Counted from the first letter of the stretch, positions 1 through 62,851 are shown. The stretch is DNA of 62,851 nt from Chloroflexota bacterium (GCA_013152435.1 JAADGJ010000060.1:1-62851), one strand, 5' to 3'. The notes: a model not told the origin generated them from the sequence alone. Program-made: numbers and translations.

Positions 1-182
1 CCGCCCGCCCGCTCGATCAGGCACACTGTCTCGGAAGCAGCCTCGGCGTTGCCCCGGTAGTTGACGACCAGATCCCATCCGTGCCGGGCGAGGGCCACCG
101 CGATGCCCCGGCCGATGCCTCGCCCTCCCCCCGTCACCAGCGCCACCCGGCGATCGCCCACCTCAGACCGTCCATCACCCAT
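1..182 (-). CDS. SDR-family NAD(P)-dependent oxidoreductase, N-terminal part
   Basis: The gene is cut by the window start; about 60 residues are visible. Residues 13-25 read VALVTGGGRGIGRGIAVALA-like, the glycine-rich TGxxxGIG dinucleotide-binding motif of short-chain dehydrogenases, and a later Asn-Tyr-Arg after the second strand suggests NADP preference. The ATG at 182 overlaps the stop of the upstream GH88 gene by eight bases, so translation is probably coupled. With GH88 and a GntR regulator nearby, a role in keto-sugar or uronate reduction is likely. The catalytic Ser-Tyr-Lys lies outside the window, so the substrate cannot be inferred. Confidence 0.85.
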   Translation of the reverse strand, partial: MGDGRSEVGDRRVALVTGGGRGIGRGIAVALARHGWDLVVNYRGNAEAASETVCLIERAG

Positions 183-1281
183 CGTGGATCACCTTGCTGA
201 TCGCCTCTACAAAGAAATAATCCCCCCACATCACGCTCTCATCCACGCCCAACCCCTTGCGCTGATGGTAAATGCCATGCTTGAGGATCCCCTCCCACCC
301 CGGCGTGTCCACGGCAAGGAACTCGGGCTCCGTTAACGTGTCCAGGATGCCCAGGGCATACTCCCGATACAGATGCGCCCGGGCGGGGTCGCCGGTCAGT
401 TTGGCCAGGTTCCACATGCCACTGGCGGCGATGGCGGCTGCGGAGCTCTCATACGGCAGCGCGGGGTCCGGCTCGTCCCAATCATTGGGCGGGATGCCAT
501 GAGCCGGGGTGCGCTCGATATAGTAGTTCGCACAGGCCTCGGCGGTGGCCAGGAACCGGGGATCCCGGGTGAACGTGTACACCGTGCCGAACCCATACAG
601 CGCCCACGCCAGGCCACGGGCCCATGCGGAGTCCCCCCGCCAGCCCTGGTGGGTGCTCTGGCGCAGGAACTCCCCCGTCTCCGTATCGAAGATGCCCTCA
701 TGAGCCGTGCTGCCATCGCCGCGCACCAGCGTGCGGCGTGTCGTGAGCGAATGGCGATAAGCGACATCCCACAGATCGGCGTCATGGGTCTGCTGAGCGG
801 CATAGAAGATGATGCCCACGTTCATCATGATGTCGATGAACAAGCTGTTCTCCGCAACGAAGGAGCAGAGATATCCACCCTTCCCCTGAAAGCGCAAGGC
901 CAGCGTGCGTCCGGCCTCGATCACCACCCGATGGATCGCCTCATCGCCGGTGAGGTCGTACCACCGCTTCCAGGTGGGCCAGAAGAGGAACCCGAGGTCG
1001 TGCACGGTGCGATCCGTCTTCCGATGCTCGATGAGCCGTGAGTAATGCTCGGCCTTCTCTCGCCACCATGGATCCTTCGTGTGTTCATACAGCAACCACA
1101 GCTGCCCCCCCAGGAAGCCCTCGCACCAATTGGTCCACGCCTCCCCCTCATGCTTCCACTTCCCGTTTACCGTGTACATGGGGAAGTAATCGGGATATGT
1201 CTCGACCAGATGCCGCAATTGCCGCCCGGCAAACGCCAGCGCCTCCCGACACTTGTGATCGATGTCCTTGCGACCGGCCAT
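175..1281 (-). CDS. Unsaturated glucuronyl hydrolase, GH88 family
   Basis: A 368-residue protein matching GH88 in length (about 375). Enzymes of this family hydrate the enol-ether of 4,5-unsaturated uronic acids at the end of oligosaccharides released by polysaccharide lyases, freeing a keto-uronate. The two family aspartates are visible: Asp95 in VHDLGF and Asp150 in SLFIDIMMN, equivalent to the catalytic pair of Bacillus UGL. Tryptophan-rich segments typical of the alpha6/alpha6 barrel are present. No signal peptide is seen, so it is cytoplasmic. The ATG at 1281 is preferred over upstream in-frame starts because GGAG lies just before it. It is co-transcribed with the SDR gene and probably controlled by the neighbouring GntR protein. 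Confidence 0.88.
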   Translation of the reverse strand: MAGRKDIDHKCREALAFAGRQLRHLVETYPDYFPMYTVNGKWKHEGEAWTNWCEGFLGGQLWLLYEHTKDPWWREKAEHYSRLIEHRKTDRTVHDLGFLFWPTWKRWYDLTGDEAIHRVVIEAGRTLALRFQGKGGYLCSFVAENSLFIDIMMNVGIIFYAAQQTHDADLWDVAYRHSLTTRRTLVRGDGSTAHEGIFDTETGEFLRQSTHQGWRGDSAWARGLAWALYGFGTVYTFTRDPRFLATAEACANYYIERTPAHGIPPNDWDEPDPALPYESSAAAIAASGMWNLAKLTGDPARAHLYREYALGILDTLTEPEFLAVDTPGWEGILKHGIYHQRKGLGVDESVMWGDYFFVEAISKVIHDG

Positions 1282-1681
1282 CGGGTCTCCTCGCTCGAAC
1301 AGATCGGCGTACTCCCCCGCCGGATGCGTGCGGCTCACGCCCGGCCGGTGGTGACTTATGCGTCGCCACCTCACACGACCACAGCGGAATATAAGAAAGC
1401 CCCTACCTCATCCCCGGGGAGGTCGCACGCGCAGCCGCCGGGGACTCAGGCGACCCTCAGAGGTCTCATCAGCTCTTATCTTGTAGGCATCAAGCCCAGG
1501 ACTTCAACACCCTATGTGGCGCGTAGATCCCATCGTGAGGAAAGAGAAGCAGACAGGTAAAACCAGGAGCATCGCCGAGCGAGCCCAGGAGAAGCGCGGC
1601 GCCCACAGACCGACACCGGGAGGTCCACGCAGCCAGGAATCGGTGCCGATCCCGCTCGACGAGATCCAACGCAGGTCGGGT
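1282..1681. other. Intergenic region between GH88 and gntR genes
   Basis: Four hundred bases without a convincing gene. Both flanking genes are on the minus strand. A weak minus-strand promoter-like pair (TTGAAG, about 16 nt, TACAAG) lies near 1463-1503 and could serve the GH88 gene. No strong inverted repeat for a GntR operator was recognised. Confidence 0.4.
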
Positions 1682-2368
1682 TCACGCGACGCCGGGCTCC
1701 TGCTCGGCTACCTCCGTCTTGCCCATACGATCCGCATAAGCTTCCAACGCCGTTCGATTGTGCACACGCACCAGGCGCTCCAGCAGATCCGGGTCCCTGG
1801 CGCGCAAGGCGTCCAGCATACGCCAGTGCTGCTCCTGAGCCTCTCGCACCCGCCTGGCGAAGACGTCGCTGAGATAGAGGCGCCGCAAGCGCTCCCAGTG
1901 ATCGACGACCTTGCTCATCAGAGCGCCCACCAGCGGGGTGCCCGCCTTCTCACAGATGAACTGGTGCAGCTGGATATTCGCCTCCGACCACTGATCCAGA
2001 TCGTCCAGGAGATCGTCCATGCGGCGCAGACGCTCCTCCAGCTCCTGCAGATCCTCATCGCTCATCCGCTGGCAGGCCGCACGCCCGCTGATGATCTCCA
2101 TCGCCTCCAGGAGCTCAAAGACCTCAGTGACCAGCCCCGTGTGCACCTCGGTGACCGTGGCACCCACATAGGGCTTGATCTCCACGAACCCATCGGCCTG
2201 GAGCTGCTGCAACGCCTCTCGGATCGGGATCTGGCTCACGCCGAGCTGAGAGGCCAGATCATCAATGATCAGGCGAGTTCCCGGCGGCAAATCACCGGCC
2301 AGGATCGCATCACGTAAGGAGTCATACACCAACTCTTTCTTGCTGCGGAAGCTAGTAATCTGTCGCAT
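1682..2368 (-). CDS. GntR-family transcriptional regulator, FadR (FCD) subfamily
   Basis: A 228-residue regulator. Residues 10-75 form a winged helix-turn-helix with the GntR signature (DLASQLGVSQIPIREALQQL), and residues 82-210 form an all-helical FCD ligand-binding domain with conserved His residues (LHQF, EQHWRM) that usually hold a metal and carboxylate effector. Members commonly repress sugar-acid catabolism genes, which fits the downstream GH88-SDR pair. The ATG at 2368 is chosen because AAAGGGG lies 8 nt upstream; an in-frame ATG at 2386 has no ribosome site. The effector is not predictable. Confidence 0.88.
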   Translation of the reverse strand: MRQITSFRSKKELVYDSLRDAILAGDLPPGTRLIIDDLASQLGVSQIPIREALQQLQADGFVEIKPYVGATVTEVHTGLVTEVFELLEAMEIISGRAACQRMSDEDLQELEERLRRMDDLLDDLDQWSEANIQLHQFICEKAGTPLVGALMSKVVDHWERLRRLYLSDVFARRVREAQEQHWRMLDALRARDPDLLERLVRVHNRTALEAYADRMGKTEVAEQEPGVA

Positions 2369-2501
2369 TGAGCAAACCCCTTTCATGAACGACTAAACGG
2401 AGGTTAATATATTTTATAGGTAAACGAGCATATTGTCAAACGGACTTTATTACCGGTAACGCGTCCTCCCGAAAGCATACATCATTAGCGCTCGCGTGAG
2501 C

Positions 2502-2530
2502 TTTACAATTTTACTACTTTGCGCTATAAT
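2502..2530 (+). promoter_or_regulatory. Sigma70-type promoter of greA
   Basis: TTTACA at 2502-2507 and TATAAT at 2525-2530 are separated by 17 nt, with expected initiation near 2537. It lies in an AT-rich stretch between the divergent gntR and greA genes and leaves a leader of about 160 nt before greA. Confidence 0.85.
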
Positions 2531-2555
2531 TGGTTCAAGCTGGTGATCACCACCC

Positions 2556-2582
2556 AAGGGCGATCTTCCAGCCCTTTTGTTT
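2556..2582 (+). terminator. Attenuator-like hairpin in the greA leader
   Basis: AAGGGC (2556-2561) and GCCCTT (2571-2576) pair around a 9-nt loop and run into TTTTGTTT. The hairpin begins only about 20 nt after the predicted start site, so termination would release an RNA of about 45 nt. It is a six-pair stem, so its strength is uncertain. Confidence 0.5.
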
Positions 2583-2695
2583 GCCGGTATCCTGTCCTGC
2601 CAGGGGCCTGGGAGCGAATCCTTACATCCCTCAGGTACCCTTTTTTGTACTCCATATCCGGTAAAATCCTACACGGTGACGAAAGGCAAAGCGCC

Positions 2696-3166
2696 ATGGC
2701 CGAAGAACAGGTTTATCTCACTCCAGAAGGTTTCAAAAAGCTGCAAGAAGAGCTGGACTACCTCCGCAATGTGCGCCGACCCCAGGTCGCTCAACATATC
2801 CACGACGCCAAAGCGGACGGAGATATCTCCGAGAACGCAGGATACGACGAGGCGAAAAACGAACAGGCCTTCGTCGAAGGACGTATCAAAACCATCGAGG
2901 CCATGCTGCGCAAGGCGATCATCATCGAAGAGAGCGGCAGCACTCACGAAGTGCAGTTGGGCTCCTCCGTCACGATCAAGGAGGTTGACGGGAACGAGCT
3001 GGAGACGTACCAAATCGTCGGCTCCGCCGAGGTAGATCCAGCCAATGGTAAGATCAGCAACGTATCGCCGCTGGGCAAAGCGCTGCTCGGCCGTCGCGTC
3101 GGCGATAAGATCACCGTACAAACCCCCGGCGGCGTCCTGCACTTCGAGGTGGTAGAGATCGCTTAG
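2696..3166 (+). CDS. greA: Transcription elongation factor GreA
   Basis: A 156-residue protein, the normal GreA length. Residues 1-75 form the N-terminal coiled coil whose tip carries the acidic GDISEN segment (Asp43, Glu46) that coordinates the polymerase Mg2+ and stimulates transcript cleavage. Residues 80-156 form the FKBP-like domain that docks at the secondary channel. The start is the ATG of MAEEQVYLTPEGF, as in other GreA proteins; upstream in-frame codons lack family similarity. A strong promoter and a leader hairpin precede it, and lysS follows 89 nt downstream. Confidence 0.96.
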   Translation: MAEEQVYLTPEGFKKLQEELDYLRNVRRPQVAQHIHDAKADGDISENAGYDEAKNEQAFVEGRIKTIEAMLRKAIIIEESGSTHEVQLGSSVTIKEVDGNELETYQIVGSAEVDPANGKISNVSPLGKALLGRRVGDKITVQTPGGVLHFEVVEIA

Positions 3167-3192
3167 CGGCCCCACACAGGCCGATTCCACCC

Positions 3193-3217
3193 ACGCGACC
3201 CGGCTCTCGGGTCGCGT
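3193..3217 (+). terminator. Stem-loop between greA and lysS
   Basis: ACGCGACCC (3193-3201) pairs perfectly with GGGTCGCGT (3209-3217) around 7 nt. It is followed by TATC, not a U-tract, so it may be a weak terminator or an RNA-stability element between two co-directional genes. Confidence 0.45.
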
Positions 3218-3255
3218 TATCATGCCTGCAAATCGCCACATCCCAGGAGAGCAAC

Positions 3256-4731
3256 ATGAGCGAGCCACTGACCGAGCAAGAGGTCGTGCGACGACAGAAG
3301 CTGGAGCGCCTGCGAGAGGCGGGCATCGATCCGTATCCGCCTCGAGCTCATCGAACGCACACGGCCGCCGAGGCCATCGCCGCATTTGAAGCGGGCCAAC
3401 TCGGCGAGGACCAACCCGTCACCGTGGCCGGTCGGCTGATGTCCATGCGTGTGATGGGGAAAGCCTCCTTCGCTCACATCGAGGACGGCAGTGGCCGAAT
3501 CCAGTTCTACATCCGCCGGGATGTGGTAGGAGACGAACTCTACAACTTCTTCCGAAAGGATCTCGATCTCGGGGATTTCGTCGAGGTGACCGGGCCCGTG
3601 TTCCGCACCCGAACGGGAGAGGTCACCGTCCAGGTGCAGAAGATCCGCCTGCTGGCGAAGGCGCTGCTCCCTCTGCCGGACAAGTGGCACGGGCTTCGTG
3701 ACGTGGAGACCCGCTATCGGCACCGATACGTCGATCTCATGGTCAATCCCGAGGTGCGCCAGGTGTTCATCACCCGGGCGCGAGCGGTCCAGGCCCTGCG
3801 CCGTTTCCTGGATGACCGGGGGTTTCTGGAGGTGGAGACGCCCATCCTACAGCCGGTTTACGGCGGCGCAGCCGCACGCCCCTTCATCACCCACCACAAC
3901 CAGCTCGACCAGGATCTCTACCTGCGCATCTCCTTTGAGCTCTACCTGAAACGCCTGCTGGTAGGCGGCTACGAAAAGGTCTACGAGATCGGCCGAGACT
4001 TCCGCAACGAGGGGATCTCCTTCAAGCACAACCCCGAATTCACCCAATTGGAGTTCTACTGGGCATATGCTGACTACGAGAAGCTCATGCCCCTAGTCGA
4101 GGAGATGGTCGCCTACGTAGTGCAAGAGGTGCTGGGATCCCCCCGTCTACAATACCAGGGCCACGAGATCGACCTGTCCCCTCCCTGGCGACGCGTGACG
4201 CTACGCGAAGCAATCCGCGAGCGCACGGGGATCGATTACGCACAGCACCCCACGGCGGATGAGCTGGCAGCGGTCATGCGGGATCGTGGCTTTGACCCGC
4301 AGCCCAAAGCCACATGGGGCAAACTGGTCGACTACCTCCTGAGCAGCCAGGTGGAGCCCCATCTGATCCAGCCCACCTTCGTCCTGGACTACCCCAGGGA
4401 CATCTCACCGCTGGCAAAGAAGAAGCCAGATGATCCCTCACACGTGGAACGTTTCGAGCTCTTCATCGGCGGCATGGAGCTGGGCAACGCCTTCACGGAG
4501 CTGAATGACCCCCTCGACCAGGAACAGCGCTTCCTGGAGATGCAGAAGCTATACGCCCCAGGGGACGAGGAAGCTCATCCCCTGGACGAGGATTACCTGC
4601 TGGCGCAGCGATACGGCATGCCCCCCAACGGCGGCTTCGGCATGGGGATCGATCGACTCACGATGCTTCTGACCGATAAGTCCTCCATTCGGGAGGTCAT
4701 CCTCTTCCCCCATCTACGGAGTAAGGATTGA
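3256..4731 (+). CDS. lysS: Lysyl-tRNA synthetase, class II
   Basis: A 491-residue class IIb aminoacyl-tRNA synthetase that charges tRNA-Lys. An OB-fold anticodon-binding domain occupies about residues 55-150. Motif 2 appears as [15 protein letters not shown] near residue 247, and motif 3 as [13 protein letters not shown] near 460. The AGGAGA ribosome site before the ATG supports the start. The greA-lysS order is common in bacteria. The length is typical and no catalytic residue appears missing. Confidence 0.96.
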
Positions 4732-4822
4732 GCGTTCCCTACACAACACGCGGCACGCGATTACCTGAGGAGGTGTACCTCACCCACTCCCATCAAGAGC
4801 CCTCGGAGCCAGGGAGGGACGG

Positions 4823-6970
4823 TTGACGCATCCGCTCTACATCGCCTTCGTCTGGCACATGCACCAACCGGATTACCGTGATCCCACCACGGGGATCATC
4901 TGCCTCCCGTGGGTCCGTCTGCACGCGGCCAAAGATTATCTGCACATGGCCGAGGTTCTGGCGCAGTATCCCCATATCCACGCGACGGTGAACTTCACCC
5001 CCGTGCTGGTCGAGCAGCTGGAGGCATATGGGGCGGGGATCGCGGAGGACCACATCATGCGCCTCAGCCGGCAGCCCACGTGGACGGACGAAGAGCGAGC
5101 GTACATCCGCAACCTCGGCTTCAGCGCCCATCGAGACAGGATCATCCACCGCTATCCCCCCTATTGGGCCCTTCTGGAACGCCATGAGGCCGCGCCCAAC
5201 GATCTGCAGGCATTCAACGATCAAGAATATCGGGATATCCTGGCGTGGTTCCAGCTCGCGTGGACGGATCCCAACCGCCTGGAACAGGACGAATCGTTGC
5301 GGCGGCTAGTGGAGAAGGGACGGGATTTCACCGTCGAGGATCTGGAGTACATCATCGACTACCATCGAGAGACGTGCGCCCACGTGGTGCCTCTTTACCG
5401 CGAGCTGGCGGAGCGCGGACAGATCGAACTCACCGCTTCGCCTTATTCTCACCCGATCCTGCCCCTGCTGATCGACAGTACCCACGCCCGGCGCCCCACC
5501 CCGGGGCTCCCCGTGCCACAGCCGCCATTTCAGGCCCGGGAGGATGCGGCCGTCCAGCTCCAAATGGCGATCGAACACCACGAGCGAGCCTTCGGGAGCC
5601 GCCCCGTCGGGCTGTGGCCCTCGGAGGGCGCTGTATCCCAGGAGGCCGTAGAGGAGATCGGCGCAGCCGGATTCCGCTGGCTGGCCTCCGATGAGGCCGT
5701 GCTGGGCCGCTGTCTGGGCCGCTGGTTCCAGCGTGACGCCCAGGATACCGTCACCACCCCCCATCTCCTCTACCAGCCCTACATCATCATGATCGATAAT
5801 CAGCCTGGGCCGGTCATGATCTTCCGGGATCACGTCCTGTCCGATCGGATCGGGTTCGTCTATCAGCACCTGCCCGGGGAACAGGCGGCGGAGGATTTCA
5901 TCGTGCGCCTGCAGATCATCCGGCACCGGCTGCCCGATACGCAGCCTTACCTGGTCTCCATCATCCTGGACGGCGAGAACTGCTGGGAGGCATACGAGCA
6001 CAACGGTGACATCTTCCTCCACAGCCTCTACCGCCGCCTGCAGGAGGATCCGGACCTGCGGACGGTGACGGTCAGCGAATATCTGGAGATGAATCCCCCA
6101 CACAACATGCTGGCCCGCGTGACGACCGGATCGTGGATCAACGGGGACCTCACGACCTGGATAGGAGATCCCGGCCATATCCAGGCCTGGTCTCTCCTGC
6201 GTGACACCCGGGCGTTTCTGACCTCTTTCCAGGCCGCCCACCCCGAGTTATCGGCCGAAGCTCGCCAACGCGCCTGGCAGGCGATCTACACCGCCGAGGG
6301 GAGCGACTGGTTCTGGTGGTACTCGGAGCGCAACACATCCGACCAGGATGCGCTTTTCGACGAGCTGTTCCGGAATCACCTGGCCAACGTCTATCGGGCG
6401 CTGGGACAGCCCGTCCCCGAGATCCTGATGCGGCCGATCCCGGCCGAGGCCGGCTCCCCGGAGCAGCCTCCTATCCAGCCTCAATACATCACCCCCCGGC
6501 TGCAAGCCCTGCCGGATCCCTCGCAGGAATGGGGGGAGGCGATCCATGTGCAAGCGGTGGCCTCCACAGGGGCCATGCAGCAGGCCGGCAGCGGCTTGCG
6601 GGCCCTGCGCGTCGCCTACGATGCGGAGAATCTCTACCTGAGGCTAGAGACCATTGAGCCGCTGACAGGGCTGCGCCTGACGGTGCAGATCCGTGACGCG
6701 GCAGGACAAGAGCACACCCTCGCATGGCAGCCGGACCAGACGGACGCCACTATGAATGGGCGCTCACTGCCCACGGCGACGGGGGAATCCGTGCTGGAGG
6801 TGGCCGTTCCTTTCGAGGTGTTGGGGGTGCATCTGGGAAGCCGGCTGTGGATACAGGCACAGGCCGCCCACGGCGATGAGGAGATCAACCGGGTGCCCAC
6901 CGATCAGCCATTGGAGCTGGAACTGACGCCGCCCCCCAGTGAGGCAACAGAACCACAAATTCACGCTTGA
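4823..6970 (+). CDS. Glycoside hydrolase family 57 protein with C-terminal beta domain
   Basis: A 715-residue protein starting at TTG with AGGGAGG 5 nt upstream. GH57 motifs are present in order: HMHQP at residues 12-16, a WPSEGAVS motif near 265, WLASDE near 286-291 carrying the likely nucleophile Glu, and LDGENCWE near 382 carrying the likely acid/base Asp. Family members are alpha-amylases, amylopullulanases or glucanotransferases; the long DGENCWE-type motif resembles the amylopullulanase-like group. Residues about 585-700 look like an immunoglobulin-like or DOMON-like carbohydrate-binding domain. No signal peptide is seen. Specificity cannot be fixed from sequence alone. Confidence 0.88.
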   Translation: MTHPLYIAFVWHMHQPDYRDPTTGIICLPWVRLHAAKDYLHMAEVLAQYPHIHATVNFTPVLVEQLEAYGAGIAEDHIMRLSRQPTWTDEERAYIRNLGFSAHRDRIIHRYPPYWALLERHEAAPNDLQAFNDQEYRDILAWFQLAWTDPNRLEQDESLRRLVEKGRDFTVEDLEYIIDYHRETCAHVVPLYRELAERGQIELTASPYSHPILPLLIDSTHARRPTPGLPVPQPPFQAREDAAVQLQMAIEHHERAFGSRPVGLWPSEGAVSQEAVEEIGAAGFRWLASDEAVLGRCLGRWFQRDAQDTVTTPHLLYQPYIIMIDNQPGPVMIFRDHVLSDRIGFVYQHLPGEQAAEDFIVRLQIIRHRLPDTQPYLVSIILDGENCWEAYEHNGDIFLHSLYRRLQEDPDLRTVTVSEYLEMNPPHNMLARVTTGSWINGDLTTWIGDPGHIQAWSLLRDTRAFLTSFQAAHPELSAEARQRAWQAIYTAEGSDWFWWYSERNTSDQDALFDELFRNHLANVYRALGQPVPEILMRPIPAEAGSPEQPPIQPQYITPRLQALPDPSQEWGEAIHVQAVASTGAMQQAGSGLRALRVAYDAENLYLRLETIEPLTGLRLTVQIRDAAGQEHTLAWQPDQTDATMNGRSLPTATGESVLEVAVPFEVLGVHLGSRLWIQAQAAHGDEEINRVPTDQPLELELTPPPSEATEPQIHA

Positions 6971-6994
6971 CATCCGCCCAGAGGTGAGTATAAT
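6967..6994 (+). promoter_or_regulatory. Promoter of the left tRNA-Gly gene
   Basis: Consensus TTGACA (6967-6972) and TATAAT (6989-6994) lie 16 nt apart, giving initiation near 7001, just before the tRNA. The -35 hexamer overlaps the GH57 stop codon. It is host DNA and also points into the phage integrase downstream. Confidence 0.9.
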
Positions 6995-7000
6995 TATATG

Positions 7001-7079
7001 CGAAGCGGGTGTAGTTCAGTGGTAGAACGTCAGCTTCCCAAGCTGAATGTCGTGGGTTCGAGTCCCATCACCCGCTCCT
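7001..7079 (+). repeat. attL: 79-bp direct repeat with the full tRNA-Gly
   Basis: Identical to 40862-40940. Identity starts 4 nt before the tRNA and ends 3 nt after its discriminator base. Because the whole gene is duplicated, the crossover point cannot be placed within it. Confidence 0.92.
7005..7076 (+). tRNA. tRNA-Gly (anticodon CCC), left copy
   Basis: A 72-nt cloverleaf: acceptor GCGGGTG/CACCCGC, D-arm GTTC/GAAC, anticodon stem TCAGC/GCTGA with loop TTCCCAA (anticodon CCC), T-arm with TTCGAGT loop, and discriminator T, as usual for bacterial tRNA-Gly. CCA is not fully encoded. It keeps the host promoter, while its downstream side is phage DNA. Confidence 0.96.
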
Positions 7080-7098
7080 TACGCGAGATGTAGTGCAT

Positions 7099-7152
7099 GC
7101 CCTCCATGTGCCGACTAGATGTTGTGGTTCGGCACAAAGTTGGAGGGCTTTT
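7099..7152 (+). terminator. Intrinsic terminator overlapping the integrase ribosome site
   Basis: GCCCTCCA (7099-7106) pairs with TGGAGGGC (7141-7148), stacked on an inner stem TGTGCCGA/TCGGCACA (7107-7114, 7129-7136), then TTTT. It would end the tRNA transcript. Its 3' arm contains GGAGGG, the Shine-Dalgarno of the integrase whose ATG is at 7155. Confidence 0.85.
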
Positions 7153-7154
7153 GC

Positions 7155-8054
7155 ATGCCTGGAGACATTCAGCTTATCCCACTCCCCACATGCCTCGACA
7201 TGTTCCTCCTCCACCAGGAGGCCAGCCATCACACCCGGCGCACCATCGAATTCTACCGATACAACCTCTCACGCTTCCTTGCCTTCCTGGAAGATCAAGG
7301 CGTCCAACACCCACAAGCAATAACCCCCCATCACATCCGTCAATTCCTGGTCACACTCGAGCGCAGAGGCCTCAAAGATACCACCGTTCACAGCTTCGCC
7401 AGGCCGATTAAGACATTCCTCAACTTCCTGGTGTCGGAGGGCATCCTGGAAGCCAGCCCTATGCACAAAGTCTCCATGCCCAGGCTCGAGCAACGCATCC
7501 ATCCGCCGTTCAGCGAGGATGATATCCGGAAGCTGCTGGCTGCATGTGGCCAAGACTGGTATGGCTTAAGGGACAAAGCGATCATCCTCTGCCTGCTCGA
7601 CACAGGGCTGCGAGCAGCTGAGTTCGTGAATCTGAACGTTGGAGACATAGACGGTGATGGCACGATCACCGTACACGGTAAGGGGGGTAAGGATCGCTAC
7701 GTGCACGTCGGTGCACTGGCGAGAAAGGCGCTGGTGCGGTATCTGGCGACCCGAGGCCATCTGCTCCCACACGCCCCAATGTGGATTGGTCGCACAGGGA
7801 AGCGTCTCACCGTTAGCGGCCTGTTCCAGGCCATGAGGCGACGAGGCCGACAGGCGGGCGTCTGGCCTGTCGGCCCCCATCGCTTCCGGCGCACATTCGC
7901 CATTTGGGCGCTCAGGAACGGCATGGATGTGCATCACCTGCGAGCCATACTGGGCCATGCAGATCTGCAAATGGCCCAGCGGTATCTCGCCCTCGCAAAA
8001 GATGACCTTATAGAAGCACACCGACTGGCCAGCCCGGTTGACAACATGCGATAG
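7155..8054 (+). CDS. int: Phage integrase, tyrosine recombinase
   Basis: A 299-residue XerC/D-like recombinase expected to join attP with the tRNA-Gly attB. Residues 10-95 form the SAM-like core-binding domain; residues 115-295 form the catalytic domain with Arg153 (TGLRAAE), Lys176/Lys179 (GKGGKDR), His242-x-x-Arg245 (HRFR), His268 (LGHAD) and nucleophile Tyr277. The start at 7155 is preferred over 7119 because GGAGGG lies 7 nt upstream. It lies 79 nt from the left tRNA end, and its ribosome site sits in a terminator stem. No excisionase was recognised. Confidence 0.95.
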   Translation: MPGDIQLIPLPTCLDMFLLHQEASHHTRRTIEFYRYNLSRFLAFLEDQGVQHPQAITPHHIRQFLVTLERRGLKDTTVHSFARPIKTFLNFLVSEGILEASPMHKVSMPRLEQRIHPPFSEDDIRKLLAACGQDWYGLRDKAIILCLLDTGLRAAEFVNLNVGDIDGDGTITVHGKGGKDRYVHVGALARKALVRYLATRGHLLPHAPMWIGRTGKRLTVSGLFQAMRRRGRQAGVWPVGPHRFRRTFAIWALRNGMDVHHLRAILGHADLQMAQRYLALAKDDLIEAHRLASPVDNMR

Positions 8055-8071
8055 CGCTTGACGCTATCGCA
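8047..8071. promoter_or_regulatory. Inverted repeat covering the int stop and a -35 box
   Basis: TGCGATAGCG and CGCTATCGCA form a perfect 10-bp inverted repeat around CTTGA. It spans the integrase stop codon and the -35 hexamer of the following promoter, so it could be an operator. A core CGCTAT..CG resembles the CGCTATAGCG palindrome in the switch region. Confidence 0.55.
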
Positions 8072-8086
8072 CGTATGTGCTATGAT
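8058..8086 (+). promoter_or_regulatory. Promoter downstream of int
   Basis: TTGACG (8058-8063) and TATGAT (8081-8086) are 17 nt apart. It would transcribe a leader of about 138 nt ending at the terminator-like hairpin 8197-8226 and then the membrane-protein gene at 8231. Confidence 0.7.
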
Positions 8087-8196
8087 CGCACAAAAGCGGC
8101 GACCGCCGGTGCGCACACACCGACGGCCGCCTGACCTCCCGCTGTTGGGGCAGCGGCGAGGCCGGCGCCATCATAGCACAACACAGCCCTCATGCC

Positions 8197-8226
8197 AAAG
8201 CCCCCAGCGGTGAGACTGGGGGCTTT
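8197..8226 (+). terminator. Intrinsic terminator abutting the 8231 start codon
   Basis: AAAGCCCCCAG (8197-8207) pairs perfectly with CTGGGGGCTTT (8216-8226) around 8 nt. The hairpin ends four bases before the preferred ATG at 8231, and its 3' arm holds the GGGGG that would act as the ribosome site. Confidence 0.75.
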
Positions 8227-8230
8227 CCCT

Positions 8231-8950
8231 ATGCAACGCTACAAAACCATCCACCCCACACCCGGGGCCAACAACACAGATGGCACAGTCCTCATTGTGC
8301 CTCCCTTGACACGCGAGGCCTTCCGCCTGTTCGTGCCGCCAATTCTGATCGCCATCGGCCTGTGGGCCGGCGGATTCGCCTCCATCGCCACGGCCGTTCT
8401 AGTGCTACCGGCCTGGACTGTGCTCTACACGATCGGCTCTTCGCTCACCCTCTCACAGCTCGCCTATGCGCTCATGATGTATCGCCTGGAAGCCCAAAAA
8501 GAGCGCAATAGACACGAGGAAGCAATGGCCCAACTCAGCATCCAGAAGTCCGTCAGCATGGCACGGGCGCAGCTTGAGATTGAGCGACACGAGATCGCAG
8601 CCAAGGCGCTCACGGCATCGGCCACATCGCCGCTCGACGGCGGAACACTATGGGATATATCTGAGCAGGCTCTAATCGACGCTGTGCTCGACGCTTATCG
8701 TGTCGCTGGACCAGATGGCTACTTACCCAATGACAAAGAGTGTCCGTTCGGGCGCAGAGCCCTAGGCGGCCTGTACACAGAGATCCGCTACCGGCTGGCA
8801 AACCCGGGTGAGAAATTCGGCATCGCAGGATCGCCGCCGGTCGCCACATATGACAAGGGGTCAAAACGCTGGCATCTGAACCTCAAGGATTACCCCACAG
8901 CTGCTCAGGCACTACAGGCTCTCACCGGCAGACGCTGGCTGGCTCAGTAG
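8231..8950 (+). CDS. Predicted membrane protein with coiled coil, prophage
   Basis: A 239-residue protein of unknown family. Two hydrophobic helices (about residues 28-50 and 52-75) are followed by a charged helical or coiled-coil stretch (about 78-125) and a soluble C-terminal domain ending in an aromatic basic segment (KGSKRWHLNL). An earlier ATG at 8192 would put the terminator stem inside the coding region, so 8231 is preferred. It is the only gene rightward of int before the convergent late operon. It might act in superinfection exclusion or another lysogenic trait, but nothing in the sequence proves this. Confidence 0.65.
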   Translation: MQRYKTIHPTPGANNTDGTVLIVPPLTREAFRLFVPPILIAIGLWAGGFASIATAVLVLPAWTVLYTIGSSLTLSQLAYALMMYRLEAQKERNRHEEAMAQLSIQKSVSMARAQLEIERHEIAAKALTASATSPLDGGTLWDISEQALIDAVLDAYRVAGPDGYLPNDKECPFGRRALGGLYTEIRYRLANPGEKFGIAGSPPVATYDKGSKRWHLNLKDYPTAAQALQALTGRRWLAQ

Positions 8951-9004
8951 TCCCCTACTGACAGCTAACGACTCCCTGTTAATAGTTCACTACCACCCAT
9001 GGCC

Positions 9005-9041
9005 AGGGTGGTGGGGTGGCGCCACCACCACCCACCACCCT
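9005..9041. terminator. GC-rich hairpin between convergent genes
   Basis: AGGGTGGTGGG and CCCACCACCCT form the outer stem of a near-perfect palindrome in the gap between the rightward gene ending at 8950 and the leftward late operon ending at 9040. It probably terminates both directions, although no long T-tract follows. Confidence 0.6.
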
Positions 9042-9342
9042 ATTCACACCTCGTATTGAAGAACAACTGAACCACCCGGAAATCCTGCTCATTCACCTCA
9101 CAGTCCGGAACATTCGGCCACAGATCGGCTGCCGGATTGTATCTGGTATCCCCACACGTGCTGCCATACGCCATAGCAAGCGTACTGAAGTCCAGGATAT
9201 CTACCCTCGCGTCACCATTCACATCGCCAACACAACAAGCTACCGTTTTCTGCCCATCCTGGCCATCCTGCGCACTGGCAGCGAACCCCATCGCCAACAC
9301 AAGCACAAGAACCACCAGCAAAGAAACAAACTTCCACATCAT
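9040..9342 (-). CDS. Secreted protein with dockerin/EF-hand-like repeat
   Basis: A 100-residue protein. Residues 1-25 are a clear signal peptide (long Leu/Val core, cleavage near ASAQD). The mature part carries GDVNGDARVDILDFSTLA, a calcium-binding loop and helix as in type I dockerin repeats, followed by a degenerate second repeat (VPDCEVNEQDF). Three cysteines and a CC pair are present. The ATG overlaps the stop of the LuxR-type gene (ATGA) and follows AGGAGG. It is the last gene of the late operon, a usual place for lysogenic-conversion or lysis genes. The function is unknown; a cell-surface or extracellular role is inferred. Confidence 0.75.
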   Translation of the reverse strand: MMWKFVSLLVVLVLVLAMGFAASAQDGQDGQKTVACCVGDVNGDARVDILDFSTLAMAYGSTCGDTRYNPAADLWPNVPDCEVNEQDFRVVQLFFNTRCE

Positions 9343-9599
9343 GCACTCCTCCTGCTCATCACACCAGACAGCACAAGCAACTGACCAGCCTCCCGGGGTG
9401 TAATCGTACCATCAGCAACCATCATCAGCGCCAACTGCGGTCGACTTCCAGCCCCTGTTTTTCTGTACACAGCCGACATCGTGTTGTGTACTGTGCTGGC
9501 AGACACACCCAGACGCAGAGCAATCTCCAGATCGGTCAACCCGCACACGGCCAGAAGCGCAACCTCGAGCTCCCGTTCCGACAACAAATCGCCAACCAT
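9339..9599 (-). CDS. Small LuxR-type HTH protein
   Basis: An 86-residue protein consisting almost entirely of a GerE/LuxR DNA-binding domain: LLSERELEVALLAVCGLTDL begins the domain and the recognition helix is in VSASTVHNTMSAVYRKTG. No receiver or ligand domain is present. The start at 9599 follows the stop of the preceding gene by two bases, indicating coupling. Its place after the tail genes and before the secreted dockerin-like gene suggests it controls late or cargo expression, which is inference. Confidence 0.75.
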   Translation of the reverse strand: MVGDLLSERELEVALLAVCGLTDLEIALRLGVSASTVHNTMSAVYRKTGAGSRPQLALMMVADGTITPREAGQLLVLSGVMSRRSA

Positions 9600-9601
9600 C
9601 G

Positions 9602-9793
9602 TTAATCTATGGGCACAATCTCCACCCTTGGCTCTATCGTTCCCGGTCTCAGAATCACATATACTTCCATGCGGCATCGCTCCTCGTTCAACACCTCTTG
9701 GATCTTCTCCAGGCAACGCCGCGCCCGGGACTGCCTTTCTTGCTCCAACAGTGCTCTCGCCTCTTCAGGAGCAAGCGTGCCGTTCCTTCCCAT
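9602..9793 (-). CDS. Small helical protein of the late operon
   Basis: A 63-residue protein, unrecognised. It is mostly helical and charged (residues 8-45, rich in Glu and Arg), with a C-terminal beta-like segment (MEVYVILRPGTIEPRVEIV). AGGTGAG overlaps the stop of the tail-fibre gene and positions the ATG well. It sits between the tail tip/fibre gene and the LuxR-type gene, so it could be a fibre chaperone or an unrelated late gene. Confidence 0.65.
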   Translation of the reverse strand: MGRNGTLAPEEARALLEQERQSRARRCLEKIQEVLNEERCRMEVYVILRPGTIEPRVEIVPID

Positions 9794-9801
9794 CTCTCAC
9801 C

Positions 9802-12345
9802 TCACGGTTGCGTCGCTAGCGTCGTGACAGATCCATCGTCCCAAATGACGCACAATTGTGTCTTGCCAGTACCATCATCACGTGCGAATAGTCGCAGTGC
9901 ATCCGCTGGGGATGCAGATGGCGTCGTCATTTCCCTTAGCACGAGATCGCCGTTAAGGTCAAATTTACCGGCTGGAGATGTAGTATCGGCACCGATATCT
10001 CCCGCAGATGTAATAGTCAATCGATCAGAGCCCAGGTTGAAATCGCGTATTTTCAGACTATCATTGTCAGCACCGTCTACGACAAAACCCCACTTCCGAG
10101 CATCATTTTCAATCCGGATTGATGGAGATTTATCAACTCCCGTCGTCGACACTGTGATATATGTTGAGTATGCGCTTGTGAATATTGCGTTTTGAGCCAA
10201 CCCTCCGCTATTAACCTCTAATATCACTGTTGGAGCTGTGTTTATTCCAACTCTACCGGCCGAATCAATCCGCACCCTCTCCGCCCCGGCCGTGTAGAAG
10301 AACATGGCGTCTGATGCATTGGAGTATTGAATCCGCCCCATGTCTGCATTGTCGGTATCACCAAATTTGTAAACGAGTGATCCGACGGTTGATCCGATGA
10401 ACTGGACAACCGCGCTACCGGCCGTGTTGGTGATGAGCAAGACGCCGTTCGTTGTATCCAAACCAGCCGTTGGGGCCGTATAGCTCTTTGAGATGTGAGC
10501 TAGCATGACGGGCGATCCAATACCCACCCCCCATCTGCCGTTTGCATCTACAGCAGCCAATACGGTTCCCGCGCTATCCTGCCACTCCTGCAGATTCGCC
10601 GTCTGACTCGCAGCCCCTTTGACCGTGAGCGGCACGTCGGTCGCATCATTCGCTACAGCGAGCGATTGTCCGTATAGAGTAATGTTGCTGTCAACGCCAG
10701 AGTCACCAATTGCAAGCGAGATCCCGCTACTGCTCGCCGACGTTACATTGAGAATGTAATTTCCCTGAACTTGCCAGCTACCATTAACGCCCAGTTGGGC
10801 ATAGGTGGCACCTGTCGAGTCGAGCGTGCTCAGATAAATCGTGCCGGTATATGGGCTTGCCACGGGCTCCGCCTGGATATACAGCACGACCGTGTCAAAG
10901 AAGCGCTTCGCCTTCATGTAGGCCAGCACAGAGTTCGTGGAGTGCTCCACGAACTCCACGCCGTTCGCCTGCGCTGCACTGAACACCACCTGATAGCCCG
11001 TCTCTGACAGCGCTCGCACACCTCCAGCAGCCGGCGGCAAATCATAGGCCACACCGGCCCCGCCACCACCACCCGTCCCGCCAGCCCCGCCTGTACCGGC
11101 TCGCCCGGACACCACACCCGCCAGAACCTGCCCAATGCCGGGACTCCGGTCACCAAACCGTATCTCATACGCCAGGTTACCCTCAATCATCCGGGTGACC
11201 ACATCCGTAATCAAAAACGATCCGCTCACCCCGGCCACAGAGTTGACGATGCTCACGTACTGCCCCGGCTCCAGACCCTGCTCCAGCGTGACCAGCCGGC
11301 CGCTATACCGACTATCTGCATACTGCGCCAGCAGCGCATCCGCCAAAGCTTCCGCCTTCGTCTGGCTCGTAATCGTCTTATCCTCCACGATGTAGTCGAA
11401 CCAGCGCCCAAACTTCGTGTAACTCGACGAATCGCTCCGCTGCGCCGTCACATGCACATCGTACGTATACACCACCTCAATGTTGCTCGTCCCAGCCGCT
11501 GGTGCTGTCGCAAACCGCAACACCCCATCCACGTAATTCACATACACGTCGTATCCGGACGAATCCACAAAATCCGTCCCAACAGATTGCGCCGCGCCAT
11601 CCACCTCCACGCTCACCACCGACCGCACCGGCCGATTCGTGAGCCTGAACATCGTCGTCGTTCCATCACCGCTGAAACTCTCCGTAACCGGATCGCTTGC
11701 CCTGATCCCTCCTCGCACCGTGATCCGGTTGCGAATATCGCTGGCGTCCTCCTCGAACTGCCACGAATCCTCCAGATAACCAAACGTCGTCACATTGTCC
11801 GGGCTGTCGCTCAGCCCAAACGGAGCCGCCGTCGCCGACTCGCCGTGGTAGTGCACGTCCTTGTTCGGATCCACATACCACACATACCCAGTGAGATCGG
11901 CGATCTTCTGCATCGCCTCGTAGAGCGTGACGTTATTAAAGCTCACGCTCTCGATCGTGCCCGAGGACGCCACGCTCGTCGTCGTGAACCCCTCAGCCCC
12001 CAGATACGTGCTGATGAGATCCTGGATGATCGCCTGATCCGTTTGGTTCAGATAATGCTCGTCCACGAGCTTCGTGCGGAACAGTAGCGAATAATCCTCG
12101 CACTCCGCCACATAAATCGTCCCCGTGCCCGCCACGATATCCCGCTTCACACTGACAATGTACCCGGCGAACAACTTCGTTGTCCCATCCTGGATCACAA
12201 TCTCCTGCCACGCCGACGGCGTGAAGCCATAAAACTCCAGCCGGCACGAATCCGTAACCTCCCCCAGCGTCCGCCGGATCTCCAGGCTCTCATAAACCAC
12301 ATTCGCCGTGCGGTCGACACCACCAACCGTCACCGTCAACGCCAT
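9802..12345 (-). CDS. Tail tip (hub-like) and tail-fibre fusion protein
   Basis: An 847-residue protein downstream of the tape measure. Residues 1-400 resemble phage baseplate-hub or tail-tip proteins (early VGGVDRTANVVYESLEIRR, repeated beta strands, and a segment VTLYEAMQKIADLTGYVWYV). A Gly-rich linker follows near 415-440, and the rest has the beta-rich repeated style of receptor-binding fibres (EWQDSAGTVLAAVDANGRWG, AERVRIDSAGRVGINTAP). The C-terminal third is less GC-rich than its neighbours, consistent with exchange of host-range modules. In siphophages this position holds the tail-associated protein. Confidence 0.8.
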   Translation of the reverse strand: MALTVTVGGVDRTANVVYESLEIRRTLGEVTDSCRLEFYGFTPSAWQEIVIQDGTTKLFAGYIVSVKRDIVAGTGTIYVAECEDYSLLFRTKLVDEHYLNQTDQAIIQDLISTYLGAEGFTTTSVASSGTIESVSFNNVTLYEAMQKIADLTGYVWYVDPNKDVHYHGESATAAPFGLSDSPDNVTTFGYLEDSWQFEEDASDIRNRITVRGGIRASDPVTESFSGDGTTTMFRLTNRPVRSVVSVEVDGAAQSVGTDFVDSSGYDVYVNYVDGVLRFATAPAAGTSNIEVVYTYDVHVTAQRSDSSSYTKFGRWFDYIVEDKTITSQTKAEALADALLAQYADSRYSGRLVTLEQGLEPGQYVSIVNSVAGVSGSFLITDVVTRMIEGNLAYEIRFGDRSPGIGQVLAGVVSGRAGTGGAGGTGGGGGAGVAYDLPPAAGGVRALSETGYQVVFSAAQANGVEFVEHSTNSVLAYMKAKRFFDTVVLYIQAEPVASPYTGTIYLSTLDSTGATYAQLGVNGSWQVQGNYILNVTSASSSGISLAIGDSGVDSNITLYGQSLAVANDATDVPLTVKGAASQTANLQEWQDSAGTVLAAVDANGRWGVGIGSPVMLAHISKSYTAPTAGLDTTNGVLLITNTAGSAVVQFIGSTVGSLVYKFGDTDNADMGRIQYSNASDAMFFYTAGAERVRIDSAGRVGINTAPTVILEVNSGGLAQNAIFTSAYSTYITVSTTGVDKSPSIRIENDARKWGFVVDGADNDSLKIRDFNLGSDRLTITSAGDIGADTTSPAGKFDLNGDLVLREMTTPSASPADALRLFARDDGTGKTQLCVIWDDGSVTTLATQP

Positions 12346-12386
12346 CGCCTCGCGCTCCCCGCTACCTGCTCCCTGCTATCGGCGGC

Positions 12387-15300
12387 TTACCGCAACCTCA
12401 CCCCTGCCTGCACCATCTCTCTCACGATCGCCCTCGCCAACGCCTCGGCGCTATCCCGATCGCCGCCCTGGACGTGAACATCCACGTTGTACACATTCCC
12501 ACCGTATCCGCCGCCGGCCAGCGCAAACGCGGGCATTCCGCTTCCAGGCATCAGATCACGCAACGCCTGGCTGGCAGCCCCCATGCGCTGCCTGATGCCC
12601 AGCGCCAGCCCCTCCGGAAGCGCCCGGCCTATCTCTACAAACACCCTGGACGGCGACGACACACCCAACTCATGCTGCGCCATCTTGGCTGCCTCCCGGG
12701 CCATTATCGCCGCCTCATTCGTGACCTCGTCAAGAGCATCGCTCATTCCCGTGGCCAATCCTTGCCCAATCGCCTGGCCAGCCTGCTGGGCGATCTGCGC
12801 CACTGACCCAGGCACTGATGGATACAGGGCAAAGTCCGCCAATCCACGGGCCAAACCTCTCATCATCGCCGCCCCGGCTTCGTAGAATGAAGCAGCCTGA
12901 TCCCCCAGCGCATCTGCAAACGCCCTGAATAGATCCAACACGGCCTGCATAAACGCCTGGATCTGATCCAACGTTGGCATCGTCGTACCACCAAGATCGG
13001 ACAGGAAGCTCAGCGCAGCCTGGAACCCGCCCACGATCCGCTGTAAGACATCGGAGAAATTGGCCACCAACTCCGCCGCCTGCGGATCCAACGTATTGAT
13101 AATCCAATCCCGCCAGGAGTTGATCGCACGCAACAGCGCCAGATTGAACGCCTGCAACTGCCTGTCGAAAGCGCTTCCCACCACACCACCATTCGGCCCG
13201 GCCAACCAGCCGGCCAAATTCGTATCCATCAGATCCTGGAAAAGTCGCAGCATATCCCCCAACCCGCTCGCCAACGACCCCAGCGCCTCCCCAAAGGCGC
13301 CTACCGTATCCAAAACCTCATTACTCAACTGCGTAACCACAAACTGATACGCCCTGGCCACCACCTGGCGCACACCATCCATGAACGCAGCAATCGCCGC
13401 CTCGCTGGGAGCAACATACGTCACCAGACCACGCAACAGATCCAGCGTGCTCCCCAAACCATCCGCCAGCGAACCAATTGCCCCTCCCCACTGCTCCATC
13501 AGATCCGTAGACATTCGCTGGAACTGAGACAGAATCCAATTACGGAACGCAAACATCAATCCCTGCACATCCCTCATGAACCTCCGGATATTCCCAGTTC
13601 CACGAACATTCACATACTCATGCAGACCACCCAACAGATCCAGTGCACTCCCAAGTCCACCCGCAAGAGACCCTATGGCCCCACCCCACGCGTCGATCAA
13701 CTCCGTGGACAGGCGAGGGAACTGCTGCAAAACCCAATTCCTGATCGCAAACACCAATCCCTGCACATCCCTCATGAACCTACGAATGTTCCCTGTCCCA
13801 CGGACATTCACATACTCGTGCAATCCGCCAAGCAAATCGAGGGCACTTCCCAAGCCATCCGCCAGCGAACCGATCGCATTCCCCCAGGCATCGATCAGAC
13901 TCGTGGACAGATGCGGGAACTGCCGCAAAACCCAATTCCTGATCGCAAACACCACCCCCTGCACATCCCTCATGAACCTACGAATGTTCCCCGTACCTCG
14001 GACGTTCACATAGAATCGAAGCCTACCCAGCAGATCCAGCGCATCCCCAAGCCCACTCACCATATCACCCACAGCAGCCATAAACTTCCTGGACGCGGCA
14101 AGCCCCATCTCACTGAAATCTCGCGCCATTGCGGACACGGCATCGATCAACCATCCAGCAAACTCCACGATCTCACGAGTCGTACGACGCACATACGTAG
14201 GCGCACGGAACCGCCTCAGATCGTCCAGATATGACACCACACCACCGATCGCATCTACCACCTTTGGCACGGCCTCTATCAGAATCCTCGCCTTCTTCAA
14301 CCCATCGCCCACATACGCATCCGCAGTTTCCACCACAAGATCCATCATCCTCATCGCCGCCTCAAACACTTCCCTCGCCCGCCGGTACCATCCGGGAGAC
14401 AACCGCCAGCGACGAAGCGCATCCTGCATGCCCACAAGGTTATCAACGGCCTTATCAAGAGCCTCTACGATTTCACTGAATGCACTCACATCATCAGTAG
14501 AGGATACCTTCAACGACACGCTGAGTGCATCTCGAACCCTCTTTGCCCCCCTCTTGATCCCAATCGCAAATCCAAGCATCGTGTTCTCGCCAATCTCTAT
14601 GAAAACTCTTGATGGCGAGTGCATACCCAACGCCGCCTTAGCTGCACTGATCGCACTAGAGACGACCCCCTTGGCTGCAGACGCTAACGCCGCTGCTTTA
14701 CTCTTTACACCGCTGATCATGCTGTCAATCAATGCAGCACCTACCCCATGTAAGCTAAAATTGCTAATGGCGGACCTAACGTTGTACAGCATCTGGCGCA
14801 CAGTCGCCAGAAGATTGTCCATCTTGATCTTGGCCGCATCATACATCTCCTGGAACTTCTGTCCTGCCTCACCAGGAAGATCGGCGAACGTGTTGACGAT
14901 TGCCTGAAACAGACTGGTGATGATAGCTGTTTCCATCTTCAGGAAATTGCCGAGAATTGCGATCGCTCCATCAGCCATCGCTTTAATCGCCTGCTTTGCA
15001 TGCTCTAAAGCGACACTGTAATCTCCTTCGATCAGAGCCTTGATCGCGGCTACCACCTCCTCAAACACAGTACGCAGCGTAGTAAAGAAGACCGTGGCAG
15101 ACCGTACCACCGATCCGACAACTGTTGGCACGGCCCCCATAATCGCCGCTAGTGTCTCGCCAAACAGCTTCACTGCTATCACCAGGGTAGTACCTAGCAG
15201 CTTTGCCAACGGTTCTAGGACAGGTCTGGCAGCCTCCCATAACGCCTGGAACTCTGGCCCCATCTTCGCAAACTCGGCGATCATATCCTGAAACGCCGTA

Positions 15301-17369
15301 ATGATCCGATCAACCGTGGGGCCGAAATACTCCGCCAGTAGCCCCCATACCTCCTGCATCCTACCAACAGCTTCCGAGAACATCGTTTGCGTCTGAATCA
15401 CCGAAGAAGCCAGACCCTCTTGGGAAAACCAACTCCGTATCTGCTCCAGAACAGGCTGCATGGCCGACCATGTGCTCTGCAGCGCATTCTGGAGCCCACC
15501 CCATGCCACATTCCATTGCTCCTGCAAGACCGACAAAGCCGTCGGAAGGTTGGCCTCCAGCCACACCTTAGCTTCAGCCAACACGCTCTGAATCGTTGTC
15601 CAGGCCGTCGATAACGCAGCCTGAACAGCAGGCCACACACTTTCCCAGATGCCTTGCAACGCAGCCAGTGCCGTTGGGATCGTTGTCTCCAAAAAAGACA
15701 GCATCGCCTCTAGCGTAGGCGCCATCCCCTCCCACACGCTCGCCACTACCTGGCCAACCGCGCCCCATACTGTCTCAAATGCTGACTGCCATATCCCCAC
15801 CGCAGCCGGCAGTACACTCCCAAGCCATCCCCTGATCTGCTCAACCAGCGGAGCCATCACCTCCACAGCCTGCTGTACACGCGGGGCTAGCACCCCCCAA
15901 ACCTCCTGCCATACACCAAACAGCACATCTACTGCCTGCGGAATCGCCTCCTGCAGCCACCCGCGAATCGTCTCCACCAATGGCCCTATCATCTGCTGAG
16001 CCGTCGACACGACCGCCTGCATTCCAGTCCATGCCGTTTCCCATCCAGTTCGTAAAATTTCTACCGCCTGCGGGATTACCGTCCCAAACCAACTCCCTAT
16101 CTGCTCTATAACTGGAGATAATGTGCTCAGCAGGGAGCCAACCTCATCACGGAATCGCACCAAAGCATCTCGCAGCTGATCGCTGCTAGGCACAGCCTCT
16201 GCAAGCACGCCGATCCATTCCGTCAACCTTTGCACCATCGGTGTCAGGAAATTCTCAATCAACGGCGTGCCCACGTTAATCATCAACGCCTCCAGCGAAC
16301 CCTGTAACTGCTCCCATGCCGCCGAGAGCCCTTTTGTCCGAGCATTTGCCACCTCCTGCGCCGTTGCTGCATTGGCGATCGCCTGTGTCATGTCATCCCA
16401 ACCCTGTACGCCCTCAGCCAACAGCGTCTGCAACGCCTTCATGCCGTATGTGCCAGCCAACGTCTGAGCATATTGCTGCTTCTGCTTATCCGTGAGGCCT
16501 GCAAAGGAGGTGGAAAGCTGGGCGATGATATCCCGCATGGGTAACATCTTCCCCTGGGCATCAAACAGGGAGACACCCAATTCCAGCAACGCCTCCTGGG
16601 TCTTCTTCGTCGGTGACAGCAGATTGGCGAACATCGACTTCAGAGCCGTGCCCGCTTCCGCTCCCCGAATGCCTCGCGTACTCAAAATTGCCAGCGCCGT
16701 ATTCGTTTCCTCCAGCGACAGCCCCATTGCCGCTGACGTCGGGCCCACATTTTGTAAAGCCTCTGCCAGATCAGCAACGGATGCCACGGATGCGTCGGCA
16801 GCACCCACAAAGTTGTTGGCGATCTGTGTGGCTTGCTCAGCACTGAGGTTAAATGTTGCCATAGAAACGGCGACCACATCCGACGCCTGCGCCAGATCCA
16901 GCTCGCTCGCAGCCGCCAGGTCAACCGCCGCACGCAACGCCCCCGAGAGCGACGTCGTGCCCTCCAAATACCCCTGCAGATCCCCAAAGATCTGCTTCGT
17001 GTTCAGCCCGGCCTTGTAGAAATTCGTCATCGCATCGGCCGCCTCGCTGGCGCTGATCCCAACCAACTCCGTATCCGCACCAACCGCAACCGCTGCCTGT
17101 CGCAGATCTCCCAGCGCCGTCCCCGAAGAACGCGCCGCCACCGCTAGCACATTCATCTGTGCTTCGAAATCCGCCGCCACTTGAGAACTCTTCATCCCAA
17201 AACCGACGATGGCGGCCCCCATCGTCGCCGTTGCGCCGATGAGTGCCGCCTTACCTACGCCAGCGAACTTTCGGATTCCGTTGTCGGCCCGAGCCATCTC
17301 CCGCTGAAACTCGCCTATATCCGCCCCAACCGACACGAACAGCCGGGCCGCTTCAGAGCCTAGAGCCAC
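12387..17369 (-). CDS. Tail tape measure protein, TP901-like
   Basis: A 1660-residue protein, the largest gene of the element. The N-terminus (about residues 50-360) matches the TP901 core: DFEAQMNVLAVAARSSGTAL, ASEAADAMTNFYKAGLNTKQ and TGTALKSMFANLLSPTKK-like segments. A Trp-rich repeat region lies around 400-700, a hydrophobic stretch near 740-790 and three 66-residue tandem repeats near 1110-1310. Two SPSRVFIEIG/SPSRVFVEIG segments mark the C-terminal half. It sets tail length and is ejected during infection. At roughly 1.5 angstrom per residue it predicts a tail near 250 nm. Confidence 0.95.
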   Translation of the reverse strand: MALGSEAARLFVSVGADIGEFQREMARADNGIRKFAGVGKAALIGATATMGAAIVGFGMKSSQVAADFEAQMNVLAVAARSSGTALGDLRQAAVAVGADTELVGISASEAADAMTNFYKAGLNTKQIFGDLQGYLEGTTSLSGALRAAVDLAAASELDLAQASDVVAVSMATFNLSAEQATQIANNFVGAADASVASVADLAEALQNVGPTSAAMGLSLEETNTALAILSTRGIRGAEAGTALKSMFANLLSPTKKTQEALLELGVSLFDAQGKMLPMRDIIAQLSTSFAGLTDKQKQQYAQTLAGTYGMKALQTLLAEGVQGWDDMTQAIANAATAQEVANARTKGLSAAWEQLQGSLEALMINVGTPLIENFLTPMVQRLTEWIGVLAEAVPSSDQLRDALVRFRDEVGSLLSTLSPVIEQIGSWFGTVIPQAVEILRTGWETAWTGMQAVVSTAQQMIGPLVETIRGWLQEAIPQAVDVLFGVWQEVWGVLAPRVQQAVEVMAPLVEQIRGWLGSVLPAAVGIWQSAFETVWGAVGQVVASVWEGMAPTLEAMLSFLETTIPTALAALQGIWESVWPAVQAALSTAWTTIQSVLAEAKVWLEANLPTALSVLQEQWNVAWGGLQNALQSTWSAMQPVLEQIRSWFSQEGLASSVIQTQTMFSEAVGRMQEVWGLLAEYFGPTVDRIITAFQDMIAEFAKMGPEFQALWEAARPVLEPLAKLLGTTLVIAVKLFGETLAAIMGAVPTVVGSVVRSATVFFTTLRTVFEEVVAAIKALIEGDYSVALEHAKQAIKAMADGAIAILGNFLKMETAIITSLFQAIVNTFADLPGEAGQKFQEMYDAAKIKMDNLLATVRQMLYNVRSAISNFSLHGVGAALIDSMISGVKSKAAALASAAKGVVSSAISAAKAALGMHSPSRVFIEIGENTMLGFAIGIKRGAKRVRDALSVSLKVSSTDDVSAFSEIVEALDKAVDNLVGMQDALRRWRLSPGWYRRAREVFEAAMRMMDLVVETADAYVGDGLKKARILIEAVPKVVDAIGGVVSYLDDLRRFRAPTYVRRTTREIVEFAGWLIDAVSAMARDFSEMGLAASRKFMAAVGDMVSGLGDALDLLGRLRFYVNVRGTGNIRRFMRDVQGVVFAIRNWVLRQFPHLSTSLIDAWGNAIGSLADGLGSALDLLGGLHEYVNVRGTGNIRRFMRDVQGLVFAIRNWVLQQFPRLSTELIDAWGGAIGSLAGGLGSALDLLGGLHEYVNVRGTGNIRRFMRDVQGLMFAFRNWILSQFQRMSTDLMEQWGGAIGSLADGLGSTLDLLRGLVTYVAPSEAAIAAFMDGVRQVVARAYQFVVTQLSNEVLDTVGAFGEALGSLASGLGDMLRLFQDLMDTNLAGWLAGPNGGVVGSAFDRQLQAFNLALLRAINSWRDWIINTLDPQAAELVANFSDVLQRIVGGFQAALSFLSDLGGTTMPTLDQIQAFMQAVLDLFRAFADALGDQAASFYEAGAAMMRGLARGLADFALYPSVPGSVAQIAQQAGQAIGQGLATGMSDALDEVTNEAAIMAREAAKMAQHELGVSSPSRVFVEIGRALPEGLALGIRQRMGAASQALRDLMPGSGMPAFALAGGGYGGNVYNVDVHVQGGDRDSAEALARAIVREMVQAGVRLR
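13437..14035 (-). repeat. Three 198-bp tandem repeats in the tape measure gene
   Basis: A 66-residue unit starting YVNVRGTGNIRRFMRDVQG recurs at 198-bp spacing (anchor points about 13562, 13760 and 13958). The copies are also very similar at the DNA level, showing recent duplication or gene conversion. Confidence 0.9.
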
Positions 17370-17552
17370 CTACCGCCTCCTGATCGCACGCCGTGCCCGG
17401 GCACGCTGCTCTGCCCTCTTGCGCTCTCGCTTCCGCTCGTGCTCCCGCAACTGCTCCAGCGCCACCCAATACGTGAACTCAGCCGTACTCATGCGCTGGC
17501 GGAGCTCGGCTACCGTCATTCCCAACCGCTCCGCCAGCGCAAACTCAAACAT
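17370..17552 (-). CDS. Tail assembly chaperone, downstream (T) part
   Basis: A 60-residue reading frame starting MFEFALAERLGMTVAELRQRM. The pattern VAELRQRMSTAEFTYWVALE is that of the GpT/DUF4035 domain, followed by an extremely basic tail (ERKRERKRAEQRARARR). It lies between the first chaperone and the tape measure gene, where double-stranded DNA phages usually make a frameshifted fusion. Its frame is +1 relative to the upstream gene and stays open across the stop. It may be made only as the C-terminus of a fusion, although ATG at 17552 could also initiate it. Confidence 0.8.
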   Translation of the reverse strand: MFEFALAERLGMTVAELRQRMSTAEFTYWVALEQLREHERKRERKRAEQRARARRAIRRR

Positions 17553-17556
17553 CAAA

Positions 17557-17562
17557 TCAGGA
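17557..17562 (-). promoter_or_regulatory. Candidate programmed +1 frameshift site (TCC TGA T)
   Basis: The upstream chaperone ends with codon TCC then stop TGA followed by T. Skipping one base after TCC enters the open T frame. TCC-TGA-T is the shift sequence known from eukaryotic antizyme; +1 shifting at Pro or Ser codons before UGA is also known in phage structural genes. Confidence 0.5.
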
Positions 17563-17919
17563 TTCTTCAGGAAAGGAACGCTTCGCTTCCTCCACCGCCT
17601 CCCTCGTCAGGCCGGAAAGCTCCAGGATCGCCCGCAGCACACGATCGATTGCCCCTGCGGACTTCTTCCTGAGCAACTCGTAGTGCTCCTCCGTGAAGGC
17701 TGGATCAACCACACCGTGGATGAACATCAACATCTCCAGCCGGTCGCCGTCGATCTCCCCCTTCACCGTCGCCTTCTTTCGCAGCTCCTGCTGAGTTGCC
17801 TTGGAAAACGATCGAATGCGAACGGCGCCGCCCCACTCCGGCACCTCGATCACACGCTCCTCCAGATCCGGAGCCTCCAGCACCTGCTCCACAGACAGAA
17901 TCTTCACCCTACCAGCCAT
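17557..17919 (-). CDS. Tail assembly chaperone, upstream (G) part
   Basis: A 120-residue protein beginning MAGRVKILSVEQVLEA, with a central segment VPEWGGAVRIRSFSKATQQ typical of phage tail assembly chaperones. It should coat the tape measure during tail assembly. GGGAGGTGAC upstream fixes the ATG at 17919; the longer in-frame extension encodes a translated octamer repeat. The next frame begins just past its stop, with a possible +1 frameshift. Confidence 0.82.
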   Translation of the reverse strand: MAGRVKILSVEQVLEAPDLEERVIEVPEWGGAVRIRSFSKATQQELRKKATVKGEIDGDRLEMLMFIHGVVDPAFTEEHYELLRKKSAGAIDRVLRAILELSGLTREAVEEAKRSFPEES

Positions 17920-17933
17920 GTCACCTCCCGCCA

Positions 17934-17981
17934 ACTCGCTCACTCGCTGATTCGCTGATTCGCCCACTCGCTGACTCGCTC
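17934..17981 (-). repeat. Degenerate octamer repeat (GARTSAGC type)
   Basis: The minus strand reads as tandem 8-nt units such as GAATCAGC and GAGTGAGC. Related blocks occur at 23221-23276, 25687-25720, 26232-26272 and 24866-24906, with weaker variants near 12350-12385, 20641-20690 and 21678-21750. Confidence 0.8.
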
Positions 17982-18392
17982 TTAGTACGTGCCGCGGGTG
18001 ATGCTATCGGACACCTGGAACTCCGCCGAGAACGTAGCAGCCCCGTCCACGCCGGTGGTCACCTCGTACGACGTACAAATGCACTCACCCGTGTACTTCG
18101 GAGACCCCGTGCTGCTACCGGCCGGCCCATACTCAAAGGACGACGTAGAGCTGGCCCCCAAAATGCCGTTGAGCAGGCTGTCCACCGTCGGATCATAGAC
18201 CCCCTCGATACTGATCGTCGCATCCTTCAGACCGGCGATGTACACCTTGCTGCTCTTGCCCAGCGTCGTCACCTCCGCCGTATCCGCCGACTCCGGGAAA
18301 CTCACACTGGTCACATACGAACTGATGTCCGTCAGAGTCCCGCCAGAATCATCGATCTTGAACACCGCATTCGAACCATGTGAGAAAGCCAT
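17982..18392 (-). CDS. Major tail tube protein
   Basis: A 136-residue protein beginning MAFSHGSNAVFKIDD. The segments DTAEVTTLGKSSKVYIAGLKD and ISIEGVYDP are typical of siphophage tail tube subunits (gpV-like fold, self-assembling into the tail shaft). Start at 18392 after AGGAGG. It is clearly paralogous to the next gene upstream. The order tail terminator, tube, chaperone, tape measure is as expected. Confidence 0.87.
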   Translation of the reverse strand: MAFSHGSNAVFKIDDSGGTLTDISSYVTSVSFPESADTAEVTTLGKSSKVYIAGLKDATISIEGVYDPTVDSLLNGILGASSTSSFEYGPAGSSTGSPKYTGECICTSYEVTTGVDGAATFSAEFQVSDSITRGTY

Positions 18393-18416
18393 CGTCAAAA
18401 CCTCCTATCCATGTCA

Positions 18417-19109
18417 TCAGTCTCGATGAATCCCCGCCCAGAACGTGCAGGGCTGATCCCACGAAACCCGCACATACCGATCGATCGTGCCGCTGATCTC
18501 CACACGCTGCCCGGAACGACCGCTGACCGCCGAGAACGTCGCCAGCGTACTCCACGTCACGTTATCCGGGCTATGCTCCACAGTCACCGTGGCTGGAGTA
18601 CCGGGAACCGCCGTCACGATGAGATACGCCGACCCACCATTCGACGTGGAAGCACCGTTATCCAACGCAGACCCGGACCCGGCAGCCGCCTCCGCTCCCA
18701 GGGCATGCAGCGTATCCAACCGCTCCATCCCGCTGGACGACTGCCCCTCCACGCTTACCGTAGTCGCCCCATCCACGGGAGAACTGACCTCGTAGCTCGT
18801 CTCGATGCACTCAAACCCATACCCATCGTTGCCGAAGCCATCCCCCTGCGGCAGCCACACCCACACCACATCGTCCACGCCCAGCGCCGCAGATAGAACA
18901 GCATCCACCGCATCCGTGGCGCCGTCGTAGAACCCCTCGCCGGAGAAGGTCGCATCCTTCAACCCGGCGATGTACACCTTCGCAGACTTCCCGAAAGTCG
19001 TCACCTCCGCCGTATCCGCCGAGCCGCTGGCACTGAACTGGCTCAGATAGCTCGACAGATCATAACCGTTGGCGTAGACCTTCGCCTGAGAACCGTGCCC
19101 AAAGCTCAC
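18417..19109 (-). CDS. Second tail tube paralogue with Ig-like C-terminal domain
   Basis: A 230-residue protein. Residues 1-125 align with the tube protein just downstream (DTAEVTTFGKSAKVYIAGLKD, FSGEGFYDG). A Gly/Ser/Ala-rich linker (about 140-160) leads to a C-terminal beta-sandwich-like domain (AYLIVTAVPGTPATVTVEHS... SPDNVTWSTLATFSAVSG). The same domain type occurs in the protein at 21198-21521. It could be a minor tube subunit carrying a surface decoration, as in phages that make two tube forms. Confidence 0.75.
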   Translation of the reverse strand: MSFGHGSQAKVYANGYDLSSYLSQFSASGSADTAEVTTFGKSAKVYIAGLKDATFSGEGFYDGATDAVDAVLSAALGVDDVVWVWLPQGDGFGNDGYGFECIETSYEVSSPVDGATTVSVEGQSSSGMERLDTLHALGAEAAAGSGSALDNGASTSNGGSAYLIVTAVPGTPATVTVEHSPDNVTWSTLATFSAVSGRSGQRVEISGTIDRYVRVSWDQPCTFWAGIHRD

Positions 19110-19121
19110 ATCACCACCTCC

Positions 19122-19523
19122 CTATAACGGTGATACGATCACACGATAGAGCCCGCCCACATGCCAGTACTGCACCCCATCCACCACCTCCGTGTACTTC
19201 ACATCCGACTCCCGACGGACATACAGCGTCGCGTACCCCGCGACGCTGAGGCTCGCATCGTGCAAAACCCCATCGATCAGGTCATACACCTCGCCCGCCG
19301 TCTTCGCCGACCCGCCCCGATCCACGCACTTGACCTGATACAGCAGCGATCGCAGCATACGCCGGCGCAACGTATAAGCATCCGTCCCGGCCTGCTCCTG
19401 AAACACCACAAAGGGTGTAGAGACGGACGACGGCGCCAGAGCGTTATACACTCCCGTCACCTTCGCCATCAGCGCCGCATCACTCGTCAGCGCCTCATAG
19501 ATCGCCTGATCCACCTGATTCAC
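19122..19523 (-). CDS. Tail terminator-like protein, DUF3168
   Basis: A 133-residue protein starting MNQVDQAIYEALTSDAAL. The short N-terminal helix, then TPFVVFQEQAG, a central VYDLIDGVLHDASLSV and a final strand (YRVIVSPL) follow the DUF3168/gp17 tail-completion pattern. Such proteins cap the tail tube and join it to the connector. It lies directly upstream of the tube genes, as expected. Confidence 0.8.
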   Translation of the reverse strand: MNQVDQAIYEALTSDAALMAKVTGVYNALAPSSVSTPFVVFQEQAGTDAYTLRRRMLRSLLYQVKCVDRGGSAKTAGEVYDLIDGVLHDASLSVAGYATLYVRRESDVKYTEVVDGVQYWHVGGLYRVIVSPL

Positions 19524-19539
19524 GTTAATACCTCAATGA

Positions 19540-19881
19540 TCACACCTTCGCGATCCGCTTCATCGCCTCAATGAACTCCGGGCGCACCCTCTCCGCCGCA
19601 GGCGTCATATACGGCTTAGCCCCCATCCGACGCGTCCCATACTCCACATAAGGCGCATACTCCACACCCGTCGCCACTACCCCCCGGAACCCATCCGCCT
19701 CGATCACCGTATGAATACTGTTCTTCAGATTCCCCGTATCCACGGGAACCACCATCTTCGCATGCGCCTCGATATCATGCGCCGCCTTCGCCACAGCCGC
19801 CCTGGTCGTCTCAGGCGCCCGGCGGGCGATCTCAGGGAACCGGTTAAACACGATCCGAATGTTTGCCCTCCCCCTCGCCAT
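19540..19881 (-). CDS. HK97 gp10-like head-tail joining protein
   Basis: A 113-residue protein starting MARGRANIRIVFNRF. The motif VPVDTGNLKNSIHT followed by EYAPYVEYGTRRMGAKPYM is the hallmark of the HK97 gp10/minor tail Z-like family. The ATG overlaps the upstream stop (TGATG) and GGAGG lies just upstream, so translation is coupled with the head-closure gene. Confidence 0.88.
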   Translation of the reverse strand: MARGRANIRIVFNRFPEIARRAPETTRAAVAKAAHDIEAHAKMVVPVDTGNLKNSIHTVIEADGFRGVVATGVEYAPYVEYGTRRMGAKPYMTPAAERVRPEFIEAMKRIAKV

Positions 19882-20243
19882 CACGAAACCTCCACCACTA
19901 ACACACGCCTGCACATCTCCCAACTCCCGGCCGACAAAACACCGACCACCTCATACGTCGTACCGGAAAGCACCACACGATCCTCATTCGTAACATCCGT
20001 CCCGGCTGGCAGCGTCAGCATCCACAATGTGCGTCCGGTGAACTTCTCCGCAATCGCCGCTTCCTCCGGTCGGTAGCGTGACGTCGCGATCCGGCACTTC
20101 ACCCCCGTCGCCAGGTCGCTCCACGTCTCCGTGTAGCCCCCCATTCCATCCGACACCAGCGTCTTGCGCCGGATCGTGCACGTATCCGGCAACGCCGCAT
20201 CCTGTGCCTCCCTCATCGCAGCCAGATCGCTAGCCGATAACAT
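19881..20243 (-). CDS. Head closure / head-tail adaptor protein
   Basis: A 120-residue protein starting MLSASDLAAMREAQDAALPD. The pattern PDTCTIRRKTLVSDGMGGY, with later RIATSRYRPEEAAIAEKF and DRVVLSGTTYEVVGV, is that of the phage head-tail joining family (SPP1 gp16-like). These proteins form the stopper ring below the portal. Its start overlaps the stop of the small membrane gene upstream. Confidence 0.83.
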   Translation of the reverse strand: MLSASDLAAMREAQDAALPDTCTIRRKTLVSDGMGGYTETWSDLATGVKCRIATSRYRPEEAAIAEKFTGRTLWMLTLPAGTDVTNEDRVVLSGTTYEVVGVLSAGSWEMCRRVLVVEVS

Positions 20244-20446
20244 CACCGCTCCCACCTATTCTCCAGCGCCGTCACCCGATCACTCAACTCCGTAATCAAG
20301 CCGGACAACTCCTGCATCGCCTTCGTATTCGACTGCACGACCGACACCACCTCACGCACCAGCCGCTCGTAGGCCACAAAGATGAGGACGGCCATCACCG
20401 CCCCAAACCCGAATGTTGACAAGCCGCTGATCCACTCCGGCATCAT
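20243..20446 (-). CDS. Small membrane protein with C-terminal coiled coil, holin-like candidate
   Basis: A 67-residue protein: one hydrophobic helix (about residues 12-30) and a C-terminal coiled coil (SNTKAMQELSGLITELSD and on). This shape resembles XhlA-type or BhlA-type lysis accessory proteins. It is paired with another small membrane gene 2 nt upstream. Placement within the head-tail connector genes is unusual for a holin, so the role is tentative. Confidence 0.6.
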   Translation of the reverse strand: MMPEWISGLSTFGFGAVMAVLIFVAYERLVREVVSVVQSNTKAMQELSGLITELSDRVTALENRWER

Positions 20447-20447
20447 C

Positions 20448-20639
20448 TCACCTCGTGATAGGCTGCTTCGTCATGAACCGGAGCGCCAGGTTAATCACCG
20501 TCACTACCACCAGCGCCCACTGTTGCACCTCCGGCGACGGCTCGAAATCGCCGTACCCGAACGCCGTCGCTACCGTCACCAACAACGCCAGCAAGTTGAA
20601 CCAAAACGTCCTACTCTTCCAGAACGGCTTCCCGCCCAT
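20448..20639 (-). CDS. Small two-helix membrane protein, candidate holin
   Basis: A 63-residue protein with two hydrophobic segments (about 11-28 and 41-56) split by a short polar turn (FGYGDFEPSPEVQQW) and a basic C-terminus (RFMTKQPITR). This layout suits a class II holin. It is tightly linked to the coiled-coil membrane gene downstream. No endolysin gene is recognisable nearby, so the lysis role is inferred from topology only. Confidence 0.6.
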   Translation of the reverse strand: MGGKPFWKSRTFWFNLLALLVTVATAFGYGDFEPSPEVQQWALVVVTVINLALRFMTKQPITR

Positions 20640-20669
20640 CGCTACACACTCCTCGCTTCACGCTCTCCG

Positions 20670-21194
20670 CTACACGTCATTTCTCACCATCACCGCCACC
20701 TGCGGCCTAGACCTACGCCGATAGCGCTTCGCCAGCTCCAACAGCGCCTCCCGCTTCTGGCTGCGCCGGAACCGCCCACCATCGGCGTCGAAATCGAACT
20801 CCAGCGCTACCTTCGCCGCCCACGCCTCAAGCACATCCGCAGCCGCAGCGTAAAGATCATACGACTTCCCCGTGATGAACACCGGCGGATCCTGGTCGGC
20901 GAACGTCCAGTGCCCGGTGAGCCAGTCGCTGGAAGATGGCGTCAGATCATCCCCATCCGCATCCTCCAGTACGGCATCGCTCTCCCAATCGCCGTAGTCG
21001 GCATAGTAGTCCGTATACGTCACCGTGCCAGCCGCCCACGTCGTCTCAGGACGCAACCGGGCACGACGCACATCCAACCTGCGAGCATCCAGAAAATCCT
21101 GCAGCTCATCATCCGTCCACGTCTGGCTGGTACCCGAATCGTTGATCAACCGCCGCAGCCTGGTGATCAGATCGGCCATCGTCGTGCGTGCCAT
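20670..21194 (-). CDS. Head-tail connector protein (gp6/gp15-like)
   Basis: A 174-residue protein starting MARTTMADLITRLRRLINDS, followed by TWTDDELQDFLDARR. The N-terminal helices with a Trp-Thr-Asp-Asp-Glu motif are common in phage adaptors that bind under the portal. The C-terminal helix (YDLYAAAADVLEAWAAKVAL) and basic end fit this. The position between capsid and head-closure genes supports an adaptor role. Confidence 0.7.
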   Translation of the reverse strand: MARTTMADLITRLRRLINDSGTSQTWTDDELQDFLDARRLDVRRARLRPETTWAAGTVTYTDYYADYGDWESDAVLEDADGDDLTPSSSDWLTGHWTFADQDPPVFITGKSYDLYAAAADVLEAWAAKVALEFDFDADGGRFRRSQKREALLELAKRYRRRSRPQVAVMVRNDV

Positions 21195-21197
21195 CGC

Positions 21198-21521
21198 CTA
21201 CCGCCCTATCGCCTTCACCTCAAACGTGAAACTCGGGGTCGTCCCCCCGATCGTCGCCCTTGCTCGCACATATCGCCCCAACCGATTGGCACGCACCACA
21301 TCCACGCCCACAGCCGTCTTCGTGGAAAACGTGGCAAGCGTGGCCCACACACTGCCGTCAGGCGAATCCTCCACCACCACATCCAGCGTCGGCGACGTAC
21401 CGGAGACGGCCGTGATGTTGAGATACACGGCCATCTCACGGACATCATCGGCCACGTCCTCCGCGTCTCCGGTTACGTCCGCGCTTCTCGCCGCCAGCGC
21501 CAGCAGCGTCATCTCCTGCAT
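21198..21521 (-). CDS. Ig-like beta-domain virion protein
   Basis: A 107-residue protein. After a short helix (LLALAARSADVTG), residues 30-105 form a beta-sandwich-like domain: VYLNITAVSGTSPTLDVVVE, SPDGSVWATLATFSTK, LGRYVRARATIGG. The same domain ends the second tail tube protein, so both probably decorate the virion surface. GGAGG lies 7 nt before the ATG. It overlaps the small gene upstream by 77 bases. Confidence 0.7.
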   Translation of the reverse strand: MQEMTLLALAARSADVTGDAEDVADDVREMAVYLNITAVSGTSPTLDVVVEDSPDGSVWATLATFSTKTAVGVDVVRANRLGRYVRARATIGGTTPSFTFEVKAIGR

Positions 21522-21663
21522 CCGGCACCTCCAATCCCTGCGCCTGGTACCAGGCCACTACCTCGCTACCCGTTGCCACACGGAACCCCTGCGCCGTCAA
21601 CCCATCCACCCACCCATCCGGCACATGTCGCACTGCACCCCCCGGATTCACCACGAACGCCAT
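21445..21663 (-). CDS. Small capsid-region protein with Arg-rich tail
   Basis: A 72-residue protein starting MAFVVNPGGAVRHVPDGWVD with a compact N-terminal half (GFRVATGSEVVAWYQAQGLE) and a Gly/Arg-rich C-terminus (GEKRGRNRRRGGRGR). The C-terminal half overlaps the next gene in another frame, so part of its composition may be dictated by the overlap. The family is unrecognised; the place after the capsid gene suggests a head accessory protein. Confidence 0.5.
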   Translation of the reverse strand: MAFVVNPGGAVRHVPDGWVDGLTAQGFRVATGSEVVAWYQAQGLEVPDAGDDAAGAGGEKRGRNRRRGGRGR

Positions 21664-21745
21664 CACTCACCCCCGTATACAGCAGGCAGCAGTTAGCTGG
21701 TAGCCATTAGCCGACCGCTAACTGCTACCTGCTGACCGCTAACGG

Positions 21746-22648
21746 CTAGCTCAACACCACCACGCCGGCCGCATCCCGCAGCACCTTCACGCCATACAAC
21801 ACGTCCATCGTCACCTGAACGCCCAGATAATTGGGGTTGTACGCGTACAGGATGCGCAGCACCAGACCGCTCTCCGGATCCCGGATCGTGGCCGCCCGAG
21901 CTCCCGTGTTCGGCGGCGGCTCCGGCAAACCCCGCATCGCCAGGATGAACGCCTCCGGATGGATCGCCAGATTCTTCGTGCTGTTCGGCGTCCCCGTCAC
22001 CACCGGCACCAGCTGGCTCATCCAGATTGTGAAGCCATACAGCCGCCCGATGGCCCCGTCTGGGATCCCAACCCGGTTGAAAGCAAAGTAGCTGGCCAGG
22101 TTGGAATCACCCAGCAGAGCGATCTCATCCTTGCTGGAGATGATGAGATGCCGATCGTTCTGCGGCACCTTGTTGTCGTTCATCGTCTTGCGAGCGCTGC
22201 GCACCGTGGAAGCCGTAATGTCCGTCCCAGAGGTGCCCACGCTGTTCGTCAGACTCGCATACAGCGCAAACAGATCGGTCTCGATCTGCTCTGCCAGAGC
22301 GATGGCGGCGGACTGGACGTACCGATCCATCACATCCTGGTTCGCCTGCGCCCGCACCACATCCTCCACCAGGAAGGAGACTTCCTTATGCTTGTTCAGC
22401 TGCACCTGCACCTCAGATCCGCCGGATGGCGTCTGCAGCGTCACCGCCGTATCCGCAGCCTTGTCGTTGGCCGTGAACGTGCCCGGATACGGGATATGCA
22501 GGATGTCACCCACCTGGAACGCCGCCACGTCGCTATCCTTGGTCACCAGTCTCGCCAGGACGATATTGGAACGCAGCACCTCCAGCGCCCGCTGCGCCCA
22601 GATCTCCGGAATGAAGTACTGCGCAACCGTAGTCGTTACGTTAGCCAT
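21746..22648 (-). CDS. Major capsid protein, HK97 fold (P22 coat/gp5-like)
   Basis: A 300-residue protein starting MANVTTTVAQYFIPEIWAQR, which matches the style of P22-coat-like major capsid proteins. Features include HIPYPGTFTANDKAADT, an E-loop-like KHKEVSFLVEDVVRAQANQD and a C-terminal IRDPESGLVLRILYAYN. No N-terminal prodomain is seen, consistent with a separate scaffold gene just upstream and no protease. It is the main shell subunit. Confidence 0.9.
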   Translation of the reverse strand: MANVTTTVAQYFIPEIWAQRALEVLRSNIVLARLVTKDSDVAAFQVGDILHIPYPGTFTANDKAADTAVTLQTPSGGSEVQVQLNKHKEVSFLVEDVVRAQANQDVMDRYVQSAAIALAEQIETDLFALYASLTNSVGTSGTDITASTVRSARKTMNDNKVPQNDRHLIISSKDEIALLGDSNLASYFAFNRVGIPDGAIGRLYGFTIWMSQLVPVVTGTPNSTKNLAIHPEAFILAMRGLPEPPPNTGARAATIRDPESGLVLRILYAYNPNYLGVQVTMDVLYGVKVLRDAAGVVVLS

Positions 22649-22654
22649 TGCTCA

Positions 22655-23323
22655 CTAACCTCCCTCATCGTCAACGATCCTTCCCTCTCGAAGCGCCTGC
22701 ATGATCTCATCCTTGTGCTCCGCATAGAACTTCGGATCCCGGAGCTGCGACCGAGTGAAAACCTGTTGTCGCCTAGGTGGATTCGTTGGGCTCACCCCGG
22801 CCGCTGCAGGCTGGCCACGAAGATACGGCTTCGCCTTCACCAGCTCCTGCAGCGCCTGATCCACGTTCAGCGGCGTACCGTCCTCATCGAACTCGATGGA
22901 CGCCAGATCAAGCAATCGCCATGCCGCATCCGGATCCACGATCCCCATCTGCGAAGCCCGCAGCTTCACCTCGTACTGCAGCGTGCGCTCCTGGCGCTCC
23001 CGCTCCAGCTCCGCCAGCCGGGCTTCATACTCCGCCACCCGGCGCTGCAACCGCTCCTGCTCCGAAAGCTCCGCCTCCTCCTTCTCCTCCAGCGTCCTCT
23101 CCAGCTCTCGCAGGCGCTTGCGATACTGGGCCGCCTCAGCCCTCAACTTCCTCACATACTCCGCATCGAACGTCTGCGCCTCGGGCTCCTGGCCCTCGGC
23201 CTCGGGCCCCTGGCCCTCCATCTCGCCGACTCGCTCATTCGCTGACTCGCTCACTCGCTGATTCGCTGACTCGTCCGGCCCCTGGCCAACGTTGGGCTCC
23301 TGGCCCATCACCTCGTCTTTCAT
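22655..23323 (-). CDS. Scaffolding protein
   Basis: A 222-residue acidic protein with a long central coiled coil (about residues 50-140, Glu/Arg-rich), typical of gp20-type phage scaffolds that guide capsid assembly and then leave. The N-terminal 35 residues are low-complexity and encoded by the octamer repeat block 23221-23276 (ESANQRVSESANERVGE). The C-terminal basic-hydrophobic segment (RSQLRDPKFYAEHKDEIMQ) would bind the coat. It lies immediately upstream of the capsid gene. Confidence 0.85.
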   Translation of the reverse strand: MKDEVMGQEPNVGQGPDESANQRVSESANERVGEMEGQGPEAEGQEPEAQTFDAEYVRKLRAEAAQYRKRLRELERTLEEKEEAELSEQERLQRRVAEYEARLAELERERQERTLQYEVKLRASQMGIVDPDAAWRLLDLASIEFDEDGTPLNVDQALQELVKAKPYLRGQPAAAGVSPTNPPRRQQVFTRSQLRDPKFYAEHKDEIMQALREGRIVDDEGG

Positions 23324-23327
23324 CGTC

Positions 23328-23651
23328 TCACCTCATTCCTGCGATTCTAAGGATCGATTCGGGCGGGTCCTCCTTCAGCTCTCGCCTGTAGAGCCGAACC
23401 AGGGCCCGCGCCGCCTTCCGCCTCTGCTCCGGAGGTGCCTTCACACCCCCACGGGCGCCCGCCAACGCCGCCGCTGCCGCATGGACACCATTGCGGTTTA
23501 GCGTCCCATCCGGCTCCCGCACCGGCAACTTACACTGGCTCTTCGCCGTCGGCGAGCCATCATGCAAGTGAATCAGACACGCCCGGTGCCACTGCGCCAG
23601 CGTATAGTCACTCTCCTGAAGCTGTCCCCACGGCTTATCGCTGATCGCCAT
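23328..23651 (-). CDS. Conserved phage head-region protein of unknown function
   Basis: A 107-residue protein starting MAISDKPWGQLQESDYTLAQ. It carries SQCKLPVREPDGTLNRNGVH followed by an Ala-rich helix and EQRRKAARALVRLYRREL. This LPVREPDG...RNGVHAAAA pattern recurs in phage head-morphogenesis or protease-linked proteins, but I cannot name the role. The start at 23651 lies just after an intrinsic terminator (23670-23716) with GGGGTGG as ribosome site; longer in-frame starts would translate through that stem. Confidence 0.65.
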   Translation of the reverse strand: MAISDKPWGQLQESDYTLAQWHRACLIHLHDGSPTAKSQCKLPVREPDGTLNRNGVHAAAAALAGARGGVKAPPEQRRKAARALVRLYRRELKEDPPESILRIAGMR

Positions 23652-23669
23652 CGCCACCCCATACAACGC

Positions 23670-23716
23670 AAAAAGGCCAGCGCTTCCCGCCGGGCTGTCC
23701 CGGCGCAGCGCTGGCC
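23670..23716 (-). terminator. Intrinsic terminator just upstream of the 23651 gene
   Basis: GGCCAGCGCT/AGCGCTGGCC (outer 10 bp) encloses GCCGGG/CCCGGC, followed on the minus strand by TTTTTGCG. Only 18 nt separate the T-tract from the next ATG, so no promoter fits between. It lies inside the head operon, between the MuF-like gene and the scaffold. Confidence 0.88.
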
Positions 23717-23773
23717 CGCTGCGAGCCATAGTATCCACTTGTCAGCTAAATTATACCACAAATTCCGCTCAGA

Positions 23774-24868
23774 TCAACTACTGATTGCAGATCGCCACCG
23801 CTTTGCCTCACCCTCACCGATGATCTGCCGCAAACTACGAGCATACCGCATCGTCCCCCAGCGCGGATCCGACCGCCTGCCGACGAAATCCTCCAGCCGT
23901 ACCGTCCCCGCTCGCCAGGCCTCAAACGCCGCAGACCCCAAAATCCGTCGCTGCACATCCTCCGTCTGCTCGGCGAACCACTCTACGCCCGGGCGAACCT
24001 TCACCTGTGTCTCCGGGATCCCTCCCCAATCAACACCAAACTCCTCCCCCAGCTCACGCCAACCCTTCGTCACTGGCACAGGTGTACACCGACCGTTCGG
24101 GTGGTCATCCAGCGTCTCATCCAACCGATGAAACGTCCCATGCATCGCAATGCAGGCCGGGCACGTCCGTGGCCCCAACTCAGCATGCCAGACCCACCCC
24201 TTAAGGATCCTGGAATTGGCACGATAGCTCCGATGAGTTGCATACCGATACGCCCGCAACGTCTCCGTCCGTGCGATCCGTAGCGCCCTCGCCAGCCCCA
24301 TGCCAAATCGCTTTCGCACCAACCGAGCCGTCTGCTGGGGATTCATCCCCGTCGCCAACCCGGTGACCAGCGCATCCGCCCCCCCCTGCCCCACCTCCGC
24401 CCCCAACTCCATCAGCAGCTCCCGCAACGGCGAGCCGTCCTGCAGCGTGCCCACCATGCTGTAAATCGCCTCCTGCGGCAGCCGATCCCACCGCACAACC
24501 GCAGCCACCTGATCCGGCAACTGCATCAGCACCAACTGCTCCGCATGATCCTGCGCCGCCCGGATCGCCTCCTCCTGCTGCCTGCGGATCATCCCATCGG
24601 CGAACTCGGCGAAGCGCCGCAGCTCCGCCTCCACCTGAACCCGCAGCGACTCCAACCGCCGCTGCCGGAACAGCCACGCCGGGCTCACCTCCTCCCCGGC
24701 CTCCCTCGCCTCGGCGATCTGCCTCTGCAACGCATCCAGCCGGACCGAGACCGTGCGCCAGACCTCGCCATAGTATCGCACCATCTCCCCAGCCGCCCGC
24801 CGCTCGTTTTGCAACAACTCCCGCCGGAACCGGTTGACCGCCCGCTCCAGATCACTCATCCTCGCCAT
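23774..24868 (-). CDS. Phage head morphogenesis protein, SPP1 gp7/MuF-like
   Basis: A 364-residue protein. Residues 1-130 are helical and charged. The MuF domain (about 190-270) shows RIARTETLRAYRYATHRSY, then a metal-site pattern GPRTCPACIAMHGTFH ... HPNGRCTP. These minor capsid proteins bind the portal and enter the head. The gene is between portal and scaffold, as in SPP1. Two nearby in-frame ATGs (24868 and 24859) make the exact start uncertain; an octamer-like repeat (24866-24906) lies at the start. Confidence 0.9.
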   Translation of the reverse strand: MARMSDLERAVNRFRRELLQNERRAAGEMVRYYGEVWRTVSVRLDALQRQIAEAREAGEEVSPAWLFRQRRLESLRVQVEAELRRFAEFADGMIRRQQEEAIRAAQDHAEQLVLMQLPDQVAAVVRWDRLPQEAIYSMVGTLQDGSPLRELLMELGAEVGQGGADALVTGLATGMNPQQTARLVRKRFGMGLARALRIARTETLRAYRYATHRSYRANSRILKGWVWHAELGPRTCPACIAMHGTFHRLDETLDDHPNGRCTPVPVTKGWRELGEEFGVDWGGIPETQVKVRPGVEWFAEQTEDVQRRILGSAAFEAWRAGTVRLEDFVGRRSDPRWGTMRYARSLRQIIGEGEAKRWRSAISS

Positions 24869-24899
24869 TCGCTATTCGCCATTCGCTATTCGCTATTCA

Positions 24900-26231
24900 C
24901 TATTCACCCCTATTGAACGCCTCTAACATCCTCTCCGCCATATCCGCCGAACTCAACTCCCGCTTCTGCCGCTCCAGCTCCGGATCAAACCCCAGCCGCT
25001 GCAGAATCGTATCCTGCGACACACCCAACTGCTGATCAATCAGCGCCGCCTGCCGCTCGGCCATCACATCCTTGGGCAAAAGCTCCGGCCAGTGGATCGT
25101 CACCACGTTGTCCGGCCCGAAGCCGCCCATCTCCAACAGCCGCCGGTTCAATTCCACCAACATCTCCCCATATGTCAGCCGCTTCGCCTCGATCTTGTCG
25201 ATCAGCGGCTGATACAAGATCTGCAGTGCCACGCCGGAGAGCGCCCCGGCCCGCTCCAGCTTACCGGTGGCCACCTCAGGTGTCCGGCTCACCTCATGCA
25301 ACGCCTCACGCAGCCGCTCATACAGCCGTATGCTCGACTCCAGATCACTCTCCATCTCCAAATTACGCAGCTCCGCATCCTCACCCGGCAACACGATCGT
25401 CTCATCCACCGCGATCTGCAACTGCCGGGCGTCAAACCCCCGCCCCCACGTCTTCGGGTGTGCATGATAGCGGATGATCCGTGCCATGTTGCTCAGCACG
25501 AAATTGATCGACTCGTTTATGTCAACCAGATCCTCCTCAATGTCGGCGATGCCATAGTACTCATTCGGGCTCGGCAGATTCTGGCAATCCACGATCGGCG
25601 GCCACGGCCACGGCCAATCCGTCTCCGAAAGCGTCCGATACGGCCCGCTCCCCCTGGCCTCCTGCTCCGTGATATGCCAGCGCCCTTGCTGACTTGCTGA
25701 CTCGCCGACTCGCTCAATCGTCTGCCGCCGCGTGATCGCCGTTCCGTCCGGCGAAACTGCTGGAAACTCGATCACATACCGCACCACCAGGTCAATGTCC
25801 TCCGGATCGGTGATTACGTGCACATACTCCGGCGACAGGTTGATCAGCTTCGGGAACGGCTCGCCAGGCAGAATCTTCACGAACACATGGCCACAGACCG
25901 CCCCGTTCAGCGCCATCTTCTGCAGCAAGATCATCTTGCGGTTATACCGCCACGCGTCACGTAGCCACACCTCCGCATCCGTGTCCGCCGTCTCATCCAA
26001 CTCAAAGCGTGGCTCTCGGCCGAACAGGAACGCCACGGACAGGTCGGCCACCACGCGGCAATAATTCACGATCACGTTGTCGTCCGGCTTCCCCTGGCGC
26101 ACCTTCAACGGCTTGGGGAAGCGGCCGAAATAAGCATCCCAGGCCCGCTTGTATCGGAACAATCGTGCCTGATTCTCGGAGATCACTCGCTCCTGCCACA
26201 CTCTCGTCGCCAGATTGATCACCTGCGCCAT
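24900..26231 (-). CDS. Portal protein, SPP1 gp6-like
   Basis: A 443-residue portal subunit. Key segments are VRQGKPDDNVIVNYCRVVAD near the N-terminus, ALNGAVCGHVFVKI, SPNEYYGIADIEEDLVDINE and the long C-terminal helices (GALSGVALQILYQPLIDKIE) typical of dodecameric portals. An octamer repeat block is inserted in frame at 25687-25720, giving RVGESASQQGR near residues 175-185. It forms the DNA channel and the docking site for terminase. Confidence 0.93.
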   Translation of the reverse strand: MAQVINLATRVWQERVISENQARLFRYKRAWDAYFGRFPKPLKVRQGKPDDNVIVNYCRVVADLSVAFLFGREPRFELDETADTDAEVWLRDAWRYNRKMILLQKMALNGAVCGHVFVKILPGEPFPKLINLSPEYVHVITDPEDIDLVVRYVIEFPAVSPDGTAITRRQTIERVGESASQQGRWHITEQEARGSGPYRTLSETDWPWPWPPIVDCQNLPSPNEYYGIADIEEDLVDINESINFVLSNMARIIRYHAHPKTWGRGFDARQLQIAVDETIVLPGEDAELRNLEMESDLESSIRLYERLREALHEVSRTPEVATGKLERAGALSGVALQILYQPLIDKIEAKRLTYGEMLVELNRRLLEMGGFGPDNVVTIHWPELLPKDVMAERQAALIDQQLGVSQDTILQRLGFDPELERQKRELSSADMAERMLEAFNRGE

Positions 26232-26267
26232 CGCTCACCTCGCTGATTCGCTGACCCGCTCAATCGC

Positions 26268-27575
26268 TCAATCCCAAATACTCGGCGCATACTGCACCGC
26301 TCGCTGCGGTCCCGCCGCCCACAGCGCCAGCGCCAGGCTCATCACGCAGTCCGTCACCAGCGCCTTATCATCCCACTCATACGCCTGCAACTCGTCCACC
26401 AGCTCTCGGACAAATGGGAAACGCAGATACCGCCGCTCCAGCGCTACCTGCAACCCCGTGAGTAGATCCACCTTGCTGCGGCCAGTGAACGTGAACCCCT
26501 GCGCCACATCCCGCACCTCGTCCAGGATCGGCGCACCCACGCCCGTGGCGTCGATCAGCGAGACATGGCAGCTATAGCGCCGATGCACCTCCCGGATCCG
26601 CTTCGCCACCACCGGCCACGGCGCCCGCTGGAAGCGCTCGAAGTACACCAGCCTGTATGGCTTCTCCGTCGCGTCCAGCACGACACCCACCGTCCAGTCC
26701 GTCGTCTTCGCCAGGTCCCACCCGGCCACATAGCGCCTGTTCTTCTGCGGCTCAACCGGTAACTCCCAATCCGCCGCCTCATACGCCGCCTGAATGTCAT
26801 CCCACCGAAAGACCGCCGTATCATCGGCAACGTACTGCCCTTCGATCTCCCGCAGCCAGGCCGCCTCCGTCATGCGCTCCCGCAGCGAGCGCAGGTAGTC
26901 ATGATGGATGTTCGGATTCTCAAAAGAGCTCCCCTGCTGAGCGTAGACAGCTGGATCACCGTCTAGCCCGGCCCGCAGCTCACGATAGACCAACGCCCGC
27001 TTCGGCTTCGGCGTCGTCGTCAGCACAAGTTGGCCACCCACATCGGCCAGTGTCAAGCGGATCACCTCATCGATGATCCGATCGGGGATGTAATCCGCCT
27101 CGTCTGCGATCACCCGGTGAAACTTGTGGCCCCGGATATACACACCGCTCCTGGCCACCGTGCGCACCGTCACCATGCTCTTGTGCTTGAGCTGGACCGT
27201 CGGGAAAGGCGTCTCCCGCACCCGATCCACCAACTCGGCCAGCAGCGGCTGGTGATCGATAAACTCCCGCATCGTATCGAACACCAGCCGGGCCTGGTCC
27301 AACGTCACGCTCACGATGCACTGGCGGGTGCCCGGCCTGAAGACGGCGTAATACAGCGCCTGGACGGCCGCCACCTCGCTCTTCCCCCAGCGACGGCCGG
27401 TGACCAGGACATGCGTCGGCCGCTCCGGCGCCAGGAGCCAGCGGCGCTGCCCATCATGCGGCTCCCACCCCAGCCAGGCCCGTGCGAAAGCCACGGGGTC
27501 AGTCGTCCTCCGCACCGCCTCGATCAGCGAGTCTTTCCAGGACCTGCGCCAGCGCATCGCCAACGCTGTGCTCAT
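26268..27575 (-). CDS. terL: Terminase large subunit
   Basis: A 435-residue packaging motor. The N-terminal ATPase shows Walker A GRRWGKS (60-66) and Walker B ADEAD (157-161). The C-terminal RNase H-like nuclease has Asp287 in AGWDLAKT, Asp342 in LIDATGVG and Asp409 in LVTDCVMS. All catalytic acids seem present. It overlaps the small-subunit gene by 77 bases. A headful strategy is plausible from the SPP1-like context, but no pac site was identified. Confidence 0.95.
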   Translation of the reverse strand: MSTALAMRWRRSWKDSLIEAVRRTTDPVAFARAWLGWEPHDGQRRWLLAPERPTHVLVTGRRWGKSEVAAVQALYYAVFRPGTRQCIVSVTLDQARLVFDTMREFIDHQPLLAELVDRVRETPFPTVQLKHKSMVTVRTVARSGVYIRGHKFHRVIADEADYIPDRIIDEVIRLTLADVGGQLVLTTTPKPKRALVYRELRAGLDGDPAVYAQQGSSFENPNIHHDYLRSLRERMTEAAWLREIEGQYVADDTAVFRWDDIQAAYEAADWELPVEPQKNRRYVAGWDLAKTTDWTVGVVLDATEKPYRLVYFERFQRAPWPVVAKRIREVHRRYSCHVSLIDATGVGAPILDEVRDVAQGFTFTGRSKVDLLTGLQVALERRYLRFPFVRELVDELQAYEWDDKALVTDCVMSLALALWAAGPQRAVQYAPSIWD

Positions 27576-27897
27576 GCTCTACCCTATCCCTCTTCGCCCA
27601 GCGCTCGGGATAACGTCGTTCGAGGATCCATGCGGCCGCCTGCCACGTCCCCCCCCTGGCCTCTTTTTGGATCTGCTGCACCAACGAAGACTCAGCTTCT
27701 GCCTCTGCCTTTTTTAGAGCCTCCCAAAACTGTCGAAACTTACCGCTTCTGGCCCCCTCACCCCTACGCCGCCAGCGATAAAATGTTGATTCGCTAATAC
27801 CAGCCGCACGGGCGGCCACTTCATACGTCAACCCCTGCCGGACAAAGTTGCAGATTTTCTCCTGCACCTCCGGCGTCAACTTGGTTCGCCGTCCCAT
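27499..27897 (-). CDS. Terminase small subunit
   Basis: A 132-residue protein starting MGRRTKLTPEVQEKICNFVR. The N-terminal helix-turn-helix (LTYEVAARAAGISESTFYRW) resembles transposase or terminase-small DNA-binding modules and would recognise packaging DNA. The C-terminal half is helical (SSLVQQIQKEARGGTWQAAA, LERRYPERWAKRDRVE), as in ring-forming small terminases. Position before terL fits. The start among three close in-frame codons (27909, 27903, 27897) is chosen by spacing to GGGG. Confidence 0.88.
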   Translation of the reverse strand: MGRRTKLTPEVQEKICNFVRQGLTYEVAARAAGISESTFYRWRRRGEGARSGKFRQFWEALKKAEAEAESSLVQQIQKEARGGTWQAAAWILERRYPERWAKRDRVEHEHSVGDALAQVLERLADRGGAEDD

Positions 27898-28072
27898 GGC
27901 CATCCCCACTTACCCAATTCCACGTCCCACACCGCTCGCAGCGGCGCCACACCGGCAGCGACACCACCATGCGCAACTGGCCGTGCCTGACGATCAATGC
28001 GCCGCCGCCATCCGTCACCTCACCGAGCATCTTTTCACATCTCGCACACGTCCAGAAGCGTCGATGATGCAT
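27821..28072 (-). CDS. Small zinc-ribbon protein before terminase
   Basis: An 83-residue protein starting MHHRRFWTCARCEKMLGE. Two Cys pairs (CARC and RCERC) 30-odd residues apart form a zinc ribbon resembling Mu Com-like translational regulators. The C-terminal third overlaps the small-terminase gene in another frame. GGGGG 9 nt upstream supports ATG 28072, which itself follows a terminator hairpin. It could control terminase or late expression, but this is inference. Confidence 0.65.
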   Translation of the reverse strand: MHHRRFWTCARCEKMLGEVTDGGGALIVRHGQLRMVVSLPVWRRCERCGTWNWVSGDGHGTANQVDAGGAGENLQLCPAGVDV

Positions 28073-28089
28073 TGCGTCGATCCCCCAAC

Positions 28090-28128
28090 AAAAAGCGCCC
28101 ATCGCCGCATGGCGGCACGATGAGCGCT
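28090..28128 (-). terminator. Intrinsic terminator upstream of the zinc-ribbon gene
   Basis: On the minus strand GCGCT/AGCGC, CATCG/CGATG and GCGG/CCGC pairs stack into one hairpin ending in TTTTTG. It ends 17 nt before ATG 28072, at the border between early and packaging genes. Confidence 0.8.
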
Positions 28129-28176
28129 ACCTCGCCCGAGTCAGCTATACCATTTTCCTGACAGTATTATAGCACA

Positions 28177-28464
28177 TCACGGCTCTTGCAGGATAGGCCA
28201 CACTTCCACCGCCCTGACGTTATCCACACCCTCCAGCCACGCTTCACCAAACACGGGGTGATAGGCCACCGTGATGACGGCCGGAACCGTGATGACGGCC
28301 GGAACCGTGACGCCAGGGCGCAGCTCGATACGAACGCACAGGATGACCTCCTGGACGGTTTCTATCACTCCCTGACCCTCACTTGGAAGCGCACCTGCTG
28401 GATTGGCAGCGACAACGACAACAAGCATCAAGGCAACAGCAACGTCAAGAATGTTGGATCCCAT
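28177..28464 (-). CDS. Small N-terminally anchored protein
   Basis: A 95-residue protein starting MGSNILDVAVALMLVVVVAA. The N-terminus is a signal peptide or membrane anchor; the rest is beta-rich with the repeat VTVPAVITVPAVIT encoded by an exact 18-bp tandem duplication (28271-28306). The start at 28464 follows GGAG and overlaps the upstream gene. It is the last gene before the 28128 terminator. The family is unknown; a lysis (spanin-like) or surface role is possible but unproven. Confidence 0.6.
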   Translation of the reverse strand: MGSNILDVAVALMLVVVVAANPAGALPSEGQGVIETVQEVILCVRIELRPGVTVPAVITVPAVITVAYHPVFGEAWLEGVDNVRAVEVWPILQEP

Positions 28465-28723
28465 CTGCACGCTCCAGGTGCTTCTTGCGCAGCCTACTCA
28501 TGCGTAGCTGTAGCTGCTCACGCAGGTCCATCCCAGGATAGCTGGCGATGGCGACCAAAGCGGCCTCGGCGTCGAAATACCAGGCTTCCAGATAGGACCG
28601 TGCCACCCACGCTGCCCTGGCAACATACCAACAAATGTCGTCTATGGTGTTCGGCACGTCCAGATAGCTGAAGTGGTGTACAAACTGGAGCTGGTAAACA
28701 GGCCCCAACGCCGTGATCAGCAT
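28445..28723 (-). CDS. Hypothetical early phage protein
   Basis: A 92-residue protein starting MLITALGPVYQLQFVHHFSY. It is helical with aromatic clusters (ICWYVARAAWVARSYLEAWY) and a basic C-terminus. The start at 28723 overlaps the upstream stop (TGATG), showing coupling. No family recognised. Confidence 0.65.
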   Translation of the reverse strand: MLITALGPVYQLQFVHHFSYLDVPNTIDDICWYVARAAWVARSYLEAWYFDAEAALVAIASYPGMDLREQLQLRMSRLRKKHLERADGIQHS

Positions 28724-28932
28724 CAGTGCACAATCTGCCAACTCGCCGAGGATATCGGCATCTCTGTCGTGGTTTTGCGCCGATGCTCAGGCCGATTGAG
28801 GCGCAACCAGGCATCGAGCGCCTCCCGTGCCTCGCAGTCGGCGTACCGCAGCGCATCCAGCATCTTTGGCGTGGGCCAGACGGCCCGCATCTCGTTGCGG
28901 AACCGCCACACCATGTCGAACAGGTCTTGCAT
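28723..28932 (-). CDS. Hypothetical early phage protein
   Basis: A 69-residue protein starting MQDLFDMVWRFRNEMRAVWP. A short helical protein with YADCEAREALDAWLRLNRPE in the middle. GGGGAGGAG fixes ATG 28932, which overlaps the upstream stop. Family unknown. Confidence 0.65.
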   Translation of the reverse strand: MQDLFDMVWRFRNEMRAVWPTPKMLDALRYADCEAREALDAWLRLNRPEHRRKTTTEMPISSASWQIVH

Positions 28933-29150
28933 CACTCCTCCCCGATTGAAAATGGCCGGTTGCCATGTGCCCGCTCGAATGCCCGCACGCACAGGGCGCA
29001 GACGTGGCGCTCGCTGGGTGGATCATCACCCGAGATGATAAAGCTCTCGGATCGTGAGAGATCCTTCCCGCACCATGTGCGCCCGCCGTCACCCCTCACG
29101 ATGTGCCACCAGAGCCTCTGTCTTCGTGGGCGGAAGTAGCGCATAGACAT
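28932..29150 (-). CDS. Small zinc-finger-like phage protein
   Basis: A 72-residue protein starting MSMRYFRPRRQRLWWHIVRG. It has TWCGKDL, then HVCALCVRAFERAH: one lone Cys plus a CxxC pair and His residues that could bind zinc. It overlaps the preceding gene by 62 bases in another frame; an alternative start is 29144. It ends exactly where the next gene begins. Function unknown. Confidence 0.6.
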   Translation of the reverse strand: MSMRYFRPRRQRLWWHIVRGDGGRTWCGKDLSRSESFIISGDDPPSERHVCALCVRAFERAHGNRPFSIGEE

Positions 29151-29547
29151 CCACTCTATTCTGAATCGCCCCCCGCAGCACAGACACGGGCATGTCACGC
29201 CAGCGCTGAGGCGGTCTCCGACGCACGATCTGCACCTTGCTACCGGCCTCGACCACGACGATGCGCTTTCCCCTGGCGCATTCCGGAGCCAGGTGCACAT
29301 CCCCGCACTTTGGACACGCCTCGACTGGAACAATGCGAGGGAGCTGGGGAAGGCCGAGGTACGCCCGCAGGGCGTTGACCTTCTCCCGGCTGACCTTCTC
29401 GCCCCGGCCGACATGCCACCAGGCAGCCGGGGATTCGGCCAGATATGGCGCCAACGCCTCGGCAACGGCTCGCCAGGTGCCGAGCGTCTCGTGCAATTCC
29501 AGGGCCGTTTTCTGCGCCCAAAGGGTAAACGTATCTTCAGCGCTCAT
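29089..29547 (-). CDS. Phage protein with helical N-terminus and zinc motif
   Basis: A 152-residue protein. Residues 10-65 look like an HTH-type helical region (LHETLGTWRAVAEALAPYLA, SPAAWWHVGRGEKVSREKVN), and residues 78-90 hold CPKCGDVHLAPEC, a possible zinc knuckle. The C-terminus is basic. It overlaps the stop of the methyltransferase gene. It might be a regulatory DNA-binding protein; the family is unnamed to me. Confidence 0.68.
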   Translation of the reverse strand: MSAEDTFTLWAQKTALELHETLGTWRAVAEALAPYLAESPAAWWHVGRGEKVSREKVNALRAYLGLPQLPRIVPVEACPKCGDVHLAPECARGKRIVVVEAGSKVQIVRRRPPQRWRDMPVSVLRGAIQNRVDVYALLPPTKTEALVAHREG

Positions 29548-30161
29548 TCGTCTCTGTTACCCCGGGTAACGTGGCTCTGGGGGCCATTTAATGACCGTTC
29601 CTGTCTTCCACTTATGATCAAGTTTGACTCTACTTCATTGCCCCAAACATCCCACCCTGGACGCACACGTCTAGCGAATAATTCCAGATAGGGACCAGGG
29701 AATTGCTCTGCATACTCATACAGATTGTCTGGTTTCCTGCTATGACCGAAATTCCCGGACAGAATTCCAACGAAATCACCATCCGGTGGCGATACGTTTC
29801 CACGCCTACCGATTAATACAGCCTCCGAACACCCGCGCACCCAAAAACCCAACCCGTACACTGGCTTACAAACAAACTTGCCCCAAAGCGTCTGCTGTGG
29901 CGCCCCTTCAATCTTCACCCATGGAAACCCCGTGACGTACTTGAATCCCCACGCTCGTATCACATTGAGCGCTACGTTCAATTGCGGCCACGTCGCCCAA
30001 AGCAACAGAACCGAGTCGTCGGCGGCAAGTTGTCTCACAGGCAGCGCCATTATCTCCGATGGGCTCATCGTCGGATATTGATGATCCGCCGCCTCAAAGG
30101 TCGGTCCAGCGCCGCCGTACCTCCACGGTGGATCCGCTATGATGACCCCATACCGCTTCAT
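29544..30161 (-). CDS. MT-A70-family DNA adenine methyltransferase
   Basis: A 205-residue protein starting MKRYGVIIADPPWRYGGAGP. The DPPW motif (Asp10-Trp13) is the catalytic motif of N6-adenine methyltransferases; a downstream LLLWATWPQLNVALNVIRAW and WVRGCSEAVLIGRRG fit the MT-A70 fold. No partner restriction enzyme is in the prophage, so it is an orphan enzyme, probably protecting phage DNA or altering its expression. Its composition appears somewhat less GC-rich than the neighbours. Confidence 0.88.
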   Translation of the reverse strand: MKRYGVIIADPPWRYGGAGPTFEAADHQYPTMSPSEIMALPVRQLAADDSVLLLWATWPQLNVALNVIRAWGFKYVTGFPWVKIEGAPQQTLWGKFVCKPVYGLGFWVRGCSEAVLIGRRGNVSPPDGDFVGILSGNFGHSRKPDNLYEYAEQFPGPYLELFARRVRPGWDVWGNEVESNLIISGRQERSLNGPQSHVTRGNRDE

Positions 30162-30204
30162 GTTTCAACCTCGCTATTCTTTGGTCTTCCCTCTCATGCT
30201 GCGC

Positions 30205-30399
30205 CTACGCCCCCTTACCGCCGCCCTTTGGATCCGGATTCTGCCCTGCCCGATTGCACGCTGGGCACGGATAGGCCAACCCAAACCTCGGGTCATGCAC
30301 ATCGTCTGTCAGGTACACATACCGCATGTCGTGGCAGATGAGGCACCGGTATCTCGGCCTCGTTGCCACGACCCTATCCTCACGAACCGTTGCGCCCAT
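30205..30399 (-). CDS. Small zinc-ribbon phage protein
   Basis: A 64-residue protein with CLICHDM and CPACN pairs about 24 residues apart, a zinc-ribbon arrangement, and a Gly/Lys-rich end. It overlaps the helicase-loader gene upstream by 20 bases. Start ATG 30399 has AGGA upstream. Probably a nucleic-acid-binding accessory factor. Confidence 0.65.
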   Translation of the reverse strand: MGATVREDRVVATRPRYRCLICHDMRYVYLTDDVHDPRFGLAYPCPACNRAGQNPDPKGGGKGA

Positions 30400-30949
30400 C
30401 TGTCAGCATCCTATCCGGCGCCAATGCTCGTGCCAGAGATCGAACGAGTTGATGTGTCCCAGCACCGTTGGCGCCGAAATCAAGAAGCGCCCTGGCTGGC
30501 GGCAACAGGGACACATACTGCTCCACACGCTGGGCCACCTGCTCGTACATGCGCATGAAGTGAGCTCGGTCCGCGACCACGTTCTCGCTCATGCAGATCT
30601 CACGCCACCCCAGCGCCTTCACAACCCTGGCCGTGATCGGATTCTCGAAGGCCGGCACGCCGTAGTAGCCCACCCGTCGCACCTCCCGCATGACCTCCTC
30701 CCATGCCTCGGCCGCCGATGGGATCTGCGCTGCTGGCTGGATCGCCCTGGCCCTTTCCCGGATCTCGGCCACGGTTGGGAAGAACCGGCACTCGGCGATG
30801 CACTGGTGAACGGCCGCAAAGAGCACGTTCGCCGGTAGGTCCTGCAGCATCTGCACGTAGACCTCAACCGTCTCAGGCCTCGGCTCGAAATTCGGATAGG
30901 CCGAGGTCAATAACGCCATCGCCTTCAGCGTCTCCTGCTCCGTCGCCAT
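30380..30949 (-). CDS. Putative helicase loader (G39P-like)
   Basis: A 189-residue protein starting MATEQETLKAMALLTSAYPN. The first 75 residues match the style of phage helicase-loader/inhibitor N-terminal domains (AYPNF, then a helix ending in ECRFFPTVAEIRERA). It overlaps the replisome organiser gene by 77 bases, the same arrangement as helicase-loading modules of SPP1-like phages. It would deliver the host DnaB helicase to the phage origin. Confidence 0.65.
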   Translation of the reverse strand: MATEQETLKAMALLTSAYPNFEPRPETVEVYVQMLQDLPANVLFAAVHQCIAECRFFPTVAEIRERARAIQPAAQIPSAAEAWEEVMREVRRVGYYGVPAFENPITARVVKALGWREICMSENVVADRAHFMRMYEQVAQRVEQYVSLLPPARALLDFGANGAGTHQLVRSLARALAPDRMLTDGRNGS

Positions 30950-31811
30950 TGGTCAACCCCCTCTTGCGCATGTACTCCCGGATGGCAGCGAACCCCTTCG
31001 GCTCACTCGCAGGGCTGGCGCGTGGCTGCAACGCCTGCGGCAGCATAGACGCCACCTGCTCCAACGTCGGCGGCTGGCCCTTTTGGCCACGCCAATCGTT
31101 GGCATACCACCACGCCTCGAAGTCAGCGACGTGGTTGGCGCCATAGCCGGCCTGGCGCAATCTCTTGGCAAACCGGCCGATCTTGGGCGCGTTGAGCTTG
31201 GGATCCAGAACGCATGTTTTACACAGGGCCTCAAAGATGGGTTGATAACCCGGGTCGGTTGTGGTCTTTGCGGATCGTTTTTTGCCTGAGCGAGGTGATT
31301 TGCGCTGCCGGGGGGACTGGGACGGCGCTGCAGGCGCCGTCAAATCTTTCTCTGTATCTGAGTCTGTATCTGTCTCTGTATCTGTATCTGGGGGCGTTCC
31401 CGAAACGTTACATGACCGTTGCTGTAACGTTTCATCGCCGTTTCGCTCCGCCTCTCTCTTTCGTTCTCTGTAACGTTTCACCCGCTCTGTGGAGCTATCG
31501 CTGGCGAACTGCCGCTTGTCCCAGTTGGTGATGTACCAGATGTCATCCTCATACGTGAGCATGCCAAGGCGTTGCATGCACTCCAGCCATTCTTTGATGT
31601 TAGCTGCCCCTGTGGCATCTTCCAGGTCAGATAGATCAAGGGGAATGTCACTGTTCAACATGAGAGCACCGCGTCGCTCGCTCTCACTGGCCAGGGAAAG
31701 GAGAATTGCCCACACGCCTACTGCCTCTGCAATGCTACACCCCATCTCCCGAGACAGGCGTCTTATCTTTGGATCCCTGTACGTTTCGTTGTAGAACCTG
31801 AACCAATCCAT
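30873..31811 (-). CDS. Replisome organiser / replication initiation protein
   Basis: A 312-residue protein starting MDWFRFYNETYRDPKIRRLS. Residues 1-120 form a winged-helix DNA-binding domain common to phage O-like initiators (LEDATGAANIKEWLECMQRL). An acidic low-complexity linker (DTDTETDTDSDTEKD, about 143-157) follows, then a C-terminal helical domain. Its own gene contains iteron-like repeats (31351-31480), as lambda O contains the origin. The start has GAGG upstream and a 9-bp hairpin precedes it. Confidence 0.75.
   Translation of the reverse strand: MDWFRFYNETYRDPKIRRLSREMGCSIAEAVGVWAILLSLASESERRGALMLNSDIPLDLSDLEDATGAANIKEWLECMQRLGMLTYEDDIWYITNWDKRQFASDSSTERVKRYRERKREAERNGDETLQQRSCNVSGTPPDTDTETDTDSDTEKDLTAPAAPSQSPRQRKSPRSGKKRSAKTTTDPGYQPIFEALCKTCVLDPKLNAPKIGRFAKRLRQAGYGANHVADFEAWWYANDWRGQKGQPPTLEQVASMLPQALQPRASPASEPKGFAAIREYMRKRGLTNGDGAGDAEGDGVIDLGLSEFRAEA
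31351..31480. other. Candidate replication origin with iteron-like repeats
   Basis: TCTGTATCTG occurs at 31351, 31363, 31375 and 31381 (12-bp phase for three). CTGTAACGTTTCA occurs twice (31422-31434 and 31468-31480), with an inverted partial copy GAAACGTTACA at 31402-31412. They sit within the initiator gene. The first set could merely encode the acidic linker; the second is not explained by that. Confidence 0.45.
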
Positions 31812-31834
31812 GTGCTCGCCTCAATGTGGATGTT

Positions 31835-31857
31835 GGGGGAGGCTTTGCGCCTCCCCC
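31835..31857 (-). terminator. Hairpin upstream of the replication gene
   Basis: GGGGGAGGC and GCCTCCCCC pair perfectly around 5 nt. No T-tract follows on the minus strand. It ends 24 nt before the initiator ATG at 31811 and may act as a processing or attenuation element. Confidence 0.5.
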
Positions 31858-31880
31858 GATGCCAAGCAGCCGCCAACACC

Positions 31881-32234
31881 TCAAACCACGATGCTGATCT
31901 TCGGCGGGACGTGTGTCTCCTTCACGAAAGCCAGGATCTCCGGATGGGCCTGGGCATACCCCATGAGCATCTTGTCGTTCCACGTCCTGCGGGTGTACCC
32001 AGAACGGTATCGGATCGTCGCCCATTCCGTCTTGACCGTCCCAGTAATCCCCTCAAGCTTCGCCTGATACTCTATCATGTGAGTCAGATCGTCCAGACGC
32101 TCCCGGTATGGGGCCTCGAGTTCAGCCAGTTGCTGATTCAGCTCATCGATAGCCCGTCTGATATCAGCCGTGGCTTCTTGCATCTCGTCATAGGTGCCAC
32201 GATATTCCCTCAGTAGGTCATGTAGCTTATCCAT
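31881..32234 (-). CDS. Coiled-coil phage protein next to Rad52-like gene
   Basis: A 117-residue protein. Residues 1-65 are a coiled coil (EEMQEATADIRRAIDELNQQ-like) and the C-terminal half is a compact domain (WATIRYRSGYTRRTWNDKML ... HVPPKISIVV). Similar small proteins accompany single-strand annealing proteins in many phages, sometimes called Gam-like or Gp157-like, but I cannot assign one. GAGGGG precedes the ATG. Confidence 0.65.
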   Translation of the reverse strand: MDKLHDLLREYRGTYDEMQEATADIRRAIDELNQQLAELEAPYRERLDDLTHMIEYQAKLEGITGTVKTEWATIRYRSGYTRRTWNDKMLMGYAQAHPEILAFVKETHVPPKISIVV

Positions 32235-32250
32235 GGCTGTCCCCTCGCAC

Positions 32251-33132
32251 CTACCCTAACGGCAGCTCCTGCTGCCCCATGCGCTCCTGCTCTGCCCGAA
32301 TCAGCTCAGCCATTTGATCGGCGGCCTCAGGACGGATCACGTAGTCGTTCGTGTCCGGGTCCTTCCCGGCGATCAGCCAATCGAGAACCGCCCGTGCCTC
32401 ACCCCAGGTGAGTTCCTTCGTGGAGGCCTTGCCGAACACCACCCGCAGGAACGTGTGCCGGCCCTCGTCCTTCCACTCCGTCGCCTCGGCCAACTTCCCA
32501 GCGACCAGGCCGATCTGCGCCTGCGTGGCCGGCTGCTGCTTGCCGTTGGCCGCTTTCTTTCGCAGCTCAACCACCCACGCCGGCTCACTCACCTTGCCGT
32601 TCCCGCCATACAGATCATCGATGTGCTGCTTGTCTGTCTTGCCCTCTCTAGCGGCCCGATTCCCCATCACGGCTCGCTCTACCGTGATATCGTTCAGCCC
32701 CAGACCGAGAGCCGGTCCCAGTGTGCTGGCCGCCCCCTTGATGGCATCCGTGATGGCGCCCTCAATGGCCATCCGCACCTGGTTGATCCCGGCCGTCTCG
32801 ATCTTGCCCTGGATCGGCACCATCCCCACGGCCGGACGCCTGATGCTGATCCCGTTGGCGAAGTCGAACCAGACGTTGAGTTCGCAGTAATAGAACGCCG
32901 CCTTGCCGATCTGTACCAACTCCGGCCATCTCGTGATCTCGTACCCCCATCCGGCGGGTCCGAAGATCGTGTTGAGCTTATGCTTGACCATCTCGCCGGA
33001 GATGTATGGGGCGTCGACGAATTGATCGGGCTGCTTGATCTCACGCACATCGGGCCATTTTGCCAGCGCCCGGACCTGCTCCTCATACGTGGTCAGGTGT
33101 GGCACCTTTCCTTGCATTTTCCGCATATCCAT
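32251..33132 (-). CDS. Rad52-like single-strand annealing protein
   Basis: A 293-residue protein. Residues 40-170 carry Rad52/22-type features: LNTIFGPAGWGYEITRW, a central strand region and TDAIKGAASTLGPALGLGL. A C-terminal helical domain (about 205-260) is common to phage recombinases. It would anneal complementary strands in phage recombination and replication. The start follows AGGA and a 15-bp perfect hairpin upstream (33165-33201). Confidence 0.8.
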   Translation of the reverse strand: MDMRKMQGKVPHLTTYEEQVRALAKWPDVREIKQPDQFVDAPYISGEMVKHKLNTIFGPAGWGYEITRWPELVQIGKAAFYYCELNVWFDFANGISIRRPAVGMVPIQGKIETAGINQVRMAIEGAITDAIKGAASTLGPALGLGLNDITVERAVMGNRAAREGKTDKQHIDDLYGGNGKVSEPAWVVELRKKAANGKQQPATQAQIGLVAGKLAEATEWKDEGRHTFLRVVFGKASTKELTWGEARAVLDWLIAGKDPDTNDYVIRPEAADQMAELIRAEQERMGQQELPLG

Positions 33133-33164
33133 GGTATCCTCCGCATGGACGTGTTCTGGTTTTG

Positions 33165-33201
33165 GAGGGCGCTCGCGAGTGTCGGGCTCGCGAGCGCCCT
33201 C
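33165..33201 (-). terminator. 15-bp perfect hairpin upstream of the Rad52-like gene
   Basis: GAGGGCGCTCGCGAG pairs perfectly with CTCGCGAGCGCCCTC around 7 nt, between two early genes. On the minus strand it is followed by CAAAACC, without T-tract, so it is more likely a processing, pausing or protein-binding structure than a simple terminator. Confidence 0.65.
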
Positions 33202-33206
33202 GCCGT

Positions 33207-33818
33207 TTACCCCGCCACTCGCCGGATCACCCGGAGCAGCCGATGCCCGTTATGCCCATTGGCGCTCACGATCACCGGCTCGCTCGGAGACTCCAGCTTC
33301 GCCAGGCGCTGCTCCAGCTCGGCCAAGCGCTGGCGCAGGATGCGATTCTCTGCCCGCAGCACATCTACCTTGTCCTGCAACGCCTGCACGTCCTGGGCGA
33401 TCTCGCTGCTCAGCGCATCGATCTCCTTGCCCATCTCGTCGAACCGCCGACGAAGCCGACCGTGAACGTCCACGATGGCGATGTGGTGGTTGGCGAACTG
33501 CTCGGCGATCACACACACCACTGCTCCCCACTGCGCCTCCACGTCCTCAGCTATGGCGACCAGGCGATCCAGGTAATCGTTGAACTCATCGATGTCCTTG
33601 TACCCAGACTCCTTCCCACCGGCTAGTGTGATCTCAGCGCTGTTGAGGCGTGCACGATGATCGCCATCTAGCCAGATGCTGCCGTCTTTCCACGGCCGGC
33701 CTTTGTGATCAGCCATCTGGGCTACGACACGGGCGATCAGCACGTTGTCGAATGTGAGTGTCGCTTTGGCGAAAAATCCACCGCCGTTCGTCTCCCGAAT
33801 GTCCTTCTGAACCTTCAT
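33207..33818 (-). CDS. Hypothetical early phage protein with coiled coil
   Basis: A 203-residue protein starting MKVQKDIRETNGGGFFAKAT. The N-terminal half (about 1-85) is a mixed domain (WLDGDHRARLNSAEITLAGG), the middle an alpha-helical stretch and residues 130-180 a strong coiled coil (ALQDKVDVLRAENRILRQRL). GGAGG and a TGATG overlap with the upstream stop fix ATG 33818. No family recognised. Confidence 0.7.
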   Translation of the reverse strand: MKVQKDIRETNGGGFFAKATLTFDNVLIARVVAQMADHKGRPWKDGSIWLDGDHRARLNSAEITLAGGKESGYKDIDEFNDYLDRLVAIAEDVEAQWGAVVCVIAEQFANHHIAIVDVHGRLRRRFDEMGKEIDALSSEIAQDVQALQDKVDVLRAENRILRQRLAELEQRLAKLESPSEPVIVSANGHNGHRLLRVIRRVAG

Positions 33819-34054
33819 CACGCCACCTCCAACCGTCTGAACTGCGCAAGCTCCCGCTCCAGCTCCGAGATGTGATGCTGGATGCACTCGATGTGCTCAT
33901 GGACGTATGCGACAGTGTTGGAGTCGATGTCCGCCCGCTCCCGCCTGCTGCGGATATCCAGGAGCGTCTGCACCGCCCGGGCGCTCTTTAACATCCCCTC
34001 GGCATGCCTGAACGCATCCACCAGCTCATTGCGATATATCCCGTTCCCGCTCAT
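33818..34054 (-). CDS. Small helical early protein
   Basis: A 78-residue protein, all helical, with a C-terminal coiled coil (VHEHIECIQHHISELERELA). AAAGGAGG lies before the ATG. It is the third member of a tightly overlapping early cluster. Function unknown. Confidence 0.65.
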   Translation of the reverse strand: MSGNGIYRNELVDAFRHAEGMLKSARAVQTLLDIRSRRERADIDSNTVAYVHEHIECIQHHISELERELAQFRRLEVA

Positions 34055-34281
34055 GATTCCTCCTTTCTGCTCTTGCGGATCTTGTCCATCTCTTGCAGCG
34101 CATTGGCCTGCTCCCCCAGCTCGTAGGCCATCTGCGCCAGCAAGATCGCCATTCGCTCCACACCAGGCCGCTCGCTCAGGATGAGCCCGACGATGCGCCG
34201 CATTTTGTGGTTGGCCGCCATAGCTCGGGCCAGGTGCTGATTGTCCACATACCCGCCTGGGATCGGCTTATGCGTCATCAT
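34051..34281 (-). CDS. Small helical early protein
   Basis: A 76-residue protein (HLARAMAANHKMRRIVGLIL ... RMAILLAQMAYELGEQANAL). Its end overlaps the next gene start and its beginning overlaps the membrane gene, so translation is probably coupled. Function unknown. Confidence 0.6.
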   Translation of the reverse strand: MMTHKPIPGGYVDNQHLARAMAANHKMRRIVGLILSERPGVERMAILLAQMAYELGEQANALQEMDKIRKSRKEES

Positions 34282-34603
34282 CTAGAGCCTCGATCATCTC
34301 CCGAATGCTGAGAGACCGATCGATCCGCCGCTGGCGCAGCCACCGCCACACGCTGCCGATGATCATGGGCAACCCGCTGGCGATGAAACAGAGGCTGACC
34401 AGCAGGGCAGGGATCAGACCCACGATGAAGGCGGCGCCGATCAGCGTGACCATAACGCCGCCCACCACCAGAAAGGACGTGTACCCATGCTCCGGCACCT
34501 CACGCTCCAGATACTCCACCATGGCGTTGTATGCGATGCCGAATGCAGCCAGGCTCACACAGACGGCGATGATGCGCTCAACAGGGATGCTTATGGCGTC
34601 CAT
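34268..34603 (-). CDS. Small membrane protein of the early operon
   Basis: A 111-residue protein starting MDAISIPVERIIAVCVSLAA. Two or three hydrophobic helices (about 8-26, 42-65, 67-85) precede a basic-acidic cytoplasmic tail (RQRRIDRSLSIREMIEALDD). GGAGAGGG places the start at 34603. A superinfection-exclusion or holin-like role is possible, but nothing specific is recognised. Confidence 0.6.
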   Translation of the reverse strand: MDAISIPVERIIAVCVSLAAFGIAYNAMVEYLEREVPEHGYTSFLVVGGVMVTLIGAAFIVGLIPALLVSLCFIASGLPMIIGSVWRWLRQRRIDRSLSIREMIEALDDDA

Positions 34604-34703
34604 CCATTCCCTCTCCGGTTCCGGGCCATTTACCGGCCGATGCTTCTCGTATCTCCGTGCATAGCGTATGATGAACACAGGAGCGATTCATGAGGATCCC
34701 ACA

Positions 34704-35021
34704 TCAAAGGGCGCCGCCGGCCTCGGCGGCATCTCGCTCGGCGTCGTCGAGGATATCCTTGACACGCTGGCGATACGAGCCGATGTTAGCTGCTTGATAG
34801 GCCTGGTGCAGGAAGTCGATGAACTCTTGGCTAGGTACGGGCCGTTGTGAAAACAGACCTATCTGAGCAGCGACGGGTGGAGGGGCGTCCTTCGGGTCGA
34901 CAGCATCGATAGCGGCGTCGATGCCGATGTCCGTACCCCACCTTGTGCGCTTTCTGCGCCAGGCCCCCCGAGGGTCGGGCGGCCGCTTGCGGTGTGACGA
35001 TTGAGAGAGCGCAGATGGCAT
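34704..35021 (-). CDS. Hypothetical early protein
   Basis: A 105-residue protein with a basic N-terminus and a helical C-terminus (IDFLHQAYQAANIGSYRQRV, DILDDAERDAAEAGG). GGAGATAGTGGC gives a plausible ribosome site. No similarity recognised. Confidence 0.5.
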   Translation of the reverse strand: MPSALSQSSHRKRPPDPRGAWRRKRTRWGTDIGIDAAIDAVDPKDAPPPVAAQIGLFSQRPVPSQEFIDFLHQAYQAANIGSYRQRVKDILDDAERDAAEAGGAL

Positions 35022-35127
35022 GCCACTATCTCCTCTGTATCACCGGTGGCGGGGCCGCACGCATCCCCGCCGTTGTCATGAGTCGGGGCCCATGTTTTGT
35101 GCGCCCGTCGTGCGCCCGGGCTAAGGG

Positions 35128-35150
35128 CACGGGGCCGGATTCGAACCGGC
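35128..35150 (-). other. tRNA 3'-half-like sequence (T-arm and acceptor strand)
   Basis: On the minus strand GCCGG-TTCGAAT-CCGGC is a perfect T-arm with consensus loop, directly followed by CCCGTGCC, which looks like an acceptor strand. No matching 5' acceptor, D-arm or 7-nt anticodon loop was found, so this is not an intact tRNA. Confidence 0.4.
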
Positions 35151-35169
35151 GGCCTGCAAGAGCCCGGCC

Positions 35170-35373
35170 CTATGCAGGCCTACGAGCTTTCGGGTTGACG
35201 GGCCACCAATGACGGAAGTGGCGTAACGCCTTCTTCCGGCCGAGCTTGACGTAGACGAGACCGGCGCCGGGCACGTCAACGTAGGTACCGCCCCTACGTC
35301 GCTTCTTTACCCGTGCTCGTTCACGTTTCCCTGGCCGTCGTGCCGACTTTCTGCGATCACTTGGCTTGCCCAC
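35170..35373 (-). CDS. Small highly basic protein
   Basis: A 67-residue protein from GTG 35373 (GGGAGG 7 nt upstream). Residues 1-28 are extremely Arg/Lys-rich (RRKSARRPGKRERARVKKRR) and the rest holds VDVPGAGLVYVKLGRKKALR. It may bind nucleic acid. It runs up to the tRNA-half-like sequence. Coding status is moderately sure. Confidence 0.5.
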   Translation of the reverse strand: MGKPSDRRKSARRPGKRERARVKKRRRGGTYVDVPGAGLVYVKLGRKKALRHFRHWWPVNPKARRPA

Positions 35374-35652
35374 AGTCGGCCTCCCGTGGTTGGTTACCCA
35401 ACCCTACTCATCACGTGCACCCTGCGCTTCCCGTGCCATGTAGCGTAGCCGCAAAAGACAGGGCTGCTTCCAGGCTGCGATGACATCCCAAACTGATCGG
35501 CCATTCGCTCAAGAGGGTGGGGTTCCTCGCCTTCGGACTCACACGGAAGCAGCCCTCCCCTCTGCGGCTTGGGTCTTTGGCCGGGGGGCTCAACCCTTTC
35601 GGGGAGCCGCACCCCGGCCTACAAGGAGGGGTCCCACGGCGGGGCTGCCCCC
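35374..35652. other. Gene-poor GC-rich gap with hairpin
   Basis: About 280 bases with no convincing gene; short overlapping frames here look like chance. Near 35638-35664 GGCGGGGCTG and CAGCCCCGCC form a strong stem overlapping the end of the zinc-ribbon gene, which may end part of the leftward transcript. Confidence 0.45.
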
Positions 35653-35877
35653 TCAGCCCCGCCCGCTGGTGCCGACAGAATCAGCAGCAGCAGGCGAGGT
35701 TGATGCATCCTGCATCCTGTCCCATTCCTGCTCATGAATCCAGTACCCGCAGCACGTGCACTGGTGCATGTATGTCTCGAACGGGTCACCAGGTCGCCAT
35801 GTCACCTGGGCGGCCTGCACATGGCCGCACTTGGGACAGCGGATCGTCTCGACGGCTAGGACAATCTCTTCACACAT
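35653..35877 (-). CDS. Small zinc-ribbon protein next to cro
   Basis: A 74-residue protein starting MCEEIVLAVETIRCPKCGHV, with a second pair in CTCCGYW about 28 residues later, forming a zinc ribbon, and a Ser/Ala/Gly-rich tail. GAAGGAG precedes the ATG. It is the first gene after the Cro-like gene and just beyond a terminator (35901-35952), the place of the N-type antiterminator in lambda-like phages. An antitermination role is conjecture. Confidence 0.65.
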   Translation of the reverse strand: MCEEIVLAVETIRCPKCGHVQAAQVTWRPGDPFETYMHQCTCCGYWIHEQEWDRMQDASTSPAAADSVGTSGRG

Positions 35878-35900
35878 CACGCCGTCTCCTTCTGCACCAC

Positions 35901-35952
35901 AAAAACCGGCGCTCACGCAGCCCCATGCTCACGCACGGCCTGCTGAGCGCCG
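35901..35952 (-). terminator. Intrinsic terminator after the Cro-like gene
   Basis: CGGCGCTCA and TGAGCGCCG form a 9-bp outer stem with a partly paired interior, followed on the minus strand by TTTTTGTG. It overlaps the end of the cro-like gene and lies 23 nt before the zinc-ribbon ATG, like tR1 of lambda. Confidence 0.82.
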
Positions 35953-36152
35953 TTGTCGTGCTCGCCGTCGCCGAACAGCTCCGCCGCCACGTCGAACCCG
36001 AACGCCTGGGCGAATCGCCACTTGATCGTATCGGTAATTTCAGCTCGCCCCTTAACTATGTCGTTCAGGTAGCTTGGGCTAATACGCAACCTCCTGGCTA
36101 GCTCGGCTTGGGTCATACTTTGCTGTTCTAACCACACCTTGATATTCGACAT
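35913..36152 (-). CDS. Cro-like XRE-family regulator
   Basis: A 79-residue protein starting MSNIKVWLEQQSMTQAELAR. The HTH spans about residues 12-50 (AELARRLRISPSYLNDIVKG). It is the first gene of the leftward lytic operon, 93 nt from the divergent repressor gene. GGAGG 8 nt upstream fixes ATG 36152. It likely shuts off repressor synthesis by binding the intergenic operators. Confidence 0.85.
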   Translation of the reverse strand: MSNIKVWLEQQSMTQAELARRLRISPSYLNDIVKGRAEITDTIKWRFAQAFGFDVAAELFGDGEHDNGAQQAVREHGAA

Positions 36153-36171
36153 ATCGAACACCTCCGCCCGT

Positions 36172-36200
36172 ATTATACGCTATAGCGAAGACTTTGTCAA
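36172..36200 (-). promoter_or_regulatory. Leftward lytic promoter (PR-like)
   Basis: On the minus strand TTGACA (36200-36195) and TATAAT (36177-36172) are 17 nt apart, a perfect consensus. The spacer holds the palindrome CGCTATAGCG, so a regulator bound there would block polymerase. Confidence 0.93.
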
Positions 36201-36245
36201 GCCCCAATTCGCTACAACGTACAAAATCCGTGATATAGTGAAGAC
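36181..36245. promoter_or_regulatory. Three operator-like sites in the cro-repressor gap
   Basis: TATAGCGAAGAC (36181-36192), inverted TTCGCTA (36208-36214) and TATAGTGAAGAC (36234-36245) share a TAGYGAA core, with centres about 25 and 28 bp apart. The third overlaps the putative repressor promoter -10 and start codon. Confidence 0.7.
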
Positions 36246-36752
36246 GTGACTACTTTAAGCGAACGCTTACAGGCACTCAGAAAAAAGCGAGGATGGTCCC
36301 TTGGCATGCTTGCCGTGTATGCGGGGTCATCCGCCTCATACCTATCTGAAATCGAAAGCGGCAAGAGAACGAATGTCGGGGCGGAAATATTAACGCGTCT
36401 CGCAGAAGCGCTCGACACCACCACCGATTACTTGCTCGGCCTCACGGACGATCCAAGGCCTCGGCAGGGCGAGACCAGAGAAAAGGAGCCAGCCATAGCC
36501 CCCGAGCTCTGGCCGCTAATCGAGATGCTAAACAGACAAGAGCCAGAGGATCGCAGTCAGTGGGTAGAGATCTTTACTGACATCTTGAAGATCAGCGAGG
36601 AGATGGAGGAACAGGAATTCGAGGAACTGCCGCCGGACGTTCAGGAATTCATCCGTCTCTTCGACCTCTTGCCCGACGAACTGAAAGACCAATTCCGTCG
36701 CGAGCTCGAGGAGGCCGTAGCACGGCAAGAAAAACGCGCCGCAAGCGCATGA
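36246..36752 (+). CDS. Prophage repressor, XRE family
   Basis: A 168-residue protein from GTG 36246. Residues 5-60 form the HTH (LSERLQALRKKRGWSLGMLA, SSASYLSEIESGKR). Residues 85-165 are acidic helices for dimerisation. No S24/LexA-like self-cleavage domain is visible. The -10-like GATATA at 36232-36237 would start transcription at or next to the GTG, so the message may be leaderless, as for lambda cI. It should hold lysogeny by occupying the operators over the leftward promoter. Confidence 0.85.
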   Translation: MTTLSERLQALRKKRGWSLGMLAVYAGSSASYLSEIESGKRTNVGAEILTRLAEALDTTTDYLLGLTDDPRPRQGETREKEPAIAPELWPLIEMLNRQEPEDRSQWVEIFTDILKISEEMEEQEFEELPPDVQEFIRLFDLLPDELKDQFRRELEEAVARQEKRAASA

Positions 36753-36846
36753 GAAACCGGACCCGCTCAGATCTGTCCAGCCTCATGAACATGGTTGTCT
36801 CGTTTCGGTACTTGCGGCGGCGCGTCATAGGACTCCCGGCACAACA

Positions 36847-36858
36847 GAACATTTGTTC
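36847..36858. promoter_or_regulatory. LexA-type box upstream of the FxLYD gene
   Basis: GAACATTTGTTC fits the GAACN4GTTC SOS box known from Gram-positive bacteria and reported in Dehalococcoides. It lies beside an AT-rich -10-like TATTATAAC and 22 nt before the start of the next gene. Confidence 0.5.
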
Positions 36859-36880
36859 TATTATAACACGGAGAGAATTG

Positions 36881-37762
36881 ATGGGCAATCAGCAGAGCCC
36901 AACGCAATACCATCCAACTAAGGGCGTAATCAGCCTTATAGCTGTCTTATGGGCAGTCCTCGGCTTTGCATACTTACCAACGGAATATCATGAGGATACA
37001 CCACCTGGAACATATCACTATATTCCGCTGATTATGGTCCAGCTACCTGAGGATACCTCGCCCCAACCCACACTGACTCCCACGTCAACCACAACACAAA
37101 CAGCCACACCGACACCGACGGCAACCCCAACCATCACGCACACTCCCACATCGACGGCTACTCCAACCGCCACTCCTTCACCGACGGCAACGGTTATCTC
37201 GGTTGAGGTGTTACCAAACCACTTCTCTTATACATCTAACATAGGCTATCTACACATCATTGGAGAGGTGCGGAACAATACAGACGCATACCTGCGATTT
37301 ATCCAAATAACAGCTAACATCTTCGATGCAGAGGGAAGGCTCGTAGACACAGATTTCACATTTGTGCGCCTTAACAGTCTTCCCCCAAATGAAAAAACGT
37401 GTTTTCACATATCAATGCAAGAACCAAGCAATTGGGATTACTACGAGTTTGAGCCTGTAACGTTTCTGACAGGTGGTGATCCTCCACCAGATCTCACCAT
37501 CACAAATGACAGTGGATCTGTAGACTCATACAAGTGGTACAAAATCATCGGTCAAGTTCACAATAACCAAAATACCCGCGTGGAATACGTGAAAGTTATC
37601 GGGACATTATATAACAACCGCGGGGAAACAATTGGATGTTGGTATTCTTATGTGAACAGTACACACCTAGATCCAGGACAAACCAGCTCCTTTAAAATCA
37701 CATTCTACGGGCGTGACTATTCAGATGTAGTCTCGTATCGCCTACAAGCCGATGGGGACTAG
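36881..37762 (+). CDS. Membrane-anchored FxLYD-domain protein (cargo)
   Basis: A 293-residue protein starting MGNQQSPTQYHPTKGVISLI after GGAGAG. One N-terminal transmembrane anchor (about 15-32), then a Thr/Pro-rich linker (about 60-106) of the kind common in Chloroflexota surface proteins, then two similar beta domains: HIIGEVRNNTDAYLRFIQI...FDAEGRLVD and KIIGQVHNNQNTRVEYVKV...YNNRGETIG, the FxLYD pattern. It is outside the cytoplasm. Low GC and a position behind the repressor mark it as a lysogen-expressed cargo gene. Function unknown. Confidence 0.78.
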   Translation: MGNQQSPTQYHPTKGVISLIAVLWAVLGFAYLPTEYHEDTPPGTYHYIPLIMVQLPEDTSPQPTLTPTSTTTQTATPTPTATPTITHTPTSTATPTATPSPTATVISVEVLPNHFSYTSNIGYLHIIGEVRNNTDAYLRFIQITANIFDAEGRLVDTDFTFVRLNSLPPNEKTCFHISMQEPSNWDYYEFEPVTFLTGGDPPPDLTITNDSGSVDSYKWYKIIGQVHNNQNTRVEYVKVIGTLYNNRGETIGCWYSYVNSTHLDPGQTSSFKITFYGRDYSDVVSYRLQADGD

Positions 37763-37804
37763 TAAAATTAATCAAGAAGAGGAACAAAAGCAGGAGGAAA
37801 ACCA

Positions 37805-38074
37805 GTGAGCACGTCGGATGGCAAAACACTATTGTTGCTAAGGTTAGAGGGTGATCTAGAATATCAGGAAGATGAACTGGCAAGGGTGAAGGGAAGTATT
37901 GCTGTGACTGAGGCAGCCGTAGAACTTTGGGGATACCTCGGAGATGAAGAAGAGCTGAACTTGAACCAGTCACTACTACGTGGCCTAAAATCGCAGAAAC
38001 AAAAGATTGAACGGGAGATTGCCAAGCTCGAAAAAGCGATCGACGTGCTTACGAACGTCCTAATGAAGCGCTAG
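37805..38074 (+). CDS. Small coiled-coil protein
   Basis: An 89-residue protein from GTG 37805 with AGGAGG upstream. It is helical throughout (LEYQEDELARVKGSIAVTEA; LKSQKQKIEREIAKLEKAID). It follows the FxLYD gene by 42 nt and converges with a small minus-strand gene, overlapping it by four bases. Function unknown. Confidence 0.65.
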   Translation: MSTSDGKTLLLLRLEGDLEYQEDELARVKGSIAVTEAAVELWGYLGDEEELNLNQSLLRGLKSQKQKIEREIAKLEKAIDVLTNVLMKR

Positions 38075-38265
38075 GATCGCTTGCGCAGTAGCGAGTTCCA
38101 CTCCCGGGCCGAATCCAAATCCTTTTTCGCTCTCACAATCCGCCAACCGAGTTCTCTGCCGTCAAGATGTGACTGATAGCGTCCATCCGGCTGCTCCAAC
38201 AAAGTTCGAACGATGCGCAACTCATCCAAAATGTCCTGAAGCAACTGCAGAACTCTCTCGTCCAT
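38071..38265 (-). CDS. Small minus-strand coiled-coil protein
   Basis: A 64-residue protein starting MDERVLQLLQDILDELRIVR, helical and charged. The ribosome site is weak (AGGATGGTGACG), so the start is uncertain; 38334 is the longest alternative. It is the only minus-strand gene in the cargo region. Function unknown. Confidence 0.45.
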   Translation of the reverse strand: MDERVLQLLQDILDELRIVRTLLEQPDGRYQSHLDGRELGWRIVRAKKDLDSAREWNSLLRKRS

Positions 38266-38371
38266 CGTCACCATCCTATCACATAAAGCACCAACCCCAC
38301 CCAATCCGTACGAGGATACTGAAACCGAGGACACGGAAAGCTATAGATATTATAGCAAGAGGAACAACAAA

Positions 38372-38665
38372 ATGCCAGAACAACCTAGAGATGGCATCCA
38401 GGCCACTATTGAATGGGAGCAGGATGATCAAGTCAGGGCGCAATTTGTCAATCATGCCCTGATCAGCTTCGATGGACCGAGCTTCTACATTCGGTTTTAT
38501 CAGGTACTGCCACCAGTGATATCATCTGCCAATGCAGCCGAAGAAGTGACCACAGTCAAAGGTCGCCACGTTGTTACCCTGGCCATCAGTGCAGAGAGCA
38601 TGCCAGGTATTGTGGAGGCCATGCAGCGCATCTTAGACCAGTACCAGGGCAAGTCTACGGAGTGA
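38372..38665 (+). CDS. DUF3467-like protein
   Basis: A 97-residue protein. The pattern AQFVNHALISFDGPSFYIRF, then YQVLPPVI, then LAISAESMPGIVEAMQRILD follows DUF3467, small proteins of unknown role often next to regulatory or toxin-like genes. It begins a three-gene run (38372, 38670, 39088) with spacing of 4 nt and an overlap of 14 nt, so they are probably one operon. Confidence 0.72.
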   Translation: MPEQPRDGIQATIEWEQDDQVRAQFVNHALISFDGPSFYIRFYQVLPPVISSANAAEEVTTVKGRHVVTLAISAESMPGIVEAMQRILDQYQGKSTE

Positions 38666-38669
38666 TCAC

Positions 38670-39101
38670 ATGCAAGCCGTAGGTTCCCTCAAGCGCTGGT
38701 TCATGCCTAACATCCACGCCAGCGCAGATGAGTACAAAGCCACATACACAGCATCCGCCCAATCTGTTACAATACCCATGGAAATCCGTTCACTAGAGGC
38801 TGCCATGGAAGCATTTCGGGCTTTCGTCGATATGGTACGTGACATACCATCGGTGGAGCAGGTGCGAGCAAAGTTCGCTGGCACCTATCTGCACATTGTT
38901 ACCTACGCCAGCGGCAGCACAAAAGAAGAGCGCCGTCAGATTTATCGTGCAGAACTCGCGTTGGCGGATCGCTACCCAGATCTACACTTCGAGTTTGACC
39001 TCATAGATCGACGAGGATACCCGGTTATCGACAAAGAAGAGACGGGTAAGTGGATCGAGCGCATACGCAGCCTACCCAACACAGCCGATGCAATTCAGTA
39101 A
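38670..39101 (+). CDS. Unknown protein paired with HEPN gene
   Basis: A 143-residue protein. The N-terminus is mixed, and a compact C-terminal domain reads VRAKFAGTYLHIVTYASGST, RAELALADRYPDLHFEFDLI. It resembles no family that I can name with confidence; the alternating strand-helix-strand suggests a small alpha/beta fold. It overlaps the HEPN gene by 14 nt, which implies tightly matched synthesis, as in toxin-antitoxin or defence pairs. Confidence 0.65.
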   Translation: MQAVGSLKRWFMPNIHASADEYKATYTASAQSVTIPMEIRSLEAAMEAFRAFVDMVRDIPSVEQVRAKFAGTYLHIVTYASGSTKEERRQIYRAELALADRYPDLHFEFDLIDRRGYPVIDKEETGKWIERIRSLPNTADAIQ

Positions 39102-39453
39102 AACCGCCCACTTACAGAAAGCAGATCACAATCGTCAATTCTCAGACGACATCACCCAATTACCTGATGACTATCGAGATTGGCGGATAACCGCCATCTT
39201 CTACGCAGCGCTGCATATTCTACAAGCTTACTTCGTCGCCAAAAACACAGAATATCCTACCAAACACCAGGAGCGAGACGAACTCATTCAGCGGGATCCC
39301 AACCTGCGAACCCTTTGGGATGACTACAGAGAGCTCAAAACGCTATCTGTGACCAGTAGATATCAATGCCTCCCCATCAACGACTTTGACATCACAGAGG
39401 CCAAACAACACTTTGACGCTATTCGTAATCACGTTATGTCGCTGCTGAAATAG
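39088..39453 (+). CDS. HEPN-domain protein
   Basis: A 121-residue all-helical protein. The segment DDYRDWRITAIFYAALHILQ and the later WDDYRELKTLSVTSRYQCLP followed by EAKQHFDAIRNHVMSLL match HEPN-like proteins. The canonical RNase Rx4-6H motif is not seen in its strict form; RNH near the C-terminus is the closest, so catalytic activity is uncertain. Its tight overlap with the preceding gene suggests a toxin-antitoxin or abortive-infection function. Confidence 0.7.
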   Translation: MQFSKTAHLQKADHNRQFSDDITQLPDDYRDWRITAIFYAALHILQAYFVAKNTEYPTKHQERDELIQRDPNLRTLWDDYRELKTLSVTSRYQCLPINDFDITEAKQHFDAIRNHVMSLLK

Positions 39454-39466
39454 ATGAGCTTTCCAC

Positions 39467-39700
39467 ATGCGACGCCGCAAACGCCTCTCCGCCGCCATCC
39501 ACGCCCTCGCCCAAATGACAATCCGCAACCAACAACACATCCTGGCCAGAGCATGGGCCTGGCTGGCAGATCAGCTCGTGCGGCGGCCCGCCCTGCCGCC
39601 GGCCGCCGTGTGGGAGCGGCCGTCTGATCCAGAGATGGCGGCCAGATTCGATCGGTGGTTGGCAACAGGCGAGAGGCAGTGGGTGTTCATCGCATGTTAG
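39467..39700 (+). CDS. Small hypothetical protein
   Basis: A 77-residue frame (RKRLSAAIHALAQMTIRNQQ; RPSDPEMAARFDRWLATGER). It is helical and basic. It has no convincing ribosome site, so its coding status is doubtful. It lies between the HEPN and DUF4236 genes in the same direction. Confidence 0.35.
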   Translation: MRRRKRLSAAIHALAQMTIRNQQHILARAWAWLADQLVRRPALPPAAVWERPSDPEMAARFDRWLATGERQWVFIAC

Positions 39701-39717
39701 ACAGATGAGGTGGCACG

Positions 39718-40314
39718 GTGGGATGGAGATTTCGCAAAAGCATGAAGATTGCCCCAGGCGTCAGGCTTAACATTGGGAAGCGAGGGGCAAGCGTATCATT
39801 TGGCGGTCGTGGAGCCCGCATGACAATCGGAAAGAGCGGAACGCGGGTGACAACAGGGATACCAGGCACAGGCCTGTCATACACTACTAAGCTGAACAAA
39901 AAGAGCCGGAGTAAAAAGCAAGCCGTCACTGTTTCCAAGAGGACTAGCTTTTTCTCGCAGCTCCTGTGGTTCCTTCTCGTTGGCTGGTGGCTAGGGGCCA
40001 TCATTGTAATCATCGCCTACATCTGCTTTGCATTGATCATCACCATACCTATTGGAGTTAGTCTTATCAACCAGCTTCCATCCATAATCGCCAGAAGAAG
40101 ATCATCGGCTATCGCCCCAATGCCTAGTCAAGTCCAAGTGAAGCAACGAAATTTCCTTATTCGAGCCGCATGGTTTGTCTGCGTCGGGTTCTGGCTCGCT
40201 TTTCTTTGGATGGTTGTCGCTTATGCACTATGCTTGACGATCATAGGAATGCCAATCGGATTCTGGATGTTCGAACAAACGCCGGGGATTCTAACGCTAC
40301 GGAAATCTGCGTGA
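39718..40314 (+). CDS. DUF4236 and YccF-like membrane protein
   Basis: A 198-residue protein from GTG 39718 with GAGGTGG upstream. Residues 1-60 match DUF4236 (GWRFRKSMKIAPGVRLNIGK, GTRVTTGIPGTGLSYTT), a Gly-rich repeat domain. The remainder has two YccF-like hydrophobic modules (LLWFLLVGWWLGAIIVIIAY and WFVCVGFWLAFLWMVVAYAL) each ending in an IxxPIG motif. It is an integral membrane protein. The combination occurs in bacterial accessory regions. Function unknown. Confidence 0.8.
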   Translation: MGWRFRKSMKIAPGVRLNIGKRGASVSFGGRGARMTIGKSGTRVTTGIPGTGLSYTTKLNKKSRSKKQAVTVSKRTSFFSQLLWFLLVGWWLGAIIVIIAYICFALIITIPIGVSLINQLPSIIARRRSSAIAPMPSQVQVKQRNFLIRAAWFVCVGFWLAFLWMVVAYALCLTIIGMPIGFWMFEQTPGILTLRKSA

Positions 40315-40408
40315 GAGAGAAAGGCGATCGCCGTTTCTGCACAGAGGAAGAGGCCCAAGAGGCCAGCTTTAGGCCTCCCAAGAAGTGAACATCCAAGGAG
40401 ACTACCAT

Positions 40409-40717
40409 ATGGGTATCAAAATTGGGGACTATACGTTCGAGGGCCCATACACAGACACGAGCAAGCTTCAGGACCACTCCGGCGTCTATGCCATCATCTG
40501 CTACCAAGATCAACGGTATCACCTGGTCGATGTCGGAGAATCCGCAAATGTCAAAGAAAGAGTTGAAAATCATGACAGGAAGGAATGTTGGAGTCGTAAT
40601 TGTCCTGGTACCCTGATGTTCTCGGTTCTTTACACCCCCAATCTTCAACAGCCTGGTCGCAAGAAGATAGAGCAAGATGTCAGAAATAAGTTCAATCCGC
40701 CTTGCGGAGAAAAGTAA
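40409..40717 (+). CDS. GIY-YIG-like protein
   Basis: A 102-residue protein with AAGGAG before ATG 40409. The segment HSGVYAIICYQD, then VDVGESANVKERVENHDRKE and a C-terminal EQDVRNKFNPPCG resembles a variant GIY-YIG nuclease-like fold (GVY at strand one, Arg and His on the helix). Catalysis is uncertain because the second YIG element reads VGE. It is the last phage gene before attR. It could act on DNA or be an inactive relative. Confidence 0.6.
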   Translation: MGIKIGDYTFEGPYTDTSKLQDHSGVYAIICYQDQRYHLVDVGESANVKERVENHDRKECWSRNCPGTLMFSVLYTPNLQQPGRKKIEQDVRNKFNPPCGEK

Positions 40718-40861
40718 TACCCACCCTGATACTCAGGCACACCTAGCAATGTACTGGTCCGATCGACACTCAGCCTACCCAGCCTAAAACCGTGTCGTGC
40801 ATAGTCACGAACCACAGCATCTAGTGGTGCATAGAGGGGAACACGCTACATCTCGGCGCAC
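40718..40861. other. Prophage right-end gap
   Basis: About 140 bases without an ORF or clear promoter before the right tRNA copy. Nothing further seen. Confidence 0.5.
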
Positions 40862-40940
40862 CGAAGCGGGTGTAGTTCAGTGGTAGAACGTCAGCTTCCC
40901 AAGCTGAATGTCGTGGGTTCGAGTCCCATCACCCGCTCCT
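40862..40940 (+). repeat. attR: 79-bp direct repeat with full tRNA-Gly
   Basis: Identical copy of 7001-7079. Phage DNA lies upstream, host DNA downstream. Confidence 0.92.
40866..40937 (+). tRNA. tRNA-Gly (anticodon CCC), right copy
   Basis: Same 72-nt sequence as the left copy, fully foldable. It has no strong promoter in the phage DNA immediately upstream but is followed by the host terminator, so in the original host it and the left promoter belonged to one gene. Confidence 0.93.
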
Positions 40941-40954
40941 GTGATATATAGAGG

Positions 40955-41013
40955 TGCCTCTCTCCATGAGCCACATCCTGTGGTGCGAGAAGGGAGAGAG
41001 GCATTTGCGTTTA
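40955..41013 (+). terminator. Host terminator downstream of right tRNA-Gly
   Basis: TGCCTCTCTCC (40955-40965) pairs with GGAGAGAGGCA (40993-41003), with an inner CCACA/TGTGG stem, followed by TTTGCGTTTAT. It most likely ended the tRNA-Gly transcript before phage integration. Confidence 0.88.
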
Positions 41014-41127
41014 TAGAACCACAGCTTCGCCCGGCCGACCAGCCAGCTCCCTCGCTCGGATCCTTCACTCGTCCCGCACCTTGAATCGCCAGGGTCTCGA
41101 CAACGAGATCGTGGCAGACATCAACGT

Positions 41128-41607
41128 CTATCGAAACCGGTCATCCGATCGTTTGCTTTGCACCTTCCCCTGCGCCCGTTCCAGCCACCCCACGCGCTCC
41201 ACAGGAAGCGGATCAAACTCGGGCACGTATGGTTTGATATCTAACAGCGGCGTCCCGTCCAGGATGTCCACGTTCTCGATATACAACACGTTGCGCTCAA
41301 CGCGTATCAGCCTCACGACGGACAGCCCGATCGGATTGGGGCGCTTCGGCGCTCGGGTGGCGAACACTCCATGCGGCTCCGAATCCATGAAGGGAACGAC
41401 CGTGAGCCTGACTTCCCGCGCTCGATGGAAATGATACAACAGGATGATGTGAGAGAAACCCTCCAGGTCCTTCAGCCCCTCAACGAACTCGGGCCAGACC
41501 TCGACCGTGCCCTGAACGCCGGCCGCCCCTGCGGGCTGGATGGGCATCCCCGCAATATCCTTGAAGGGACTACGCACAACACCGATAGGTCGATATCGAA
41601 TCTCCAT
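41128..41607 (-). CDS. trmO: tRNA m6t6A37 methyltransferase TrmO (TsaA/YaeB family)
   Basis: A 159-residue protein starting MEIRYRPIGVVRSPFKDIAG, as family members do. The signatures GFSHIILLYHFH, PHGVFATRAPKRPNPIGLSV and GTPLLDIKPYVPEFD are clear. The enzyme methylates N6-threonylcarbamoyladenosine at tRNA position 37 with SAM. It is a beta-barrel SAM enzyme of the usual length. An in-frame ATG at 41658 is possible but outside the family pattern. Confidence 0.88.
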   Translation of the reverse strand: MEIRYRPIGVVRSPFKDIAGMPIQPAGAAGVQGTVEVWPEFVEGLKDLEGFSHIILLYHFHRAREVRLTVVPFMDSEPHGVFATRAPKRPNPIGLSVVRLIRVERNVLYIENVDILDGTPLLDIKPYVPEFDPLPVERVGWLERAQGKVQSKRSDDRFR

Positions 41608-41724
41608 GAGAGAAAACAACTCCCCGACCACAGGATCTTCACCCCAGGCCGACGTCATATCCCACTATATCACGCCCTCTGACCCAGCGTCAACGCAAGC
41701 AAGCAGCTGCCCGCCGACACGACG

Positions 41725-41753
41725 TTGACACCCCGACGCCCCCATGCTACAAT
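41725..41753 (+). promoter_or_regulatory. Promoter of the nfeD-slipin operon
   Basis: TTGACA (41725-41730) and TACAAT (41748-41753) are 17 nt apart; initiation is expected near 41760, leaving a 140-nt leader before nfeD. Confidence 0.88.
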
Positions 41754-41856
41754 CTGGGTGGAAGCGGGTCCTGTCACCTGCGCAATCATGCGGGGGGACC
41801 TTTTCCCTTCTACGTGGGTGCCAATCGAATCGCTCTCCTCCTTTCCTGCCTGCCAG

Positions 41857-41886
41857 CGCCTCTCGCGTGGAGAGGCGTTTTCTTAT
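41857..41886 (+). terminator. Terminator-like hairpin in the nfeD leader
   Basis: CGCCTCTC (41857-41864) and GAGAGGCG (41870-41877) pair around 5 nt and run into TTTTCTTAT. It ends 12 nt before the nfeD ATG, so the leader has the form of an attenuator. An upstream GGTCC/GGACC pair (about 41767-41801) could be part of a competing structure. Confidence 0.7.
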
Positions 41887-41898
41887 CGGGACTTTGCG

Positions 41899-43248
41899 AT
41901 GCGAATCCGCCAACAGACAGCCCTGCGGGCCCAACGCCTTATCCTACGAGCCTGGATCATCATCTTGATCCTCGGCGCATCGGCGATCGCGATCCTCCCC
42001 TCCAACGCCGAACAGCCCGGGAAGGTGATGAAGCTCGAGGTACGTGGCGTCATCGATCCACTTGTCGCCCAGTACGTCGAGCGGGGCGTCCGCGTGGCCA
42101 ACGAGGCCCAGGCCCAAATGGTCATCATCCAGCTGGACACGCCCGGCGGCCTTGACACCGCGATGCGTAAGATCGTCCAGGCAATCCTGAACTCCGACGT
42201 GCCCGTCGTCGTCTTCGTCTCCCCCTCGGGTTCCAGAGCCGCCTCGGCCGGCGTCTTCATCACCGTGGCCGCCCACATCGCGGCCATGGCGCCGGGCACG
42301 AACATCGGCGCCGCCCATCCCGTGGACATGAGCCAGAGCGAGATGTCGGCCACGATGCAGGACAAGGTCACCAACGACGCGGTAGCCTATATCCAGGCCA
42401 TCGCCCAGCAGCGCGGCCGCAACGCCGAGTGGGTGGCACAGGCGGTCCGACAAAGCGCCGCCCTCACCGCCCAACAGGCGCTGGAGGAGAACGTGATCGA
42501 TCTGGTGGCGGCGGACCTCCCCGCCCTGCTACGCCAGCTGGACGGGCACCGGGTCGCCGTCAACGGGAAGTCCGTGGTGTTACGGTTGGAATCGCCCACC
42601 ATCGAACCATACCCGATGACTTGGCTGGAGGTGATCGCCCACGGCGTGATCGATCCCAACATCGCCTATATCCTCCTCACCTTGGGGACCCTGGCCCTCA
42701 TCGCCGAGCTGTACAATCCCGGCGCCATCCTCCCCGGCGTGAGCGGGGTCATCGCCCTTATCCTGGCTTTCATCGCCCTAGGAAGCCTCCCGGTCAACTG
42801 GGGAGGCATCGCCCTGATCGTCATCGCATTGGCCTTCTTCGTCGCTGACATCAAAGTCCCTGGCTTCGCGCTGAGCGTTGCCGGCGTGATCAGCTTCGTT
42901 CTGGGATCCCTTTTCCTATTCAGCCCATTCACACCCACCACGCCCAGCATGCCCCAGCTGTCCGTCAGCCCCTGGCTCCTGGTGGTCATGACGGCCATCC
43001 TCGTCAGCTTCTTCGGGATCGCGGTGACGGCAGGCCTGCGAGCCCAACAACGCACGGCCCTGATGGGATCACATGTGCTGATCGGCAAAATCGGCATCGC
43101 ACAATCCGACCTGACCCCCCAAGGCGTGGTCCAGGTGCAAAGCGAGACATGGACGGCCATCGCCGACGATGCGCCGGTGAGCGCCGGGGAGACGATAGAG
43201 GTTACCGGAACCGACGGCCTGCGCCTGCGGGTACGTCGCCTACGCTGA
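41899..43248 (+). CDS. NfeD-family membrane serine protease
   Basis: A 449-residue protein. Residues 18-34 are a signal anchor; 45-225 a ClpP/SppA-like protease domain with Ser116 in GSRAASAG and Lys156 in DKVTND as the likely dyad; 255-390 hold several transmembrane helices; the last 70 residues form an OB-like NfeD domain. It is membrane-bound with the protease outside or at the face, and is thought to cleave the slipin encoded next. The start at 41899 leaves the terminator in the leader. Confidence 0.92.
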   Translation: MRIRQQTALRAQRLILRAWIIILILGASAIAILPSNAEQPGKVMKLEVRGVIDPLVAQYVERGVRVANEAQAQMVIIQLDTPGGLDTAMRKIVQAILNSDVPVVVFVSPSGSRAASAGVFITVAAHIAAMAPGTNIGAAHPVDMSQSEMSATMQDKVTNDAVAYIQAIAQQRGRNAEWVAQAVRQSAALTAQQALEENVIDLVAADLPALLRQLDGHRVAVNGKSVVLRLESPTIEPYPMTWLEVIAHGVIDPNIAYILLTLGTLALIAELYNPGAILPGVSGVIALILAFIALGSLPVNWGGIALIVIALAFFVADIKVPGFALSVAGVISFVLGSLFLFSPFTPTTPSMPQLSVSPWLLVVMTAILVSFFGIAVTAGLRAQQRTALMGSHVLIGKIGIAQSDLTPQGVVQVQSETWTAIADDAPVSAGETIEVTGTDGLRLRVRRLR

Positions 43249-43264
43249 ACCAGGAGAGTCCATC

Positions 43265-44155
43265 ATGCAAAACCTGCTGAGTACCCTCATCACCGCCGTC
43301 GTGCTCCTCATCCTGTTGATCCCCCTCGTATACCTGTCCGTCAAGATCGTGCGTGAATATCAGCGCCTGGTGGTCTTTCGGCTGGGCCGCTGCATCGGGG
43401 AGAGGGGCCCCGGGCTGGTGTTGCTGATCCCCTTCGTCGATCGCCCCGTATGGGTGGATTTGAGGGAGGTATATCTAGAGGTCCCAAAACAGACCTGCAT
43501 CACCAAGGATAACGCCCCTATCGACATCGACTTCCTCATCTACTGGAAGGTCATCGATCCGACGGCCAGCGTGGTCCAGGTGGGCGACTTCGCCGGGGCC
43601 TCCCAGGGCATCGCCACCACCACGCTGCGCGCCGTCATCGGCGATATCTCATTGGACGACGTGCTGGCCAAGCGCGAGGACATCAACCAGGTGTTGCGGG
43701 TGAAGCTAGACGAGGTGACCGAGCGCTGGGGCGTGAAGGTGACCAGCGTCGAGATCCGGGAGATCACGCCGCCGCGCGAGGTGCAGACCGCGATGAACCG
43801 GCAGCTCGCCGCCGAGCGAGAGCGTCGCGCCATGGTGACGGAGGCCGAAGGCAAGCGTGAGGCAGCCATCCGAGTAGCCGAGGGCCAGAAGCAGGCAGCC
43901 ATCCTGGAGGCCGAAGGGAACCGGCAAGCGGCCATCCTTCAGGCGGAGGGGTTCGCCCTGGCTCTGGAGAAGATCTACAACATCGCGCGTACCATCGATG
44001 ACAAGACCATGAACCTGCAATACCTGGAAACGCTCAAGGCCATCGGCGTCAGCCCGGCCACCAAATTCGTCCTCCCCATGGAGTTCACCAACCTGCTACG
44101 CCCGTTTGTGACCTACAGCCAACAAGCCGCTGGCGGCCCGTCAAGCAGTTCATGA
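43265..44155 (+). CDS. Slipin / SPFH-band 7 family membrane protein
   Basis: A 296-residue protein. An N-terminal transmembrane helix (1-30) is followed by the band-7 domain (LVVFRLGRCIGERGPGLVLL; TTLRAVIGDISLDDVLAKRE) and a long coiled coil of Ala/Glu repeats (about 170-225). The gene lies 16 nt after nfeD, a classic operon; the pair organises membrane microdomains and quality control. Confidence 0.95.
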   Translation: MQNLLSTLITAVVLLILLIPLVYLSVKIVREYQRLVVFRLGRCIGERGPGLVLLIPFVDRPVWVDLREVYLEVPKQTCITKDNAPIDIDFLIYWKVIDPTASVVQVGDFAGASQGIATTTLRAVIGDISLDDVLAKREDINQVLRVKLDEVTERWGVKVTSVEIREITPPREVQTAMNRQLAAERERRAMVTEAEGKREAAIRVAEGQKQAAILEAEGNRQAAILQAEGFALALEKIYNIARTIDDKTMNLQYLETLKAIGVSPATKFVLPMEFTNLLRPFVTYSQQAAGGPSSSS

Positions 44156-44260
44156 TCCCCGCCGACCAACAGGCCACGACGCCCGAGGCGTCCTCGGGCA
44201 CGATCACCCGTGCCCCGAGGCCATCCGCATAGCCTCCGGAAAAGTGAGGAGACACGAAAC

Positions 44261-44288
44261 AAAAAAGGAGACAGCGGATGCTGTCTCC
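44261..44288 (-). terminator. Terminator between slipin and mogA
   Basis: GGAGACAGC and GCTGTCTCC form a perfect 9-bp stem with a 4-nt loop; on the minus strand it is followed by TTTTTTG, and on the plus strand by TCATTAT. It mainly ends the minus-strand ribosomal/mogA transcript and may work for both. Confidence 0.88.
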
Positions 44289-44314
44289 TCATTATCTACC
44301 ATCTTCGTGACCTG

Positions 44315-44905
44315 TCAATGCTCGGCGGCGGAATCCTCTCCTGCCTCGCGTCGCTCTAACCACGACTGGAAATCGTCAGCCCACGATGGCTGATCCGCTT
44401 CCCTCCCATGCTCGTGGCGCCGATCCTCGCCCTCTACCTCCTGCAACAGGGCCAGACCGTGAGGCAACGCGGGCAGGATCACCTCCAGATTCTCCCGCAC
44501 CGCCTTGGGGCTGCCCGGCAGGTTGACGATGAGCGTCCGTCCCCGAATGCCGGCGACGCTTCGGCTGAGCATCGCATGAGGGGTAACCGCCAGGCTCGCC
44601 GCCCGCATGGCCTCGGCGAAGCCGGGCGTCTCCCGCTCGATCACCGCCCTGGTCGCCTCCGGCGTCACATCGCGCGGGGCAAAGCCGGTACCGCCGGTGG
44701 TCAGGATCAGATCCAGCTCCTCCTCATCCGACCACCGCCGCAGGATCTCCTCGATCACATATCGCTCGTCGGGGACGACCTGCTCCGCGACCACCAGCGC
44801 GCCCAACCGCTCCCGCACCATCTGCGAGATCAGCGGGCCGCTTCTGTCCTCGGCCACGCCGCGGGACACCCGGTCGCTGACGGTCAGCACCCCCACGCGA
44901 AACAT
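44315..44905 (-). CDS. Molybdopterin adenylyltransferase, MogA/MoaB family
   Basis: A 196-residue protein. The motif [20 protein letters not shown] and [14 protein letters not shown] are the MPT-binding signatures, and [20 protein letters not shown] starts the fold. Role: activates molybdopterin with ATP before metal insertion. The last 40 residues are a family-atypical acidic extension. It is the last gene of the ribosomal run, 18 nt past rpsI. Confidence 0.9.
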
Positions 44906-44923
44906 CGATCTCTCGCCGGCGAC

Positions 44924-45316
44924 TTAGCGCTTGGTGTACTGCGGCGCCTTGCGGGCTCGCTTGAGGCCGGGCTTCTTCCGCTCTTTGGCGCGGGCGTCCC
45001 GGGTGAGGAGCCCGTAATTGCGCAGGACGGGGCGCAGATTCTCGTCCACCTTCACCAGCGCGCGGGCGATCCCCAAGCGCACCGCGTCCGCCTGGCCACT
45101 GACCCCACCGCCCTTCACCTGGACGGTGATGTTGAACCGCCCCTCCGTGCCCGTCACCCGCAACGGCTCCAGCAGCCGATGCACCAGCAACGGCCTTGGG
45201 AAGTGCTCCTCAAGCGGCCTGTTGTTGACCAAGATCGTCCCCGTGCCCGGGTACAGACGTACCCGCGCCGTGGCGGTCTTCCGGCGACCAATGGCTTCGA
45301 TATACCTGGCTGACAT
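44924..45316 (-). CDS. rpsI: Ribosomal protein S9
   Basis: A 130-residue protein of normal length ending [11 protein letters not shown]; the C-terminal Lys-Arg tail contacts the P-site t[23 protein letters not shown] lies at the N-terminus. It follows rplM by 43 nt, the standard L13-S9 pair. Confidence 0.97.
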
Positions 45317-45359
45317 ACCCTTTGCTCCCCCTACAATCGAGCTGAACCGGCCAGCTTCG

Positions 45360-45788
45360 TTATAATTCCAGCGGCTTCGGTTGTTGCGCCTGATGTGGAT
45401 GCTCCGGCGACGCGTACACTTTGAGCTTCTTGATCATGCGCCGCCCCAGGCGATTCTTCGGCAACATCCCGCGCACAGCCAGCTGGATCACCCGCTCCGG
45501 ATGTCTGGCCAGCTGATCACGCAGCGGAATGCTCTTCAGGCCACCGGGATAGCCCGAGTGCCGATAATAGATCTTCTGATCCAGCTTGCGACCGGTCACC
45601 CGGATCTTATCCGCATTCACGACGATCACGAAATCGCCACAATCCACATGCGGCGTATAAATGGGCTTATGCTTCCCCCGCAAGATCTTCGCGATCTCGC
45701 TCGCCAACCGGCCCAGCGTTTTCCCCGTCGCATCCACGACATACCACTCGCGTTCGATCTCGTTGGGTTTCGCACTATAGGTCTTCAC
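45360..45788 (-). CDS. rplM: Ribosomal protein L13
   Basis: A 142-residue protein starting [20 protein letters not shown] with the L13 core [20 protein letters not shown] and [20 protein letters not shown]. It binds 23S rRNA early in assembly of the large subunit. It is preceded by truA on the same strand. Confidence 0.97.
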
Positions 45789-45855
45789 GCTATCCCACTC
45801 CTCAACAGACGTAATCCTCGATATTCGGGAAGCTCAGCCCCCGAATCCTCAAGGC

Positions 45856-46653
45856 TCAGTAGGCGACCTCCATCAGGCACAGGCCACACGGAGGCGCCGG
45901 TGGGGCACACTGAGCACGATCCCGTCCCTCCAACACCTGGGCCAGCCACTCCGGCGGCCGCTGGCCACGCCCCACGTAGAGGAACGTCCCCACCAGATTC
46001 CGCACCATATGCTTCAAAAAGGCGTTTCCCTCGATGTCAAACCGAAGCACATCACCGTCCCGCACCCACTCGGCACGGAAGATGTGCCGCACCGTGTTCT
46101 CCCCTTGAGGCGGCTGCCCGAACGCAGCGAAATCATGTTCGCCCACCAGACATCGGGCCGCCTCCTGCATGGCCCGCTCGTCCAGCGGCTCGGGCACCAC
46201 CCATGCATAACGCCTCCACAGCGGAGAGCGACGGCCTCCATTCCAGATCGTGTATCGATACCAACGGCTGCGAGCGCTGAACCGGGGGTGAAACCCCTCC
46301 GGCGCCCGCTCCAGCCTCCACACGGCGATGTCCTCGGGCAACAGAGCGTTCCAGGCTCGCTCCAGGTCCGGGATGGGATGGCGCCATACCACACGAAACG
46401 CCACCACCTGCCCCACCGCGTGCACGCCGGTATCGGTACGCCCCGCGCCGATCACCCTGACGGGCCGGCAGGTGACCGCCTCCAGCGCTCGCTCCAGCTC
46501 CCCCTGAACGGTCCGATGCGTCGCCTGCCTCTGGAACCCGAAGAACTCCGTACCGTCGTACTCCACCCGAGCCCGCAGATGGAGCTCCCCATCGAGATCG
46601 GCTTCGTCCCCGGCCTGTTCACCCGGGAGACTCTCCCGACCGCGACGCATCAT
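45856..46653 (-). CDS. truA: tRNA pseudouridine(38-40) synthase TruA
   Basis: A 265-residue enzyme with catalytic Asp74 in GRTDTGVHA, and FHPRFSARSRWYRYTIWNG and FLKHMVRNLVGTFLYVGRG typical of TruA. The first 24 residues are a poorly conserved acidic extension. The ATG overlaps the rplQ stop by one base (TAATG), so translation is coupled. Confidence 0.95.
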   Translation of the reverse strand: MMRRGRESLPGEQAGDEADLDGELHLRARVEYDGTEFFGFQRQATHRTVQGELERALEAVTCRPVRVIGAGRTDTGVHAVGQVVAFRVVWRHPIPDLERAWNALLPEDIAVWRLERAPEGFHPRFSARSRWYRYTIWNGGRRSPLWRRYAWVVPEPLDERAMQEAARCLVGEHDFAAFGQPPQGENTVRHIFRAEWVRDGDVLRFDIEGNAFLKHMVRNLVGTFLYVGRGQRPPEWLAQVLEGRDRAQCAPPAPPCGLCLMEVAY

Positions 46654-47024
46654 TACTCCACGAGCTCCAGGATCACCATCTCAGCCCCATCTCCCTTGCG
46701 GGGACCCAGCTTGATGATCCGCGTGTAGCCGCCCGGGCGATTCTCGTAGCGCGGAGCCCATTCCTCGAACAGCTTGCGCGCCACATCCGGATCGTTCAAC
46801 TGGGCGGCGGTCAGGCGGCGAGCATGCACATAGTTCCCACCCGGCGCCAGACCACGCTTGGCCTTGGTGATCAGCTTCTCCGCCGCCGGACGCACCGCAC
46901 GGGCTTTGGCCTCCGTGGTGCGAATCCGGCCGTGCCGAAACAGCTCCGTCATCAGATTACGAAAGAGCGCCCGACGATGACCCGAAGAACGCCCCAACTT
47001 ATAGCCAGCCTTACGATGTCGCAT
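46653..47024 (-). CDS. rplQ: Ribosomal protein L17
   Basis: A 123-residue protein starting [20 protein letters not shown], with [20 protein letters not shown] in the middle and the [20 protein letters not shown] end. It follows rpoA and precedes truA in the alpha cluster. Confidence 0.97.
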
Positions 47025-47157
47025 CCTCTACCCACCTCGAACTATCACGCTCGCTGACACACACGATGGCCGCAGGGCCCCCAGGGGGAGCACCTTGGCC
47101 ATCACCGCATACCCGTCTGATCACCTACCGACTTCGGGCGGAAACCGCCCGAATCCG

Positions 47158-48195
47158 CTAACTCGCTTCCAGCTCCACAGGTGACCCGCCGTCCTCCACT
47201 TCCTCACCGCCTTCGGCCTCCTCACCGTTCTCGTTGCTGGAGGAGCCCGCCCCCCCGTAGTCAATCACGGAGAGGAAACCCTTCTCGTCCAACCGCGCCA
47301 ACAACTCCCGCAGCGACTTTCGGCCGAAGTTGCGGATGGCCAGGATCTCATCCTCGCCACCCCGCTCCAGCTTTTCCAGGATCTCCCCCACCTGGGTGAT
47401 CCCGGCGCGCTTCAAGCAGTTGTAGGCACGCACGGTGAGTTCCAGATCCTCGATGGGCACCTCGTAAATACGGCTGGGAATGCCCTCTTCCTCCTCTACG
47501 ACCGGCTCGGCCTCCACGGTGTCCACGCCAGCGACCAACTGCAGCAGCTGCACCAAGATCTTGGCGCTCTCGCTGACCGCATCGCGCGGCGAGATCGTCC
47601 CGTCGGTCCAGACCTCCAGCACCAGACGGTCGAAGTCCGTCTGCTGGCCCACGCGGGCCCGCTCGACCGTGTAATTCACCTTGCGCACCGGACTGAAGAT
47701 GGCATCCACGGGGATCTCTCCCAGCGGCAGATCGCCACGCTCCTCCGCCGGCGAGTAGCCCTTACCCCGCTGCACCATCAACTCCATCTCAAAGCCGGCA
47801 TCCGCCGAGTCGACGGTCAGGAGATAGAGATCGGGGTTCACGATCTCCACCTCCGGCGGGCATTGGATATCACCAGCCAGGACGGGCCCCTCGCCATGAA
47901 CCTCCAGATAGAGGCGCACCGGCCCGTCCGCATGGCACTTCAGCCGGATCTGTTTGATGTTGAGGATCAACGCCGTCGTGTCCTCTCGCACGTTGGGGAT
48001 CGGCGAGAACTCGTGATACACGTTATTGATACGGATCGACGTCACCGCCGCCCCAGGCAAGGACGAGAGAAGCACCCGGCGAAGGGCATTGCCCAAGGTG
48101 ATGCCGTACCCGCTCTCCAACGGGCCGATGATGAAACGGCCATAATTTTGGGAACTGGCGTCACTTTCGATTTTGGGCAGTACTTGATTAAACAA
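47158..48195 (-). CDS. rpoA: RNA polymerase alpha subunit
   Basis: A 345-residue subunit. Residues 1-230 form the assembly domain (YGRFIIGPLESGYGITLGNA; ALRRVLLSSLPGAAVTS), and about 255-315 the C-terminal DNA-binding domain (YNCLKRAGITQVGEILEKLE; IRNFGRKSLRELLARL). A long acidic Glu/Gly/Ser tail follows, which is unusual but known in some phyla. I prefer the TTG at 48195 because AGGAGG is 9 nt upstream; the TTG at 48204 abuts that site. Confidence 0.95.
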   Translation of the reverse strand: MFNQVLPKIESDASSQNYGRFIIGPLESGYGITLGNALRRVLLSSLPGAAVTSIRINNVYHEFSPIPNVREDTTALILNIKQIRLKCHADGPVRLYLEVHGEGPVLAGDIQCPPEVEIVNPDLYLLTVDSADAGFEMELMVQRGKGYSPAEERGDLPLGEIPVDAIFSPVRKVNYTVERARVGQQTDFDRLVLEVWTDGTISPRDAVSESAKILVQLLQLVAGVDTVEAEPVVEEEEGIPSRIYEVPIEDLELTVRAYNCLKRAGITQVGEILEKLERGGEDEILAIRNFGRKSLRELLARLDEKGFLSVIDYGGAGSSSNENGEEAEGGEEVEDGGSPVELEAS

Positions 48196-48281
48196 GAGGA
48201 CCAACCTCCTCCACCATGCCGCACGAAATGACGTTCGCGCGCCCTATCCCGGCCGGGACAAGGGGCCACGAGCGTCCTGAA

Positions 48282-48917
48282 CTAGCGGCTGTAATACTCC
48301 ACAATCAGTTGCTCATTCAGGGAGACATCAATCTGATCACGCGTGGGAAGCGCAACGACCCGACCGGTCAGTGATTCCGGATCGAAGCTCAGCCACTCCG
48401 GCACCGGCCTCTCACCCAGGCGCTCCAACAAATCCTTGAAATAGGCGGTCTTCCGACTCCGATCACGCACACGGATGACATCCCCCTCCTTGACCAGGAA
48501 GGAAGGGATGTTCGTCTTGCGACCGTTCACCTCGATATGGCCATGGCGCACCAGCTGGCGCGCCTGCGCCCGGGAGTCCGCCAACCCCAACCGATAGACC
48601 ACATTGTCCAGACGACGCTCCAACGTGATCAGCAGGGTCGCGCCGGTCAGCCCTTTGCTCCGCTGCGCCTCCCGGAAATACCGTCGGAACTGACGCTCCA
48701 AAACGCCATAGATGCGCTTGGCCTTCTGCTTCTCACGCAACTGCACGCCATAATCCGACTCTCGACGACGGAACCGGACCTGGGCGCCGTGCATTCCCGG
48801 CGGATAGCCCCGTCTTTCCATCGCGCATTTGGGCGAGAAGCAGCGCTCTCCCTTCAGAAAGAGCTTCTGACCCTCACGTCGACAGAGTTTGCAAACCGCT
48901 GCTGTATACCGTGCCAA
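48282..48917 (-). CDS. rpsD: Ribosomal protein S4, zinc-binding form
   Basis: A 211-residue protein with the zinc motif C9-x2-C12 ... C26-x4-C31 ([14 protein letters not shown]) and the S4 RNA-binding domain ([40 protein letters not shown]). A primary 16S rRNA binder and often an autoregulator of its operon. Confidence 0.97.
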
Positions 48918-49022
48918 GAGAACCTCCCAACCTTGAACTCGTGATTACCCGGAGGGGTTTACGGCTTGGCCACCTTCGTCCCCCTCATCCGATCGTCTCG
49001 AAGCTTCCTATCCTCGATAACG

Positions 49023-49421
49023 CTACACGCGCCGCTTCTTCGGCGGCCGGCATCCGTTGTGCGGGATCGGCGTGGCGTCGGTGATCGAGCGGACCCGCAG
49101 GCCGGACGCCTGCAACGTCCGAATCGCCGCCTCTCGCCCGGGACCAGGCCCCTTCACGAACACATCCACCTCACGCATTCCCATGTCCATGGCCGCCCGC
49201 GCTGCCTCCGTGGCCGCCATCTGGGCCGCGTACGGCGTGCTCTTGCGGGATCCCTTGAACCCCACCGAGCCAGCGCTGGCCCACGTCAACACGTCGCCCT
49301 CGGGATCCGTGATGGTGATGAGCGTGTTGTTGAAGGTGGAATGGATATGCACCTGCCCCACGGGCACCATTCGGCGTTCTCGCCGTGACCTTCCCCGTCG
49401 TCCAGTCCGTCTCCTCGGCAT
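49023..49421 (-). CDS. rpsK: Ribosomal protein S11
   Basis: A 132-residue protein starting [20 protein letters not shown], with the S11 core [35 protein letters not shown] and [15 protein letters not shown]. The start at 49421 follows GGAGG. Confidence 0.97.
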
Positions 49422-49515
49422 TCTACCTCCTGCCTCCAAACCCTCGTGATGATGCTATCCTCACGCGAAAACCCGGCAGCCCCCGGAGGGCATCCGGAGG
49501 GCCGATCGGGCTTCC

Positions 49516-49899
49516 CTACTTCTTGGCCCGAGCCCGGCGCCGCCCGGGGACCGTCTTCCGCGGGCCCCGCTTGGTGCGCGCGTTCGTGCGCGTGCGCTGC
49601 CCGCGCACGGGCAGATTCCGACGATGCCGTATGCCGCGGTAGCACCCGATCTCCATCAGCCGCTTGATATTCATGGTGACCTCGCGACGAAGATCACCCT
49701 CCACCGTATAATTGCGATCGATGAACTCACGCAGCCGGGCGATCTCCGACTCGCTCAGATCCCTCACACGCTTATCCGGATGAATGCCCACGTGTTCCAG
49801 GATCTCGCCGCTGGTGGAGCGACCGATCCCATAGATGTAGGTCAAGGCGATCTCGATTCGCTTGTCCCGCGGCAGATCAACACCAGCAATACGCGCCAT
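49516..49899 (-). CDS. rpsM: Ribosomal protein S13
   Basis: A 127-residue protein: [20 protein letters not shown] at the start, [20 protein letters not shown] and a basic end. It contacts the P-site tRNA and the 50S subunit. It lies between rpmJ and rpsK. Confidence 0.97.
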
Positions 49900-49968
49900 A
49901 GCTTCCTCCCCTCTCAGCGTTCAGACGCCCCGACATGACGGGGCCCCTCCACAGCCGCTCCCGACGCA

Positions 49969-50082
49969 CTAGCCTTGCCGCTGCTTGTGCTTGGGGTTGG
50001 TGCAGATCACGCGAACCACGCCCCTTCGCCTGATGATTTTGCACTTTTCGCAACGCCGCTTCACGGACGGCTTCACCTTCAT
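49969..50082 (-). CDS. rpmJ: Ribosomal protein L36
   Basis: A 37-residue protein read directly from the sequence: starts [20 protein letters not shown] and ends [11 protein letters not shown]. The zinc ligands C11, C14, C27 and H32 are present, so this is the zinc-binding form. It lies between map and rpsM; infA, usually just upstream, is not here. Confidence 0.95.
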
Positions 50083-50129
50083 GATATATCCCCCCTCTCA
50101 CCATTCTCTTCTCACAATCCTGAAACCCT

Positions 50130-50930
50130 TTACAGACGGGTGAGAATCTCCGGGTCCCCGTTCGTCACCACCAGGGTGTGCTCGAAATGGGCCGACAAAC
50201 GGCCATCGGCCGTCACCACCGTCCAACCATCCCGCAGGACACGGGTGCGCCACGTCCCCGCGTTCACCATCGGCTCCAAAGCGATGGTCAGCCCGGGCCG
50301 CATGACGATGCGCCCCTCCACATCGTGCTCGTTCACGTAATTCAGGACCTGCGGCGGCTCATGCATGGCCCGGCCGATTCCGTGCCCGGTATACTCCCGC
50401 ACGACGTTGAAGCCCCGCTCCTCCACGTACCGTTGAATCGCCGCCGACACCTCTCGCAATCGGTGGCCGGCTCGGGCGGCCGCGATGCCCGCATACAGGG
50501 CGCCCTCCGTCGCCTCCATCAGCCGGCGGGCCTCCTCGTCGACCTCCCCCACCGCGTACGTCCAGGCGGAGTCCCCGTAGAACCCCTCGTAAATGGCCCC
50601 CACATCGATGCTGATGATGTCCCCCTCGCGCAGGATGCGCTTGGGGCTCGGGATCCCGTGGACCAGCTCCTCATTCACGGAGGCGCAGATAGTCGCCGGG
50701 AAGTCATTACGCCCCGTATGCGGGTATCCCTTAAAGGCCGGCAGGGCATTGCGACGTCGAATCAAGTCCTCGGCGGCCGCATCCAGCTCGGCCGTGCTCA
50801 CCCCTGGGCGCACCATCCGCCGCATGAGCTCGTGGACCTCGGCGACGATACGTCCAGCCTTACGCATCAACTCGATCTCTTCTCGCGTCTTCAGAATCGG
50901 CTGCCGACGCCGCCTCAGCCCACCTCGCAT
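50130..50930 (-). CDS. map: Methionine aminopeptidase, type I
   Basis: A 266-residue metalloprotease removing initiator Met. Metal ligands are visible in IDVGAIYEGFYGDSAWTY (two Asp), the conserved TGHGIG His, ALEPM Glu and EHTLVV Glu; ELVHGI holds the substrate His. The ATG at 50930 (AAGGG upstream) is preferred over the GTG at 50948 that overlaps the adk stop. Confidence 0.96.
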   Translation of the reverse strand: MRGGLRRRRQPILKTREEIELMRKAGRIVAEVHELMRRMVRPGVSTAELDAAAEDLIRRRNALPAFKGYPHTGRNDFPATICASVNEELVHGIPSPKRILREGDIISIDVGAIYEGFYGDSAWTYAVGEVDEEARRLMEATEGALYAGIAAARAGHRLREVSAAIQRYVEERGFNVVREYTGHGIGRAMHEPPQVLNYVNEHDVEGRIVMRPGLTIALEPMVNAGTWRTRVLRDGWTVVTADGRLSAHFEHTLVVTNGDPEILTRL

Positions 50931-50944
50931 GGCCGACCCTTGCC

Positions 50945-51616
50945 TCACACTGCCTGCCGCACCGCCGCCAACAGATCCCGATACACCGACGGGATATCCT
51001 GCTCCCCGTCGATCTCCACCAGGACGCCCCGCTCCCGATAGTAATCGATCAGCGGGAGCGTCTGCTCAAAGTACACCTGCAGGCGGCGACGGACGGTCTC
51101 CTCGGTATCGTCGCTCCGCTGGTACAGCTCGCCACCGCACAGGTCGCACACGCCGGGCTGCTTGGGCGGGTTGAACAGCGTATGATAGGTCGCCTGGCAC
51201 TTGCGACAGATCCAGCGCCCGGACAGCCGGGCGACGAGCGCCTCCTCGCCCACCTTGATGTAGGGGGCCACGCTCACACGGCGCCCCCTGGCGCTCAGCT
51301 CCTCGTCCAGCGCACGAGCCTGGGCCACCGTCCGGGGGAACCCATCCAGGATCGCCCCCTTCTCGCAATCCGGGCGCTCCAACCGCTCCATCACCATCCG
51401 GATGGTCACGTCGTCCGGCACCAGCTCGCCGCGATCCATATACCCCTTCGCCAGGCGCCCCAGCTCCGTCTGATTGTTCAGGTGCTCTCGGAACAGATCT
51501 CCCGAGGCGATATGAGCGATGCCCAACTCCTCGCTCAGCATACGAGCCTGGGTCCCTTTTCCGGCCCCAGGCGCTCCCAACAGCACGATGTATAGAGGCT
51601 CCGTTGTGGCCGCCAC
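50945..51616 (-). CDS. adk: Adenylate kinase, zinc-type LID
   Basis: A 223-residue enzyme interconverting AMP, ATP and ADP. The P-loop GAPGAGKGT is at residues 14-22; the LID domain holds two Cys pairs (CRKC, CDLC), the long zinc form. DGFPRTVAQARAL is conserved. Standard place between secY and map. Confidence 0.97.
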   Translation of the reverse strand: MAATTEPLYIVLLGAPGAGKGTQARMLSEELGIAHIASGDLFREHLNNQTELGRLAKGYMDRGELVPDDVTIRMVMERLERPDCEKGAILDGFPRTVAQARALDEELSARGRRVSVAPYIKVGEEALVARLSGRWICRKCQATYHTLFNPPKQPGVCDLCGGELYQRSDDTEETVRRRLQVYFEQTLPLIDYYRERGVLVEIDGEQDIPSVYRDLLAAVRQAV

Positions 51617-51655
51617 GAGTCACCTCTTCGGACAGAGATCGTAACCAGGCATCCG

Positions 51656-52948
51656 CTACCGGATGAACCCCTCATAATGGCGCATCAAGAGCTGCGCCTC
51701 CAGCTGTTTCATCGTATCCAGCACAACACCCACGACGATGAGCAGGCCGGTGCTGGTGATCAGCAGCGTCTGCGTCTCCGTGATATCCCGGGCGATCCAG
51801 GGCAGGATCGCCACCACGCCCAGGAACACGGCCCCCACGAACGTGATGCGAGAGAGCACGCCGTTCAGGTACTCCTCCGTGCGCTTCCCCGGCCGGATGC
51901 CCGGGATGAAGCCGCCCTGGCGTTGCAATGTCTCCGCCAGGTTCTGCTGGCGGAAGATCACGTCCGTGTAGAAGTAGGTGAATCCGACCACCATGAAGAA
52001 ATAGATGATCCAATACCACGACCCCTGCGGGTTGAAGAAGTCCGCAATCCCCGTCGCGATACGCGCCACCCACTCGTTGGACGCCCGCTGGAAGTAGCTG
52101 GCGACGGTGCCCGGGAAGAGCAGGATGCTCTGGGCGAAGATGAGCGGGATCATGCCCGCCGAGTTCACCCGCAACGGGACGTGCGTGCTCTGTCCTCCCA
52201 CCATCCGCAGCCGATTGCCACGCATGGCCCGCACCCGCTTCCCATACTGCACCGGGATCCGCCGCTGGCCCTCCTGCACGAACACGATCCCCACCACCGT
52301 GATGGCCGTCAGGATGACGAAGGTGATCAGGGCCGTCGGGTTGCTCAACAGGAGCTGTCCCACCCGCTGCGGGACCCGGGCCACGATCCCACCGAAGATG
52401 ATGATCGAGACGCCGTTCCCGATCCCCTGCTCGGTGATCAGCTCGCCCAACCACATGGCGAACATCGTCCCCGCGGTCAACGAGATCACGGTGGCGATGG
52501 TGGGCAGCGGGTACGTGGTCAACCCAAAGTCGGTCAGGATGCCCTGTCGCTGTAACAGGGTGGATTGACCGAAGGCCGAGAGCGCCGCCAGGGGAACCGT
52601 CAGCCAGGTCGTGTACTGGTTGATCTTATTCCGACCCTGCTCCCCCTCCTTGGCCAGCTCCTCCAGCTGCGGGATGATGGGCAACAACAGCTGGATGATG
52701 ATCGAGGCCGTGATGTACGGGTACACGCCCATCGCCATGATGGAGAAGTTGGACATGGCCCCGCCGGAGAACATGTCCAACAGGCCCAGCAGCTGGTTGC
52801 TCTCAAAGAGCTGCCGCAAAGCCGTCGTGTTCACCCCGGGCAACGGCACGTGGGCGGCCAGTCGATAGATCACCAGAATCAGGAACGTGATCAGGATTTT
52901 ATTGCGCAGATCAGGCAGGCGAAAGGCATTTCGCACGGCCTCGAGCAT
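51656..52948 (-). CDS. secY: Preprotein translocase subunit SecY
   Basis: A 430-residue protein with ten transmembrane helices, the channel of the Sec system. Clear signatures: RLAAHVPLPGVNTTALRQLF, GVYPYITASIIIQLLLPI, EQGIGNGVSIIIFGGI and GFIPGIRPGKRTEEYLNGVL. It follows rplO by 11 nt. Confidence 0.98.
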   Translation of the reverse strand: MLEAVRNAFRLPDLRNKILITFLILVIYRLAAHVPLPGVNTTALRQLFESNQLLGLLDMFSGGAMSNFSIMAMGVYPYITASIIIQLLLPIIPQLEELAKEGEQGRNKINQYTTWLTVPLAALSAFGQSTLLQRQGILTDFGLTTYPLPTIATVISLTAGTMFAMWLGELITEQGIGNGVSIIIFGGIVARVPQRVGQLLLSNPTALITFVILTAITVVGIVFVQEGQRRIPVQYGKRVRAMRGNRLRMVGGQSTHVPLRVNSAGMIPLIFAQSILLFPGTVASYFQRASNEWVARIATGIADFFNPQGSWYWIIYFFMVVGFTYFYTDVIFRQQNLAETLQRQGGFIPGIRPGKRTEEYLNGVLSRITFVGAVFLGVVAILPWIARDITETQTLLITSTGLLIVVGVVLDTMKQLEAQLLMRHYEGFIR

Positions 52949-52959
52949 TCCTATCCTCC

Positions 52960-53445
52960 CTACTCGCTAGAGCGCGGCCGCACCTTCCGTATCTTCACCA
53001 ACGGGATCTCCTCCACCGTGCCGCCAGCGGCCAGGATCTTCTCCCTGGCGCTCGCGGAGAACCGATGGGCGCGCACCTTCAACGGCCGATCGATCTCCCC
53101 TTTGCCCAGGATCACCACCGGCTGTCGGGGCGACTTGATCAATCCGGCCTCCGCCAGGGACTCTGGCGTGACCTCGGCGCCGGCCTCGAACACGGTCAGG
53201 CGCTCCAGGTTGATCGGCGCGTAGTAGATCTTCCAGATGTTGGTGAAACCGCGATGATGCGGCAGCCGCCGAACCAGGGGCAACTGGCCACCCTCGAAAT
53301 AGGGTCGCACCCCGCCACCGGAGCGGGCGTTCTGTCCCTTGCGCCCGCGGCCGGCGTAGGTCCCCCCCTTGCCGGAATTGCCGCGTGCCAATCGCTTGCG
53401 CTTCTTCGTCGCGCCTTCGGGTGGACGCAGTTCGTGCAGCTTCAT
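52960..53445 (-). CDS. rplO: Ribosomal protein L15
   Basis: A 161-residue protein: [40 protein letters not shown] and [18 protein letters not shown] are typical. Its ATG overlaps the rpmD stop (ATGA), a normal coupling. Confidence 0.97.
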
Positions 53446-53642
53446 TCCTCAACCTCTTCCACTTGCACCAGATGTTGAACCTTGTCGATCATGCCACGCA
53501 CCACAGGAGTATCCTCCTGCTCCACAACATCCCCCAGACGACGCAATCCCAGGGCACGCACCGTCGCCTTCTGCCGACGGGAGTACCCGATGGCGCTCTT
53601 CACCCATGTGATGCGCAGCCGCTTCGTCCCTTTCCCGGCCAT
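53442..53642 (-). CDS. rpmD: Ribosomal protein L30
   Basis: A 66-residue protein with [20 protein letters not shown] and [20 protein letters not shown], the L30 pattern. It lies between rpsE and rplO with one-base spacing to rpsE. Confidence 0.95.
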
Positions 53643-53643
53643 C

Positions 53644-54180
53644 TTACCGCTTCTCCCGCATCCAGAATGGCAACACCTCTTCCAACGGACGGCCTCGGCG
53701 CTGAGCCTCCACCTCGGGATCCTTCAGCTGCTCCAAACCCGCCAGGGTCGCCCGCACCACGTTCAGGATGTTGGAGCTGCCGAGAGACTTGGACAGCACG
53801 TCCTTCACGCCAGCGGCCTCCAACACGGCGCGCACGCCACCTCCCGCGATGACGCCGGTGCCCGGAGCGGCCGGCTTGAGCAGGACCTTCGCCGCGCCGT
53901 ACTCCGCCAGGACCTCATGCGGGATCGTGGTGCCGACCAGCGGGACCTTCTTCATGGAGCGTCGGGCGCGCTCGCTGCCCTTGCGGACCGCCTCCGGGAC
54001 GCCGCGCGCCTTCCCGACGCCCACGCCGACGCGACCCTTGTTATCGCCCACGACAACGACCGCCCGGAAGCTGAACCGACGGCCGCCCTTCACCACCTTG
54101 GCCGTGCGCTTGATGTCGACCACGCGCTCGTCCAGCTCTTCGATCTCTTCTTCGATCCGATTATCTCTTCTGGGTGGCAT
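53644..54180 (-). CDS. rpsE: Ribosomal protein S5
   Basis: A 178-residue protein: [39 protein letters not shown] and [19 protein letters not shown]. It helps decoding accuracy in the small subunit. Start MPPRRDN at 54180. Confidence 0.97.
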
Positions 54181-54195
54181 GTATCCTCCCCATTC

Positions 54196-54561
54196 CTAGA
54201 ACACCAAACCGGCCTCGCGGGAGCCCTCCGCCAGCGCCTTCACGCGGCCGTGATACAGATAACCGCCGCGATCGAAGACCACCCGCTTGATGCCGGCGGC
54301 CAGGGCCCGCTTCGCCACTAACTCACCGACCTTTTTCGCCTGCTCCGTCTTCGTCAGCCCGGTCAACTGCCCACGCAACTCCGGGTCCAGCGTGGAGGCA
54401 GAGACCAACGTCACGCCCCTCTCATCGTCGATCACCTGGGCGTAAATATGATTCAGGCTGCGGAAGACATTCAATCGTGGACGCTCGGCCGTGCCGTGCA
54501 CCTTACGCCGCACCCGGCGATGGCGACGCAGCCGTGCCTCTCGAGGTGTCAATTTGGCCAT
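54196..54561 (-). CDS. rplR: Ribosomal protein L18
   Basis: A 121-residue protein that binds 5S r[43 protein letters not shown] and [20 protein letters not shown] are diagnostic. Confidence 0.97.
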
Positions 54562-54605
54562 ACGTACATCGTCCTCCTAGCCCAACCTTTTCCTTGCAAG
54601 CCTCA

Positions 54606-55154
54606 TCACATCACGCGGCCCGCTTTGCCCGCCTTCTGCCGGACCCACTCGCCGACATACCGGATCCCCTTACCCTTATAGGGCTCCGGCGGCCGCACAT
54701 CCCGGATCTTGGCTGCGATCAGGCCCACCAGCTCCTTGTCGATCCCCTGCACGCTGATGTTCCGACCGCTCCGATCCACCTCGAAGGTGATCCCGGGCGG
54801 GGGCTGAAACTCCACGGGATGCGAGAACCCCACCTGCAAAATCAGGCGATCCCCCACCAGATCCGCGCGATAGCCGACGCCACGGATCTCCAGGTCCTTC
54901 CGGAAGCCCTCGGTCACCCCGGTCACCATATTGGCCAACAGCGCCCGGGTCAGCCCATGCAATGCCTTGTGCATGCGGCTATCGGTGGGCCGCTTCACGG
55001 TCAGCACACCATCGGACAATTCGATGATCATATCCGGCGAAAAAGTCCGGGTCAACTGCCCCTTCGGGCCCTTCACCGTCACCGTATTCCCCGGTGCAAT
55101 CTCAACGGTTACCCCTTCGGGCACCGGAATGGGCAACTTTCCAATACGAGACAC
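54606..55154 (-). CDS. rplF: Ribosomal protein L6
   Basis: A 182-residue protein: MSRIGKLPIPVPEGVTVEIA, NMVTGVTEGFRKDLEIRGVG and the C-terminal VRPPEPYKGKGIRYVGEWVR. It supports the base of the L7/L12 stalk. A 76-nt gap separates it from rpsH. Confidence 0.97.
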   Translation of the reverse strand: MSRIGKLPIPVPEGVTVEIAPGNTVTVKGPKGQLTRTFSPDMIIELSDGVLTVKRPTDSRMHKALHGLTRALLANMVTGVTEGFRKDLEIRGVGYRADLVGDRLILQVGFSHPVEFQPPPGITFEVDRSGRNISVQGIDKELVGLIAAKIRDVRPPEPYKGKGIRYVGEWVRQKAGKAGRVM

Positions 55155-55230
55155 CGCTCTACCTCCCCCACACGACCACCAGGTATTCCCAGCCTGTGAC
55201 CACCCACGCCATCTCTTTCAGCGAACCGGC

Positions 55231-55626
55231 TCACCACACGTAGCACAACACCTCGCCGCCCACACCCAGGCGACGCGCCTTCCGATCCGTCATGACCCCG
55301 CGCGGCGTGGACAGGATGGCAATCCCCATCCCCCGCAAGACCCAGGGGATCTCCTGCCGCTTCACGTAAATCCGTCGGCCGGGCTTGCTCACACGCTTCA
55401 AGCCGGTGATCACCGGCTTGCGCTCCTGGTCATATTTCAGGATGATGCGCAGCTGAGGCTGCGGGTGATCTCGGGTCACCTGGTAGTTTTGAATGAAGCC
55501 TTCCTCTTTCAGGATGCGCGCGATGGCCACCTTCATCTTGGAGCTGGGCATCATCACCTGCTTGTGCCCCACCATCGCCGCGTTGCGGATGCGAATCAGC
55601 ATGTCCGCAATAGGATCGGTCATCAT
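55231..55626 (-). CDS. rpsH: Ribosomal protein S8
   Basis: A 131-residue protein: [37 protein letters not shown]-like, and [20 protein letters not shown] with the end GGEVLCYVW. In many bacteria it represses the spc operon. Confidence 0.97.
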
Positions 55627-55724
55627 AGGCCCTTACTCCATCCTTCCTCACCAGCATATCCATGCGCCCACTCCATCCACACGCCCGTCCCCGGGCCTCC
55701 GTGTCGATGGAGTGGGGACATGCA

Positions 55725-55907
55725 TCACCAGCTCGACTTCACCACGCCCGGCAAACGGCCCTCCAGCGCCTCACGGCGGAAGCAGATGCGGCACAGCTGG
55801 AAGCGACGCATATAGCCGCGCGGCCGGCCACAGATCTTGCATCGATTGCGCACCCGCACCTTGTACTTCCGTCGGGTCTCCCGGACTATCATGCACTTCT
55901 TCGCCAC
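55725..55907 (-). CDS. rpsN: Ribosomal protein S14, zinc type
   Basis: A 60-residue protein with [20 protein letters not shown], four Cys for zinc. This is the short type Z form. Between rplE and rpsH. Confidence 0.97.
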
Positions 55908-55918
55908 GTTCGCTCTCC

Positions 55919-56479
55919 TTACGCTGCTGCCTGCTGCGCGGAGCGCCCAAAGGGCATCCCCAACAAACGCAACAACTCGCGAGCCTCCTCATCCGTCTTG
56001 GCCGTCGTGACGATGGTCACCTCCATGCCACGCACCTTGTCGATGGAGTCATAGTCGATCTCCGGCCAGACCAGCTGCTCGCGTAGCCCCAATGTGTAAT
56101 TACCACGGCCGTCAAACGCGTCCGGGGACACCCCACGAAAGTCACGCTGACGCGGCAACGCGATGTTGAACAGCCGATCCAGGAAGTGCCACATCCGATC
56201 GCCCCGCAGGGTCACCTTCAACCCGATAGGGTTCCCCTCTCGCAACTTAAAGGTGGCGATCGACTTGCGCGCTCGCGTGATGATGGGCTTCTGCCCCGTG
56301 ATCACGGAGATGTCCCGGGCCGCGTTGTCCAGCGCCTTGGGATTCTGCAGCGCCTCACCCAGGCCGACGTTCACCACGACCTTGGTGATCCTCGGGACCT
56401 CCATGATGTTGCGATATTGGAAACGCTTCTGTAGCTCCGGCACCACCTCATTCCGGTAGCGCTCTTTCAAGTTCGCCAT
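55919..56479 (-). CDS. rplE: Ribosomal protein L5
   Basis: A 186-residue 5S rRNA-binding protein: [40 protein letters not shown] and [20 protein letters not shown]. Standard order after rplX. Confidence 0.97.
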
Positions 56480-56500
56480 CTACGCCCCACTCCTCTGCGG

Positions 56501-56881
56501 TTAGCTATCGATCAGTTGCCCGCATCGCTTGCACTCGCGCGCCCGGGAGCCGTCCTCGAACACGCGCATGCGCACCCGCGTGGGCTCATCGCAATGCGGG
56601 CAGACGAGCATCACATTGGAGATGTGAATGGGAGCCTCCCGCTCGATGATCCCCACCTGCGTGCGAACATCCCCGGTTCGCCGCTGGTGCTTCTTGATGA
56701 AGTTCACACCGGCCACGACGACACGATCCAGGTTGGGATCGCGCACGACCGATCGCCCCAGCTTCTTCGTCATACGGCGAGACAGCCGGCGCTTCCCCCG
56801 GATCACGCGCTGCACCTCCCCGCGCTCGCCCGCGTCGTCGCCGCTGATCACTTCCACCAGATCACCGCGTTTGATCCTCAT
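56501..56881 (-). CDS. rplX: Ribosomal protein L24 with zinc-ribbon-like end
   Basis: A 126-residue protein starting MRIKRGDLVEVISGDDAGER (KOW motif). The C-terminal part has CPHC and CKRC pairs, so a zinc ribbon is likely. The start is uncertain: ATGs at 56884 and 56881 and an upstream GTG are close together; the family N-terminus favours 56881. Confidence 0.92.
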   Translation of the reverse strand: MRIKRGDLVEVISGDDAGERGEVQRVIRGKRRLSRRMTKKLGRSVVRDPNLDRVVVAGVNFIKKHQRRTGDVRTQVGIIEREAPIHISNVMLVCPHCDEPTRVRMRVFEDGSRARECKRCGQLIDS

Positions 56882-56904
56882 CATCCACCCCACACCCAAC
56901 ACGT

Positions 56905-57273
56905 CTAGAGGACCTCAGGCGCCAAGGACACGATGCGCATGAAGCCCTTCTCTCGCAGCTCGCGGGCCACCGGCCCAAAGATGCGCGTTCCACGAGGGCT
57001 CTTGTACTGATCGATCAACACGGCCGCGTTATCGTCGAACTTGATGTAGGAGCCATCCGGCCGTCCGTACTCCTTCGCGGTCCGCACCACCACGGCCCGA
57101 ACGATGTCCCCCTTCTTCACGGAGCTGTTCGGCGCGGCCTGCTTCACGGAGGCCACGATGATATCGCCCACCCGGGCGTAACGACGCGTGGATCCCCCCA
57201 GCACGCGAATGCAAAGGATCTCCTTGGCACCCGTGTTATCCGCGACCTTCAGCCGACTCTCCTGCTGAATCAT
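56905..57273 (-). CDS. rplN: Ribosomal protein L14
   Basis: A 122-residue protein starting [20 protein letters not shown], the classic L14 start, with [20 protein letters not shown] and [20 protein letters not shown]. The upstream frame extension is not part of the family. Confidence 0.97.
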
Positions 57274-57293
57274 GCCGTCACCCTCGTTCTCGC

Positions 57294-57566
57294 CTATACA
57301 TCGGCTTCGATGAGTTCTTCGCCCCGAGACAGGATCTCGGTCACCACCCAGCGCTTCTCTCGGCTCAAAGGCCGTGACTCCACGATGCGCACGATGTCCC
57401 CCACGCGACACTGGTTCTCCTCATCGTGCGCCTTGAAACGCTTCGAAACCTTGATGACTTTGCCATACAGGGGATGGCGTCGGGTGCGATCCACCCGCAC
57501 CACCACCGTCTTATCCATCTTGTCGCTGACGACCTCACCGACCAGGGTCTTCCGTCGCCCACGCAT
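57294..57566 (-). CDS. rpsQ: Ribosomal protein S17
   Basis: A 90-residue protein: [20 protein letters not shown] and [20 protein letters not shown]. It binds 16S rRNA early. Directly downstream of rpmC by three bases. Confidence 0.97.
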
Positions 57567-57569
57567 CGC

Positions 57570-57791
57570 TTACTCCTCCGCTTCCAAGGATTGATACCAG
57601 GCCGCCAGCTCCCTCTCGCGCAGGATCGTGCGCAACCGGGCGATGTCCCGCCGGACCAGCTTCAGACGCGCGACATTCCGCAACTGCCCCGTCGCATACT
57701 GAAAGCGCAGGTTGAAGAGCTCCTGATACGCCTCGTCCAACCGACGGGCAATCTCCTCATCCGTCATCGCACGGATCTCGCTGGGCTTCAT
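57570..57791 (-). CDS. rpmC: Ribosomal protein L29
   Basis: A 73-residue protein: [20 protein letters not shown] and [20 protein letters not shown]. It lies at the exit-tunnel rim. Its start overlaps the rplP stop (ATGA). Confidence 0.96.
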
Positions 57792-58228
57792 CCTCCACCT
57801 CCAGCCGCCTCTTCCGGCAGATCCGAGCGCGCGATGATCTGTGTGTGAATGGGCAGCTTATGAGAGGCGAGACGCAACGCCTCCCGGGCCACGGCCTCCG
57901 GAACACCGGCGATCTCGAAGATGACCCGGCCCGGCTTGACGACCGCCACCCAGTGGTCCACGTTCCCCTTCCCGCTCCCCATACGGGTCTCCGCCGGCTT
58001 CTTCGTCACCGGCTTGTCCGGGAAGACGCGGATCCACACCTTGCCGCCGCGCCGCACGTGGCGCACGATCGCTCGACGTGCGGCCTCGATCTGCCGGCTG
58101 GTCATCCAGCACGGCTCCAGGGCCTGCAACCCATAATCCCCAAAGGACACCCGGTTTCCCCGGCTGGCCATCCCTTTCATCCGGCCCCGATGGGCCTTGC
58201 GATATTTCACCCGCTTTGGCATCAACAT
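57788..58228 (-). CDS. rplP: Ribosomal protein L16
   Basis: A 146-residue protein: [40 protein letters not shown] and [20 protein letters not shown]. It helps position the A-site tRNA. AAGGAG 10 nt upstream supports ATG 58228. Confidence 0.97.
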
Positions 58229-58284
58229 CGTCGCTCAACTCCTTCAACACGCACCCGGCCAATCACGACACCCCGCCGGCGACG

Positions 58285-58935
58285 TTACGCTTGGGCCTCC
58301 TGGCGCTCGGGCAACACATCACCGCGATAGATCCACACCTTGATGCCGATCCGGCCGAACGTGGTCAACGCCTCCGCCTGCGCGTAATCGATGTCCGCCC
58401 GCAACGTGTGCCGCGGCACGCGGCCCTCACGCACCGTCTCCGAGCGAGCCATCTCCGCGCCCGCCAGCCGGCCGCTGCACGTGATCATGATCCCCTTGGC
58501 GCCAGCCCGCATGGCACGCGACACGGCCTGCTTCATCGCCCGCCGATAGGAGACGCGCCGCTCCAATTGGGAGGCCAGATCCTCAGCCACCAGGTACGCC
58601 TCCAGCTCCGGGCGCTCGATCTCGATGACGTCGATCTTGATCTTCTTGTTCGTCAACGCCTCCAGCTTGGAGCGCAACGCGTTCACGTGTTGCCCCTTGC
58701 GGCCGATGATGATGCCCGGCTTGGAGGTGTGGATCATCACGTGCACCGCGCCCGGGAAGCGTTCGATCTCGATCTGCGAGATCCCCGCCTGCCCCATCTC
58801 CGAGCGGATCATCTCCCGGATCTTGCGATCCTCCTCCAGGAGATCCGCGTACTGACGCCCCTCCGCGTACCAGCGGGTTCGCCAATCCTTGATGATGCCC
58901 AAACGAAAGCCGATGGGATGTACTTTGCGTCCCAA
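58285..58935 (-). CDS. rpsC: Ribosomal protein S3
   Basis: A 216-residue protein. The true start is the TTG at 58935 (AAGGAGG 5 nt upstream), giving [20 protein letters not shown]. The KH domain ([20 protein letters not shown]) and C-terminal [20 protein letters not shown] are as expected. ATG-only calling would add about 41 false residues. Confidence 0.96.
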
Positions 58936-58964
58936 AGTTTCCTCCTTACGCCCACATCGCCCAG

Positions 58965-59312
58965 CTAGGCCGGTTCCTCTTCCCGTAACACCACGGTAAT
59001 GTGAGACGCCCGGCGAAGGATCGGCTTGAAGCGGCCGCGAGCGCCAAAGCGCCGCCACCGACGTGTCGGAGCCTGATCGGCCGTGATCTTCGCGATCACC
59101 AAATCCTCACGGGCCAGGCCGAAGTTCTCCTCCGCGTTCGCGATCGCCGAGGCGATGGTCTTCGCCACCGGCTTGGCGGCCGCCTGCGGCATGAACTGCA
59201 ACATCACCAGCGCCTCTTCGGCCCGCTTCCCTCGCACCTGATCGATCACCCTCCGCACCTTCTGCGGAGAGATACCGACGTATTTATAAACAGCTCGCAC
59301 TTCCTCTGCCAT
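58965..59312 (-). CDS. rplV: Ribosomal protein L22
   Basis: A 115-residue protein: [40 protein letters not shown] and [20 protein letters not shown]. Its loop lines the exit tunnel. Confidence 0.97.
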
Positions 59313-59379
59313 CGATCCCGTCCTCGTCTACCTTACCGCAGAGCTTCCATGACCCCGCCGCGCCCACTCTCATGGCCGA

Positions 59380-59664
59380 TCAACGGCGAGCCCGAGTCCC
59401 CTTCTCCTTCACGATGTGACCACGGAACGTCCGGGTCGGCGCGAACTCGCCCAGCTTATGCCCCACCATGTCCTCCGTGATGTAGATGGGAACATGGCGT
59501 CGGCCATCATGCACCGCGATGGTGTGCCCCACCATCTGCGGGAAGACCGTGGACGCACGCGACCAGGTCTTGATCACCCGGCGCTCGCCGGTTCGATTCA
59601 TCTCCTCGATCTTACGCAGCAGCTTCGGATCGACATACGGTCCCTTCTTCAGCGACCGAGACAC
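59380..59664 (-). CDS. rpsS: Ribosomal protein S19
   Basis: A 94-residue protein: [20 protein letters not shown] and [20 protein letters not shown] with [14 protein letters not shown]. Normal length. Confidence 0.97.
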
Positions 59665-59690
59665 GCCTCACCTCCCAATCCAAACCCGAC

Positions 59691-60527
59691 TTATCGCCGT
59701 CGCGCGGTACGCCGCCGCACGATGTACTTGTCCGTCGCCTTGTTGCGCCGCGTCTTGTACCCCAGCGTGGGCTTCCCCCACGGCGTCTTGGGTCCGGGCA
59801 ACCCGATGGGCGCCTTCCCCTCACCACCGCCGTGCGGGTGATCCCGCGGCGTCATCGCCGAACCACGGACCTCCGGGCGCCATCCCAACCAGCGCTTGCG
59901 CCCGGCCTTGCCCAATTTGATGTTGGCGTGATCGACGTTGCTCACCTGGCCGATCGTGGCCATGCAGCGGACGTGGATGCGACGCACCTCGCCGCTGGGC
60001 AGGCGGATCTGGGCGTAGTTGCCCTCTTTGGCGAGCAACTGGGCTCCTGTGCCCGCCGCCCGCACGAGCTGTCCGCCGCGCCCCGGGTACAGCTCGATGT
60101 TATGGATCACCGTACCCAACGGGATGTTCGCCAGCGGCAGCGCGTTGCCCGGCCGGATCTCGGCGTCGGGGCCGGACATGATCGTATCCCCCACACGCAG
60201 CTCCTGCGGCGCCAGGATGTATCGCTTCTCCCCGTCCGCATAGACGATCAGCGCGATCCGCGCCGTGCGGTTGGGATCGTATTCGATGGAATCCACCCGG
60301 CCGGGGATGCCAAACTTGTTGCGCTTGAAATCGATGATCCGATAGCGCCGCTTGTGGCCCCCTCCCCGATGGCGCACGGTGATCTTGCCACGCATGTTCC
60401 GCCCGGCATGCTTCTTCAAAGGCACCACCAGGGATCGTTCCGGCTTCGTGCGCGTGATCTCCTCGAAGGTGGAGACCGTCATGCCACGTCGCCCGGGCGA
60501 TGTCGGCTTATAAACCTTGATCGGCAT
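59691..60527 (-). CDS. rplB: Ribosomal protein L2
   Basis: A 278-residue protein near the peptidyl-transferase centre: [20 protein letters not shown] and the conserved [20 protein letters not shown] with the key His. [20 protein letters not shown] starts it. Confidence 0.98.
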
Positions 60528-60638
60528 ACCCTACACTCCCTTTTGCAAGCTCCTCACCTCTATCCACCTGAACCCAAGCCGATAGCGATGAGAGGACGGG
60601 CGATACCGCTTGCGTTTCGCCGCCCGTCCCAATCGGCG

Positions 60639-60929
60639 TTAGACGCCCTCAAAGAACTGAATGGTATCACCAGGAGCCAGCGTGACGATGGCCTTCTTCC
60701 ACATGGGGCGCTTGGTCACCAGCCGGCGCCCGTAGCGCCTCATCTTGGCCGGCATGCGCATGATCCGCACCTTCTCCACCCGAACGCCGAAGGCCGTCTC
60801 CACCGCCTCCTTCACCTGATGCTTGTTGGCACGGATATCCACCTCAAAGGCGTACTGGTTCACCGGCTCCAACAGATCCGTCGACTTCTCCGTCACGATG
60901 GGTCGCTTCAAAACCTGATACACATGCAT
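60639..60929 (-). CDS. rplW: Ribosomal protein L23
   Basis: A 96-residue protein: VLKRPIVTEKSTDLLEPVNQ and NKHQVKEAVETAFGVRVEKV. It is the docking site for trigger factor and SRP at the tunnel exit. Confidence 0.97.
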   Translation of the reverse strand: MHVYQVLKRPIVTEKSTDLLEPVNQYAFEVDIRANKHQVKEAVETAFGVRVEKVRIMRMPAKMRRYGRRLVTKRPMWKKAIVTLAPGDTIQFFEGV

Positions 60930-60952
60930 ATCCGCTTACCTCCAGCACGCCA

Positions 60953-61597
60953 TCACGCCGCTTCCGTCGCCTTATCCACGCTCAGGAACCGCCGGATCTC
61001 CTCCAGCGCATCCAACGGCAGGATGAGATAGTCATATCCCAGGATGTCCCGCACGTTCAAATATCCGGCGCGCAGGGTCCGCACATCCGGCAGGTTACGG
61101 GCGGATAGCTCCACGTTCGGGTTCGCCTCCGCCAGCAGGATCAACGCGCTGCCATCCACCTCCAGAGCATCCAACACGCCCAACATGGCCTTGGTGCGCG
61201 GCGTGTCCAGCTGCAGGCTATCCAGCACGATGATCCGCTCCTCCGCCGCCTTCACGGACAGGGCCGAACGCAGTGCCAGGCGGCGCATCTTGCGCGGCAT
61301 CCGCTTGGTGTACTTTCGGGGATGCGGGCCGTGAGCCACGCCACCACCGACGAAGATGGGGGCGTTGCGGCTGCCGTGTCGGGCCCGGCCGGTTCCCTTC
61401 TGCCGATACCACTTGGCTTTGGTCCGGTTGACCTCGCCGCGAGACTTCGTGTCATGTGTGCCCAAGCGCGCATTTGCCAGCTGCCGCACCAGAGCCTGAT
61501 GCATCACGGCCTGGTTGATCGGGGCTGCGAAGATATCATCGGGCAGCTCCGCCTGCCCTACGACCTCGCCTGCAATGTTACGCAAAGGTACCTGCAT
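60953..61597 (-). CDS. rplD: Ribosomal protein L4
   Basis: A 214-residue protein starting [20 protein letters not shown], with [20 protein letters not shown] and [20 protein letters not shown]. Start 61597 follows a GGAGTGGGGAG stretch; the longer frame upstream overlaps rplC. Confidence 0.96.
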
Positions 61598-61607
61598 CTC
61601 CCCACTC

Positions 61608-62258
61608 CTAGCCCTGTTGCTGTTGCTTCTTGCGCGCTGTGCGAATGATGACCAACCCGTTCTTCGGCCCCGGGACCGCGCCACGCACGGCGATCAGGTT
61701 CCGCTCGGGGTACACCTGCACCACCCGCAGGTTCTGCACCGTCACCCGGTGGTTCCCCATGCGGCCCGCCATACGCGTCCCCTTGTAAACCCGGCCGGGC
61801 GTGGTCCCCGAGCCGATCGACCCCGGCGCCCGGTGTCGGTCCGACTGACCGTGGGTCTTCGGGCCACCGCCAAAGCCGTGGCGCTTGACGCCGCCCTGGA
61901 AGCCACGCCCCTTGGACATGCCCGTCACATCCACGTACTCACCCGGCTCGAAGATCTCCACCGTGATCTGCTGCCCCTCGTTATACTGAGAGAGCTCCTC
62001 CTCGCTGATCCGAATCTCCCGCAGATACCGCAAGGGTGGAAGATCTCGCTTGCGCAAATGTCCCAGCTGTCCACGGGTGAGGCGCTTCGGCTTGACCTCG
62101 CCCCAGCCCAGCTGGATGGCGCTATACCCATCGCGCTCCGGCGTGCGCACCTGAGTGACAAAACAAGGCCCAGCCTCAATGATGGTCACAGGCGTCACCG
62201 TGCCCGACTCATCAAAGATCTGGGTCATGCCTAGTTTTCTACCAAGGATGCCCTTCAT
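61608..62258 (-). CDS. rplC: Ribosomal protein L3
   Basis: A 216-residue protein starting [20 protein letters not shown], with [20 protein letters not shown] and [25 protein letters not shown] precedes ATG 62258. It initiates 23S rRNA assembly. Confidence 0.97.
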
Positions 62259-62375
62259 ACAGACCTCCACTCGGGACTGCCAGCCTGGGCAACGGCCGCA
62301 CCATCCCCCTTTGGAGCCACCCGCCCAGCGGGTGTTGCCTCCTCTTGTCTCACCGCTCGCGCCGGTGAGGGATCA

Positions 62376-62684
62376 TCACACCTTGATCTCGATATCCACC
62401 CCGGCCGGCAGGTTCAGACGAGTCAAGTTATCGATGGTTTTGGCTCCAGGATCCACGATCTCGATCAGACGCTTGTGCGTCCGAATCTCGAACTGTTCAC
62501 GAGAGTCCTTATCAATGAACGGAGAGCGCATAACCGTGAAACGCTCGATCCTCGTTGGCAGCGGGATTGGGCCCACGACAGCAGCGCCGGTGCGCTCAGC
62601 TGTCTCCACAATCTCTCGCACAGACCTATCCAAAATCCGGTGATCATACGCCTTCAGCTTGATGCGAATGCGCTGCTTGGCCAT
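62376..62684 (-). CDS. rpsJ: Ribosomal protein S10 (NusE)
   Basis: A 102-residue protein: [40 protein letters not shown] and [19 protein letters not shown]. It also takes part in antitermination complexes as NusE. First gene of the S10 run after tuf. Confidence 0.97.
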
Positions 62685-62709
62685 ACCGCCTCCACCCTCC
62701 GGGAGCCTA

Positions 62710-62731
62710 GGGGGCGGGCCTACCCGCCCCC
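62710..62731. terminator. Hairpin between tuf and rpsJ
   Basis: GGGGGCGGG and CCCGCCCCC form a perfect 9-bp stem with a 4-nt loop. No T-tract follows, so it may attenuate rather than end transcription. Confidence 0.5.
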
Positions 62732-62759
62732 GTAGCGTTCATTGTCCTATGCTTACTCG

Positions 62760-62851
62760 TTACTCGATGATCTCGGTGATGACGCCAGCACCTACCGTCC
62801 GACCACCCTCTCGAATGGCGAACCGACTCCCCGCCTCCAACGCCACCGGCA
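62760..62851 (-). CDS. tuf: Elongation factor Tu, C-terminal end
   Basis: Only the last 30 residues are visible, cut by the window end: SRFAIREGGRTVGAGVITEI followed by IE and TAA. This is the conserved end of EF-Tu domain 3. It is immediately upstream of rpsJ, the usual str-S10 join. Confidence 0.95.
   Translation of the reverse strand, partial: PVALEAGSRFAIREGGRTVGAGVITEIIE

Follow-up and report, generated by a model that had tools for sequence, protein, structure and literature searches.

We found that the late genes of a prophage, probably of a Chloroflexota host, are headed by two modules, at sites A and B, in which a strong promoter match is followed by a strong intrinsic terminator just before the first start codon. 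From this anatomy we infer, with a probability of roughly 0.6, that transcription stops at both sites by default, each holding a late promoter that stands ready and takes effect once antitermination occurs. Antitermination or attenuation at A and B is well supported, since even divergent phages retain promoter, terminator and gene together as one unit. Related phages carry the arrangement at these same two positions, which suggests a switch of general use that says "stop until told to read through". Such a switch would provide a testable model for prophage silence and firing and could lead to an antiterminator that may be new; it would also extend the lambda-type logic, in which the promoter is always on and the terminator decides, well beyond the lambdoid phages. 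For phages of this group, no publication describing the control of late genes was found.

Promoters and terminators on the lytic strand

The window, which is the whole stretch of DNA analyzed (62,851 nt), contains a prophage flanked by identical 79-bp tRNA-Gly(CCC) repeats (7001-7079 and 40862-40940). The lytic genes lie on the minus strand in the order cro-like gene, replication genes, terminase, head and tail. The Cro-like HTH gene (35913-36152, minus strand) and the divergent CI-like repressor gene (36246-36752, plus strand) were recognized with Pfam HTH_3 and the PHROG repressor families, and PHROGs also identified on the minus strand the small and large terminase subunits (27900-27499 and 27575-26268, together 26268-27900) and the scaffold gene (23323-22655).

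Terminators were scanned for on both strands as stems of -14 kcal/mol or lower followed by TTTT, with long internally looped stems allowed, and the chance level was taken from 60 dinucleotide shuffles of the prophage. This strict scan returned five terminators (7099-7148, 35952-35907, 28128-28094, 23717-23674 and a weak one at 17227-17204) against a shuffle mean of 0.43, and four at or below -20 kcal/mol against 0.22 expected. A simple short-loop scan of the prophage gave no excess over chance because long two-part stems are missed by such a scan. The preliminary description had listed five hairpins with T-tracts or T-ended stems as terminator-like; four are strong intrinsic terminators, beyond chance, while the fifth (8197-8226) failed the strict test. 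Its observation that the hairpins end close to start codons was borne out, with gaps of 2 nt before the integrase gene int (ATG 7155), 18 nt before ATG 23651, 17 nt before ATG 28072 and 23 nt before ATG 35877.

At site A, the promoter TTGATC-16-TATAAT, whose extended -10 element includes TG (TTGATC-16-TGGTATAAT; 23750-23777, minus strand), is followed by a terminator of -37.9 kcal/mol with TTTT (23670-23717, minus strand) and then by gene A, which encodes a 107-aa head-operon protein (23328-23651, minus strand), the scaffold gene directly after it, and other head genes. At site B, the extended -10 promoter TGCTATAAT (28166-28174, minus strand) is followed by a terminator of -24.3 kcal/mol with TTTT (28090-28128, minus strand), a small zinc-ribbon gene (27821-28072, minus strand) and terminase. 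At both sites the terminator lies 32-38 nt downstream of the extended -10 promoter and 17-18 nt before the start codon. On the lytic strand from 36.2 to 9.8 kb, the only promoters scoring at least 10 with a perfect TATAAT are those at 36177, 28171 and 23755; one of the three strong terminators comes after each. The earlier statement that the gap from hairpin to ATG leaves no room for a promoter is correct, but the promoters just upstream of two of the hairpins had been missed. In addition, -10-like sequences, the element at which a sigma-dependent pause takes place early in transcription of a lambdoid Q module, can be seen in modules A and B of this prophage.

The promoter at 36177 is the PR-like early promoter, a perfect match to TTGACA-17-TATAAT (36172-36200, minus strand). 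The terminator that follows it, site C (35901-35952, minus strand; -34.6 kcal/mol with TTTTT), overlaps the end of the cro-like gene, a position corresponding to that of lambda tR1, and separates the replication genes from the one strong early promoter that was found. Since no promoter with a score above 9 turned up from site C to site B, the replication genes probably depend on read-through at the site C hairpin. Antitermination or attenuation is plausible there, and the early operon would then be governed after the cro-like gene by the same switch as the late genes. Relatives of the gene downstream of site C were found neither in viral contigs nor in 249 genomes.

Conservation in related phages

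Relatives were fetched by protein similarity of terminase and of gene A, not by hairpins, and the regions upstream of gene A were compared. A terminator was present within 110 nt in 21 of 104 distinct upstream regions, concentrated in close relatives and one Firmicutes-like group; most distant relatives of gene A lack a terminator here (83 of the 104 regions), which counts against the model. In close relatives the site A terminator is preceded by a near-consensus promoter; the promoters of relatives include TTGACA-17-TAAAAT (L204 and L185), TTGACA-16-TATAAT (L190), TTGACA-17-TAGTAT (L127) and TTGACA-17-TAGCAT (L019). Where the contigs reach that far, a second module stands ahead of terminase (in L019, L188, L221, L006 and, as two in tandem, L190), and the promoter-terminator layout of site B is the same in L019, L006, L190, L221, L188 and L281. 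The closest terminase in a named genome is that of phage L019, which is found in a Chloroflexi MAG and so makes a Chloroflexota host likely.

In ten phage sequences including this prophage (324 kb, both strands), there were 13 promoter-terminator modules, all at A or B, and 12 shuffles of the same 324 kb contained none. Position and architecture are conserved, while the sequence differs between modules of one phage and between groups. In Riverbug, a cultured Thermus phage with a terminase of 32% identity, an extended -10 element (TGCTATCCT), a GC-rich hairpin of -18.1 kcal/mol and TTTT stand before the head protease gene (site A). Eight Firmicutes-like contigs have a terminator at site A, with no convincing promoter recognized ahead of it.

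Over 28 nt of leader and arm, the modules of L057, L044, L050 and L072 are identical in sequence. The leader pattern GCGCGGCTN{2,3}TCTGCCGCC alone retrieved from 2.9 million contigs the otherwise unlinked L281, which also has promoter, terminator and zinc-ribbon gene in this order. The same pattern gave 11 matches in 10 of 298 genomes of the class, among which only L185 passed the downstream-terminator filter, and the covariance model R1, applied to 249 genomes, gave strong matches in G133 alone, to a module and to a decayed copy.

The leader RNA and the proposed control of read-through

In most modules, a hairpin of 5-6 bp is predicted to compete for the 5' arm of the terminator. The energy of the competing hairpin was -5 kcal/mol or lower in 15 of the 20 modules analyzed (75%), compared with 21% of 95 other terminators in the same DNA, and the mean was -6.7 kcal/mol compared with -2.9 (p=1e-5, which is optimistic because the modules are related, combined p-values overstating their independence). 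At site A of this prophage, the hairpin CGCAGC-GGGCCAGC-GCTGCG (23704-23723, minus strand) overlaps the 5' arm of the terminator at -9.4 kcal/mol (p=0.015). At site B, GGGCG-AGGTAG-CGCTC (28122-28137, minus strand) uses the 5' arm at -5.3 kcal/mol and is not significant alone (p=0.16); nor is the competing hairpin significant in L188B or L205A, and it is weak in the L057/L044/L050 group (-0.5). Other competing stems include CACGAC-GTCGTG (L221A) and ACAGC-GCTGT (L205A), and the loops read TNNTCT or AGNNAG. In the group with the leader GCGCGGCTNNTCTGCCGCC...GGCGGCTTTT, segment 2 (GCCGCC) can pair either with the upstream segment 1 or with the terminator-forming segment 3. The corresponding segments of L190B1 (GCGAC, GTCGC and GGCGAC) show one change that is compensated in both the competing and the terminator pairing, most pairs being invariant. 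The terminator is always much more stable than the competing hairpin, so the default state would be "stop".

In the model that we favor, a strong, apparently constitutive sigma70-type promoter, as judged from consensus matches, would start transcription, and after a leader of some 30-45 nt the polymerase would at once meet the terminator. A short RNA would be made, and the late genes would stay silent in the prophage in spite of promoters that seem accessible. Upon induction, antitermination would let RNA polymerase through to the late genes. Strong promoters with no recognized repressor site would poison the lysogen unless transcription were stopped, which argues for control by antitermination. 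More speculatively, the signal may be read in the leader RNA, through a hairpin stabilized by a bound factor, rather than in the promoter DNA. No sequence common to A and B of one phage was found upstream of the -10 element beyond chance (p=0.19-0.93), whereas their leaders share segments (CGCGCGGCT in L019, p=0.005; TAGCTGAC in this prophage, p=0.015); with such small numbers this makes a signal in the RNA, like that of ANTAR and BglG, only somewhat more likely.

In lambdoid phages, pR'-tR' lies upstream of terminase. Site B likewise heads the terminase operon, and in both cases a late promoter and then an intrinsic terminator precede the late genes. On the other hand, there are two or three modules per phage here, one of them inside the head operon, a competing hairpin overlaps the terminator, and the host is not proteobacterial. 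The match in position and promoter-terminator logic makes it possible, at less than even odds, that a DNA-bound factor loads the polymerase at the promoter, as Q does at pR'-tR' (PMC6606751), so that terminators are ignored and the competing hairpins are incidental. There is a further precedent in AlpA of Pseudomonas, which serves two promoter-terminator loci of one genome through a DNA site between -35 and -10 (PMC7969949); several such loci likewise occur in one genome here. However, no -35/-10 site shared by the modules was found, no Q homologue or AlpA-like gene was recognized among the genes tested, and the segments that A and B do share in L019 and this prophage lie in the leaders. The antitermination RNAs of ANTAR and BglG/SacY, in which a small hairpin, often with a six-base loop, takes the 5' arm of the terminator (PMC3369931), resemble the predicted pairing, in which the competing hairpin would likewise exclude the terminator; the loops here are not of the A1/G4 type. 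Among the genes scanned with PHROGs and Pfam, which weak or new families could escape, no Q-, N-, BglG- or ANTAR-like protein was recognized. The put RNA of HK022 is likewise a leader RNA; a phage promoter lies close by and terminators follow. It works in early operons without a phage protein (PMC9378689), but no put-like stem-loop pair was identified here.

A promoter followed by a terminator is also the anatomy of a small RNA gene, and the modules could encode regulatory RNAs of 60-100 nt, with the late genes expressed chiefly from the early operon by long-range read-through. In lambda, pR' also gives rise to a short, stable RNA, and the identical 28-nt sequence in the L057, L044, L050 and L072 modules would fit. 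We consider this unlikely, as it is position and architecture that are conserved and not sequence, between modules of one phage or between groups, the module always stands just before a start codon, and long transcripts from upstream would meet the terminator too. It is more improbable still that the hairpins are plain insulators against stray host or early transcription into capsid genes in the lysogen, with promoters that are weak or due to chance and no regulated read-through. Terminators are reported to have an insulating role elsewhere, for example in Tn916 (PMC11658703), and the eight Firmicutes-like contigs with a terminator and no convincing promoter at site A are in line with this, but with the promoter placed before the terminator an insulator would serve no purpose for that promoter, the shuffles contained no promoter-terminator pairs, and the promoters of the relatives are near consensus. 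Finally, we regard it as very unlikely that all the hairpins are ordinary operon-end or tRNA terminators brought near start codons by tight gene packing. This is true of the hairpin behind the tRNA-Gly gene (7099-7152) and arguably of that at the end of the cro-like gene (35952-35901), but at A and B a promoter separates the hairpin from the upstream gene, and it is only at these two positions that the layout is conserved.

The preliminary description had suggested that a small zinc-ribbon protein may take part, and the evidence for this is circumstantial, consisting of the position of the gene. The gene behind terminator B encodes a CxxC...CxxC protein (length about 70 aa), and 7 of 8 homologues stand directly behind a B terminator (this prophage, L221, L190 twice, L019, L006 and L281). 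The eighth, in L191, has no terminator ahead of it and the module is absent; in L188, neither a zinc-ribbon gene (within 18 kb) nor a strong competing hairpin was recognized, a single case that proves nothing. In genomes of the class, the only homologue was this prophage's own, and neither the zinc-ribbon protein nor gene A had a match among 50,697 described phage records. The zinc-ribbon scored 13.5 bits against Pfam Com (PF10122), below the cut-off of 22.9, and its predicted fold, a model of moderate confidence, had no significant match in the PDB. Because the Com protein of Mu, another tiny CxxC...CxxC phage protein, binds an RNA hairpin that adjoins an inhibitory structure (PMC6483171), the zinc-ribbon protein may be regarded as a candidate factor and no more; Com, in contrast, acts on mom translation. 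That the zinc-ribbon protein takes part in read-through is more speculative. It is doubtful that phages of Chloroflexota and their relatives have a new class of antitermination, in which a small zinc-ribbon RNA-binding protein, with its gene immediately after the switch that it controls, would stabilize the hairpin, disarm the terminators before terminase and head genes, and as a single factor open all late modules with positive feedback.

The remaining hairpins and the tRNA terminator at attL

The preliminary description had proposed one antitermination or attenuation scheme throughout the prophage. This holds up well for sites A and B and plausibly for site C, but a single scheme for all hairpins was rejected because the one at 7099-7152 belongs to a tRNA and three others have no U-tract. 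The hairpin just before ATG 8231 (8197-8226, plus strand) folds at -20.4 kcal/mol, with its Ts inside the stem and the tail CCCTATG. The two additional stems that had been noted, at 31857-31835 (-21.0 kcal/mol) and 33201-33165 (-32.6 kcal/mol), do fold, again without a U-tract. All three were rejected as terminators.

The only Rfam matches were two tRNAs. At attL (7001-7079, plus strand; repeated at 40862-40940), ARAGORN placed tRNA-Gly(CCC) at 7005-7078, behind a host promoter, TTGACA-16-TATAAT (6967-6994, plus strand). The terminator at 7099-7152 (plus strand; -29.8 kcal/mol with TTTT) lies directly downstream of this promoter-driven tRNA, and the tRNA at attR has a long hairpin of its own behind it (about 40955-41010). 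Therefore, the hairpin at 7099-7152 is a replacement terminator of the target tRNA, and antitermination there is not supported. As had been described, a Shine-Dalgarno sequence lies inside the 3' arm of two hairpins, those at 7099 (GGAGGG) and 8197 (GGGGG). The former is the Shine-Dalgarno sequence of int, whose product matches Pfam Phage_integrase, and its enclosure in the stem may keep int low in the lysogen.

Duplicated and variant modules in relatives

In the related contig L072, the promoter-terminator module of site A was present in two tandem copies, at 691 and 2793, each followed by a copy of the head-operon gene (gene A), and the leaders of the two copies were near-identical. The class genome G133, which contains the site A module L185, also had this module and its gene A a second time, in decayed form (L346).

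At site B, which precedes the small zinc-ribbon gene, the entire promoter was found in tandem duplicate in L221 (about 620-760), where TTGACT...TATACT occurs twice before a single terminator. L190 carried a second unit of promoter, terminator and zinc-ribbon at 3552-3845. One cysteine of this second zinc-ribbon is gone (CERRG), and the unit is probably a decaying duplicate.

In the Firmicutes-like phage contigs L029, L034, L037, L090, L248, L249, L254 and L261, the site A terminator was followed by the conserved ATTTTTATGC...AAGGAGGTGA and then by gene A, and no convincing promoter was recognised at site A in these contigs.

A similar leader before an RRM-type gene

The same promoter-terminator leader, reading GCCGCCAGACC...GGTCTGGCGGC TTTTTTTT, was seen before an RRM-type RNA-binding protein gene in the class-level relative genome sequence L321 (about 1517, minus strand). 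This arrangement suggests a host gene under autogenous attenuation.

Other features of the prophage

Near 8.1 kb, sequence matches to two promoters, TTGACG-17-TATGAT at 8058-8086 (plus strand) and TTGGCA-17-TATGAT at 8198-8170 (minus strand), face each other. Downstream of the minus-strand promoter is a hairpin followed by TTTTG (8131-8098), and a transcript from this promoter ending there would be about 70 nt long, possibly a small antisense RNA.

A sequence at 28518-28990 (minus strand) whose translation, judged by eye, resembles a MazG-type protein seems to be split across two frames near CGGCGCAAAACCACG (minus strand), by a frameshift, by an assembly error or as two genes. An 8-bp unit (CGCTGACT/CGCTCACT/CGCTGATT) occurs in dispersed arrays at 17921, 23216, 25679 and 26233, and some of the arrays coincide with gene junctions of the late operon.
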